A DNA stretch of 41,010 nucleotides from Rufibacter ruber. Lineage in GTDB: Bacteria; Bacteroidota; Bacteroidia; Cytophagales; Hymenobacteraceae. This document shows positions 1 through 41,010 of this stretch, piece after piece. The notes beneath the pieces were generated by a model that was given only the letters and a program-made list of their open reading frames with translations, did no database searches and was not told the DNA's origin. Both the position numbers and the translations under genes were made by a program. The stretch spans positions 1 through 41,010 of the forward strand of contig NZ_LRMM01000046.1 in assembly GCF_001647275.1 (NCBI RefSeq), given 5' to 3'. The stretch's first letter is position 1. The number at the start of each line of letters is the position of its first letter.

Positions 1-31
1 GCCTGTTTTTCAGAAAACAGGCCGAAAACAG
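1..31. repeat. 40-bp palindromic intergenic repeat, copy 1 (cut by window edge)
   Basis: This is the right three quarters of the repeat: inner CTGTTTT, loop TCAG, AAAACAG, spacer GCCG, AAAACAG. What is visible matches the perfect copy at 35470-35509 exactly. It lies 45 bp upstream of the ABC transporter operon. Confidence 0.9.
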
Positions 32-76
32 AAGACTAGTTCAAGAATTTCAGGAAGTGAATAGAGCCAAGCAAGT

Positions 77-880
77 ATGATTCAGCATGTAGACAACCCG
101 GTGTTGGAAGTGCACGACCTGACGGTAAGTTACCAGCGCAAGCCTGTGCTGTGGGACGTGGACCTCACCTTGCCCCCCAAAGCCCTGGTGGGGATCATTG
201 GGCCTAACGGCGCGGGCAAGTCTACCCTTATTAAAGCGGTCATGGGGCTGCTTCCGCTGAACAGCGGCTACGTGCAGCTGTTTGGGCAGGGGCTGGACCA
301 GGTCAGGAAAAAAGTAAGCTACGTGCCGCAGCGCGAATCTGTGGACTGGGATTTCCCGGCCTCTGCGCTTGATGTGGCACTCATGGGAACGTATGGGCAG
401 TTAGGTTTATTTAAACGCCCCACCGCCCTCCACCGCCAGCAGGCCATGGAAGCACTTGAGAAGGTAGGCATGCAGGACTTTGCCAACCGGCAAATATCCC
501 AGCTCTCAGGCGGGCAGCAGCAGCGGGTTTTCCTGGCCCGGGCCCTGGCGCAGAACGCAGATCTGTACCTCATGGATGAACCCTTTGCGGGCGTAGACAT
601 CGCCACAGAAACTGCCATCATTGAGCTTCTGCGGCAGATGCGCGAAGCGGGCAAAACGGTAGTGGTGGTACACCATGACCTGCAGTCTGCCCAGGATTAT
701 TTTGACTGGATCATCCTGCTCAACATGCGTCTGATCGCCTCCGGCCCCACCGCTGAGACGCTCACCCCTGCCCTGCTGGAAAAAACCTATGGAGGGCGGC
801 TCACTGAGCTAAGCCGGGTAAGTGAACTGCTCCACAAGAAGAACTTCCCCATCAGGGAAACCAAACCGGCCAAGAAATGA
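77..880 (+). CDS. Metal (Zn/Mn-type) ABC transporter ATP-binding protein
   Basis: Cytoplasmic ATPase that powers uptake of a divalent metal (zinc or manganese; iron is possible) through the two permeases encoded next. The 267-residue protein has Walker A GPNGAGKST at residues 42-50, the signature LSGGQ at 143-147 and Walker B with DEP at 162-169, so it should be active. Length and sequence style fit the TroB/MntB/ZnuC family. The stop overlaps the start of the next gene by 4 bp (ATGA), indicating a co-translated operon. The solute-binding lipoprotein such systems need is not in the window; a palindromic repeat lies immediately upstream, so that gene is either further upstream or elsewhere. 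The exact metal cannot be read from the sequence. Confidence 0.93.
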   Translation: MIQHVDNPVLEVHDLTVSYQRKPVLWDVDLTLPPKALVGIIGPNGAGKSTLIKAVMGLLPLNSGYVQLFGQGLDQVRKKVSYVPQRESVDWDFPASALDVALMGTYGQLGLFKRPTALHRQQAMEALEKVGMQDFANRQISQLSGGQQQRVFLARALAQNADLYLMDEPFAGVDIATETAIIELLRQMREAGKTVVVVHHDLQSAQDYFDWIILLNMRLIASGPTAETLTPALLEKTYGGRLTELSRVSELLHKKNFPIRETKPAKK

Positions 881-2169
881 ATGCCTTGTGGGAATTCCTG
901 AGCATGAGTGATGCCAACGTGCGCTACGTAACGCTGGGCTCTGTTTTACTGGCGGCCAGTTCTGCCGTGGTGGGCTGTTTTACGGTACTGAGAAAAAGAG
1001 CGCTGGTGGGTGACGCCGTGGCCCATGCCGTGCTGCCCGGCGTCTGCCTGGCATTTTTGTTAAGCGGTGAGAAAAACCCGCTGCTGCTGCTCCTGGGCTC
1101 CTTTGTCACCGGCTGGCTGTCTCTCATCGCCATTGACACCATCACCTCTAAGAGCCGCATTAAAGAAGACACGGCCATTGGGCTGGTGCTGTCAGTGTTC
1201 TTTGGGGTGGGTATTCTGTTTCTCACGGCTATCCAGCACTCCGGCAACGAGAACCAGAGCGGGTTAGACAAATTCCTGTTCGGCAGTGCCGCGGCGTTGG
1301 TGGGCCAGGACCTGATCACGTTTGGCGCCGTGGCTACGCTCCTGCTCCTGAGTGTGCTGCTGCTGTACAAAGAATTTAAACTGGTTAGTTTTGACATGGC
1401 GTACGCCCGCACCATTGGCCTGCCCGTGCGGGCCCTGGAACTGGTATTGACCACCCTCACCGTTTTGGCGGTGGTAGTGGGAATCCAGTCGGTGGGGGTG
1501 GTGCTCATGTCTGCCATGCTGATCACGCCCGCCGCCGCCGCCCGCTTCTGGACAGACCGCCTGGGGGTCATGGTCACCATTGCCGCCCTCATGAGTGCCG
1601 TGTGCGGGGCCGCCGGGGCCTTTGTCTCCTTCACCGCCCCGGCCATGCCCACCGGCCCCTGGATTGTCATGATCCTTTCGCTGCTGGCCATCCTCTCCTT
1701 TCTGCTGGCCCCCCGGCGGGGTCTTGTGGCGCGGCTTTTGTTACAACGGCGTGTGCGTAGGCAAATGATGCGGGAGAACATCTTGAAAACGCTTTTCCTG
1801 CTGGGCGAATCAAAGAACGAACAAGGCCTCAGCTATACCAGAAAACAGATCAGTGAACGCAGAAAAATGCCCTTGCTCACCATGCAGGAGAGCCTGCGCG
1901 TACTGCGCAGCAAGGGGCTGGTCACCCACGGCTCTTCCGGCTGGTCTCTGACAGAGGCGGGCATGAAGGAGGCGCAGCGGGTGGTGCGCCTGCACCGGCT
2001 TTGGGAGCTATACTTAACTGAATACCTGCAGGTGGCCTCAGACCATGTGCATGAAGACGCTGAATCTATTGAACACGTACTTACCCCAGAGCTGGAGAAA
2101 CGGCTGGAAGAACTTCTAAACTACCCTACCGCAGATCCGCACCAAACCGTTATACCCCAACAACCATGA
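877..2169 (+). CDS. Metal ABC transporter permease fused to DtxR/MntR-like domain
   Basis: Inner-membrane permease of the ZnuB/TroC family with an additional C-terminal regulator-like domain, 430 residues against about 280-300 for a plain family member. Residues 1 to about 290 form the hydrophobic multi-span ABC-3 permease. From about residue 298 the chain is soluble: a winged-helix-like stretch (TRKQISERRKM, then a helix and RSKGLV) is followed by the metal-binding and dimerisation motif of the DtxR/MntR family, recognisable from HRLWELYL, DHVHEDAE, IEHVL and a YPTADPH-like end. A reasonable inference is that this domain senses cytoplasmic metal and gates transport or transcription. The start overlaps the ATPase gene by 4 bp and the stop overlaps the next permease by 4 bp. 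The fusion frame is open and uninterrupted. Confidence 0.92.
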   Translation: MNALWEFLSMSDANVRYVTLGSVLLAASSAVVGCFTVLRKRALVGDAVAHAVLPGVCLAFLLSGEKNPLLLLLGSFVTGWLSLIAIDTITSKSRIKEDTAIGLVLSVFFGVGILFLTAIQHSGNENQSGLDKFLFGSAAALVGQDLITFGAVATLLLLSVLLLYKEFKLVSFDMAYARTIGLPVRALELVLTTLTVLAVVVGIQSVGVVLMSAMLITPAAAARFWTDRLGVMVTIAALMSAVCGAAGAFVSFTAPAMPTGPWIVMILSLLAILSFLLAPRRGLVARLLLQRRVRRQMMRENILKTLFLLGESKNEQGLSYTRKQISERRKMPLLTMQESLRVLRSKGLVTHGSSGWSLTEAGMKEAQRVVRLHRLWELYLTEYLQVASDHVHEDAESIEHVLTPELEKRLEELLNYPTADPHQTVIPQQP

Positions 2170-3062
2170 ACTTAGACGCCTTCTGGATCATCCTGACCGG
2201 CTCTCTGGTAGCTGTATGCTGCAGCCTGCTGGGCTGCTTCTTAATACTGAGGCGCATGGCCATGGTGGGAGACGCCATCTCCCATGCCGTACTGCCGGGC
2301 ATTGTACTGGCGTTCCTGTTCAGCGGCACCCGCGAAGTCTGGTCTATGCTGCTGGGTGCGGCGGCGCTGGGGGTGGCGTGTACCTTTCTTATTGAATTCT
2401 TCCATAAGAAGGCCAGGGTATCGGCAGACGCCTCTATTGGCGTCACCTTTACCTGGTTGTTTGCGTTGGGCATTATCCTGATCTCAGTCTATGCCGGCCA
2501 GGTAGACCTGGACCAGGACTGCGTGCTGTACGGCGAGATCGCCTACGTGCCCCTGGACACCTGGATCACCGCCGCCGGGCTGCACCTGGGGCCGCGCACC
2601 GTTTGGATGATGGGTGGTGTTTTAGCCCTCATTCTCCTGTTCATCCTGGTATTCTACAAGCAGCTGTACCTGACTTCTTTTGACCCGGCTTTTGCTACTG
2701 CCATTGGGCTCTCCACCACCCTCTGGTACTACCTGCTCATGGGGGCTGTGTCTCTGACCACTGTGGCTGCGTTTGAATCTGTGGGGGCCATTCTGGTGGT
2801 GGCGCTGATGGTGGGGCCGCCAGCCACCGCCTATCTGCTCACAGACAACCTCAAGGTGATGCTGGGGCTTTCTTCCGCCTGCGGAATTGTAGCGGCTGCC
2901 CTGGGGTATTACCTGGCGCTGTGGCTGAACGGATCTGTGGCAGGAGCCATATCCGTCATCATAGGACTTCAGTTTTCTCTGGCGTTTGTTCTTTCCCCCA
3001 CCCACGGCCTGGTTTCCAGAAGCCGAAAAGTGCACCCCTCCCCCGCCGTTGTTCCTTCTTGA
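2166..3062 (+). CDS. Metal ABC transporter permease
   Basis: Second inner-membrane permease of the ABC-3 (ZnuB/TroD) family, 298 residues, close to the usual length. It is hydrophobic throughout and shares the family segment GDAISHAVLPG near residues 35-45, also present in the preceding permease (GDAVAHAVLPG), so the two arose by duplication. It lacks the C-terminal DtxR-like extension of its neighbour. With the ATPase it should form a heterodimeric pore for zinc or manganese. The ATG overlaps the previous stop by 4 bp. No intrinsic terminator is visible; the next gene begins about 170 bp downstream after a repeat copy. Confidence 0.92.
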   Translation: MNLDAFWIILTGSLVAVCCSLLGCFLILRRMAMVGDAISHAVLPGIVLAFLFSGTREVWSMLLGAAALGVACTFLIEFFHKKARVSADASIGVTFTWLFALGIILISVYAGQVDLDQDCVLYGEIAYVPLDTWITAAGLHLGPRTVWMMGGVLALILLFILVFYKQLYLTSFDPAFATAIGLSTTLWYYLLMGAVSLTTVAAFESVGAILVVALMVGPPATAYLLTDNLKVMLGLSSACGIVAAALGYYLALWLNGSVAGAISVIIGLQFSLAFVLSPTHGLVSRSRKVHPSPAVVPS

Positions 3063-3182
3063 GAGTACCTCTCAAATCTGAAGGCGGGCTATTTCAGGAA
3101 GACAGCACCTCAGTTCGGGAAAAGACAACAATAGAAATGCTCTTTTTACGTCTTTAACGTTAGGTAGCTTCTTGAACAGGAA

Positions 3183-3222
3183 CTGTTTTGGAGCTACTTT
3201 TTGTAAAACAGAGGAAAACCAG
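3183..3222. repeat. 40-bp palindromic intergenic repeat, copy 2 (degenerate)
   Basis: It keeps the 7-4-7-4-7-4-7 layout with outer CTGTTTT, spacers GGAG and AGGA, loop TTGT and right arms AAAACAG and AAACCAG; the second heptamer is changed to CTACTTT. It lies 7 bp upstream of the likely start of the thioredoxin-like gene. Confidence 0.7.
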
Positions 3223-3229
3223 CCAACCC

Positions 3230-3727
3230 ATGTACCTTCTGCTCTTTATCCTGACCTTTATCCCCTTCAAAGACCAGCCGCCTCTGCCAAAAGAGGCTTC
3301 TGGTCCCGCTTCTGTTGCCGCCCCTAAGGCAAAAGTAGAATGGCTCACGCTGCCAGAAGCCCTGGAACGGAGCAAGAAGCACCCAAAGAAGATCCTGATA
3401 GACGTTTATACTGACTGGTGCGGCTGGTGCAAAAAGATGGATAAACAGGTGTATGCAGACCCGGCCGTGGCCAATAAGCTGGCGCAGGATTATTACGTGG
3501 TCAAGCTCAATGCAGAGCAGCGGCAACCCATTACCGTGAACGGCACCACCTACCAGTACCTTGAAAAGTACAAAGCCCATGAACTGGCGCTGTCGTTGCT
3601 GCAAGGGCAGATGAGTTACCCTTGTACCGTGGTTTTAAATGAGAAGCTACAGGTAATGCAACGGGTGCCGGGTTTTGTTCCGGCCAAGGACTTTCTGCGG
3701 GTGCTGGCGTATTTCTCAGGCAAATAG
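3230..3727 (+). CDS. Exported thioredoxin-like protein (thioredoxin_7 type)
   Basis: Probable periplasmic or membrane-anchored thiol-disulfide protein of 165 residues. The N-terminus (MYLLLFILTFIPF) is a hydrophobic export signal, followed by a thioredoxin fold with IDVYTDWCGWCKKM, where CGWC is the redox motif, and the cis-proline strand MSYPCTVVL. The reading frame is open 14 codons further upstream (GTG/TTG-type starts near 3188), but that extension lies inside repeat copy 2, so the ATG at 3230 is preferred. The closest style is the DUF255/thioredoxin_7 group seen in Bacteroidota. Its partner is unknown. The same-strand neighbours are not obviously functionally linked. Confidence 0.85.
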   Translation: MYLLLFILTFIPFKDQPPLPKEASGPASVAAPKAKVEWLTLPEALERSKKHPKKILIDVYTDWCGWCKKMDKQVYADPAVANKLAQDYYVVKLNAEQRQPITVNGTTYQYLEKYKAHELALSLLQGQMSYPCTVVLNEKLQVMQRVPGFVPAKDFLRVLAYFSGK

Positions 3728-3803
3728 CCTATCTTTTGATTCATCTTAATAGCCGCTGCGCAAGAAGCCGCCCCAGTATTCTGGAGCAGTTTTCTACATT
3801 CTT

Positions 3804-3843
3804 CTGTTTTTAGGCTATTTTTGTAAAAACAGGCCAAAAACGG
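3804..3843. repeat. 40-bp palindromic intergenic repeat, copy 3
   Basis: Heptamer layout retained with left spacer TAGG, loop TGTA and right spacer GCCA; the last heptamer is AAAACGG. The second heptamer and loop create TATTTTTG, a match to the Bacteroidota -7 box TAnnTTTG, about 50 bp upstream of mnmE. It may serve as a promoter here. Confidence 0.85.
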
Positions 3844-3870
3844 CTTTTGATCTCTTAGAACCTTCTGAAC

Positions 3871-5250
3871 TTGATACCCTCTACCCTTTCTAATGATACC
3901 ATTGTGGCACTGGCCACCGCCTCAGGCCACGGCGCCATTGCCGTAATACGGATTTCCGGGCCAGACGCCATCCCGCTGGTAGACGCGGTTTTCAAAGGCA
4001 AGAACCTGGCCCACCAGCCTTCCCATACCCTGCATTTCGGTACAATACGGGAGGGTGACCAGATTCTGGACGAGGTAGTGGTTTCCCTGTTCAAAGGCCC
4101 TGCGTCTTACACCAAAGAAGATGTGGTAGAGGTTTCCTGCCACGGTTCGCCTTTCATCACAGAGCAGTTGATCAAACTGTTTCTTAAAAAAGGGGCCCGC
4201 CTGGCCTTGCCCGGTGAATTCACCAAAAGGGCTTTCTTAAACGGCCAGTTTGATCTGGCCCAGGCCGAAGCGGTGGCCGACCTCATTGCCTCAGACTCGG
4301 CCCTCACCCACCAGATTGCCATGAAGCAGATGCGGGGTGGCTTTTCAGCCGAAATCAAAGCACTGCGGGCCCAGTTGATTCACTTTGCCTCCATGATTGA
4401 GCTGGAGCTGGACTTTAGCGAGGAAGATGTAGAGTTTGCAGACCGGGCGGGCTTACGGAGACTGATCACCACGCTCCAAAAGCTGATCTCAGACCTGCTG
4501 CAATCGTTTGAGATGGGCAACGTGCTCAAACATGGGGTAGCCACGGTGATTGCCGGTAAACCCAATGCCGGTAAGTCAACCCTGCTGAACGCCCTGCTGA
4601 ACGAGGAAAAAGCCATTGTCTCAGACATACCGGGAACCACCCGTGATGTGATTGAAGATGAGGCCACCCTGGGCGGCATAAGGTTCCGGTTCATTGACAC
4701 CGCCGGCCTGCGGGAAACCTTAGACACCGTGGAAGCCATTGGGGTAGCCCGAACCAAGGAGCAGCTCCAAAAGGCGGCGGTGGTGCTGTATCTGTTTGAT
4801 GTGACCTCCACTTCTCCCGCCCAGCTGCAAGAGGAGCTGCAGCAGTTGCAGCTTCCAGGGGTGCCACACCTGCTCCTGGCCAACAAGAAGGATTTAGCCA
4901 CCCCCCAGCAGTTGGAAAGCTTTATACACCTGGAGAACCTGGTCTTTCTTTCCGCGGGGCAGAAAGAGGGGCTGGAAGAATTGCAGAAGGCGTTGCTGGC
5001 GCTGGTACATGCCAATGAGGCGCTGACCGGTGACCGCACTATTGTGACCAACCTCCGGCACTTCCAGGGTCTGCAAAAAACCGACGAGGCACTGCAGGAA
5101 GTTCTGCAGGGGCTGGATAACGGCCTCACCGGTGATTGGCTGGCTTCTGATATCAGAAGATCCCTCTACTACTTAGGCGAAATCACCGGCGAAATCACCA
5201 CAGATGATTTGCTGGACAACATCTTTACCAAATTCTGCATTGGAAAGTAG
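3871..5250 (+). CDS. mnmE: tRNA uridine-5-carboxymethylaminomethyl(34) synthesis GTPase MnmE
   Basis: GTPase that, with MnmG, modifies the wobble uridine (position 34) of several tRNAs in the cytoplasm. The 459-residue length is typical. Domains: N-terminal tetrahydrofolate-binding domain (about 1-120), helical domain, and an inserted G domain with GKPNAGKS at 229-236, DIPGTTRD at 252-259, DTAGL at 276-280 and NKKD near 340. The chain ends in the diagnostic C-I-G-K motif whose cysteine is required for catalysis. The start is a TTG: the only upstream in-frame codons before a TAG at 3856 are CTG or non-start codons, and residues DTIVALATA align with the usual N-terminus. Repeat copy 3 lies just upstream. 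No mnmG is present in the window. Confidence 0.97.
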   Translation: MIPSTLSNDTIVALATASGHGAIAVIRISGPDAIPLVDAVFKGKNLAHQPSHTLHFGTIREGDQILDEVVVSLFKGPASYTKEDVVEVSCHGSPFITEQLIKLFLKKGARLALPGEFTKRAFLNGQFDLAQAEAVADLIASDSALTHQIAMKQMRGGFSAEIKALRAQLIHFASMIELELDFSEEDVEFADRAGLRRLITTLQKLISDLLQSFEMGNVLKHGVATVIAGKPNAGKSTLLNALLNEEKAIVSDIPGTTRDVIEDEATLGGIRFRFIDTAGLRETLDTVEAIGVARTKEQLQKAAVVLYLFDVTSTSPAQLQEELQQLQLPGVPHLLLANKKDLATPQQLESFIHLENLVFLSAGQKEGLEELQKALLALVHANEALTGDRTIVTNLRHFQGLQKTDEALQEVLQGLDNGLTGDWLASDIRRSLYYLGEITGEITTDDLLDNIFTKFCIGK

Positions 5251-5391
5251 CCACACCTCCTTAAACTTAACATTTATAAATTGTGTGCCCTTATTCAGAG
5301 GTGAAAAGGTTGAGTCACCTTGAACTCAAAGTTGCTTATTTGTAGCCAAATAATGAATTCCCCAAGTTTTATCAGCATCTGCAACCACCTT

Positions 5392-6066
5392 ATGAAGAAA
5401 TTGATCTTGGCTATAGCGCTTGCCTTTGTTGGCCATTCAGTAACGGCACAAACCATTTCAGCAAACCGAATACAGGTTACCGTTGGGTTAGCCAGCCCTA
5501 TAGGGAAATTCAGGGATATGGGGCATAACTTTGAACCTATGGGGTTCGCCAAAACAGGAGTTCAATTTGGGCTCAGTTACCAAGGAAGTCTTACTAAAAA
5601 TATTGGCTTGGGAGCCACTTTCAACCACCGGATCAACCAACTTGATTTAGAAGGGATTGCAAGAGCAGCTAAAGCTGGAGAGAATGGCGGGCCAGCTGAT
5701 CCTTACCTTTCTACATTTTTACTGGCAGACTTCTATTGGAAAGTCCCGGTGAAGAAGGTGGAGCTTTATACAAAAGCCTCAGTAGGCGGCGCCTTTAACC
5801 AATCACCAAAGGCGGAGCTAAAAGGCGCAGGAAACTCGCTAACCATTCTACCAGCTAATAAGTTTGCATTGGCTTATGGCGTGGCTGGGGGCGCTAGGTA
5901 TGACTTTGGCAAAATGGGCCTAGGATTAGAGATTGGCTTAGTGGGCACTTCCCCAAAATTTGGGTATGATATGAGCGCTATGGGAGGAAGCAAAGATTTA
6001 AAGATTGTTCAGCCAATGAACGCAATTCATGTATCTTCCATTTTCTCTTATAGAGTAAGCCACTAG
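5392..6066 (+). CDS. Secreted outer-membrane beta-barrel protein
   Basis: Predicted export through Sec followed by insertion in the outer membrane. The 224-residue protein begins with a clear signal peptide (MKKLILAIALAFVGHSVTAQ, cleavage after TAQ or nearby). The remainder has alternating hydrophobic strands and glycine-rich turns such as GLSYQGSLTKNIGLGATF and VAGGARYDFGKMGLGLEIG, as in small porin-like beta-barrel proteins of Bacteroidota. The open frame extends upstream to 5320, but the signal peptide fixes the ATG at 5392. The gene is more AT-rich than mnmE before it. Its ligand or role is unknown. Confidence 0.75.
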   Translation: MKKLILAIALAFVGHSVTAQTISANRIQVTVGLASPIGKFRDMGHNFEPMGFAKTGVQFGLSYQGSLTKNIGLGATFNHRINQLDLEGIARAAKAGENGGPADPYLSTFLLADFYWKVPVKKVELYTKASVGGAFNQSPKAELKGAGNSLTILPANKFALAYGVAGGARYDFGKMGLGLEIGLVGTSPKFGYDMSAMGGSKDLKIVQPMNAIHVSSIFSYRVSH

Positions 6067-6330
6067 CCTCACCTTGCCTATTTAAATTATTTTGCCCTAT
6101 TATATCTAACTGGTTTAACTGTATTTCCAAGAATTTTACCGCTACCAAAACGGCAGAAGCGAAAGGCAGGTATTTTCCAGGAGCTTGTATACAGAATTCC
6201 CTTTTACATTGACCTAGCTTTACAGTAATATAATTGCCCCATGTAAACTTATACGTTAAATGTTATTAATAAGGCAATCATAGTAATAGGTAAAACAGCA
6301 TTCTTAAAGGCTATACTAAAGTAACACTCC

Positions 6331-6733
6331 GTGCTAAATATCATTTATGAAGATGCGCAGTATGAAGCCATCAACAAGCCCAATGGGCTACTGGTGCACC
6401 GCACGCGCATTGCCGAGGAAAGGAAAGAGTTAGCACTGCAGATGTTACGGGACCAATTGGGGTATAAGGTGCATGCGGTACAACGTTTAGTCAGAAGCAC
6501 CTTTGGCGTGCTGCTCTTCGCCAAATCATCCCAGGCTACCGCGCCATTGGTGCAGGCGTCTGCTAAGCGTGAGCCGGATAAAATTTACCTAGCAATAGCA
6601 AGAGGCTTTGCGCCCTAAGAAGGTACCATGGACAGTCCCATACGGCCAAGGGACAACGTACTCAATAAGCCGCAAGCCATACCGGGAACCATAAGACGGA
6701 CCAGCTTTTACCACACGCTGCTCACAATGGCGG
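6331..6733 (+). pseudogene. truC: Dead tRNA pseudouridine synthase TruC-like gene
   Basis: Remnant of an RluA/TruC-family enzyme that would isomerise U65 in tRNA. The first 95 codons align well (YEDAQYEAINKPNGLLVHR, LALQMLRDQLG), but the catalytic motif HRLDRPTSG has become QRLVRSTFG, so the catalytic aspartate is valine (residue 54). An in-frame TAA at 6616-6618 follows ARGFAP. In the same frame the family sequence continues: EGTMDSPIRP, then DNVLNKPQA. The stop is therefore probably a GAA-to-TAA nonsense change (family: APEEGT). Similarity fades by about 6733, where the convergent histidine kinase gene ends, so roughly the C-terminal half is gone. It starts at GTG 6331. Confidence 0.8.
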
Positions 6734-6741
6734 CAGAGCTT

Positions 6742-7860
6742 CTACTCTTTCGGGATTCTGATATAAAACGTGGTACCTTTTCCCTCTTTGCTGTCAAACC
6801 AGATGGTGCCCCTATGCCATTCCACCAGGGTTTTACAGATAGACATGCCCAGGCCAATGCTCTCCTCTCCCAGTAAGCCGGGTCTTCTGGCATCGGTAAA
6901 TTTCTCAAAGAGGGTAGAATGGTATTTCTGGGGAATACCTACGCCGGTATCCTCTACTTTTACCAGAACAGTAGTTTCCTCATCTTCCAGGAAAACGGTA
7001 ATGGTTCCCCCTTCGGGGGTGAACTTGATGGCATTAGAAAGAAGGTTGGTAAGGACCTGCAGGAATTTCAGATCATCTACCATGGCAAAAATCTCATCTT
7101 TGCTGCTCACGAAACTCACTTTCTTGCTCAGGAAGGTCCCCTTCTCCCCCCCATATTCTTCTATGGCTTCTTTCAATTTCTCCACCAGATTCACCCTTCT
7201 GGTGATCAACTCTGTTTTTTCAGATTCCAGAAACTCCTGGCTCATGAATTCCCTGATGAGGGCGGCCCCCTTTCGGCTATTCTGTTCAATGAGTCTGATG
7301 ATCTCCAGGGCTTGTGCTTTCCCCTCTGGCGGAAAAGTCTGCTCTAACATTTGAGCAAGGCTGTGAATGATGCCTAAAGGGCCAGATAGGTCATGGGAGA
7401 GGATATTCAGGATGGAGTCCTTCTTGTTTGAGAATTTTTTAAGGTGGTCGTTGTATTCCCGCACGGCGGTTATGTCTTCGGCCCGGCCTATTATCACCTT
7501 GTCCCCCTCTGCCCGGGCAAGGAGGGAAAGCTGCAGACACACCCATTGCTCCTCCTGTTCTGGGAGCTGCACTCTCAGCTCCAATTGGTGCACCCTTCCT
7601 TTATCCAGCAACAAGCGCAGACTTTGCCGCACATACTCCTGGTCTTCCGGATGTACCAAAGACAGCAGGCCCTGCGGGTTCACAAGAACGTTTGCCCCCT
7701 GATAAGTTTCTATAAAAGACGGACTTTGATAGATGAAGCTTTCCTGGGAAACACTATAGGCAAAAAAAGCCTGTCCGGTTTTTTCTAAGAGCTGCTGGTA
7801 AAAATCAGAAGGATACGGTTCCAGTGACATGGGTGTAAGATAATCTCCTATGTTAAACAT
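6742..7860 (-). CDS. PAS-domain sensor histidine kinase
   Basis: Cytoplasmic two-component sensor kinase of about 372 residues. An N-terminal PAS/PAC fold (about residues 15-140) is followed by a HisKA dimerisation helix with the phospho-accepting histidine in NILSHDLSGPLG (about residue 156), then an HATPase_c domain with N-box NLLSNAIKF, G1 DTGVGIP and G2 GLGMSICKTLV. No transmembrane segment is present, so the input is probably an internal signal. The frame is open to 7944, but ATG 7860 or ATG 7830 (with AGGAGA upstream) is more plausible; 7860 is given. No response regulator is adjacent. It converges on the truC pseudogene. Confidence 0.9.
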   Translation of the reverse strand: MFNIGDYLTPMSLEPYPSDFYQQLLEKTGQAFFAYSVSQESFIYQSPSFIETYQGANVLVNPQGLLSLVHPEDQEYVRQSLRLLLDKGRVHQLELRVQLPEQEEQWVCLQLSLLARAEGDKVIIGRAEDITAVREYNDHLKKFSNKKDSILNILSHDLSGPLGIIHSLAQMLEQTFPPEGKAQALEIIRLIEQNSRKGAALIREFMSQEFLESEKTELITRRVNLVEKLKEAIEEYGGEKGTFLSKKVSFVSSKDEIFAMVDDLKFLQVLTNLLSNAIKFTPEGGTITVFLEDEETTVLVKVEDTGVGIPQKYHSTLFEKFTDARRPGLLGEESIGLGMSICKTLVEWHRGTIWFDSKEGKGTTFYIRIPKE

Positions 7861-8189
7861 AAAGTATAGTACCGTTTTTATATAACAAAGGTTGAATAAT
7901 AAAGGAGAGCCTGCTCTGAAGGGGGTGCAGAAACGAATGTGCAAGTACTGGTTTTTAGCAGCTCTGGCGGCTTTCTGCCATGGGGGTGTTTCTGTTTATG
8001 GCGTACTTTTCTGAAATCAGGCCCAAACCAAGGCTAACGGTTCTCACCCGGCAAAGTGCCATTCACAGAACCTGCGTTCACCCTCTCCATACCGCGCAGC
8101 TTAGAACCGCATATGCAGAACTTTTCTCTGACACGCTTTCCCAGTAAAATGGGAATTTACGCATGCTCTCCCTCAGGAAAGGTCTGGAC
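7861..8189. other. Intergenic stretch
   Basis: About 330 bp between the 5' end of the kinase gene and the 3' end of the next minus-strand gene. It contains repeat copy 4. I see no other gene, RNA or strong promoter. Confidence 0.6.
7992..8031. repeat. 40-bp palindromic intergenic repeat, copy 4 (degenerate)
   Basis: Layout 7-4-7-4-7-4-7 with heptamers CTGTTTA, GTACTTT, AAATCAG and AAACCAA; spacers TGGC and GCCC; loop TCTG. It is one of the more decayed copies and lies between two minus-strand genes. Confidence 0.65.
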
Positions 8190-8684
8190 TTATTTGAAGG
8201 AGCTTCCGGTAAAAGACAGGCTATGCACTACTCCCCGGTATAGCATTCTGGGGCAGAGGGAGCGCATGAGCAGCTGCTCAGTGGTGGGGTCATAATTCTG
8301 GAATCCGTTTTGCCAGTAGTTGATCCCGTGGTGATCATAGGGGTTGTGCTCGCAGGTTAGGTTCCCCTTTTCATGCACGCAGAGCAACCCCCAGTGCAGG
8401 GGCAGTTCGCGTTCTGTTACTACACCTGCCGGGGCACAGATAAACCGGAACTTCCCAATCTCCCGTGCCGGGTCCTGGTATCCGAAGCGCTGCATCTCGT
8501 GTTGAAACGCCTCTTTTGTCAGTACCACCTCCACATAGACACTTTTCCCAAAGGAAGCCACCCCAAAGACAAACGGCCCGCCGACAGGTGCCGGAACGGG
8601 CGTATTTCCTTTCATTGAAAATCCACAACCGGCCTGCTTCAAAACCCATTCCTGAGCAAGGTGTAGTAAATCTTCTTCTGTCAT
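8190..8684 (-). CDS. Conserved hypothetical protein, possible nuclease-like fold
   Basis: Soluble 164-residue protein that I cannot name. No signal peptide or membrane segment is visible. The segment FGKSVYVEVVLTKEAF, followed later by KFRFICAPAGVV and ELPLHWGLLCV, resembles the core of MmcB-like and related PD-(D/E)XK proteins, in which an E-x-K strand precedes a strand ending in a GLL-V motif. Here the expected lysine is not obvious (EVV), so if it belongs to that fold it may be inactive. This assignment is tentative. ATG 8684 is chosen over the longer open frame to 8759 because homology-like content begins at MTEEDLLHLA. Confidence 0.6.
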   Translation of the reverse strand: MTEEDLLHLAQEWVLKQAGCGFSMKGNTPVPAPVGGPFVFGVASFGKSVYVEVVLTKEAFQHEMQRFGYQDPAREIGKFRFICAPAGVVTERELPLHWGLLCVHEKGNLTCEHNPYDHHGINYWQNGFQNYDPTTEQLLMRSLCPRMLYRGVVHSLSFTGSSFK

Positions 8685-9109
8685 TTGGCTATTTCCTCTG
8701 CGGGATTCCTGTACGGTTCTGGAGGCAAAGGTAATTAAAACCGCTGTGGGAGAAGGCACCTAACTTGCTTTATTCTGCCTGAAGGAGCAGGTTGTTGCTG
8801 TACAAAGGCAAAAAAGCGTACAAGACGACTGCCGGCACTACCTCTTGCTGTAAGGGGAACCAAGCCGGTTGGCTGATTCTAAAACCACTCCATTTGCCAA
8901 CCCGCCCTTGCCGCAGCTCCCATTCCTGGCGGAGAACGGGAGTAGATAAAAGCTGTTTTCGGCCTGTTTTCTTGAAACAACGCGAAAACAGCTATTTTAA
9001 AAGCAGGCAACAGGGGGGCAAACCAAAATCTCACGCTACCTCCAGACCCTAAAGAGCCAAATGCAACCTACCCGTTCTCCTGTAGCAGATAAGATAGGGC
9101 AGAGATTTT
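8685..9109. other. Intergenic stretch
   Basis: About 425 bp between two minus-strand genes. It holds repeat copy 5; the short open frames elsewhere in it have no recognisable protein features. Confidence 0.6.
8953..8991. repeat. 39-bp palindromic intergenic repeat, copy 5
   Basis: Left half is the perfect CTGTTTT, CGGC, CTGTTTT; the loop is CTTG; the right arm lost one base between the heptamers, giving 39 bp. The outer heptamers still pair exactly (CTGTTTT with AAAACAG). Confidence 0.85.
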
Positions 9110-10720
9110 CTAAGCTGATTCTAACCGGATTACCACCCCTTCATCTCCGGACAGGTCTATTTTATCCTGCACCGGTTGGCCATCCCGCTCCGGTAGGGTT
9201 GCCACCTCTATCCTTCCCTTGAAACTGAAGTCTTTGGGTTTGAAATAGCAGGTGCGGTGGCTCAGGTTCAGCACCACCAGAAAACGGCTGTCTGCGTCTT
9301 CCCTTACAAAGGCCATCATCTGCCGGTCTGCGAAAACAGGTGTGTAGCTGCCCACGTTGAGGGCCGGCTCCTGCTGCCTGAGCTGAATTAATTTTCTGTA
9401 AAGGGTGAGCATTGAATAAGGATCGTGCTCCTGCGCCTCCACATTCACCCGCCTGTAATCTGAGGCAAGCCGCAACCAAGGGTGGGCAGAAGAAAAGCCG
9501 GCGTGCTCCTGACCGTTCCATTGCATGGGCGTGCGGGCGGGGTCACGGCTCAGGTTCAGGTCAGGCATGTTCAGCCCCTGCGGGTCCCGTACCTCCTCCG
9601 CCGGAATGGGCACATCGCGCATGCCAATCTCCTCTCCGTAGTAAATGGTGGGGGTTCCCCTTAACGTAAGCAGAAGCATGGCCGCCACCCGCGCCTGCGA
9701 GTAGCCCACCCTGCTGGCAATTCTGGGCTGGTCATGGTTGCCCAAGACCCAATTGGGCCAGCCGCCCTCGGGCAGAGACCCTTCGTACTGGTCAATAACC
9801 GTGGCAATCTGCTGCGCCTCCCACGGCAGCACCAGCAGCTGAAAGTTAAACGGCAAATGCACCCCCGTGTGGTTCACCCCATAATAAGAGACCAGCCGGT
9901 TCAGGGGCAAGTAAATCTCACCTATCAGTACCCGGTCCTCGTACTGGTCTGTCACCTGCCGCATCATGGCCACTATCTCATGCACTGCCGGCTGGTCAGT
10001 AGAATACACGGGCAGCAGCTGGTCATAGTTGTTCATGTGCGGCTGGTAGTCAGGGTTCACCGGGTTGTTCCGGAACTGGTCATCTTTCACCATATGGAAG
10101 ATCACATCTACCCTGAAACCGTCAATCCCTTTATCCAGCCAGAAGCGCATCACCTCCATCATGGCCTTCTGCACCTCGGGGTTGCGCCAGTTCAAATCTG
10201 GTTGCTCTTTCAAAAAGCCGTGGTAATAGTACTGCTGGGTGTGTTCATCCCACTCCCAGGCGCTGCCGCCAAACATGCTCAACCAGTTATTGGGCTCAGC
10301 GCCGTCTGGGTGGGCGTCTTTCCAGATGTACCAGTCCCGCTTGGGGTTGTCCCGTGATGATTTTGACTCCTGAAACCACGCATGCTGGTCTGAGGTGTGG
10401 TTGGGTACCAGGTCCAGCAACAGTTTCATATCCCGCCGGTGCACCTCGGTCAGTAACTGGTCAAAGTCGTCCATACTCCCAAAGAGCGGGTGAATGGCTC
10501 TATAGTCAGAGATGTCATAGCCAAAATCTGCCATGGGCGATGGAAAAATGGGGGAAATCCAGATGGCTGTCATCCCCAGGTCCTTCAAATAATCCAGCCG
10601 GGAGATGATGCCCTGCAGATCTCCCACGCCGTCTGCGTTGCTGTCTTGAAACGATCTGGGGTAAATCTGGTAGATGATGCCGTCTTGCCACCAATGGTAA
10701 TGCTGGGTTGCTGCTGCCAT
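9110..10720 (-). CDS. GH13 alpha-glucosidase / oligo-1,6-glucosidase
   Basis: Glycoside hydrolase family 13 enzyme that splits glucose from alpha-linked glucosides such as isomaltose, maltose or short dextrins. The 536-residue length is normal. All conserved regions are present: region I DLVPNHTS, region II GFRVDV with nucleophile Asp (about residue 205), region III IGEIYL with acid/base Glu (about 268) and region IV NHDQPR with the transition-state Asp (about 330). KEQPDLNWRNPEV and YQIYPRSFQDSN are typical of the oligo-1,6-glucosidase subfamily. No signal peptide is seen, so it is probably cytoplasmic. ATG 10720 is preferred to TTG 10762. No sugar transporter or regulator is adjacent. Confidence 0.93.
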   Translation of the reverse strand: MAAATQHYHWWQDGIIYQIYPRSFQDSNADGVGDLQGIISRLDYLKDLGMTAIWISPIFPSPMADFGYDISDYRAIHPLFGSMDDFDQLLTEVHRRDMKLLLDLVPNHTSDQHAWFQESKSSRDNPKRDWYIWKDAHPDGAEPNNWLSMFGGSAWEWDEHTQQYYYHGFLKEQPDLNWRNPEVQKAMMEVMRFWLDKGIDGFRVDVIFHMVKDDQFRNNPVNPDYQPHMNNYDQLLPVYSTDQPAVHEIVAMMRQVTDQYEDRVLIGEIYLPLNRLVSYYGVNHTGVHLPFNFQLLVLPWEAQQIATVIDQYEGSLPEGGWPNWVLGNHDQPRIASRVGYSQARVAAMLLLTLRGTPTIYYGEEIGMRDVPIPAEEVRDPQGLNMPDLNLSRDPARTPMQWNGQEHAGFSSAHPWLRLASDYRRVNVEAQEHDPYSMLTLYRKLIQLRQQEPALNVGSYTPVFADRQMMAFVREDADSRFLVVLNLSHRTCYFKPKDFSFKGRIEVATLPERDGQPVQDKIDLSGDEGVVIRLESA

Positions 10721-10930
10721 GTTCAATAAAGTAGTTGTCAATGATTCGCCTTCGTGGTTCAAACAGGTACACTGGCAGCGTTGCCAGTTGCTGCTCCTGC
10801 CTGCCCTTTACCTCCGGGCGCCTAAATTGGGCACCTAAGTTGAAGGAACAGGCAAACGTTTGAAGACAGTGTTTCTTTTTGTTTTATCTGGAGTACGTAA
10901 AAAAATACGCATCAGAATAAATACTGATCT

Positions 10931-10960
10931 CCGGCAACTGCCAGAAAGTGGCAGAGCCGG
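10931..10960. other. Bulged inverted repeat (hairpin)
   Basis: CCGGC, then CTGCCA, a five-base loop, TGGCAG, then GCCGG: an 11-bp stem with a small bulge. There is no T tract, so it is not a typical intrinsic terminator. It could be an operator or an RNA structure in a 5' leader. Confidence 0.45.
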
Positions 10961-10975
10961 GCTTACCACCAGTCT

Positions 10976-11015
10976 CTGTTTTTGGCTTATTTTATGAAAA
11001 ACAGTCCAAAAACAG
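10976..11015. repeat. 40-bp palindromic intergenic repeat, copy 6
   Basis: Outer heptamers CTGTTTT and AAAACAG are intact; spacers are TGGC and TCCA, a mostly paired variant; the loop is ATGA. This copy is between two divergent genes, so it is not simply a 3' end signal. Confidence 0.85.
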
Positions 11016-11068
11016 CCCATTTCTGCGTATAGAAAGAGAAGGAGCTTTATCACAAGAAAAAAATTGAA

Positions 11069-11509
11069 ATGGCAGAGGTAGTAGTCAGTGCCGCGCAACC
11101 CAATGGCTTGGTAGCACAAATACAGATGGGAGTTCACCAGTTTACCATAGATGAATCTGACGTACAGAAACAGGGGGCGCCCGTGCCGGGACCCAATGAC
11201 TATATTCTCAGCGCCCTGGGGGCGTGTACGGTGGTGACCCTCCAAATGTACGCCCAGCGCAAAAACTGGCCGCTGGAAAAGGCGGAGGTGCGGCTGTCAC
11301 AGATGGTGCTGGAGGCCACCTCTCCCCTCACCGTAAACCAGCCCCACCCCAAGCGCATGCTCATCACCAAACGGCTGAAACTGACCGGGCCGCTTACCCC
11401 TGAGCAGATTAAACGCCTGGAAGAAATTTCTTCCCGCTGCCCGGTGCAAAAGACGCTGGAGGCCGGTGTGGTGGTGCAAACCTTCCTTGATGAAACCCTG
11501 CCCACGTAA
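11069..11509 (+). CDS. OsmC/Ohr family peroxiredoxin-like protein
   Basis: Cytoplasmic OsmC-fold protein of 146 residues, a family that reduces organic hydroperoxides by a thiol mechanism. The two family cysteines are visible: Cys53 in ALGACTVVTL and Cys124 in SSRCPVQKTLE, the spacing expected for the peroxidatic and resolving residues. A GPNDYILSALGAC-type motif precedes the first cysteine. Length is normal. The HMA-like gene follows on the same strand after about 75 bp and could be co-transcribed. Confidence 0.9.
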   Translation: MAEVVVSAAQPNGLVAQIQMGVHQFTIDESDVQKQGAPVPGPNDYILSALGACTVVTLQMYAQRKNWPLEKAEVRLSQMVLEATSPLTVNQPHPKRMLITKRLKLTGPLTPEQIKRLEEISSRCPVQKTLEAGVVVQTFLDETLPT

Positions 11510-11582
11510 GCCCTTTCCCGGCTGTGAAACAACCATCTGCTCCCCCGTGAGTAAAAGTAATAGAAAGAATAAACGAAAGGCT

Positions 11583-11822
11583 ATGCAGATCTTAAAGTTC
11601 AAAACCGACATCAGCGGCCAGGAGGCTATTGACAAAGTAACCCCGCTGCTCAACCAGAAAGAGAACATCAGCAAATGGGACATTGACCCCAACTCAGATG
11701 ATAATATTCTCAGCATCTCAGGAGAGAAAATTGACCCGCAGCAGATAGAGAACCTGGTACAGGAGGCAGGGTACAAAGCCGAACCCTTGCGTATTGTAGG
11801 TACAAGCGGCGAAGGTCTGTAA
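11583..11822 (+). CDS. HMA-like small protein without metal-binding cysteines
   Basis: A 79-residue protein with the ferredoxin-like pattern of heavy-metal-associated domains: strand MQILKFKTDI, helix SGQEAIDKVTPLLN, strand ISKWDIDPNS, strand NILSISGE, helix PQQIENLVQEAGY, and a final strand. The GMTCxxC-type metal loop is replaced by KTDISGQEA, with no cysteine anywhere. It is therefore probably not a copper chaperone; a regulatory or interaction role is possible. The frame is open upstream to 11466, overlapping osmC, but ATG 11583 begins exactly at the domain. Repeat copy 7 follows 27 bp after the stop. Confidence 0.7.
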   Translation: MQILKFKTDISGQEAIDKVTPLLNQKENISKWDIDPNSDDNILSISGEKIDPQQIENLVQEAGYKAEPLRIVGTSGEGL

Positions 11823-11848
11823 GGCACCCTCTTAAGAAAACACCGTTT

Positions 11849-11888
11849 CTGTTTTCGGCCTGTTTTTCTAAAAGCAGCCCGAAAACAG
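11849..11888. repeat. 40-bp palindromic intergenic repeat, copy 7
   Basis: Nearly perfect: spacers CGGC and CCCG, loop TCTA, third heptamer AAAGCAG. It is located between convergent genes (HMA-like protein and receptor pseudogene). Confidence 0.9.
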
Positions 11889-11962
11889 ATACGGGGGAAG
11901 GTGTGCCGAGACCTAAAGGGAGCCGGTGAATTCTTCTTTTGGGATGCTACGTGCGGTTCAAC

Positions 11963-13146
11963 TCATCTAAACTGTTGTTCCTGCGTTTGGGGGGTGTTCA
12001 CCAGGTAATTGTGCGCGGTTATAAACTGTTGAGGGTGCTGCGGCTGGTTCCCTATCAAAGTGGCGGTGTTGAAATCTTCCCAACGTTTGTTCTGGTTAAA
12101 GTACACCATGGTCCCAATGCTGTGGCGACCATTCAGGGTGAAGTCAGTGCCAAGCCTTAGGTTGGGTGGCCCCAGGTTTTTGCTTTTCCCGTAGGCCTCC
12201 TGGTCATAGTAGGTGGTTTGCTGCCCGTTATAAAACACGCGGGTAAAGGTTCCGTCAAGGTTGTACGCGCGTTTCAGGTGCTCCAGGCTCAGGAAAGAAT
12301 TCCACTTGCCCGCTTTGTAGTTCACGTTGCCGCCTACCGTCCCCCCCCATTGTTTAAAGTTATAAGTACCCGTCCCGAAGACGCTTCCGTTCACGCCCCG
12401 CAATTCATTCTTCCTGAGGTTGATGTTCAGAATGCCAGATGCCCCCTCGGCATCAAATTTGGCACTGGGGCTGGTGATGATCTCTATGTTCCTGATGTTT
12501 TCCACAGACATGCTCTGCAGCAGATTTCTGAGATCACTGGCTAAGAGGTAGGTGAGTTTTCCGTCCAGCATGAACGTGACACCGCTTCTCCCGTTCAGCT
12601 GGATATTGCCATCCTGGTCTACAAACACCCCCGGCGATTTTGTCAGCACATCAAAGACGGTTCTCCCGGCGGCCAGCGCTGTTCCCTCAATACTCACCAC
12701 CAGTTTGTCGGCCTCCTGGGTAATAGTGGGCCTCAGCGCCGTCACCGTGACTTCCTTTAGGTTTGTGGCCGTCTGCCGAAGCGTCACCGTTCCCAGCCTG
12801 GCCTCTGGTTGCGCCTCAGACAGCAAGACCGGTATGTTGCCCCTGATCATGTACCCAAAAAACTGAAAACTAAGGTGTACTGGCCCAAGGCAATTTTGTG
12901 AAAAGAAAACTGGCCCTGAGTATTGGTCAGGGTGCCACCCACGGCAGCGGAAGTACCTTTAGCAACCAAGGCCACCGTGGCATATTCTATGGGTTTCCCC
13001 GAAAGGGAGTCTACCAGTGTGCCCGAAATGGTTCCCGGTGCAGCAACGGTAGCCGGGGCCTGGGGAGTGACTTGCGCAGCTCCACTGCCCGGCAAGCAGA
13101 GGCAAAGGCATAGCAGTCCCAGCAAAAAGAGGGCTCTTTTTTTCAT
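11963..13146 (-). pseudogene. Frameshifted and truncated TonB-dependent receptor (outer-membrane beta-barrel family)
   Basis: Remnant of an outer-membrane receptor. The first part (13146 to about 12850) has a signal peptide ending GSGAAQ and a CarboxypepD_reg-like domain (ISGTLVDSLSGKPIEYATVALV, then GQFSFHKIALGQYTLVFSFLG). A one-base deletion near 12850 throws the frame to a stop; the next frame continues directly (YMIRGNIPV) through the linker LKEVTVTALRP and the plug (GRTVFDVLTKSPGVFVDQDG, LDGKLTYL, IEIITSPSAKFDAEGASGILNI) into the first barrel strands. It stops at QEQQFR near 11963. About 390 residues remain where about 750-850 are expected, so most of the barrel is gone. A sequencing error could explain the frameshift but not the truncation. 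Confidence 0.85.
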
Positions 13147-13551
13147 AGCAAGTAGATTGGAAAGTACGTCTGTGGTGGGTGGTAGTGGTAATCAACCTAA
13201 GAGACAAGGGAAATTTGGCGCCGTTGCATCTGTTTTCCTCTTTTTGCCAGAGATCATGCTATAATCCTGTTTTTGCAGAGGTTGATCAGACTAATGCCAG
13301 CTTATGCTTACGTGCAGACCTACGGGGCATCTGTTTTTTATGGAGACAGAACTACCGCCTCTTCTCGTTTCCTGCCAAGTGCTATTAAAGTTACCAAGGG
13401 CAAAATAATGCTGAACAGGCTTCTTCCGGGACCCGTCTTCCCCGGAAAACCAAAGATTTATCAACTTCTGTTGCCCTTCCTTCAAGAGCGGCTGAAAGAA
13501 AGGAGCAGTTTTCTTTCAGGTGGTATGAAATGGTTTGCCTACTTTTGCAGC
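13147..13551. other. Divergent intergenic region
   Basis: About 405 bp between the receptor pseudogene and the small conserved gene. The upstream extension of the plus-strand frame (from 13273) has no protein-like features. A candidate -7 box is noted separately. There is no complete repeat copy here. Confidence 0.55.
13538..13545 (+). promoter_or_regulatory. Candidate Bacteroidota -7 box
   Basis: TACTTTTG matches TAnnTTTG exactly and lies 6 bp before the ATG at 13552, which would give an almost leaderless transcript. No convincing -33 TTTG box at the proper distance, so this is weak. Confidence 0.3.
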
Positions 13552-13905
13552 ATGTTTGCAAATGAAGTACGGCTAGGAAACATTGTGCTGGAATCTGGTA
13601 AACCCGTGATGCTAGACGCCCCCCGCCTTATTGCCCTTCTCAGTGGCAATGATACTTCCTTTGCGCCCGTTCCCCTTTCACTTGCCTGGATTGCAGGGGC
13701 CAGCTACAATGAGCTGGAGAATGAATACATGTTTCCGGAGCTCAGCCAATGGGCCTTAGACCTGGAATATAAAGAGATTGTTTTCAACGGGGGGTTCATT
13801 GCCACCAGTGCCCCGGTGGCGTATGTGCATCAACTCCAGAACTTCTTCTTTGCCATGACGGGTCAGGAGTTGGAATTGCCGCTGGAGCACATTCAACAGG
13901 GCTAA
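13552..13905 (+). CDS. Small conserved Bacteroidota protein (LRIGN-like)
   Basis: A 117-residue soluble protein starting MFANEVRLGNIVL, which resembles the ELRIGNWV-type N-terminus of small proteins often seen in Bacteroidota genomes and their phages; function unknown. It has a segment SLAWIAGASYNELENEYMF and ends shortly before repeat copy 8. The open frame extends to 13273, but the extra 93 residues are low in protein character, so ATG 13552 is chosen. It converges on the histidine kinase gene. Confidence 0.7.
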   Translation: MFANEVRLGNIVLESGKPVMLDAPRLIALLSGNDTSFAPVPLSLAWIAGASYNELENEYMFPELSQWALDLEYKEIVFNGGFIATSAPVAYVHQLQNFFFAMTGQELELPLEHIQQG

Positions 13906-13909
13906 CGTT

Positions 13910-13949
13910 CTGTTTTTGGCCTGTTTTTCTGAAAACAGCCCCAAAACAG
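13910..13949. repeat. 40-bp palindromic intergenic repeat, copy 8
   Basis: All four heptamers are perfect; spacers TGGC and CCCC; loop TCTG. It starts 5 bp after one stop codon and ends 16 bp before the other, filling the gap between two convergent genes. Confidence 0.93.
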
Positions 13950-13965
13950 AAAGCCGGCACAGGAG

Positions 13966-15981
13966 CTACATCAAAGACATGGACTGCTGCACGCCTTTTT
14001 CCTGAGGAAGAAGCGAAGCAGGCAAGTTCACCGCAAATACTGATCCCTTGCCCAGGGTGCTGCTGATGGAGAGTCCTCCGCCGCTCTGCCTGAGTAAATC
14101 ATCACAGATCATCAACCCGAAACCACTGCCCGTTTCACGGGCTGTGCCCACGGTGGTGAAGTACATTTTCTGCTTTATCTTCTGGAGGTTCTCCTCGCTA
14201 ATACCTACCCCCTGGTCTTTTATGGCAATGGTGACCCCGTCAACGGCTTTAGAAGTGATGGTTACCTCCCCTCCCTGTTTGGTGAATTTAACGGCATTAG
14301 ACAGCAAGTTCCTGAAAACCACTTTCAGCATCTCCGGATCCCCCAGCACCGAAAGGTCTTCCTGCACCTGGTTCCTGACCACCACAGATTTAGCGGCCAA
14401 AGCTTCTTCATGGTCTATGACAACGTCTTGCAAAAGCGATGACAAGGCCACCTCCCGCACTTGCACCTGCGCCCCTTCCAGCTGGCTTTTAATCCATACC
14501 AGAAGATTTTCCAGCAGGTCTGAAGACCGTACGTACTGTTTCTCCAGCTCCTCCAGCTTGGGCGCGTACTGCTCCTGCGTCACCATGCCGCTGTTGATGA
14601 TGTGCAGCAGACCCTTGGTGTTGTTCAACGGCTTGCGCAGATCATGCGAAAGAATAGAGAACAGTTTGTTCTTCAACTCGTTGGCTTGTTCCAGCCTTAG
14701 GTTTTGTTTAGAGATAGCCTTGTTTAACTGGTCTAGCGCCACAGAACTTTTCTGGATTACCTGGTTCTTCACGGCTAACTCCTTCCCTATAGAGCGCGCC
14801 CTTTTAAAGTTACGGTACCAGAAGTAGGCAATTGCCAGCAACACCACTGAAGCCACCAGAGACACCTGAAGGATAAGATGGGTCACCTCTGCCTTTTGGG
14901 CGGCCAGTAAGGTTTGTTTTTCAAAAGCCGCCTGTTTTTCCTGCTTCTCTTTGAGCAGGTCCAGCATGTTGATGGCTTCGGTTCGCTCGGTCTCATAGAG
15001 TTCTGCCTGTTTCCGCACCAGACTGTCTTGCCAGGCAATGACGTGTTGCAGGTGGTTGCGAGCCTGGTTAATGGAAGCCAGGCGCTCCAGCGCCTCTATC
15101 TCCAACTGGGCGGCTTTGATTTCCCGGGCGTACCGGAGTGATGCCAGGGCCAGGTTTTCGGCTTCGGCATTCTTCCCCTCCTCACTGGCAATCACTGCCA
15201 GGTGCCCCGTAGCCAGGGAGAGGCCGTAGCTGTCATGTTTCTCCTGGTCCATGACCAGGGCGTGGCCCATGTAGTTTCTTGCTTTAGCAAGCTCGCCGGT
15301 GGCTTTGTACAGAAGCCCCAGGTGAAAATACGCCTTCTTCAGGCCATAGGTGTACCGACTGCCTTTGCTTTCCGCCAGGGCCTCTTGCAGGTATTTTTCT
15401 GCTTCTGAGTATCTGCCCCGGTCAAGCAATACCAACGCCAGGTTGTTTTTAATATTAATGACATCCTTCCCTTGTTTCAGGGCCAGAAACTGCCCCAAGG
15501 CCTCTTTGTAAAGTACTTCAGCCTCTGGCAAACGGTCGGCGTCTCTATAGGCATTGGCAATCTGGTGGTTGGCACGCGCAATGTTAAAGGTGTCTTTGAG
15601 CTGTTTGCTGATTTCAACCGATTGAAAAAACAAATACAAGGCGCGCTTGGCGTAGCCTTTCTGCTGGTAAATCCCTCCCTCATAGAGGTAATTGATAGCT
15701 TCGCCTTTCCGGTACTGGTGCTGAAGGGAAAGGGTAAGGGCTTTGTGGAGAAGGCCCAGGGCGGCCGATACATCCTGACGCTTTACTTCAAATGCTTCTT
15801 CATTCAGGGAGTCAATTTTAGCGGCCAACGCCGGATCAATTACTTTGATTTTATCTGGTCCAGAGACAGCACCAGACGCGAAAGGTTTGCCCAAAATCAG
15901 ACACACCAAAGCAAGAACCACCGCAAGAGGCCGTATTTTGTTTTTTTTAGATAATTTAAATATGCGCCAGAGCATTGCCAA
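13966..15981 (-). CDS. Tetratricopeptide-repeat sensor histidine kinase
   Basis: Inner-membrane two-component kinase of 671 residues with a periplasmic sensor. A signal/anchor sequence (about 17-38) precedes helical TPR repeats (about 55-310) with motifs such as LGLLYKATGELAKARNYM, a coiled coil (about 325-365), a transmembrane helix (about 369-388), a second coiled coil, HisKA with phospho-accepting His446 in SILSHDLRKPLNN, and HATPase_c with NLLSNAVKF, DQGVGIS and GSGFGLMICDDLL. The TPR domain probably reads a protein partner. No response regulator is adjacent; the phospho-partner is unknown. A TATCTTTG box lies 33 bp upstream of the ATG. Confidence 0.93.
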   Translation of the reverse strand: MAMLWRIFKLSKKNKIRPLAVVLALVCLILGKPFASGAVSGPDKIKVIDPALAAKIDSLNEEAFEVKRQDVSAALGLLHKALTLSLQHQYRKGEAINYLYEGGIYQQKGYAKRALYLFFQSVEISKQLKDTFNIARANHQIANAYRDADRLPEAEVLYKEALGQFLALKQGKDVINIKNNLALVLLDRGRYSEAEKYLQEALAESKGSRYTYGLKKAYFHLGLLYKATGELAKARNYMGHALVMDQEKHDSYGLSLATGHLAVIASEEGKNAEAENLALASLRYAREIKAAQLEIEALERLASINQARNHLQHVIAWQDSLVRKQAELYETERTEAINMLDLLKEKQEKQAAFEKQTLLAAQKAEVTHLILQVSLVASVVLLAIAYFWYRNFKRARSIGKELAVKNQVIQKSSVALDQLNKAISKQNLRLEQANELKNKLFSILSHDLRKPLNNTKGLLHIINSGMVTQEQYAPKLEELEKQYVRSSDLLENLLVWIKSQLEGAQVQVREVALSSLLQDVVIDHEEALAAKSVVVRNQVQEDLSVLGDPEMLKVVFRNLLSNAVKFTKQGGEVTITSKAVDGVTIAIKDQGVGISEENLQKIKQKMYFTTVGTARETGSGFGLMICDDLLRQSGGGLSISSTLGKGSVFAVNLPASLLPQEKGVQQSMSLM

Positions 15982-16013
15982 TAGCTAAAACAGGTAACAA
16001 TCCCCTGCCAGTA

Positions 16014-16021
16014 CAAAGATA
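16014..16021 (-). promoter_or_regulatory. Candidate -7 box for the TPR kinase gene
   Basis: Minus strand reads TATCTTTG, an exact TAnnTTTG match, 33 bp upstream of ATG 15981. A -33 box at standard spacing is not clear. Confidence 0.45.
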
Positions 16022-16095
16022 ATCAAAAAGAAACAGATTGTTGTATGTACAATCTTGAGTTTAGAAAATTGTTTTATAATTGAATTTTACTCATT

Positions 16096-16272
16096 TTATT
16101 CATTTACAAACCAAGGTGTTTCTAGTAATAAACAAGCGGAGGTACGGCTATGTTTAGGATTGAGGATGTTTATGACCGCCTTCCAGCCCAGTGGTAGGTT
16201 TTTGTTCAGGTTTTCGTGGGGGCGAACATGATAAAGTATCTGAGTGAAGGACAGAATAATCATGGGAGGCGT
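16096..16272 (-). pseudogene. Transposase C-terminal fragment
   Basis: An open minus-strand fragment reads LYHVRPHENLNKNLPLGW before a stop at 16096. This resembles the YYNFVRPHENLNGKTP-type end of IS6-like DDE transposases, where the preceding residues often read ERL or similar (here TERLP is in another frame). There is no start codon region, no catalytic core and no terminal repeats, so it is a fossil. The match rests on one motif and is moderate at best. Confidence 0.4.
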
Positions 16273-16705
16273 TCAGTCTTTACGGGACGCAAACAGCGTA
16301 CTTTTTACTTTAGCTTCCCGCTCTCAAGCACCAGCGCCAGAAACTAAATTGACTCTTACCAGTGTTTGAAACCCCAGTGGTGAAAATCAGAATGTCTTCA
16401 TCAGACCCCTCTTACTCTGGTCACCTCCTTTCCCTCATTCAAAACGTCACATTTTCTCTGCAGGTTTTATTGGCTCAAGGTGGTTACGCTCATTCTCTGT
16501 GCTGCGTTTGCTTTTAAGTCTTCCTAAATAGCTTACTTTTACATCAGCTCCTGAGCGGGTTTCAATAGGGTTTCTTTGAGCCGAAAAGTGCCTTATGGCT
16601 GCTTTCTTTCCCTCCTGGCAACACCTTGCCCAGCGGAGCGCATAGTTTGTTTAATGGCAGTGGCTACTGGTCATGCTGCTGCTTTCTAACCTCTTACCTG
16701 ATACC

Positions 16706-17155
16706 ATGGCCGACCATAAAGACAAAGATTCTATCCTACACCTGTACAACCAGATCCTTCCTAAACTGGCAGAGCGCATTTACCAGAACCTGACAGAGGT
16801 ATTCCCGCTGTTTGATGATTTCCGGCTAGAGAAGATGGCAGACACCTGGACGAAGGACAAAACGAACCCCACTGACAAAGAAATCAGCCTGGAGAACGGA
16901 AACGTGGCGCAGATAGGGCTCCGGCTGCAGTTGCTGGGCTTTCACCGGGCAGGGGCCGATGCGTTTGATTTGGCAAAAGACCTCCTCTTCAAACTGGAAC
17001 ACACCTCCTATACCGTAGGCCCCTCCCCAGATAAAACATGGCTGGAGAAATTATATTTTGAACCGTGGTCGTCAGCAGAGCTTACTGACATAGCCTCCAG
17101 ATGGAGCGAAGAGGTGGTAGATGACCTTACGCAGCAGCTCCAGCAACAGGGATAA
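16706..17155 (+). CDS. Hypothetical protein
   Basis: A 149-residue soluble, acidic and mostly helical protein that I do not recognise. It has no signal peptide, cysteine motif or transmembrane helix. Helices include HLYNQILPKLAERIYQNLTE, then GLRLQLLGFHRAGADAFDLA. It ends in a glutamine-rich tail. ATG 16706 (MADHKDKDS) is preferred; the frame runs open to 16673. It lies 5' of the DEAD-box helicase on the same strand with a repeat between them. Confidence 0.6.
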   Translation: MADHKDKDSILHLYNQILPKLAERIYQNLTEVFPLFDDFRLEKMADTWTKDKTNPTDKEISLENGNVAQIGLRLQLLGFHRAGADAFDLAKDLLFKLEHTSYTVGPSPDKTWLEKLYFEPWSSAELTDIASRWSEEVVDDLTQQLQQQG

Positions 17156-17293
17156 GTGACTTTCTTAAAAAGGACTTCAAACTTCCGACTCTGGAGGCAA
17201 AACGTAGCAACAGCAGGCATTTCTCTTTGGGAAGTGCTTCTGTCCTGCTCTCCAGTTTTCATTTCAGGTTGTATCAGGGGTTGGTTTAACTTC

Positions 17294-17333
17294 CTGTTTT
17301 GGGGCTGTTTTTGCAAAACCAGCCCCAAAACAG
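17294..17333. repeat. 40-bp palindromic intergenic repeat, copy 9
   Basis: Spacers GGGG and CCCC replace CGGC and GCCG, keeping full pairing, which is a compensated change. Loop TGCA; third heptamer AAACCAG-like (AAAACCAG across the boundary). Flanking CTTC and GAAG extend the stem. Confidence 0.92.
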
Positions 17334-17463
17334 GAAGCCTTTCAAGAAGGCTTCCGTAGCTGAAATTTATAAAGGGTTCCTTCTCCCCTTCCTGAGATTG
17401 ATCTGCGGCAGGGAGAGAAGGTGGTCAGATAAACCGTACCTTTACCTTTTCAACCCATACCTC

Positions 17464-18762
17464 ATGCAGCAGCGAATACTGGACCGACTCAAGATTGCCC
17501 AACTCACCCCCATGCAGGAAGCCACGGTGCAGGCGGCTACCCAACACGATGTGGTGGTGTTATCGCCCACCGGGTCAGGTAAAACGCTGGCGTTCCTGCT
17601 GCCGTTGGCCCTGCGCCTGCAAGAAAACCAGAAGAGGGTACAGGCACTGGTGCTGGCCCCCACCCGCGAACTTGCCCAGCAGATTGAGCAGGTCCTGAAA
17701 CAGATGAGCCTGGGCTATAAAGTAGACTGCTTCTATGGCGGCCACGGCATCTATGAGGAAAAAAAGAGCCTGGCCTCTCCCCCCGCGGTGGTCATAGGAA
17801 CCCCTGGGCGCATTGCCGCGCATTTGCGCGAAGGCTACTTAAAAGCCGACACCCTGCACACGCTGGTGCTGGACGAGTTTGACAAGGCCCTGGAGATGGG
17901 CTTTCAGGAGGACATGGCCTACATTATTGGTCAGTTGCCAAAGGTGTCCCGCCGTCTCCTGACCTCAGCCACGGCCATGCCGCAGGTTCCGGCGTTTACC
18001 GGCTTACGGGATGCAGTTACCCTCAACTTCCTTCAGGATACCTCCAGCACCCCAAACCTGCTGTTGAAGTACGTGCCCGTAGAAGGTCAGGATAAACTCT
18101 CGCCGCTGTACCGGCTGCTCTGCCTCCTTGGCACGCAACCTACCCTTGTCTTCTGCAACCAGCGCGAGGCGGTGGAACAGGTCAGTACCTTCCTCCAGAA
18201 AAAGAAGCTGGCGCACGGCATCTTCCACGGCGGTCTGGAGCAGCCTGACCGGGAGCGCACACTGCTCAAATTCCGGAACGGCACCCATCATCTGCTGGTG
18301 AGTACAGATTTGGCGGCCCGCGGTCTGGATATTCCCGAAGTGGCGTTCGTAATCCATTTCCAACTGCCAGATGCCTCTACGTTTCTGCACCGCAACGGCC
18401 GTACCGCCCGCATGAACGCCAAGGGCACGGTCTACCTGCTCCTGCATTCCGGCGAAAAACCCGCCTACCTGCCCCACCTCCCGGCGCAGGAGAAGTTACC
18501 GGCCACTGCCACACCGCCCCCCCCTTCCTTCTGGGACACCCTCTACCTCAGCGCCGGGAAAAAGGACAAGGTGAACAAGGTAGACGTGGTGGGCTGGATG
18601 CTGCAAAAAGGCGGCCTGGAGAAAGCGGACCTCGGCAAGATTGAAGTGCAGGACAACGCCACCTTTGTAGCCGTGAACCGGAAGAAATTAGAAAAAGCCG
18701 TACAACTGCTCAGACCTGAAAAGCTAAAGGGGAAAAAAGTGAAGGTGGAGCGCGCGAGTTAA
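17464..18762 (+). CDS. DbpA-type DEAD-box RNA helicase
   Basis: ATP-dependent RNA helicase, probably acting in ribosome assembly. The 432-residue protein has the Q motif LTPMQEA, Walker A SPTGSGKT (34-41), PTREL, GTPGR, motif II as DEFD (137-140) instead of DEAD, motif III SAT, and C-terminal RecA motifs STDLAARGLDIP and HRNGRTAR. After about residue 350 there is a DbpA-like RNA-binding domain: LYLSAGKKDKVNKVD, IGKIEV-like strand and KGKKVKVE, the part that in DbpA recognises 23S rRNA hairpin 92. The frame extends upstream through repeat copy 9 to 17299, but ATG 17464 starts at the domain. Confidence 0.93.
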   Translation: MQQRILDRLKIAQLTPMQEATVQAATQHDVVVLSPTGSGKTLAFLLPLALRLQENQKRVQALVLAPTRELAQQIEQVLKQMSLGYKVDCFYGGHGIYEEKKSLASPPAVVIGTPGRIAAHLREGYLKADTLHTLVLDEFDKALEMGFQEDMAYIIGQLPKVSRRLLTSATAMPQVPAFTGLRDAVTLNFLQDTSSTPNLLLKYVPVEGQDKLSPLYRLLCLLGTQPTLVFCNQREAVEQVSTFLQKKKLAHGIFHGGLEQPDRERTLLKFRNGTHHLLVSTDLAARGLDIPEVAFVIHFQLPDASTFLHRNGRTARMNAKGTVYLLLHSGEKPAYLPHLPAQEKLPATATPPPPSFWDTLYLSAGKKDKVNKVDVVGWMLQKGGLEKADLGKIEVQDNATFVAVNRKKLEKAVQLLRPEKLKGKKVKVERAS

Positions 18763-18842
18763 AGGTTCTGCTACCGTAGTGGCCAGTAGTGTATCTTTAA
18801 TTATAGAACAATTATCCTAGAAGCTGATTAGCGTCTTTCCCC

Positions 18843-18886
18843 TCTCTGGCGCAACGTGTTTGTATGTGGTTTAAAGAGGGTAACTT
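18843..18886 (+). repeat. Dispersed flank module, copy A
   Basis: It begins TCTCTGGCGCAACGT, the same 15 bases as the reverse complement of 31251-31265, and the following 29 bases remain similar (TTGT, AAGAG and GTA blocks). In both places it abuts a palindromic repeat on the same side. Confidence 0.55.
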
Positions 18887-18926
18887 CTGTTTATAGACTG
18901 ATTTAGAAGAACATGTTTGAAACTGA
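18887..18926. repeat. Decayed candidate of the 40-bp repeat
   Basis: Begins CTGTTTA and ends AAACTGA, with a middle heptamer CTGATTT in phase, 40 bp in total. Pairing is largely lost. Support comes mostly from its position directly beside the same flank module that adjoins copy 14. Confidence 0.4.
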
Positions 18927-19099
18927 AGATAAAATTACTTTTTAAACAAAAGATTTTAAATAGAATCCATATGTTGTTTCATGTCTAGAGATGAAAAACT
19001 AAGTAATTCCTTTTTTATTATCTATAGCTGAAAAGCGCATTATTCCTGAATTAAAAAATTAAACTTACTTTAAAGAAAAAATATCTGTCCCTCCTATAT

Positions 19100-21487
19100 A
19101 TGTTCAATAAGCAATCTCTCTCAGAAAGAGACATCTGTACCAAATTCATTACCCCGGCCTTAGTAGCCGCCGGGTGGGATATTCAGAAACAGGTACGGGA
19201 AGAATGGTCGTTCACCGATGGCCGAATTATTGTAAGGGGGCAGAAGTACACCAGAGGCAAACAGAAACGGGCCGACTATGTGCTCATTTATAAATCTACG
19301 CTGTTGGCCATCATTGAGGCAAAGGGAAATAACCATTCTGTGGGCGCGGGCATGCAGCAAGCCAAAGACTATGCGGCTATTTTGGATATTCCGTTTGTCT
19401 ATAGCTCCAATGGTGATGCATTTCTGGAATTTGACACCACTAAAGAAGAAGGGCAGGTAGAGACAGAGATACCTTTGAGTGGCTTTCCGTCTCCGGAAGA
19501 ACTCTGGCAGCGTTATGCGGCCCATAAAGGATTAAGCCAGCCGCAGCAAGAGATTGTTAAGGAAGAAAACCACAAAGACGAAACAGGCCTAGCCCCGCGC
19601 TATTACCAACAGATAGCTATTAACCGCACCATTGAAGCCGTGGCCCGAGGAGAGAAACGCCTCTTGTTGGTGATGGCCACCGGTACGGGCAAAACCTATA
19701 CGGCTTTTCAAATTATCTGGCGACTCTGGAAAGCTAAGACCATAAAACGGATTTTGTACCTGGCCGACCGCAACATTCTGGTGGACCAGACCAAGACTGG
19801 CGACTTCCGGCCGTTTGGGTCAGATATTATGACCAAGATCCAGAACCGCGAGGTGGACAAGTCATACCAGATTTACTTTGCGCTCTACCAAGGCCTTACG
19901 GGGGCAGAGGAAGAGAAAAACGTCTTCAAGCAATTCTCCCGTGACTTCTTTGACCTGGTGGTGGTAGATGAGTGCCACCGTGGCAGCGCCAAGGAAGAAT
20001 CTGCCTGGCGTGAGGTGCTGACGTATTTTGACAAGGCGGTGCACCTGGGCATGACCGCCACGCCCAAGGAAACGAAGGAAACCTCTAATATCACGTACTT
20101 CGGGGAACCCATTTACACCTACTCTTTAAAGCAAGGCATTGAAGACGGCTTCTTGGCTCCTTACAAAGTGGTGCGCCTTAGCCTGAACGTAGATGAAGGC
20201 TACCGCCCCGAGAAAGGCAAGGTAGACAAGTATGGCCATGAGGTAGAAGACCGCATCTACAACACCAAAGACTTTGACCGCACCCTGGTCATAGATGAGC
20301 GCACCAAGGTAGTGGCCAGAAAGATTTCTGAGTACCTCAAACTCACCAACCGCTTGGCCAAGACCATTGTATTTTGCGTGGACACTGAACACGCCGAACG
20401 CATGCGGCAAGCACTGGTGAATGAGAACAGTGACATGCTGAAACAGTACCCCAACTATGTGGTGCGTATTACTGGCGATGATGATATAGGCAAGAAAGAG
20501 CTGTATAACTTCTCGTCTGTGGTTGAAGAACAGCCCGTGATTGCCACTACGTCCAAACTGCTCACCACCGGGGTTGATACCAAAATGGTGAAAGTGATTG
20601 CTCTGGAGGCGGGCATTCAATCCATGACCGAGTTCAAACAAATTATTGGCCGGGGCACCCGCTTACGGGAAGACGATGGAAAGGTGTATTTCACCATCAT
20701 GGACTTTAGGAAGGTGACCAACCTGTTTGCTGACCCAGACTTTGACGGCGACCCCGTGGTCATTTATGAACCCAAAGAAGACGAACCCATTGTACCTCCC
20801 AACCCGCCAGAAGGAGGAGAAGAGGATGAGTTTACTGGTGGGCAACCTATACCCGGAGAGGGCGTAGATAACCCGGATTCCCCTCCTCTAACGCCGCCCA
20901 TCATTGACCCCGGCACCGGCAAACCTAGAAAATACTACCTCAATGATGTAGCCGTGACGGTGGCTAATGAACGGGTGCAGTACTACGGCGCAGACGGCAA
21001 ATTAATCACAGAGTCTCTAAAAGACTACTCACGCAATAAGCTGCTGTTAGAATATGCTTCACTGGATGATTTTCTACAGAAGTGGAATGAAAGCGAACGC
21101 AAAGAAGCCATCATCAATGAATTAGCCGAGAAAGGCGTGTTGTTTGAGGAACTGCAACAGGAGATTGGCAAAGACCTGGATGCTTTTGACCTCATTACTC
21201 ATATTGCCTTTGACCGACCGCCGCTCACCCGCAAAGAGCGCGCAGAGGAAGTGAAGAAACGCAACTACTTTGAGAAGTACGGCGCAGGTGCCAAAGAAGT
21301 ACTGCAGACGCTGTTGGAGAAATACGCCGATGAAGGCATCAGTTCTATTGAAACCACGGCGGTGCTTAACGTGAAGCCACTCAATCAACTAGGTACGCCC
21401 ATGGAGATTGTAAAAAGGTTCGGGAAGAAGGCAGACTTTGAGAAAGCGGTGCAGGAATTGGAGCAGGAACTGTATAAAACAGCTTAA
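19100..21487 (+). CDS. hsdR: Type I restriction endonuclease subunit R (EcoEI-type HsdR)
   Basis: ATP-driven translocating and cleaving subunit of a type I restriction enzyme; cuts DNA lacking the HsdM/HsdS methylation. The 795-residue protein has the N-terminal PD-(D/E)XK nuclease (Asp59 in RADYVLI, then EAK at 73-75), an SF2 motor with Walker A ATGTGKT (193-199), DECH (290-293), GMTATP (317-322) and motif VI IIGRGTRLRE, then a proline-rich linker (about 575-620) and the EcoEI-type C-terminal domain that docks on the methylase. All key residues are present. It is separated from the DUF262 gene by 55 bp. The gene order R-X-M-S is less common than M-S-R. Confidence 0.96.
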   Translation: MFNKQSLSERDICTKFITPALVAAGWDIQKQVREEWSFTDGRIIVRGQKYTRGKQKRADYVLIYKSTLLAIIEAKGNNHSVGAGMQQAKDYAAILDIPFVYSSNGDAFLEFDTTKEEGQVETEIPLSGFPSPEELWQRYAAHKGLSQPQQEIVKEENHKDETGLAPRYYQQIAINRTIEAVARGEKRLLLVMATGTGKTYTAFQIIWRLWKAKTIKRILYLADRNILVDQTKTGDFRPFGSDIMTKIQNREVDKSYQIYFALYQGLTGAEEEKNVFKQFSRDFFDLVVVDECHRGSAKEESAWREVLTYFDKAVHLGMTATPKETKETSNITYFGEPIYTYSLKQGIEDGFLAPYKVVRLSLNVDEGYRPEKGKVDKYGHEVEDRIYNTKDFDRTLVIDERTKVVARKISEYLKLTNRLAKTIVFCVDTEHAERMRQALVNENSDMLKQYPNYVVRITGDDDIGKKELYNFSSVVEEQPVIATTSKLLTTGVDTKMVKVIALEAGIQSMTEFKQIIGRGTRLREDDGKVYFTIMDFRKVTNLFADPDFDGDPVVIYEPKEDEPIVPPNPPEGGEEDEFTGGQPIPGEGVDNPDSPPLTPPIIDPGTGKPRKYYLNDVAVTVANERVQYYGADGKLITESLKDYSRNKLLLEYASLDDFLQKWNESERKEAIINELAEKGVLFEELQQEIGKDLDAFDLITHIAFDRPPLTRKERAEEVKKRNYFEKYGAGAKEVLQTLLEKYADEGISSIETTAVLNVKPLNQLGTPMEIVKRFGKKADFEKAVQELEQELYKTA

Positions 21488-21542
21488 ATTGCCTTAATGA
21501 CACCTATTGATTTTTAATTCTTAATTCTAATAATATATAACT

Positions 21543-23657
21543 ATGGCAAGTTTAAAATCATTGAATGAATTATTTACGAATACCCTTTATAGAATTCCTG
21601 ACTACCAAAGAGGTTATGCCTGGACAACAGACCAATTAAAAGCATTCTGGGATGATTTGTATAATCTCAACGATAGTAAGAACCATTATACAGGTGTTCT
21701 TACCGTTAAAAGCGTTCCACAGGAAATCATCAATTCCGTTAAGTGGAACGAAGAGCAGTGGGTACTACGGGAAAGAGGCTACAAAGCATTTTATATTGTT
21801 GATGGTCAGCAGCGCCTTACCACTTCAATAATTTTTATCCAGGCTTTAGCAGATGTGTATCAGGCAATGCCTGATAACTCAAAAGTGCATGAAAGTGATA
21901 TTTATGTTGGCTCTTATTCACTAAAAGAAATAAAAGAAACATTCCTCTTATTAAAGAAACCTCCACACAATATTATTGCTACCTATAAGTTCGGCTACGA
22001 AAGCGATAATCCTAGTTTTGACTTCTTGCGCAGTAGAATATTCAATGAAAATAGTACCCAATCAGTAGACGAAACTTTCTATACCCTTAATCTTGAGAAT
22101 GCTAAAAAGTTCTTTGTCCAGAAGTTAAGAGGCGTTTTTGATATAGAAGGACAAGCAGGATTAGTAGCACTGTTCAAAAAGCTTACTGTCAACTTCAGGT
22201 TTAATCTTTATGAAATTGAAGATGATTTTGATGTTTTTGTAGCTTTTGAGACCATGAATAACCGTGGTAAAAAGTTATCTAATCTGGAATTGTTGAAAAA
22301 CAGATTAATATACCTTACCACTCTCTATGATGAGCAGGAGCTAAAAGAAGATGATAGAATCTCTTTGAGAACAAAAATTGACACTGCTTGGAAAGAAGTA
22401 TATTATCAATTAGGCAGAAATAAACATCATCCTCTAAATGATGATGATTTCTTGGTAGCACATTGGATTATATATTTCCAATACTCTCGTCAGAAGGGAG
22501 ATGATTACATCAACTTCTTGTTAAATGACCAATTCACCCCCCGAAATATATTTACTAGAGTTGAAATACCTGTCACTAGCCTGGAGGAATATGAATTAAT
22601 AACTGACTCAGACGAAGAAAGTGAAGATGAAAGTGCAGAGGATATTGTGCAAAATACCCTACCAGTATCAAAACTAAAACCTAAGGAGATTGAAAATTAT
22701 GTACTGAGCCTCCAAGCAGCAGCCGTACATTGGTATAATTCATTCAACCCTGTTAATAATCCCGACTTGACACACCAAGAACAAGTGTGGATTGATAGAC
22801 TAAATAGAATTGGTATCGCCTATTTTCGCCCATTGGTCACTGCTTCATTTTTAAACGAGTCCATTTCCTCAGAAGACAGAGTAAATCTCTTTAAGGGAAT
22901 TGAGAGATTTATTTTCATCGCTTTCAGAATGAAAAGTGCTGCTTCAACTTATAGGAACAGCGAATTTTTTAAAGCAGCTAGACATCTAAGAAATGGTGAT
23001 TGGACATTAAAATATATCATCAGTTTATTAGATACTAGAATTCAGTACTCTTTTTATAATGGTGAAGAAGAAGAAACGTATTTTGATTATGGATACTTTA
23101 AAAAATATCTAGAAAAGCACTTCCAGAATGGAGGCGGATATTATAGATGGAATGCTTTAAGATACTTTCTGTACGAGTATGAAATGGAGTTAGTACAACA
23201 AAGAGGTAGTCAAAAAATTGACTGGAACCTTTTTGTAAAAAATGAAGGAGACAGAGTAAGTATTGAGCATATTTTGCCACAGACGCCAGATAACAAATAT
23301 TGGAAGGAGGTTTTAAAGCCAATCCCTAAGTCTAAAAGAACCCGACTTATAGATACATTGGGCAACCTTGTTCCTTTGTCCTTAAGTATTAACTCCAGCC
23401 TTCAGAATGATGCTTTTGATGATAAAAAGAAGGCAAAACTTGATGACCGTGGCAACAAAGTAAGGCAAGGGTACAACAATGGCTCACACAGTGAAATTGA
23501 AGTGTCACTTAATGACCAATGGACTCACGAGGAAATTTTAGAACGAGGATTAAGGCTCCTTAGCTTTATGGAAAAAAGGTGGAATTTTAAATTTGAGTCA
23601 GAGGAAGATAAGATAGCCCTGCTTGGGCTAGAATTTATCACCGAGAAAGCAGATTAG
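21543..23657 (+). CDS. DUF262/DUF1524 (GmrSD-like) defence protein
   Basis: A 704-residue protein of the DUF262-DUF1524 architecture shared by GmrSD-type modification-dependent restriction enzymes and SspE. The DUF262 part has IPDYQRGYAW, the nucleotide-site motif IVDGQQRLTT (DGQQR at 87-91) and FETMNNRGKKLSNLELLK. The C-terminal part has the HNH-like DUF1524 motif SIEHILPQ, then LGNLVPL. Both functional halves are intact. Family knowledge suggests it may nick or degrade modified phage DNA; the trigger is unknown. The gene is far more AT-rich than hsdR and hsdM on either side and is followed by its own terminator, suggesting later insertion into the locus. Confidence 0.9.
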   Translation: MASLKSLNELFTNTLYRIPDYQRGYAWTTDQLKAFWDDLYNLNDSKNHYTGVLTVKSVPQEIINSVKWNEEQWVLRERGYKAFYIVDGQQRLTTSIIFIQALADVYQAMPDNSKVHESDIYVGSYSLKEIKETFLLLKKPPHNIIATYKFGYESDNPSFDFLRSRIFNENSTQSVDETFYTLNLENAKKFFVQKLRGVFDIEGQAGLVALFKKLTVNFRFNLYEIEDDFDVFVAFETMNNRGKKLSNLELLKNRLIYLTTLYDEQELKEDDRISLRTKIDTAWKEVYYQLGRNKHHPLNDDDFLVAHWIIYFQYSRQKGDDYINFLLNDQFTPRNIFTRVEIPVTSLEEYELITDSDEESEDESAEDIVQNTLPVSKLKPKEIENYVLSLQAAAVHWYNSFNPVNNPDLTHQEQVWIDRLNRIGIAYFRPLVTASFLNESISSEDRVNLFKGIERFIFIAFRMKSAASTYRNSEFFKAARHLRNGDWTLKYIISLLDTRIQYSFYNGEEEETYFDYGYFKKYLEKHFQNGGGYYRWNALRYFLYEYEMELVQQRGSQKIDWNLFVKNEGDRVSIEHILPQTPDNKYWKEVLKPIPKSKRTRLIDTLGNLVPLSLSINSSLQNDAFDDKKKAKLDDRGNKVRQGYNNGSHSEIEVSLNDQWTHEEILERGLRLLSFMEKRWNFKFESEEDKIALLGLEFITEKAD

Positions 23658-23684
23658 TGCTTTCCCTTCAATATGATTAAACCC

Positions 23685-23720
23685 AAAGCAACCCCTTGAA
23701 ATGTTAAGGGGTTGCTTTTT
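23685..23720 (+). terminator. Intrinsic terminator after the DUF262 gene
   Basis: A perfect 13-bp stem, AAAGCAACCCCTT and its complement, around an 8-nt loop, ending in TTTTT. It lies 27 bp after the DUF262 stop and 30 bp before hsdM. hsdM and hsdS must therefore rely on read-through or on a promoter in the 30-bp gap, which I cannot identify. Confidence 0.85.
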
Positions 23721-23749
23721 ACTAGTGATTACGCTTACATAAACACACA

Positions 23750-25189
23750 ATGAGTAACCTTTCCGGTATTATCAAATCCATCAGAGACATCATGCGCCAG
23801 GATGCGGGCGTGGACGGAGACGCGCAGCGGATTTCGCAGATGGTCTGGATGCTTTTCTTAAAAGTGTTCAGTGACAAAGAAGAAGAATGGGAACTGACCA
23901 TAGAGAACTACAAATCACCTATTCCGGCGGGGTTGCAGTGGAGCCAGTGGGCGGCCAATGAAGAAGGCATGACCGGCGAGGAGCTGTTGCAGTTCATCAA
24001 CAATGAGCTGTTTGAGACGCTAAAGAATCTGGAGGTATCGCCCAAGGCAGACCCGCAGGGCTGGATTGTGAAGCAGGTGTTTGAAGACACCTACAACTAC
24101 ATGAAAAGCGGCACGCTCATCAGGCAGGTCATCAACAAAATAAACCAGATAGACTTCAACTCGTCCAGTGACCGGCACTTGTTCAATGACATCTATGAGA
24201 ACATACTCAAGGAACTGCAAAGCGCGGGTTCGTCTGGGGAGTATTACACGCCCAGGGCGGTCACGCAGTTTATGGTAGACATGACCGCGCCGCAGATGGG
24301 CGAGACTGTGCTGGACCCGGCCTGCGGAACGGGTGGTTTTCTTACTTGCGCCATTGAGCACGTGCGCGCGCAACTGAGCAACCCCAGTGATATCCAGACC
24401 TTGCAAAGCAGCTTTCAGGGAGTAGAGAAAAAGCCTCTGCCGCACATGCTGGCCACCACTAACCTCATGCTGCATGGCATGGATGTGCCCGTAATACGGC
24501 ACGACAACTTGCTAGTGCGCCCCTATGACAGCTGGACAAGCAAAGACCAGGTAGACATTATCCTGAGCAATCCACCGTTTGGCGGCACCGAGGAAGACGG
24601 CACCGATGCCAATTTTCCGCCCAAGTTCAAGACCAAAGAAACCGCCGACCTGTTCATGGCCCTCATCATGCGCCTGCTCAAGCCCATCGGCCGCGCCGCG
24701 GTAGTATTGCCAGACGGCACGCTGTTTGGCGAGGGCGTGAAAACCCGCATCAAGGAAGAACTCCTGAGCAAGTGCAACCTGCATACCATTGTGCGCCTGC
24801 CCAACGGTGTGTTCAACCCGTACACCAGCATTAAAACCAACCTGCTGTTCTTCACCAAGGGCCAGCCTACCAAAGAGGTGTGGTATTTTGAGCACCCGTA
24901 CCCGGCGGGGCAAAAAAGCTACAACAAAGGCAAGCCCATCCACATCAAAGAATTTGACCTGGAGAAAGCCTGGTGGCATAACCGCGAGGAGAACCAGCAC
25001 GCTTGGCGCGTGTCTGTTGAGGACATTGCCGCCCGAAACTACAACCTGGACATCAAGAACCCGCACGCACCAGAGAACGACTTGGGTGACCCTGCCGACC
25101 TGTTGGAAAAGCTTCAGTTGACTGCCCAACGCGTAAAGGCGCTTCAGGCAGACATTGTGACCGCATTAGAAGAATCTTTACTAGCCTAA
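23750..25189 (+). CDS. hsdM: Type I DNA methyltransferase subunit M
   Basis: N6-adenine methylase that forms an M2S complex with HsdS and protects host DNA. The 479-residue protein starts with the HsdM N-terminal helical domain (SGIIKSIRDIMRQDAG, MVWMLFLKVFSD) and carries SAM-binding motif I DPACGTGGFL and catalytic motif IV NPPFGG, followed by the LLKPIGRAAVVLPDG and NPYTSIKTNLLFF segments. Composition returns to the GC-rich level of hsdR. hsdS begins 6 bp after its stop, indicating joint translation. Confidence 0.96.
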   Translation: MSNLSGIIKSIRDIMRQDAGVDGDAQRISQMVWMLFLKVFSDKEEEWELTIENYKSPIPAGLQWSQWAANEEGMTGEELLQFINNELFETLKNLEVSPKADPQGWIVKQVFEDTYNYMKSGTLIRQVINKINQIDFNSSSDRHLFNDIYENILKELQSAGSSGEYYTPRAVTQFMVDMTAPQMGETVLDPACGTGGFLTCAIEHVRAQLSNPSDIQTLQSSFQGVEKKPLPHMLATTNLMLHGMDVPVIRHDNLLVRPYDSWTSKDQVDIILSNPPFGGTEEDGTDANFPPKFKTKETADLFMALIMRLLKPIGRAAVVLPDGTLFGEGVKTRIKEELLSKCNLHTIVRLPNGVFNPYTSIKTNLLFFTKGQPTKEVWYFEHPYPAGQKSYNKGKPIHIKEFDLEKAWWHNREENQHAWRVSVEDIAARNYNLDIKNPHAPENDLGDPADLLEKLQLTAQRVKALQADIVTALEESLLA

Positions 25190-25195
25190 GCCCGC

Positions 25196-26956
25196 ATGGT
25201 ACTACTGGAGCAATTTGAACAACTCACCGGGCACCCCAAGAACGCCGCCAAACTCAAAGAGCTGGTGCTGCAACTGGCCGTGCAAGGCAAACTCACCGAG
25301 GCCTGGCGAAACCAACACCAAAACGTAGAACCCGCCTCGGAACTTCTCAAAAAGATTGAGGCCGAGAAGGCGCAGTTGGTGAAGGAGAAGAAGATTAAGG
25401 AAGATAAACCGCTGGAGCCGATTTCTGAGAAAGATGCTTATTATGAAATACCAGAAAATTGGGTATGGTGTAGGTTGCAACAATGTCTTGATGTTAGAGA
25501 TGGAACACATGACACACCCAAGTATCATACAGAAGGTGTTCCTCTTGTAACTAGTAAAAACTTGTCTTCAGGAAAATTAAGTTTGGAAAACGTAAAACTT
25601 ATTTCGCTTGAAGACCATGATGAAATTTCTAAAAGGTCGAAAGTTGAGAAAGGGGACATTCTTTTTGCAATGATTGGTTCAATTGGTAATCCAGTAATGG
25701 TTGATATTGAGCCAAACTTTAGTATTAAAAATGTTGCTCTTTTTAAATATTACCTGAAAGAGACTCCTATTCCAGCCTACCTTCTTCTATACCTTCAATT
25801 TGCGCAACAAAGAATGAAAGAAGCGGCAACAGGCGCTGTTCAATCATTTGTCTCTTTAGGTGATTTAAGGAGGTTCTTACTTCCCCTTCCGCCGTTAGCG
25901 GAGCAGGAAGCCATTGTGGTGCGGGTAGAAGAGCTGATGCAGAAAATTGAGGAACTGGAGAAAGGAACCCTAGAAAGAATACAGCTGCAAAAGAGACTGG
26001 GCGAGGCCGCGTTACAGGCGCTCACCACCGCCCCGGCAGACGAACTGGAGCAGCAGTGGCTTTTCCTGAAGGAGCATTTCCAGCTTCTCTTCACCCAAGA
26101 GGCCAACGTGAAAAAGCTCCGGGAAACCATTCTGCAACTGGCGGTGCAAGGCAAACTCACCACAGCGTGGCGCCAGCAAAACCCTACCGTGCAGCCCGCC
26201 GCCCAACTCCTGCAACAGATTCAGGCCGAGCAAGCGCAACTGGTGAAGGAGAAGAAAATCAAGAAAGAGAAACCGCTAGAACCCATCGCAGAATCTGAAG
26301 TGCCCTATGAACTGCCTGAAGGTTGGGTTTGGTGTAGGTTATCAAACATAATTGAAGATACTGATGCTGGAAAAAGTCCCCAGTGTGATAATCGCCCAGC
26401 AGAGCCTAATGAATTTGGCTTCATTAAGACAACAGCTATTCAATCTTTAAATTTCTTACCTAAAGAAAATAAGGCGGTATTAAAAGATGAACACATAAGT
26501 TTGGCTTATGAAATAAAAGCAGGAGATATTCTAATTACACGTGCAGGTCCTAGAAATCGTGTTGGAATTGTTTGTGCTGTAACTGCCACTAGAGATAAAT
26601 TATTGCTTTCTGACAAAACCGTTAGAATTAAACCTATTCAAGGTAATTTTCTCAATTCTAGATTTTTGGCAATTACACTTAGTACAGGTGCTTCAGGTGA
26701 TTATCTTGAAACTAAAAAGTCAGGTATGGCTGATAGTCAGGTAAATATTACTCAAGATAATATTAAATTAACTCCTGTCGCTCTTCCCCCACTCGCCGAA
26801 CAAGAAGCCATAGTCGCCAAAGTTGACCAGCTTATGCAGTTGTGTGAGGCACTGGAGAATCAGCTAAAGCAGTCTAACCAGCAGTCTGAGGCCCTGATGC
26901 AGGCCGTGGTGCACGCCGCCTTGCAACCGCAGGAAGAACCGGTCTTGGAGGCGTAA
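25196..26956 (+). CDS. hsdS: Type I specificity subunit S (two recognition domains)
   Basis: DNA-recognition subunit that sets the target of both methylation and cleavage. In 586 residues there are two target-recognition domains (about 80-230 and 375-525) inside repeated scaffold: the segment LQLAVQGKLT plus QLVKEKKIK and WVWCRL occurs before each domain, and LPPLAEQEAIV after each, with a final coiled coil. Scaffold DNA is GC-rich; both recognition-domain cores are visibly AT-rich. The near-identical DNA of the two scaffolds (25271-25297 against 26135-26161) offers sites for domain exchange. The recognition sequence cannot be inferred from these domains alone. Confidence 0.95.
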   Translation: MVLLEQFEQLTGHPKNAAKLKELVLQLAVQGKLTEAWRNQHQNVEPASELLKKIEAEKAQLVKEKKIKEDKPLEPISEKDAYYEIPENWVWCRLQQCLDVRDGTHDTPKYHTEGVPLVTSKNLSSGKLSLENVKLISLEDHDEISKRSKVEKGDILFAMIGSIGNPVMVDIEPNFSIKNVALFKYYLKETPIPAYLLLYLQFAQQRMKEAATGAVQSFVSLGDLRRFLLPLPPLAEQEAIVVRVEELMQKIEELEKGTLERIQLQKRLGEAALQALTTAPADELEQQWLFLKEHFQLLFTQEANVKKLRETILQLAVQGKLTTAWRQQNPTVQPAAQLLQQIQAEQAQLVKEKKIKKEKPLEPIAESEVPYELPEGWVWCRLSNIIEDTDAGKSPQCDNRPAEPNEFGFIKTTAIQSLNFLPKENKAVLKDEHISLAYEIKAGDILITRAGPRNRVGIVCAVTATRDKLLLSDKTVRIKPIQGNFLNSRFLAITLSTGASGDYLETKKSGMADSQVNITQDNIKLTPVALPPLAEQEAIVAKVDQLMQLCEALENQLKQSNQQSEALMQAVVHAALQPQEEPVLEA

Positions 26957-26990
26957 ACTTTTATTCGGTTTTAGTTTACCCATGCCTTTT

Positions 26991-27030
26991 CCGTTTTCGG
27001 CCTGTTTTTCAGAAATCAGCCCTAAAACGG
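26991..27030. repeat. 40-bp palindromic intergenic repeat, copy 10
   Basis: Outer heptamers are CCGTTTT and AAAACGG, a compensated pair change relative to CTGTTTT and AAAACAG. Spacers CGGC and CCCT, loop TCAG. It lies 34 bp after hsdS and marks the right side of the repeat-free restriction island. Confidence 0.92.
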
Positions 27031-27126
27031 AAATATTTCCCTGGCATCGTTTCCTTCTTTCAGGCGGTTTTCTACCATTTCGCTATCTTCAATACCCGTA
27101 AATCCTTTATTTCAAAGCTCCCTTGC

Positions 27127-28083
27127 ATGGCACCGCTTTCCCTGTTTCACAAACTAGAGCTGCATTATTTCTTCACAGATGACACCCACACCATGGATGC
27201 CGCTGTCCGGAACAAGTGCGAGGCAGAATTAATAGCCGTAGCCAGTGAGATAGCCGCCATTCTGGGCATTAAGATAAAGCTGGAAACCGAACCTTATAAA
27301 GAGGGCGGCTTAAAGGAGAAGTTCAGAATTATCACCAAAAACCGGTTTCTATCGGGTATTCTGGCCTCCATTTTAAGCGGGGTTATTACCGCGGTGGTGT
27401 CTCACCAACTCAATTCAGACACTGATCTAGACGAACTGCAAAAGCAGAAGCTGCGGCTTGAAATAAAGAAACTGGAACAGGAGGTGAATGAGTTTAACCG
27501 GGCCCATGCCACGCTAGATGTGGCCAAAGCGGCAGATACCCTCAGCAACTACAGCTATAAAATTGTCAAGCATACATCTAATTTCTACAAGACCTTACAG
27601 CACTATTCAAAAGTAACCCACGTCTCCTTTACCAGATTGAATGAGCAGGATGATGAAATAGGCCAGCCCAAGGTGCTCCAGAAGAAAGACTTCGGTCAGT
27701 TTATTTTAGATACAGATGAGTTGCCTTCGGTGCTGGATGAGCAGGCTCAGATTAAAATCATTTCGCCCGTGCTCAGCCCCGGTCCCTACAAATGGAAAGG
27801 CTTTTACGCCGCCACCGGTGAACCCATAGATTTCTACATGAAAGACGAGGACTTCAAAAGAGACATCATCCTGAAGGCCGTCTCCTTCAGAAGCGGTAGC
27901 CGCATAGACTGCCGCTTAGAAGTAAAACGGAAACTCTCTGAGACAGGGTTAGTCATCCATTCTTCCTACGCGGTGTTAACCGTGCTCAGCGTACAAGACG
28001 GCCAGGCCACCGTTGAAACCCCGCAGGGGAAGAAGTTGAAAAGAGAGAAAGAATTACTCAAGAACCAGCTGGCCTTGTTTTAA
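27127..28083 (+). CDS. Unknown protein with one membrane segment, possible defence gene
   Basis: A 318-residue protein that I do not recognise firmly. Residues 1-75 form a conserved-looking soluble domain (LELHYFFTDDTHTMDA, ELIAVASEIAAILGI, GGLKEKFRIITKN), then a hydrophobic helix (about 77-98, FLSGILASILSGVITAVV), a coiled coil (about 100-130) and a C-terminal beta-rich region with KWKGFYAATGEPIDFYM. A single-span architecture between a small input domain and a large soluble domain is seen in some abortive-infection effectors, but no catalytic motif is evident. It is flanked on both sides by repeat copies. It sits directly downstream of the restriction locus, which hints at defence; this is inference only. 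Confidence 0.65.
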   Translation: MAPLSLFHKLELHYFFTDDTHTMDAAVRNKCEAELIAVASEIAAILGIKIKLETEPYKEGGLKEKFRIITKNRFLSGILASILSGVITAVVSHQLNSDTDLDELQKQKLRLEIKKLEQEVNEFNRAHATLDVAKAADTLSNYSYKIVKHTSNFYKTLQHYSKVTHVSFTRLNEQDDEIGQPKVLQKKDFGQFILDTDELPSVLDEQAQIKIISPVLSPGPYKWKGFYAATGEPIDFYMKDEDFKRDIILKAVSFRSGSRIDCRLEVKRKLSETGLVIHSSYAVLTVLSVQDGQATVETPQGKKLKREKELLKNQLALF

Positions 28084-28107
28084 AACTTCATCCCATTAAC
28101 CCCTTCT

Positions 28108-28147
28108 CCGTTTTCGGCCTGTTTTCTGAAAAACAGGTCCAAAACGG
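28108..28147. repeat. 40-bp palindromic intergenic repeat, copy 11
   Basis: Outer CCGTTTT and AAAACGG (compensated), spacers CGGC and GTCC. The loop is CTGA, the reverse complement of TCAG, so this copy may be in the opposite orientation to copy 16. Confidence 0.92.
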
Positions 28148-28199
28148 GTAAAGAACTCAAAATCAAATAATAAATTCATATTAGGCATTACATACCATC

Positions 28200-28550
28200 A
28201 TGAACAGAGAAGAGGCCATTGCCATTATTGATGCCCTGGCAGCCGGTTGTTCGCCCTTCACCGGAGAAGTGCTGGAAGACCACCCCATTTTGAATAACCG
28301 CAACGTGATCAGGGCCTTGCAAACGGCTTTGGTGTCTTTGTCTGGCTCTGTCCAGCTTGGAGCTGTGCAGAAGAACCAATCTGATGCAGGAGGCTCTTCC
28401 TCTGTTGAGTTAACCAAGGCAGATGTAAGTGCCGCTATTGATGTGCTGAAAGCAGCGAATCTCACTACTTCCTACAGTGCCCTGACTCGGTTCTTTCTGG
28501 GGAGCAGACGTTTTTTAGACACACCTGTAAGTGACAGCCCCATTTTTTAG
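28200..28550 (+). CDS. Hypothetical protein, N-terminal part (possibly split gene)
   Basis: A 116-residue soluble protein. The start MNREEAIAIIDALAAG, followed by SPFTGEVLEDHPILNNRNVIRAL, matches a pattern I associate with the N-terminus (PFTGE, then RALFTA) of a family whose C-terminus carries HPRAYEPW. That second motif occurs in the next frame downstream. The stop TAG at 28548 follows a run of six T; with five T the frame would join the next one. It is therefore either a separate gene or the front half of a single gene of about 265 codons. Confidence 0.6.
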   Translation: MNREEAIAIIDALAAGCSPFTGEVLEDHPILNNRNVIRALQTALVSLSGSVQLGAVQKNQSDAGGSSSVELTKADVSAAIDVLKAANLTTSYSALTRFFLGSRRFLDTPVSDSPIF

Positions 28551-29004
28551 TTGCTTGAAAGCACGGTACAAGTACAACTCCCTAAAGCCGGTAGTGATAC
28601 AGGTGCTAAAAGACAACCCAGAGCTTAGACCTACAACAGCTGTAAACAAGCCTTCCCAAGAAGGAAAACCCTGGGATTCGGTGACTTATTTCTCTGAAAC
28701 AAAATTTTGTAAACTATCGGCCAAAGCCCTAGACCAGTTAAAAGGGAAGATTGGTGAATTAGGAATACAAAAGCCTACTGAAACCTTAGCTGAAAATGTT
28801 CAACAGGCTCGTCTTTCGCACCCCAGAGCCTATGAACCCTGGTCTGAAAAGGAGACAGAGTACCTGGCCAAAGCCTTATTCTACACCAATGATCTGAAAG
28901 TCCTTTCTTCCTGCTTCCAACGCACCGCAAGCTCGCTCAGCTCAATGGGGAAAAAGCTGATTTATGACGGGAAAGCAACTATTAACACAGGTACTGAGGC
29001 TTAG
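28531..29004 (+). CDS. Hypothetical protein, C-terminal part (possibly split gene)
   Basis: A 157-residue frame beginning with GTG 28531, overlapping the previous gene by 20 bp. It contains SHPRAYEPWSEKETEYLAKALFYT, then an SLSSMGKKL end, like a small SANT/Myb-like helix-turn-helix. The first residues (MTAPFFSCL) look like read-through of the T run and not a natural N-terminus, which favours a frameshifted single gene. I do not know the function. It is followed by repeat copy 12. Confidence 0.55.
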   Translation: MTAPFFSCLKARYKYNSLKPVVIQVLKDNPELRPTTAVNKPSQEGKPWDSVTYFSETKFCKLSAKALDQLKGKIGELGIQKPTETLAENVQQARLSHPRAYEPWSEKETEYLAKALFYTNDLKVLSSCFQRTASSLSSMGKKLIYDGKATINTGTEA

Positions 29005-29045
29005 AAACAATCCTCAAACACTAGAATACCAGTTTGAGCCGGTAC

Positions 29046-29085
29046 CTGTTTTAGGCTTGTTTTCAGAAAAACAGGCGTAAAACGA
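29046..29085. repeat. 40-bp palindromic intergenic repeat, copy 12
   Basis: Heptamers CTGTTTT, TTGTTTT, AAAACAG and AAAACGA; spacers AGGC and GCGT; loop CAGA (a one-base slide of the usual centre). Lies between two small plus-strand genes. Confidence 0.82.
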
Positions 29086-29127
29086 TCCTTAAGTTTCTGA
29101 TTTAGTCAGAGTACCAAACAACCTTTT

Positions 29128-29484
29128 ATGATGGCATTTGAATTCTTTTTGGGCGGCTACGGCCGAAGCAACTTTAAGGTGCGCCTGCAGGAAGGCCATT
29201 TGCATTGCGCTGAAAGCGAAGGTGGGCCATATGTAGAACAGGAAAAAACGGTCTCCATCACAGACGCACCTGCGTGGCTAAACCTGGTGGCGTTTCTGGA
29301 AAATTGCCGATGGAAGAAGAAGTATGTTGAAATGGTCTGTGACGGTACCCAATGGGAGCTGAATTGGCAAACCCCACACTAAAAGTTAAAAAGCTATGGT
29401 TCTAACAGCTATCCCGCAGATTTCAACCAGTTTCTGGCGCTGCTCAATGCCTGCCTCACCGAAATAAACGTAACCCTATCCTAA
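29128..29484 (+). pseudogene. Small gene interrupted by an in-frame TAA
   Basis: The first frame gives 84 residues (MMAFEFFLGGYG, then VEMVCDGTQWELNW) and stops at TAA 29380-29382. Reading straight on in the same frame gives KLKSYGSNSYPADFNQFL and a conserved-looking end (LLNACLTEINVTLS), stopping at 29482-29484. Segments of the type W-E-L followed by S-Y-G-S-N-x-Y-P and a short helix commonly belong to one small family, so the TAA looks like a nonsense mutation. The alternative is that the real gene is the short frame. Function unknown. Confidence 0.6.
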
Positions 29485-29550
29485 GAAAAGCTTCTTTCTT
29501 CACTGGCGTTGAGTGCAACAGTAATATTGCTAAAAAAAACACACCTTGCT

Positions 29551-30016
29551 ATGCTTAAAAAGACATTCCTTCTCCTGCTGCTTTTCTTTTTTCTTCTGCC
29601 GTGCCAAAAGCTCTGCGCAGCACCTTTTCGAAGAGAAATTCAAGGGATGCGCCTTTAACCAGTTTGCTCTTGAGAAAGATTCTATCATGGCTGAGCAAAC
29701 AAACAAAGAAATCTTAAGCGCCTTGCTGAGTGGCCTGCCAGAAAAAGCGCGGACCCAGGTGCGCGGCATTCTCACGCTGCAGATAATGGTGGAAGAAAAT
29801 GGGAGCTCCTGCCTGGTGAGCCTTAGAAACGAGACGAACTATACAACCAGAAAATGGCACCTGCCAGAGAACATCAGCCAAAGGCTAACCTGGCACCACG
29901 TCAAGAAGAAAGTCTCAGTGGTGTTGGCCGTAAAGTTCTCAGAAAAAGGCGCCCAGTTCCTGCGATATGGCATAGAAGGCCTTAATAGGGAATGGAAACC
30001 TATCAAAACCTGGTAG
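29551..30016 (+). pseudogene. Secreted protein with frameshift after signal peptide
   Basis: ATG 29551 opens a textbook signal peptide: MLKKTFLLLLLFFFLLP, then CQKLCAA, but that frame stops at 29658. The +1 frame reads on from about 29612 (HLFEEKFKGCAFNQFALEKDS) and continues to 30016, ending WKPIKTW. Its body has LPEKARTQVRGILTLQIMV, then SVVLAVKFSEKGAQF. A one-base insertion near 29612 would explain both. If this is not a pseudogene, the gene starts at ATG 29687 (109 residues, cytoplasmic). Function not recognised; the body resembles small Bacteroidota periplasmic proteins with a TonB-C-like beta pattern only loosely. Confidence 0.5.
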
Positions 30017-30027
30017 GCTCCCTTTCC

Positions 30028-30067
30028 CTGTTTATGACTTGTTTTTCTGAAATGAAGCACAAACCAG
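30028..30067. repeat. 40-bp palindromic intergenic repeat, copy 13 (degenerate)
   Basis: Heptamers CTGTTTA, TTGTTTT, AAATGAA and AAACCAG; spacers TGAC and GCAC; loop TCTG. Between convergent genes. Confidence 0.65.
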
Positions 30068-30130
30068 TTCACAGAAGTACAGCAGCATTCAGGCGTCCTT
30101 GCAATCTGGGGAGCACCACAGCAACTTCTT

Positions 30131-30541
30131 TTATCTCACTGAATACATATCAGAAATGATATTCAAGATATCTGGACTAAACGGTTTGGAGAAATAGTCA
30201 GTCACCACTGACTGTTGCGGGGAGGGGCTAAGGTTCTGCTTGTCTATGGCCGAGGACAGCACAAACAGCTGGCAGTTCTGAATGAGCCCGCCCGGGAGCT
30301 TTTTGAATTCCTCTATAAACTCCCACCCGTCCATTCCCGGGATGTGAATGTCCAGGAAGATGATCTCCGGAAAACTGGCCGGATCCTCCTGAGAGAGGCT
30401 GGCAAGGGTTTGCAAAGCCTCTTCCGCCCATAGAAAACTGGTAACAGAGGCAGAGAACTTGTAACTCCGGATGATGCTTTCGCATAGAAAATTATGGAGT
30501 TCATCATCATCAATTAAAAAAACCTTCTGGTATCTACTCAT
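30131..30541 (-). CDS. Single-domain response regulator (CheY-like)
   Basis: A 136-residue stand-alone receiver domain. Acidic pocket DDD at 11-13, phospho-acceptor Asp64 in FLDIHIPGMDGWEF, a threonine/serine position in LSSAID and the conserved lysine in YFSKPF. All signalling residues are present, and there is no output domain, so it presumably acts by protein-protein contact, as single-domain regulators of Bacteroidota commonly do. Neither of the window's two histidine kinases is adjacent; pairing is unknown. Confidence 0.93.
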   Translation of the reverse strand: MSRYQKVFLIDDDELHNFLCESIIRSYKFSASVTSFLWAEEALQTLASLSQEDPASFPEIIFLDIHIPGMDGWEFIEEFKKLPGGLIQNCQLFVLSSAIDKQNLSPSPQQSVVTDYFSKPFSPDILNIISDMYSVR

Positions 30542-31178
30542 TCTCTTACTGGTTCTTAACTACTCATGTGTGATGCCTTACTCCTTTGCCCCTACCCCTA
30601 CCTGCCCTCATCTTCCACTAAGGTCTGGTCACTCGCCCTCCTGCTGCCCCGCCCCAAGCAGGCGCTACTGGTGGTACATTCCAAAGATCTTTTTTCACAC
30701 TGCTAAACCAATTTCGTGCCAAGTCTTAGACTTAACTCCAAGACAAACAACAGTTTCTATAAAAACACCGGGAGGTGGAATAGAATCAGCCAACAGAAAC
30801 CTGACGTTTTTGCCTTTGATAGTAAAACTTGAAAAGTGAAATACCTTTAGGTGCCCCCCCTACAGCATCAGTTAACAAATTCGTCTGTAGACCATCAATG
30901 ACAGGAATTAGATTCTGAACAGGCAATCATCCCACTCACGTACCAATCCTTTTAGATCCGAAATAGACAAGGAGATTTAATAGAGAGACGCTCACCACTA
31001 CCACAAATTAATCATGTCCAAATGTAAGGATATTAATAAAAAATATAAGCCGTCTGGATTTAACTTTATATTATTTTTGAACAAGTTCCCCTCGCAAGAC
31101 CACTGATGTTGAACCCGTTCACAAATGAGTATTTTTTTCAGGAAGAGGATTCCAAAGGGTAAATATCTGCCTGACCCG

Positions 31179-31218
31179 CCGTTTCTGGGCTACTTTTCAG
31201 AAAACAGACCGGAAACAG
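31179..31218. repeat. 40-bp palindromic intergenic repeat, copy 14
   Basis: Outer heptamers CCGTTTC and GAAACAG, second CTACTTT, third AAAACAG; spacers TGGG and ACCG; loop TCAG. The flank module adjoins its right side. Confidence 0.72.
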
Positions 31219-31265
31219 GGAGCGTATTCTCTTACAAAACACAAGCAGACGTTGCGCCAGAGATG
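31219..31265 (-). repeat. Dispersed flank module, copy B
   Basis: On the minus strand it begins TCTCTGGCGCAACGT at 31265 and runs about 45 bp to the edge of repeat copy 14. It aligns with 18843-18886. Confidence 0.55.
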
Positions 31266-31453
31266 AGAAGATAGCTCTAATCAAAATCAGGGTATTACCG
31301 GCGAGAAAAGGCAGAGAATGGTTCAGCAGAAGCAGTTTTGGAAACGTGTATTAACGCTACGGAACAAGAAGAGGGTGATGCTGTTTCTTTTTAAGTCTTT
31401 TGCCCCGTCATAGGCAAATCATACAACCTACTCCAGGGAGGAGCGAAAGACCT

Positions 31454-31493
31454 CTGTTTCTGACCTATTTTCCTGAAAACAGGCCAGAAACGC
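31454..31493. repeat. 40-bp palindromic repeat, copy 15 (overlaps rluF 3' end)
   Basis: Heptamers CTGTTTC, CTATTTT, AAAACAG and GAAACGC; spacers TGAC and GCCA; loop CCTG. It supplies the stop codon and the last eight or so codons of the pseudouridine synthase gene on the minus strand. Confidence 0.82.
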
Positions 31494-32187
31494 GGGCGGT
31501 TAGTTCCGCCACTTCGGGTGCCGTGAGTGACCGCCACGCTCCCTGCGGCAGGTTTCCCAGTTCCACCGTCACCATGCGGGTCCGCACCAGCCGGTTCACC
31601 GTATACCCCAGTTGGTAACACATACGTCTGATCTGGCGGTTGAGGCCCTGCGTCAGGATAATGGTAAATGTCATCTCCCCCACCTGCTGTACCCGTGCCG
31701 GTCTTGTCATTTGTTCCATAATCACCACCCCAGAAGCCATTCGGGCCAGGGCCTCCGGGGTCAGCGGCTGGTCAACCGTCACCAGATACTCCTTTTCCTG
31801 ATGGTATTGGGGCTGGCTGATGCTCTTGTACAGATGACCATCATTGGTGAGCAGCAGAAGCCCTTCAGACTCTTTGTCCAGCCTGCCAATGGGGAACAGC
31901 CGCTCCTCCAGGTTCAACGCGTGCACCAGGTTGTGGTCAATCTCTGGGTTCAGGGTTGACTCCACCCCCCTGGGCTTGTAGTAGGCCAGGTAGGTAAAGG
32001 CCTGTGGGGCTTTCAGGACCTGCCCGTTGAGGGTTACCCCGTCTTCTGGCCTGAGCACCTGCTGCAGTCTCCCCTTCTGGCCGTTCACCAACACCCGCCC
32101 CGCCAGAACCGCCTCAATGGCTTCTTTGTTAGACAGCCTCGCCTTCTGCACCACAAAATACTGCAGGGAGGAATTCCATGATTTCAT
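31465..32187 (-). CDS. rluF: RsuA/RluF-type rRNA pseudouridine synthase
   Basis: Enzyme that isomerises a specific uridine to pseudouridine in rRNA (23S U2604 for RluF). The 240-residue protein has an N-terminal S4 RNA-binding domain (about 7-50, ending VLVNGQ), the catalytic motif IGRLDKESEGLLLLTNDG with Asp104, KEYLV, and the C-terminal motif GLNRQIRRMC followed by LGYTVNRLVRTRM. RluF is the nearest group by these motifs; RluB/RluE/RsuA cannot be fully excluded. The last residues ARVSGLFSGK derive from repeat copy 15. A copy of the repeat in a coding end is unusual. Confidence 0.9.
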   Translation of the reverse strand: MKSWNSSLQYFVVQKARLSNKEAIEAVLAGRVLVNGQKGRLQQVLRPEDGVTLNGQVLKAPQAFTYLAYYKPRGVESTLNPEIDHNLVHALNLEERLFPIGRLDKESEGLLLLTNDGHLYKSISQPQYHQEKEYLVTVDQPLTPEALARMASGVVIMEQMTRPARVQQVGEMTFTIILTQGLNRQIRRMCYQLGYTVNRLVRTRMVTVELGNLPQGAWRSLTAPEVAELTARVSGLFSGK

Positions 32188-32354
32188 TTTTAGCGCATTT
32201 TACTTTTAAAGTGGAAAGCGAAAGTGGTTAAAAGTGGTTAGAAGAGGTTCCCCTATTGTTGTGTTTGAGCCAGGTAAAGGCCATATAAAGCCATAACGGG
32301 TTCATGGGGGCAGGGCAACAACGGCGAAACGAGCTCATGCGCTTTGCCAGCGTC

Positions 32355-32396
32355 AAAAAAAAGTGCCAGGGCAGAAAGTTTCCTCTGCCCTGGCAC
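32355..32396 (-). terminator. Intrinsic terminator of the AGCS symporter gene
   Basis: Perfect 12-bp stem GTGCCAGGGCAG and its complement around a 10-nt loop, followed on the minus strand by eight T. It lies 29 bp after the symporter stop. It shares no sequence with the 40-bp repeats. Confidence 0.93.
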
Positions 32397-32424
32397 GCAA
32401 ATATTCCATTCAGCCCACGGCAGA

Positions 32425-33870
32425 TTATACCACCGCTACCCGCTCTTCCATCTGCCATTCTTCGGCGTTTTTGGTGCCCAGGTTGGCAGGGTCATAGACA
32501 GGATCTTTGCCGGCCTTCTTCTGTGCCTGGTAATCTTTTAAAGCCCGTAGCGCCGGTTTCTGCAGAAGCAAAATGGCAATGATGTTCAGCCAAGCCATCA
32601 GGCCAACCCCAATGTCTCCCAGCGCCCACGCAGATTCTGCGGTTTTCACAGACCCGAAGAACGTAGCCGCCATAATAGCAGCCCGCAGCCCCCACAGCGC
32701 CCATTTGCTGGTGCCCTTCTTCATGAGGTAGCTCAGGTTGGTTTCAGCAATGTAGTAGTAGGCCATGATGGTGGTAAACGCGAACAGCAGCAGCGCAATG
32801 GCTACAAACCCACCGCCCAAAGACGGGAAATGGACATTCACCGCATTTTGGGTAAACTCAGAGCCAATGGCCACCCCCGGCATATTCTCCACCAGAAAAC
32901 CACCCTCCGGGTTCACAATATTATATTGCCCGGTAAACAGGATCATAAAGGCTGTGGCCGTGCACACAAACAAGGTGTCTACATACACGCTGAACGCCTG
33001 TACCAGCCCCTGCTTTACCGGGTGGCTCACCTCAGCGGCGGCCGCGGCGTGGGGAGCAGTTCCCTGCCCCGCCTCATTGGAGTAGATGCCTCTCTTCACG
33101 CCCCAGGAAACCGCCATCCCAAAGACCCCGCCAAACGCCGGCTCCAGATCAAACGCCGACCTGATGATCAGACCCACCACCTCGGGCACCTGGGTAATGT
33201 TCATGCCAATGATCACCAGGGCCATCAGGATATAGGCGCCGGCCATGAAAGGCACCAGCACCTCGGCCACTTTGCCTATCCGCTTCACCCCGCCAAAAAT
33301 GATGAGGCCCAGCACCAGGGTCACCACGCCCCCGGTCACCGCCGGCGGAACAGGAAACGCATTGGTGATGCCCAGGGCAATGCTGTTGCTCTGCACGCCC
33401 GGCAGCAGAAACACCATGCTGATAATGGTAGCCACTGCAAAAATCACCGCGTACCATTTAATGCCCAGGCCTTTCTCAATATAAAATGCTGGGCCGCCGC
33501 GGTATTGCCCGTCTTTTACTTCTTTGTAGATCTGCCCCAGGGTGGCTTCAATGAACGCCGAGGCACTGCCCAGAAAGGCGATCATCCACATCCAGAAGAT
33601 CGCCCCGGGTCCGCCCATGGCAATGGCGGTGGCCACGCCCGCAATGTTGCCGGTACCCACGCGCCCGGCAATGGCCACAGAGAATGCCTGAAAGGAACTG
33701 ATGCCGGTGGCCGAAGACGTATTGTTAAACAGGAGCCTGATCATTTCCCTGAAATACCGTACCTGAAGGAAACCGGTTCTGACAGAAAAGTAAACGCCTG
33801 TGCCCAGGCAGAGAAGAATCAATGCGTTACTCCAAACCACATTGTTGATGTCGGCAATAAGTTTTTCCAT
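32425..33870 (-). CDS. Sodium:alanine symporter (AGCS family)
   Basis: Inner-membrane sodium-coupled importer for alanine or glycine. The 481-residue chain is hydrophobic with about 10-11 spans and carries the family signatures GRVGTGNIAGVATAIAMGG, then GAIFWMW, and SNEAGQGTAPHAAAAAE. The length is typical. It ends in a clear intrinsic terminator. It is a stand-alone unit, with divergent transcription relative to the SDR gene. A TTACTTTG sequence near 33949-33956 on the minus strand is a one-mismatch -7 box candidate about 80 bp upstream. The precise amino acid is not certain from sequence. Confidence 0.95.
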   Translation of the reverse strand: MEKLIADINNVVWSNALILLCLGTGVYFSVRTGFLQVRYFREMIRLLFNNTSSATGISSFQAFSVAIAGRVGTGNIAGVATAIAMGGPGAIFWMWMIAFLGSASAFIEATLGQIYKEVKDGQYRGGPAFYIEKGLGIKWYAVIFAVATIISMVFLLPGVQSNSIALGITNAFPVPPAVTGGVVTLVLGLIIFGGVKRIGKVAEVLVPFMAGAYILMALVIIGMNITQVPEVVGLIIRSAFDLEPAFGGVFGMAVSWGVKRGIYSNEAGQGTAPHAAAAAEVSHPVKQGLVQAFSVYVDTLFVCTATAFMILFTGQYNIVNPEGGFLVENMPGVAIGSEFTQNAVNVHFPSLGGGFVAIALLLFAFTTIMAYYYIAETNLSYLMKKGTSKWALWGLRAAIMAATFFGSVKTAESAWALGDIGVGLMAWLNIIAILLLQKPALRALKDYQAQKKAGKDPVYDPANLGTKNAEEWQMEERVAVV

Positions 33871-34288
33871 GAAAGAGGTTTAACCAGAAAAAGAGGCAGC
33901 GCCAGTTGAAACGGGTGGTGAAAAGGACAAGACGTGCCATTCCCAGTCCAAAGTAAACAAAAAATCTTAGAACTGCCCACCTTTCTGCCCCACCCATCCC
34001 TCCAAAAGGCAGGAAAAAAAGAGGGTAAATACGGATGTCTCCCGGTATAACTTCTTACAACCGTACCCGTGAAAGAAGAGGGAACAGGGCACCTGAACTT
34101 TCTATCCCCAACTATACGCCTCCATGAAGCCATCTTTCCCTACTGTTATTTTTCCACCCGCTCCGGTACCCGCCGGCAGCAGGCCGAAGCCCCTGGCTCA
34201 ACAGAGCAGCCCCACCGGTTTACCCTTTACCGCAAACTGTAAAAGCAAGTCCCCAGAAAAAAAACCAGGCTCTTCTCTTCTGACCGGG

Positions 34289-35296
34289 GTGAAAGCCTCT
34301 GCCCTCTTCCTGCTGTTGCTGGGGCTTGTTCTCAGCAGCTGTGCCACCTCTGAGCTAGGGGCATCGGGCCAAAAGAAGATTGCCGGTAAAACGGTGGTGA
34401 TTGTGGGTGCCTCCAGCGGCTTTGGCCGGGGCGTTGCCGAAAAACTGGGGACCTACAAAGCCAACGTAGTGCTGGCTGCCCGCCGCGGGGATCTGCTGGA
34501 GGAGATTGCTGCGCAGATAAGGGCAGCAGGTGGCACCGCGCTGGTGGTGCCCACAGACATCAGCCAACCAGACCAGGTGGAGCGGCTCATGGCGCTGGCC
34601 CTGCAGCAGTACGGGAAGGTTGACGTCTGGATCAACATGGCGGGCGTGGGCGGCATTGGCCGGTTTTGGGAGATTCCGCTGCAAGACCAGGCGCGCATTG
34701 TAGATGTGAACCTGAAAGGCATCATCTACGGGAGCTTTGCCGCCGTCCGGCAGTTCCGCACGCAAGGCTACGGCACGCTCATCAACATGGGCTCCATAGA
34801 GAGTGTGAACCCGCTGGCTTACCACGCCTCCTATGCCGCCACCAAAGGCGGGATAAAGAACCTGGGGCAGGCGCTCAACCAGGAGCTGCGCCTGAACGGT
34901 CATAAAAACATAAGGGTGGTAACGGTAGAGCCCTGGGCCGTAGACACCCCTTTCTGGGGGCATGCCGCCAACTACACGGGCAAAACACCCCGCATGGTCA
35001 TGATGGACCCGCCCGGCAAAGTAGTGAACGCTACCATACGGGCCACGCTGCGCGGCAGGAATGAACGGCCCGTGGGCTGGAAAGCCAAAGCCTCCTGGGT
35101 CAGCCACCGCTTCTTCCCCCGCTTCACAGAGCGTATTTCTGCCAATGCCATCCACAAATCTCAGATAAGAAACGGCTTGCCCATGCCGCCAACCGCTGGT
35201 TCTGTGCATGAACCCATGCCCACAGGCAGAGGCGTAGATGACGGGGTGAAAAAACGTATGCGGGAGGAAAACAAACAGCGCAAGCAAAAGAACTAA
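34289..35296 (+). CDS. Lipoprotein-type short-chain dehydrogenase/reductase
   Basis: Classical SDR oxidoreductase with a membrane-lipoprotein signal. Starting at GTG 34289 the protein is 335 residues: MKASALFLLLLGLVLSSC is a lipoprotein signal with lipobox LSSC. The Rossmann fold follows with NAD(P)-binding VIVGASSGFGRG, the NMAGVGG strand, catalytic Ser in INMGSIES and the YAATK motif (YHASYAATKGG). The open frame reaches back to an ATG at 34124, adding a proline-rich stretch without a signal, so the GTG start is preferred. Substrate unknown. Ends with a basic tail; converges on the lytic transglycosylase. Confidence 0.87.
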   Translation: MKASALFLLLLGLVLSSCATSELGASGQKKIAGKTVVIVGASSGFGRGVAEKLGTYKANVVLAARRGDLLEEIAAQIRAAGGTALVVPTDISQPDQVERLMALALQQYGKVDVWINMAGVGGIGRFWEIPLQDQARIVDVNLKGIIYGSFAAVRQFRTQGYGTLINMGSIESVNPLAYHASYAATKGGIKNLGQALNQELRLNGHKNIRVVTVEPWAVDTPFWGHAANYTGKTPRMVMMDPPGKVVNATIRATLRGRNERPVGWKAKASWVSHRFFPRFTERISANAIHKSQIRNGLPMPPTAGSVHEPMPTGRGVDDGVKKRMREENKQRKQKN

Positions 35297-35469
35297 AGCC
35301 CCGCAACAGAAGGGCCTGCTTAAATTTTGGCTTGCTTGCTAAGAAAGCCATAGCCAGAACCGGCATCCATGCTTTTTCGGGGGAAAGTTTTTGGTTTTGG
35401 ACCCGCTCTAGAAGACCTCCCGCTGTTCCTGTTGGTAGGCAAACCCAATACATACTCCTGAGCAATTTT

Positions 35470-35509
35470 CTGTTTTCGGCCTGTTTTTCAGAAAACAGGC
35501 CGAAAACAG
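35470..35509. repeat. 40-bp palindromic intergenic repeat, copy 16 (perfect)
   Basis: The best copy: CTGTTTT, CGGC, CTGTTTT, TCAG, AAAACAG, GCCG, AAAACAG, with an 18-bp fully paired stem. It lies between convergent SDR and transglycosylase genes, 7 bp from the latter's stop. Confidence 0.97.
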
Positions 35510-35516
35510 AAGGCTT

Positions 35517-36431
35517 CTATTTCGGCAGGGCCAGCTCATACTCTTTCCCGGCGGTCACGGTCAGTTTGTAACTTTTGATCCAGGGGTTGTACAGCTTGAG
35601 GGTTTTGTAGTTGGTGCCCTGGTCCAGCGCGTACTGGGGCAGATCAGGAATGGTGGAGGTAACGGTGAGGGTACGCACGTGATGGGGGGCGTAGCCTTGC
35701 GCCTCTGGCAGATCAAAGCCGTACTTCTTCGGGTTTCCCAGGATTTCCTTCAGCGCAAGAATCCGGAAAAGGTAGCGGGAGGTCTCGTCATTGAGGAACA
35801 GGTCATAGAACGAGTCCACCCGCTGACGTTTTAGCGCGGCATCCAGCCCCGCCATGCCGCGGTTATAGGAGGCGGCAGCATTGGTCCACGTCCCGAATTT
35901 CTTTTTGGCGGTTTTGAGGTAGCGGCAGGCGGCACGGGTAGCCTTTTCCAGGTGGTAGCGCTCGTCCACCTCGGCGTTCACCAGCAGGCCGTAGCCGCGG
36001 GCGGTGTCTGGCATGAGCTGCCAAAAGCCAGAAGCCCCGGCAGGCGAGGTCACGTGGCTGAAAAGGCTTTCGGCCAGGGCCAGGTACACAAAATCTTCGG
36101 GAACGTCATTTTCAACCAGCAGCTGCTTAATCTGGGGCAGGTAGCGCTGCATGCGTTTAAGCCCCAGCAGCGTAGTGGCTTGCAGGTACGAGTTGGTGAG
36201 CAGTTCCCGGTCCAGCCGCTCGGCCACATCTGGCACCTCCAGCGGCACGGGTTCGCCGGCAAACGTGAGGCGGGCGGGCAGCTTGGGCGCCCTGATCACC
36301 GTGGCCTCCCTAAAGGAAGCTGTTTCTTCTGTGGCCATGGCCCCTTGCTGAATAGCCCGCTGGCTACACAGGTGCAACGTAAGGGCTAGCAGACCGCCCA
36401 CCCCCAGGGTTTTCCAGATTTGCTGTGACAC
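35517..36431 (-). CDS. Lytic murein transglycosylase (MltD-like SLT domain)
   Basis: Peptidoglycan-cleaving enzyme of 304 residues, secreted or anchored via an N-terminal hydrophobic helix (about 8-22). SLT motifs: catalytic Glu121 in LALAESLFSH, then SPAGASGFWQLMPDTARGYGL, and ASYNRG later. The C-terminal part resembles the tail of family 1D-type transglycosylases, with a single LysM-like segment possible (YALDQGTNYKTLKLYNPWIKSYKLTV). Lipobox-like Cys22 (HLCSQ) is uncertain. It should form 1,6-anhydromuropeptides in the periplasm. Confidence 0.9.
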   Translation of the reverse strand: MSQQIWKTLGVGGLLALTLHLCSQRAIQQGAMATEETASFREATVIRAPKLPARLTFAGEPVPLEVPDVAERLDRELLTNSYLQATTLLGLKRMQRYLPQIKQLLVENDVPEDFVYLALAESLFSHVTSPAGASGFWQLMPDTARGYGLLVNAEVDERYHLEKATRAACRYLKTAKKKFGTWTNAAASYNRGMAGLDAALKRQRVDSFYDLFLNDETSRYLFRILALKEILGNPKKYGFDLPEAQGYAPHHVRTLTVTSTIPDLPQYALDQGTNYKTLKLYNPWIKSYKLTVTAGKEYELALPK

Positions 36432-36923
36432 GCGTTCCTCCTTTATTTTCTCTTCTCCCTTATACAGGCCCAGAAGCGGTAAAAGTTATCTTCTTTGCAG
36501 ATAAGTTACCGCCCCTGTCTTACAAGAAACGCTCCAGAAGCCCCTAAACGTACCCCATGCGCCTACTTTCACAGCTTTCGTTGGGGTGACCCTTATCAAA
36601 ACGCCTTCTGTTTTAGGGCTGTTTTTCAGAAAACAGCCCCAAAACAGAAGGCGGGGAAAGATTGCCAGGAAATGGAGTTCTATTTAAACATACGCCCCAG
36701 TAGACAACGTTTCTGCCTTCATAGCGGCCTCTGCCCTTCTTATTGGGGAATGGAAAAATTGCCCGTGCTGCGTCAAATATACCAGAAAACCTTTCTGACG
36801 CATTTTAAAGTTGAGGCAATTTGTACTTCCACCGCTCCCCCAAAGGGTACGTGAAAGCTTATCTTTCCCTGGCACAGGTTAGGCAGAAGAACAACAGCTG
36901 ACGGGTCAGGTCAGATTTCCTTT
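36432..36923. other. Intergenic region
   Basis: About 490 bp between two minus-strand genes. It contains repeat copy 17. The short open frame 36495-36854 crosses the repeat and shows no protein character. Nothing else recognised. Confidence 0.6.
36608..36647. repeat. 40-bp palindromic intergenic repeat, copy 17 (extended stem)
   Basis: Four perfect heptamers, spacers AGGG and CCCC, loop TCAG. Six further bases pair outside (CGCCTT with AAGGCG), giving a stem of about 24 bp over 36602-36653. Confidence 0.95.
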
Positions 36924-37535
36924 TTACACCGTAATGCGTTGCAGAACGGCTTTGCAGGGAACCTGGGAGGTGACTTTGATCATGTGCGGCGTATGCAACG
37001 GAACGGCAAAGAAATCTCCGGCCGCCAATTGGTGTATGTCTTCGCCCGCCACCATGTCACAGGTGCCCTCTAAGATCAGGAAACGCTCGTATTCTTCATG
37101 GTGCACCTCAAAATCTGTCATGTCTTTGACCCAGACTATGGCCGTGGTGGCTTTGGGCGTATAGCCTATGATCTTGGCAAAGATATCTTCGGCGTCATCT
37201 GGGAGCGTCATGTCTGGCCGCTGCAGCCATTTCTCATAGTCTGCCACGGTTGACGCCGGGGTAAGCTCAGGCGGCGAGGCGGGCACCTCCCCTTGTTTCA
37301 TGCGCTCCATGTAGTCTACCGTGGCCAGGACCAGCGGCTTTATGGTGTGTTTAGGCTCTACGGCATGGGCAGAGGCATACGCCTCCAGCGCCAGGCTCAC
37401 CTGGTCAATTTCCTGCCGAACCTCCGGGTATGCCGCCGCCATTTGCTCCACATCAAGGGACTCCTGCGGGCTGGTCGCCCCTAGTACGTACAGCTCAATG
37501 ATGCCCGATTGCAAAAATTCTTCTAGTGGGTTCAT
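36924..37535 (-). CDS. Anti-sigma factor with cupin sensor domain
   Basis: Probable regulator of the ECF sigma factor encoded immediately before it. The 203-residue protein has an N-terminal anti-sigma-like helix bundle (SGIIELYVLGATSPQESLDVEQMAAAYPEVRQEIDQ) and a C-terminal cupin (about 130-195; VHHEEYERFLILEGTCDMVAGEDIHQLAAGDFFAVPLHTPH). The combination parallels ChrR-type anti-sigma factors, but the zinc-binding HxxxCxxC motif of ChrR is absent. Cupin histidine/glutamate ligands are present, suggesting metal or small-ligand sensing. The start overlaps the sigma gene by 4 bp. Confidence 0.87.
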   Translation of the reverse strand: MNPLEEFLQSGIIELYVLGATSPQESLDVEQMAAAYPEVRQEIDQVSLALEAYASAHAVEPKHTIKPLVLATVDYMERMKQGEVPASPPELTPASTVADYEKWLQRPDMTLPDDAEDIFAKIIGYTPKATTAIVWVKDMTDFEVHHEEYERFLILEGTCDMVAGEDIHQLAAGDFFAVPLHTPHMIKVTSQVPCKAVLQRITV

Positions 37536-38056
37536 GCTGTTTTCTCTGCCCTTATTTGTGTAAACGCTATTCTCAGTTTCACCTTGAGCGCCTCTTCTGT
37601 CAACCCCAGCTCTTCTGCCGCCAGCGGGCAGGTGTATCCTTGCAGATAGACCAGATCCAGAACGGCTTTTTCAGGGGAAGCGAGCCCGTGAAAGGAAGGA
37701 AAGCGGGTGTCCGGTTGGTTATCAGAGGCAAAAGTAGTCATTTTCTGATCTTGCCCGGGAGCAAACGCCCTGGTGGAATTTTTCTTTGCCAGTGCCAACT
37801 GCCGCGCAATGCCCAGCAACCAGGTCAATAGGCGGTGGGTAGCGGGGTTGAAGTCCCTGATCTTGCCCCAGACATGCACAAAGCAGGCCAGGAGCACCTC
37901 CTCCGCGGCTTCCTGGGTGGGCAGAATACGGGCCACCAGCCCCAGCAGCACCGGCGAATACGCGTCATACAGCAGGCTGAGCGCCTCCCGCTGACCCGCC
38001 TGCAGCGCCCTGACCAGGTCTTCCTCCGTCTTACCCTTTAAATCAATTTCCAGCAT
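37532..38056 (-). CDS. ECF-type RNA polymerase sigma factor
   Basis: Alternative sigma factor, 174 residues from ATG 38056. Sigma region 2 contains REALSLLYDAYSPVLLGLVARI and AEEVLLACFVHVWGKI; region 4 contains EKAVLDLVYLQGYTCPLAAEELGLTEEALKVKLR. ATG 38056 is preceded by GAGAGGAG about 8 bp upstream, a good ribosome site, while the upstream ATG 38086 has none. It overlaps the anti-sigma gene (ATGA), the usual arrangement for a co-regulated pair. The regulon is unknown; the pair may autoregulate. Confidence 0.9.
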   Translation of the reverse strand: MLEIDLKGKTEEDLVRALQAGQREALSLLYDAYSPVLLGLVARILPTQEAAEEVLLACFVHVWGKIRDFNPATHRLLTWLLGIARQLALAKKNSTRAFAPGQDQKMTTFASDNQPDTRFPSFHGLASPEKAVLDLVYLQGYTCPLAAEELGLTEEALKVKLRIAFTQIRAEKTA

Positions 38057-38534
38057 AACCGCTCCTCTCAAAAAAAACATCCGCATGTTTTAGCCCCAAT
38101 AAGGACCATTGACCTCCCAAGATAGCAACCGCCCCTCTTAATCCCTACGCCGCGCCACTTTTTATCACCGCCGCGCCCCGTTCATGCCGCTGGTCAGATT
38201 TTCTGTTTTGGGGCTGTTTTCAGAAAAACATCCCCTAAACAGAAACCGTCTCCCCCTATCTTAACACCCTGTCATAGTTACGGTTACCTACCGTCATTAC
38301 AGGTTCTGCTTTATGGCACAGCACAGCACAGCACTGGCCTCCAACCCTTGCCCATGGGCCTTCTGGTTCCTGTAAGCCCAACCGGCAGGCCACGGGCAAC
38401 CTTCCCTTCGGCAAAGCCGAAGGAGTAAACGTTGAAAGAAGGAACAAAGTAATGGATTACACCAAAAGGAAGAAAAGAGGCAAAAAGCCTTTTCGCTGCC
38501 AAAACTTTGTTTTCTTTGTTTAAAACCCAAACCT
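38057..38534. other. Divergent intergenic region
   Basis: About 480 bp between the ECF sigma gene and the next plus-strand gene. It holds repeat copy 18 at 38203-38242 and a small 8-bp stem (CCTTCGGC and GCCGAAGG) at 38405-38423. No gene recognised. Confidence 0.6.
38203..38242. repeat. 40-bp palindromic intergenic repeat, copy 18
   Basis: Heptamers CTGTTTT twice, AAAACAT and TAAACAG; spacers GGGG and CCCC (compensated like copy 9); loop CAGA. Positioned between divergent genes. Confidence 0.88.
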
Positions 38535-38999
38535 ATGCTACCACCAGAAGAGGACGGGGAGGAATTCTCGCTGCCAGACCAGTTGGAACTCTACCAGAAA
38601 GGGCGGGAGATTTTCCAGCTGACCGTGAAGATTGCAGCCCTCATTGAAGAGGACCAGGAGATTCATGTGAGCCTGATGGAGCAGATGCTGGAAGACGCTT
38701 CCCTCCTGACGGTGAAAGTGGCGGGCGCCGAGGCCTCTGACCTCTACGACCTGCGCATGGAGAATGCCACCCTCATCAGAAAGGCGGCCCGGGACCTTCT
38801 CACCCACTGCACCAGCCTGGAGATGTTCGGGTTTAAAGACGTGCACTACTTCCGCCTGCTCCGTGAAGCCATTGAAGAATACCGGCTCCTTTTTCTTGAA
38901 TGGGTGAACAGCTTTGACCCCTGGAATTATCTGCTGGACACCTGGGGGCTTTTCAACCCGCCCGGTATTTCGCCCAATACAGGAGACAACCAAGATTAA
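38535..38999 (+). CDS. Hypothetical helical protein
   Basis: A 154-residue acidic, alpha-helical soluble protein. It has repeated amphipathic helices (GREIFQLTVKIAALIEED, then LRKAARDLLTHC-like and YRLLFLEWVNSFDPWNY), as in small four-helix-bundle proteins, but I do not recognise the family. No signal peptide. It is followed by the XdhC gene about 200 bp downstream on the same strand. ATG at 38535 is the only reasonable start. Confidence 0.65.
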   Translation: MLPPEEDGEEFSLPDQLELYQKGREIFQLTVKIAALIEEDQEIHVSLMEQMLEDASLLTVKVAGAEASDLYDLRMENATLIRKAARDLLTHCTSLEMFGFKDVHYFRLLREAIEEYRLLFLEWVNSFDPWNYLLDTWGLFNPPGISPNTGDNQD

Positions 39000-39201
39000 C
39001 CTCTTTCAGGCCAGTAGGTTATCATAAATCTGTTCACGCGCCCAAACCAAGAGCGCCAGAAAAAAGTACACCAAAGGGCAATCTTCATGGTAGACTTTGC
39101 AAGCGGTACAGGGTCTGCCAAAGCTTCTGTGCCGTACCAAAGACCAATTAAACCCATGTGCTTTCGTCCATACACTCCCACATTAGCTTCTTTCCCTTTC
39201 C

Positions 39202-40362
39202 ATGAAAGAAATTAAAGAAATAGCAGAAGCGTACCTGCGGCACCAGGCAGCCGGTATAATGACCGCCCTGGCCACGGTGGTTTATTTAGAAGGCTCCTCT
39301 TACCGAAGGCCGGGGGCCCGCATGCTTGTCTCTGAAGACGGCGAGCTCACCGGGGCCATCAGTGGCGGCTGCCTGGAGGGGGACGCACTGCGCAAAGCCC
39401 GCCTGGCCATGGCCCAGGGGGTACCAGCCCTGGTGAAATATGACACCATGGATGATGACGATTCGCATTTAGGTGTAGGGTTGGGCTGCAACGGAATCAT
39501 CTATATTCTCATTGAACCCCTTACCCCCGGTACGAACGACCAGGCGGTGCTGCTGCTACAGCAGGCGCTTCAGCAACGCAAACCCGCAGTGGTGGTGACG
39601 CTCTTTTCGCTCCAGGACCGCAAAGGGCAACAGTTTGGCACTTGCTTTCTTGCACAGGAGGCGGGCACCCAGGCCACCCCTGCCTTGCCCAAAGCCCTTC
39701 TGCCCCAGGTGGAAGCAGACGCCCGCCATGCCCTCCGCTCCGGTTGCTCCCTCCATACCTCGTATGCATTCCAGGAGAAAGCGTACACGGCTTTTGTAGA
39801 AGTACTGGAGCCTGCTCCTGCCCTGGTGATTTGCGGGGCCGGAAACGACGTGATGCCGCTGGTAAACCTGGCCCACCTGCTGGGGTGGCCCACCACCGTG
39901 GTAGATGGGCGGGCCAATTACGCCACCCGGGCACGTTTCCCCAATGCGCAGCGGGTCCTCATCTCCAAACCAGAGGGCGTACTGCCGCAAATGGAGGTAG
40001 ATGCCCGCACAGTATTCCTGCTGCTTTCCCACAACTACCACTATGACCTGGCCATGCTCAGGCAGCTGCTCCCGCTTCAGGTCCCTTATGTTGGGGTGTT
40101 AGGACCCAAGAAAAAGATGGAGAGAATGCTGTCAGAACTGGCTACCCAGGAGGCTTCTTTTTTTGACCCTGAGGCCCTGAAGAAGGTTTACGGGCCGGTA
40201 GGCCTGGATGTGGGCGCGGAGACCCCAGAAGAAATAGCCCTCTCCATCCTGTCAGAAATCAAGGCAGTGCTTTCCCAATGCCAGGGTGGGTTCCTCAGAG
40301 AGAAAAAAGCCCCTATTCACGCAGTCGGCCAAACGTCCCCCCTGGCTGAAACGCCCCTCTAG
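39202..40362 (+). CDS. xdhC: XdhC/CoxF family molybdenum-hydroxylase maturation protein
   Basis: Accessory factor that carries, and in the family helps sulfurylate, the molybdenum cofactor for insertion into xanthine-dehydrogenase-like enzymes. The 386-residue protein has an N-terminal XdhC/CoxI domain (TVVYLEGSSYRRPGARM, then GAISGGCLEGD and DDDSHLGVGLGCNG) and a C-terminal Rossmann-like domain (ALVICGAGNDVMPLV, VVDGRANYATRARFP). The MocA-type gene follows after 3 bp, a frequent partnership. The molybdoenzyme itself is not in the window and is probably further downstream or elsewhere. Confidence 0.93.
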   Translation: MKEIKEIAEAYLRHQAAGIMTALATVVYLEGSSYRRPGARMLVSEDGELTGAISGGCLEGDALRKARLAMAQGVPALVKYDTMDDDDSHLGVGLGCNGIIYILIEPLTPGTNDQAVLLLQQALQQRKPAVVVTLFSLQDRKGQQFGTCFLAQEAGTQATPALPKALLPQVEADARHALRSGCSLHTSYAFQEKAYTAFVEVLEPAPALVICGAGNDVMPLVNLAHLLGWPTTVVDGRANYATRARFPNAQRVLISKPEGVLPQMEVDARTVFLLLSHNYHYDLAMLRQLLPLQVPYVGVLGPKKKMERMLSELATQEASFFDPEALKKVYGPVGLDVGAETPEEIALSILSEIKAVLSQCQGGFLREKKAPIHAVGQTSPLAETPL

Positions 40363-40365
40363 GTC

Positions 40366-40956
40366 ATGCAACTCCTGGGAACGATCATTCTGGCCGCCGG
40401 GGCCTCTACCCGCCTGGGGCAAGCCAAGCAGCAACTGGTGTTTCAAGGCCAGACACTGCTCCAGCACACCCTGCAAGCGGCGTTGGCGCTGCAAGCCGGT
40501 CCGGCTGTGGTGGTGGTAGGCGCAAATGCCCCGGCTATTTTACCAGACATTTCTACCTTCAATGCCCTGGTGGTACACAACCCTCTCTGGCAGGAAGGCA
40601 TGGCCTCTTCTATCAAAGCGGGGGTAACGCATCTGCTTTCTGTCTCCCCAGACCTGGAGGGAATTCTGGTGCTGCTCTGCGACCAGCCTTTTGTCTCTAC
40701 CGCTCTTTTACAGGAGATGGCTACTGCTTTCCAATGTTCAGGTCAGAACATCATAGCCTGCTCGTACCAGGGCACGGTGGGCGCGCCGGTGCTTTTCAGC
40801 CAGCATTTCTTTCCGGCGTTACGTCAACTCAACGGTCAGGAAGGCGCTAAGAAACTGTTATCCCAATACCCGGCAGACGTTGCCGTAATTCCCTTTCCGC
40901 TAGGCGGAATAGATATTGACACGCCAGAAGATTACCAACGGCTGCTGCAGTTATAG
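40366..40956 (+). CDS. mocA: Molybdenum cofactor cytidylyltransferase-like (MocA) protein
   Basis: Nucleotidyltransferase of 196 residues, of the MobA/MocA group, that in the family transfers CMP from CTP to the molybdenum cofactor. Motifs: LAAGASTRLGQAKQQL for nucleotide binding and the conserved CDQPFVS segment. Gene order with xdhC suggests production of the cytosine-dinucleotide cofactor for a xanthine-oxidase-family enzyme. GMP specificity cannot be ruled out from sequence. Confidence 0.9.
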   Translation: MQLLGTIILAAGASTRLGQAKQQLVFQGQTLLQHTLQAALALQAGPAVVVVGANAPAILPDISTFNALVVHNPLWQEGMASSIKAGVTHLLSVSPDLEGILVLLCDQPFVSTALLQEMATAFQCSGQNIIACSYQGTVGAPVLFSQHFFPALRQLNGQEGAKKLLSQYPADVAVIPFPLGGIDIDTPEDYQRLLQL

Positions 40957-40980
40957 AACCCGGTTCTTGATGCTATCCTT

Positions 40981-41010
40981 CTGTTTTCGGCCTGTATTTA
41001 TGAAACAGGC
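40981..41010. repeat. 40-bp palindromic intergenic repeat, copy 19 (cut by window edge)
   Basis: CTGTTTT, CGGC, CTGTATT, loop TATG, then AAACAGG; cut off by the window end. It follows the mocA stop by 24 bp. Confidence 0.85.

Follow-up and report, generated by a model that had tools for sequence, protein, structure and literature searches.

What kind of element is the 40-bp palindromic repeat that recurs between the genes of Rufibacter ruber, and what could maintain it? The window analysed here is the entire contig C108 (41010 bases). A first-pass annotation had listed 19 copies and a decayed candidate, with the heptamer CTGTTTT twice in the left arm, AAAACAG twice in the right arm, and four-base spacers and loop. 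The described sequence is present at every one of the 19 coordinates, and the heptamer design is borne out by 17 complete copies that have 0-7 mismatches over the 28 heptamer letters, three of which (13910, 35470, and 36608) match exactly at 28/28. Two further copies, at 1 and 40981, are truncated by the window ends, and the single decayed candidate fits best at 18887, with 6 mismatches and a 3-base loop. At up to 8 mismatches there are 18 places in the window compared to 0.35 expected (mean of 20 second-order Markov sequences), and at up to 6 mismatches there are zero places in the 20 simulated sequences. The stem at 35470, which had been called perfect, has 20-bp arms that are 100% complementary around a 4-nt loop, and copy 36608 has 24-bp arms at 96% complementarity. 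As had been noted, the window copies lie in convergent, divergent, and codirectional gaps. They are listed below without a strand of their own; signs in brackets are the strands of the flanking genes, and mismatches are counted over the heptamer letters.

1..31, element, left arm lost at the contig end, upstream of metal ABC transporter genes
3183..3222, element, codirectional gap (+ +), 3/28 mismatches
3804..3843, element, codirectional gap (+ +), 2/28 mismatches
7992..8031, element, codirectional gap (- -), 7/28 mismatches
8953..8991, element with 3-nt loop, codirectional gap (- -), 2/28 mismatches
10976..11015, element, divergent gap (- +), 2/28 mismatches
11849..11888, element, convergent gap (+ -), 1/28 mismatches
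13910..13949, element, convergent gap (+ -) of 60 bp, 0/28 mismatches
17294..17333, element with long extended arms (28 nt at 96%), codirectional (+ +), 1/28 mismatches
18887..18925, decayed candidate between a helicase gene and hsdR, 6/28 mismatches, loop of 3, right arm badly broken
26991..27030, element, codirectional, 3' of an hsdS-type gene, 3/28 mismatches
28108..28147, element between + ORFs (end 28083, start 28200), the second not gene-called, 2/28 mismatches
29046..29085, element between + ORFs (end 29004, start 29128), neither gene-called, 3/28 mismatches
30028..30067, element between a + ORF (end 30016, ORF list only) and a - gene (30131-30541), 6/28 mismatches
31179..31218, element, codirectional gap (- -), 5/28 mismatches
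31454..31493, element overlapping the 3' end of an RluF-like pseudouridine synthase gene (31465-32187, -), 5/28 mismatches
35470..35509, best element, perfect palindrome with 20-bp perfect arms (35468-35511), convergent (+ -), 0/28 mismatches
36608..36647, element with 24-bp arms at 96%, codirectional gap (- -), 0/28 mismatches
38203..38242, element, divergent gap (- +), 2/28 mismatches
40981..41010, element cut by the contig end, after a + gene (40366-40956)

The density of about one copy per 2 kb holds beyond the window, as 435 copies were found in 841 kb sampled from the R. ruber genome. A relaxed form of the core occurs 1721 times in the 5.5 Mb of this genome and 0 times when the pattern is read backwards as a control. 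The relaxed core was found 190-1721 times per genome in 16/16 genomes of the Rufibacter-type genus and only 0-2 times per genome in 104 genomes of five other genera, and inspection by eye of 400 kb in total from three other-genus genomes gave no equivalent repeat, the stem-loops there being mostly terminator-like. Of the 14 longest element-free stretches, 11 are below 50% GC (compared to 51.8% for the sample), one of them being 29.7 kb at 39%, and these low-GC stretches look like foreign DNA that lacks elements. The first-pass annotation knew of no named repeat of this shape, and we likewise found no name for what is a genuine genome-wide intergenic family: Rfam returned zero matches at gathering score within the window, the best copy (35470) had no match in plasmid and phage collections, and no description of the repeat was among the open-licence papers that literature searches listed.

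Only 14 of the 435 sampled copies lie inside called genes (the calls are from a home-made caller that covers 69-77% of the DNA), i.e. the repeat is intergenic, and more than one copy per gap is rare. The numbers of occupied convergent, codirectional, and divergent gaps are 53, 132, and 28 compared to 31.6, 87.4, and 19.1 under random placement. An element is carried by 80/93 convergent gaps, including 24/26 of those that are 45-150 bp long. Occupancy is lower in a second genome, G042 (16/38, 40/114, and 12/38 gaps), and therefore evenly spaced elements that occupy nearly all convergent gaps are established for the R. ruber genome only. With the 100 bp ahead of start codons excluded, the density per available kb in R. 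ruber is equal in convergent (5.85), codirectional (6.27), and divergent (5.89) gaps. The enrichment in convergent gaps, which had been considered as evidence for terminators, is gone once promoter-proximal DNA is excluded. Mapping of the copies to gene ends, as had been proposed, did give an excess 0-20 bp past stop codons (27 copies vs 12.9 expected), which would fit a role at gene ends, as would a non-significant lead of sense-strand G-U over A-C in copies close to stops.

The conserved part of the repeat is GTTT-N5-CT-N2-TTT-N4-AAA-N2-AG-N5-AAAC, in which the two heptamers of each half are 11 bp apart, or about one helical turn. The loop is 4 in 406/435 copies when loops of 3-6 are allowed, and the spacers are 4-4-4 in 290/385 placements when their lengths are left free. 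Solitary half-sites are limited to 1/291, namely a contig-cut copy. Among the 60 copies that diverge most, T still makes up 91-97% at positions 5-6 and 16-18, and positions 1, 2, 7, 14, and 15 are down to 30-66%. Correlation within an arm is strong at positions 1-2 (0.25-0.29 bits, z about 40) and 14-15 (z 24-32), and the same position pairs compared across arms give z values of 1.6-3.2, far below the within-arm values. Heptamer mismatches between arms amount to 2.48 per element compared to 2.61 after random arm swapping (z -3.0); this covariation is concentrated in the copies nearest the consensus (z -8.4) and is absent from copies 4-8 mismatches away (z +1.4 and +0.4). The half-sites thus act as modules, and the arms vary largely independently around the conserved blocks.

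Symmetric coupling is nevertheless present at position 8 (z 20), position 11 (z 6), position 2 (z 5.5), and position 9 (z 4), and in G042 at positions 7-8, and there are 40 perfect palindromes compared to 4.4 expected. The pairing counts omit copies with loops other than 4 (29/435) and copies in called genes (10/406). Positions 14-15 have no pairing excess in R. ruber or in G042; they pair in excess when 15 genomes are pooled, which mixes dialects. The coupling, the near-consensus covariation, and the palindrome excess need some pairing, ancestry, or palindrome-correcting component. The label "structured palindrome" therefore fits the near-perfect copies; elsewhere arm pairing and covariation are far weaker than it suggests. 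RNAalifold returned no structure for a MAFFT alignment of the 17 copies. With a hand-set stem, 23 double-changed cells were counted across 14 of the 17 complete copies, compared to 12.6 after shuffling, and selection for a hairpin was considered on this basis and rejected, as in 406 copies the signal is mainly in near-consensus copies, at positions 8, 11, 2, and 9, and in the outer flanks.

The history of individual sites was followed in 11 orthologous gaps of one block, each examined across the genus in at least 8 genomes. Seven have an element in 12/14, 15/16, 9/9, 15/16, 8/15, 15/15, and 8/8 genomes, where a small number of weak matches could have arisen by chance, as the threshold was 9 mismatches. 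Four are without an element in any of 16, 16, 16, and 11 genomes, one of them being too short for an element. The number of elements per orthologous gap varies from 0 to 3. The spelling of the repeat differs between species: a CTCATTT pattern (at most 2 mismatches) occurs 1264 times in genome G051 and 0-30 times in the 15 other genomes of the genus. Such dialects were counted at orthologous gaps in one 20-kb block with 7 gaps (at least 6 genomes with an element); block A, with few conserved gaps, was left out. At these gaps G051 has CA at positions 14-15 in 7/12 half-arms, and G048 has AG at positions 7-8 in 9/14. Most sites stay in their orthologous gaps even as entire genomes shift dialect.

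The site itself, its distribution, the conservation of its positions, and its dialects were observed directly, and they lead us to the tentative reading, at a probability of about 0.43, that a putative symmetric DNA-binding factor recognises the repeat as double-stranded DNA; the protein and its role are inferred. Of the four candidate roles named in the first-pass annotation, a chromosome-organising binding site, its binding protein being putative, is closest to the evidence, and the terminator, RNA-processing, and REP/MITE roles are disfavoured. A sequence-specific factor of two-fold symmetry (dimeric or tetrameric) would recognise the site in the genus that comprises Rufibacter and Sabulibacter, and would read the half-site heptamers 11 bp apart. 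In R. ruber the sites are usually single within a spacer and lie outside about the final 100 bp ahead of a start codon, and throughout the genus they are mostly retained in the same orthologous gaps. Changes in the preference of the factor would cause entire sets of sites to drift together, giving the dialects. Candidate effects of the bound sites are nucleoid organisation, insulation of neighbouring genes, and a barrier to transcription or replication.

Four other explanations were considered. A 3'-end RNA element, either a bidirectional transcription terminator or an mRNA-stabilising or processing stem, would fit the high occupancy of convergent gaps, the peak after stop codons, a mean MFE of about -19.5 kcal/mol, and some short convergent gaps that contain an element and nothing else. 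Bidirectional intrinsic terminators share with the repeat a symmetric stem-loop and frequent placement in convergent gaps. The repeat differs from them in that it has a T-tract 5' of the loop and an A-tract 3' on both strands, which is opposite to terminator order, and in that it lacks RNA-strand polarity. G-U pairs on the sense strand are not in excess over A-C (231 vs 238), and in the 82 near-perfect copies (47 vs 35) and in copies within 30 bp of a stop codon (77 vs 63) the difference is not significant; G-U polarity was significant neither in all copies, nor in near-perfect ones, nor at variable positions, whereas 33 canonical terminators used as a positive control gave 14 G-U vs 2 A-C. 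Divergent gaps are as densely occupied as convergent ones. Canonical terminators also coexist with the repeat, in 24/53 convergent gaps of R. ruber compared to 14/28, 4/14, and 8/13 in three other-genus genomes, and since they are as frequent without the repeat, the repeat does not stand in for them. An arm serves as the T-tract of an adjoining stem-loop at 30/866 element sides (about 2 when shuffled), which would fit a 3'-end role; as a general explanation, a U-tract for a neighbouring hairpin was rejected because it holds for a minority only. A function at the RNA level is thus quite unlikely. It is highly improbable that the copies are old neutral repeats that owe their recognisable form solely to gene conversion and to palindrome correction by template switching. 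The excess of perfect palindromes and the symmetric coupling at position 8 would be expected from such correction, but it should hit every position, and it is rejected as the sole cause because positions 14 and 15 have no pairing excess in R. ruber and G042; the strong position-specific constraint, an occupancy more even than chance, and the retention of positions in orthologous gaps also argue against it. An uptake-type sequence, in which favoured uptake and homologous recombination convert sites in place and molecular drive yields dialects (as proposed for DUS/USS), is very unlikely. Dialects of DUS/USS differ by lineage, and the change of dialect in place, the frequency, the scarcity in low-GC stretches, and the confinement to tolerant DNA are all consistent with it. 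DUS/USS of Neisseriaceae and Pasteurellaceae likewise have very many copies. Their evolution in place is also point-mutation-like (PMC1939737). They are short non-palindromic words, whereas the repeat is a 40-bp palindrome without solitary halves that is rare inside genes; according to PMC1939737, 65% of uptake sequences in H. influenzae and 35% in N. gonorrhoeae are inside ORFs. The highly iterated palindrome HIP1 of cyanobacteria shares a lineage-level, very high copy number, but is 8 bp (GCGATCGC) in contrast to the 40-bp, intergenic repeat with its degenerate core.

REP elements are extragenic and lie near stop codons. A REP-like non-autonomous repeat that was spread long ago in the genus ancestor by RAYTs (REP-associated tyrosine transposases) and is now mostly immobile, with the dialects as successive subfamilies, is an unlikely origin. 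Shared with the REP/BIME elements and RAYTs of E. coli, Pseudomonas, and others is the format of palindromes of 20-40 bp that reach high copy numbers (PMC3733652) and, in part, the presence of RAYT genes in the genome, with elements that are weakly denser nearby. PF01797 was found in 15/16 genomes of the genus and 3/3 RAYT proteins tested passed NF047646. The search for RAYT-type transposases that had been proposed thus found them, with a weak association: when all loci were recounted against each genome's own density, 54 elements surrounded 28 loci compared to 36.8 expected (P 0.0045), and 47 compared to 35.1 (P 0.03) without locus L010, which has 7 elements within 2.1 kb. An earlier count of 16/31 loci had given a background-like 0.58/kb. 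Part of the excess is expected for short genes, as genes of 450-650 bp have 1.97 elements per 3.2 kb vs about 1.67 overall, and RAYT genes have no regular flanking pair of elements, 2/31 loci having none. The excess of perfect palindromes, the single exact copy of the G051 dialect in G060, and two elements in G054 where G042 has one diverged element would also fit past mobility. However, G017 has 870 sites and zero RAYT, and RAYTs occur in 28/46 genomes from outside the genus, and such genomes have essentially no sites. REPs are defined by a tetranucleotide, GTAG or CGTC, that terminates their stem-loop on one side (PMC3733652), and some RAYT subclasses are reported to have atypical REPs that lack this tag (PMC6006769); in 406 copies of the repeat, the flanks farther than about 3 bp from the element have no preferred base, and therefore there is no GTAG-type tag. 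Few copies are identical (398/406 are distinct, and 13 perfect copies with a GGGG spacer bear 9 different loops). Six directional comparisons of 70 elements gave 45 with a counterpart, 20 not comparable, 5 scored absent, and 0 clean empty sites; these were between species rather than between strains of one species, and some counterparts are weak matches in conserved coding sequence. The longest element-free stretches, mostly of low GC, also count against the REP-like reading. A REP/MITE element that is mobilised in trans at present is disfavoured, as the vicinity of RAYTs is only 1.3-1.5 times denser and the 870 sites of one genome exist without a RAYT. The repeat further differs from REP/BIME in that it is kept in orthologous gaps and changes its dialect in place.

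If the binding-site reading is true, most of the longer gaps of Rufibacter bear a punctuation mark that the five other sampled genera are without, and 16 natural genomes show more than 1000 sites respelled together yet in place. A broader proposal, which we consider doubtful, is that a DNA-binding system particular to the genus marks most spacers of sufficient length and that this system has switched specificity repeatedly from species to species, at least a thousand sites following in place, which would be a genome-wide co-evolution of factor and sites that is possibly chromosome-organising or gene-insulating. If instead the REP reading is true, the repeat would represent an extensive REP-like family between genes, with copies that are seemingly immobile by now yet kept in place. 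With a recognition site of this kind, the co-evolution of a global DNA-binding factor and its full repertoire of sites would become testable in environmental bacteria.

The sequences that the first-pass annotation had listed in the window were confirmed at their coordinates, and its decayed candidate is best placed at 18887 as one further, decayed copy. The 17 complete copies differ from the four heptamers (CTGTTTT, CTGTTTT, AAAACAG, AAAACAG) at 0-7 of 28 positions, three of them matching exactly, and two further copies are truncated by the contig ends (41,010 bases). With up to 8 mismatches allowed, 18 places were found in the window, whereas 20 Markov sequences averaged 0.35. A scan of the window against Rfam gave no family at gathering score. 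Contig C108, which makes up the window, belongs to a 5.5 Mb genome in 166 contigs. A sample of 841 kb (15%) of this genome was examined, and the 435 copies counted there extrapolate to ~2,800 in the genome.

Rufibacter belongs to the Hymenobacteraceae in the Bacteroidota. The annotation had proposed scanning the whole genome and its relatives, and a relaxed core (GTTT-N5-CT-N2-TTT-N4-AAA-N2-AG-N5-AAAC, at most 1 mismatch) has 1721 matches in the own genome, the range over all 16 genomes of the genus that holds Rufibacter and Sabulibacter being 190-1721; read backwards as a control, it occurred at most once. In five other genera of the family, the relaxed core was absent from 98 of 104 genomes and occurred once or twice in the other six. 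A covariance model, whose E-values are rough, gave the same taxonomic border, with 2-3 matches in three genomes of the group g3. An exact-core scan of the genome collection returned at least 58 loci; 56 of the matches listed are from Rufibacter or Sabulibacter, and the two listed loci outside them (L049 and L064, a single match each) look like chance. The best copy had no match in plasmid and phage collections, and no description of the element was found in the open-licence literature, as judged from search listings.

Genomes other than the own genome were sampled in 20-kb blocks, one of which (block A) yielded few comparable gaps. In one 20-kb block compared across 16 genomes, 11 orthologous gaps were present in at least 8 genomes. 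Seven of these hold an element (in 12/14, 15/16, 9/9, 15/16, 8/15, 15/15 and 8/8 genomes) and four hold none in 16, 16, 16 and 11 genomes, one of the four being only a few bases and too short for an element; copies per gap range from 0 to 3. Between close pairs of genomes (85-89% identity), a counterpart was found for 45 of 70 elements, 20 were not comparable and 5 were scored absent. Four of the five have a diverged element opposite at the same place, and the fifth is a second copy in genome G054 where genome G042 has a single diverged one. The spelling of the element is specific to the genome: GCGTTTAGGGGCTG in G048, TCGTTTTTGG in G017 and G022, CCGTTTTCGGGCTCATTT in G051, and only a loose consensus in G006, G027, G054 and others. 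With at most 2 mismatches, G051 has 1264 matches to the CTCATTT pattern and the 15 others have 0-30 each; orthologous gaps, too, show the spellings of G051 and G048. One exact copy in the G051 spelling lies in another species (G060:C1:455180-455215). On these sequence comparisons, the positions of the elements are old and their spelling is young, entire sets of sites having shifted jointly and in place.

Genes were called with a simple script that covered 69-77% of the DNA, so that small genes escaped it and a number of gaps taken as divergent may be wrongly classed. Only 14 of the 435 copies in the own-genome sample lie inside called genes. Elements are present in 80/93 convergent, 186/388 codirectional and 39/90 divergent gaps. 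The excess in convergent gaps, a terminator-like pattern, was rejected as evidence for a terminator, as it is gone once the last 100 bp before start codons are excluded: in gaps of 45-600 bp with that stretch removed, the density per available kb is 5.85, 6.27 and 5.89, respectively. The own-genome copies are more evenly distributed than chance, occupying 53/60 convergent, 132/236 codirectional and 28/69 divergent gaps of this size class vs 31.6, 87.4 and 19.1 under random placement. In G042, which is another species, the relaxed core fills a smaller share of the gaps (16/38, 40/114 and 12/38, respectively). The one feature that does point to gene ends is an excess beside stop codons, where 27 of 115 copies in codirectional gaps of 200-600 bp start within 20 bp past the stop codon vs 12.9 expected.

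An RNA stem tolerates G-U pairs and not A-C pairs. On the sense strand of copies between codirectional genes G-U and A-C combinations number 231 and 238, and no clear G-U excess was found in copies lying no more than 30 bp from a stop codon (77 vs 63), near-perfect copies (47 vs 35) or variable positions alone (122 vs 131). The positive control consisted of 33 canonical terminators from codirectional gaps of the same DNA, found with G-U and A-C treated alike; these gave 14 vs 2 (P 0.004). The element carries its T tract on the 5' arm and its A tract on the 3' arm, the opposite of the order in an intrinsic terminator. Substitution of the element for canonical terminators was also rejected, since these are present in 24/53 convergent gaps of the own genome vs 14/28, 4/14 and 8/13 in three sampled genomes of other genera. 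An RNA stem is unlikely as the main function because there is no clear G-U excess, the tracts are reversed and terminators are not replaced. Stem-loops that end at an element edge, with the arm serving as T-tract, were found on 30 of 866 sides vs ~2 in shuffled flanks. Additionally, some gaps have an element whose right arm pairs with an arm further downstream to make a canonical terminator, so that the two stems exclude each other:

Own genome (G000), contig C1, 86516-86824: mutually exclusive stems
Own genome, contig C1, 89499-89805: mutually exclusive stems
Own genome, contig C1, 32577-32892: mutually exclusive stems
Own genome, contig C1, 56800-57015: mutually exclusive stems

The two arms were compared in 406 copies with a loop of 4, where most heptamer positions (numbered per arm) pair about as independent columns would. 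Random swapping of arms between copies raised the mismatches per copy from 4.11 to 4.56 (z -3.0 for heptamers, -8.4 for spacers and -5.7 for the outer flank), an effect that resides in near-consensus copies (z -8.4) and is nil in copies with 4-8 mismatches. Perfect palindromes number 40 vs 4.4 expected, and among these there are 13 distinct 4-base spacers and a wide variety of loops. Coupling within an arm is strong at positions 1-2 (z ~40 vs 2 across arms) and 14-15 (z 24-32 vs 2-3). Between arms, same-position coupling is strong at 8 (z 20) and, next to the loop, at 19 (z 15), and weaker at 11 (z 6), 2 (z 5.5) and 9 (z 4); G042 has inter-arm coupling at 7-8. In the most diverged class, T is retained at 5-6 and 16-18 (91-97%) and at 4 (75%), and positions 1, 2, 7, 14 and 15 are down to 30-66%. 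The spacing is 4-4-4 in 290 of 385 copies, the central spacing being almost always four, and 67 of the 95 exceptions have one outer spacer shortened. Solitary half-sites amount to 1 of 291, that one at a contig end. We infer from these patterns a symmetric protein that would read each arm largely independently in double-stranded DNA with the inner pair as the core, a reading that does not cover the 7-8 coupling.

The annotation had also raised a REP-type element mobilised in trans and suggested a search for REP-associated tyrosine transposases (RAYTs). Such genes are present in the genus, and their neighbourhoods are 1.5 times denser in elements than other parts of these genomes (54 vs 36.8 expected at 28 loci, P 0.0045; 47 vs 35.1 without L010), an enrichment that short genes alone show in part. 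The RAYT gene at locus L010 (G000:C100, ~16.3-16.9 kb) is accompanied by seven elements in 2.1 kb, which greatly exceeds the background density. Yet G017 has 870 sites and no RAYT, and RAYTs are found in 28 of 46 searched genomes outside the genus, where elements are essentially absent. No conserved tag was found beyond the element ends, and 398 of the 406 copies are distinct sequences. The element occupies REP-like locations but, by REP definitions taken from PMC3733652 and PMC6006769, lacks some of the tested REP features, namely the terminal tag and signs of mobility. Among the 14 longest stretches free of elements, 11 have a GC content under 50% (sample 51.8%), including one of 29.7 kb at 39%, one of 8.5 kb at 37.5% and, at 44.6%, the restriction stretch of the window; the remaining three are at 53-55%. 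Coding scores are lower for genes flanking empty codirectional gaps (P 0.004), and the drop beside empty convergent gaps is not significant. The low GC and low coding scores suggest that DNA acquired recently is without elements, as expected of vertical inheritance and not of active transposition.

The restriction stretch (19100-26956) encodes a type I restriction-modification set with an EcoAI-type HsdR, whose match exceeds its curated cut-off, and HsdM-like and HsdS-like proteins; a 704-aa protein between hsdR and hsdM (21543-23657) had no NCBIfam match. It is probably a genomic island because it is element-free and low in GC. A perfect 13-bp stem-loop within it (23685-23718, AAAGCAACCCCTT/AAGGGGTTGCTTT) looks like a canonical terminator. 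A single ORF at 877-2169 combines a permease of a metal ABC transporter, in residues 22-278, with a regulator domain of the MntR/DtxR type, in residues 299-429, both matches falling below curated cut-offs. Contig ends lie within an element in 11 of 27 cases examined vs 3.1% of random positions:

Window, 1-31: element at contig end
Window, 40981-41010: element at contig end
Loci L218, L221, L227, L228, L229, L231 and L235: element at contig end
Contigs C1 and C123, starts: element at contig end

The element seems to break the assembly, perhaps through hairpin dropout.

The element is a symmetric DNA site that lies between genes, is confined to the genus and is conserved in position; its dialects span whole genomes, and it shows no sign of constraint at the RNA level. 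Its evolution matches the mode described for uptake sequences in PMC1939737, yet the tested uptake-sequence features fail. The sequence patterns point to recognition by a predicted DNA-binding protein whose specificity would drift, after which selection or molecular drive would convert the sites.
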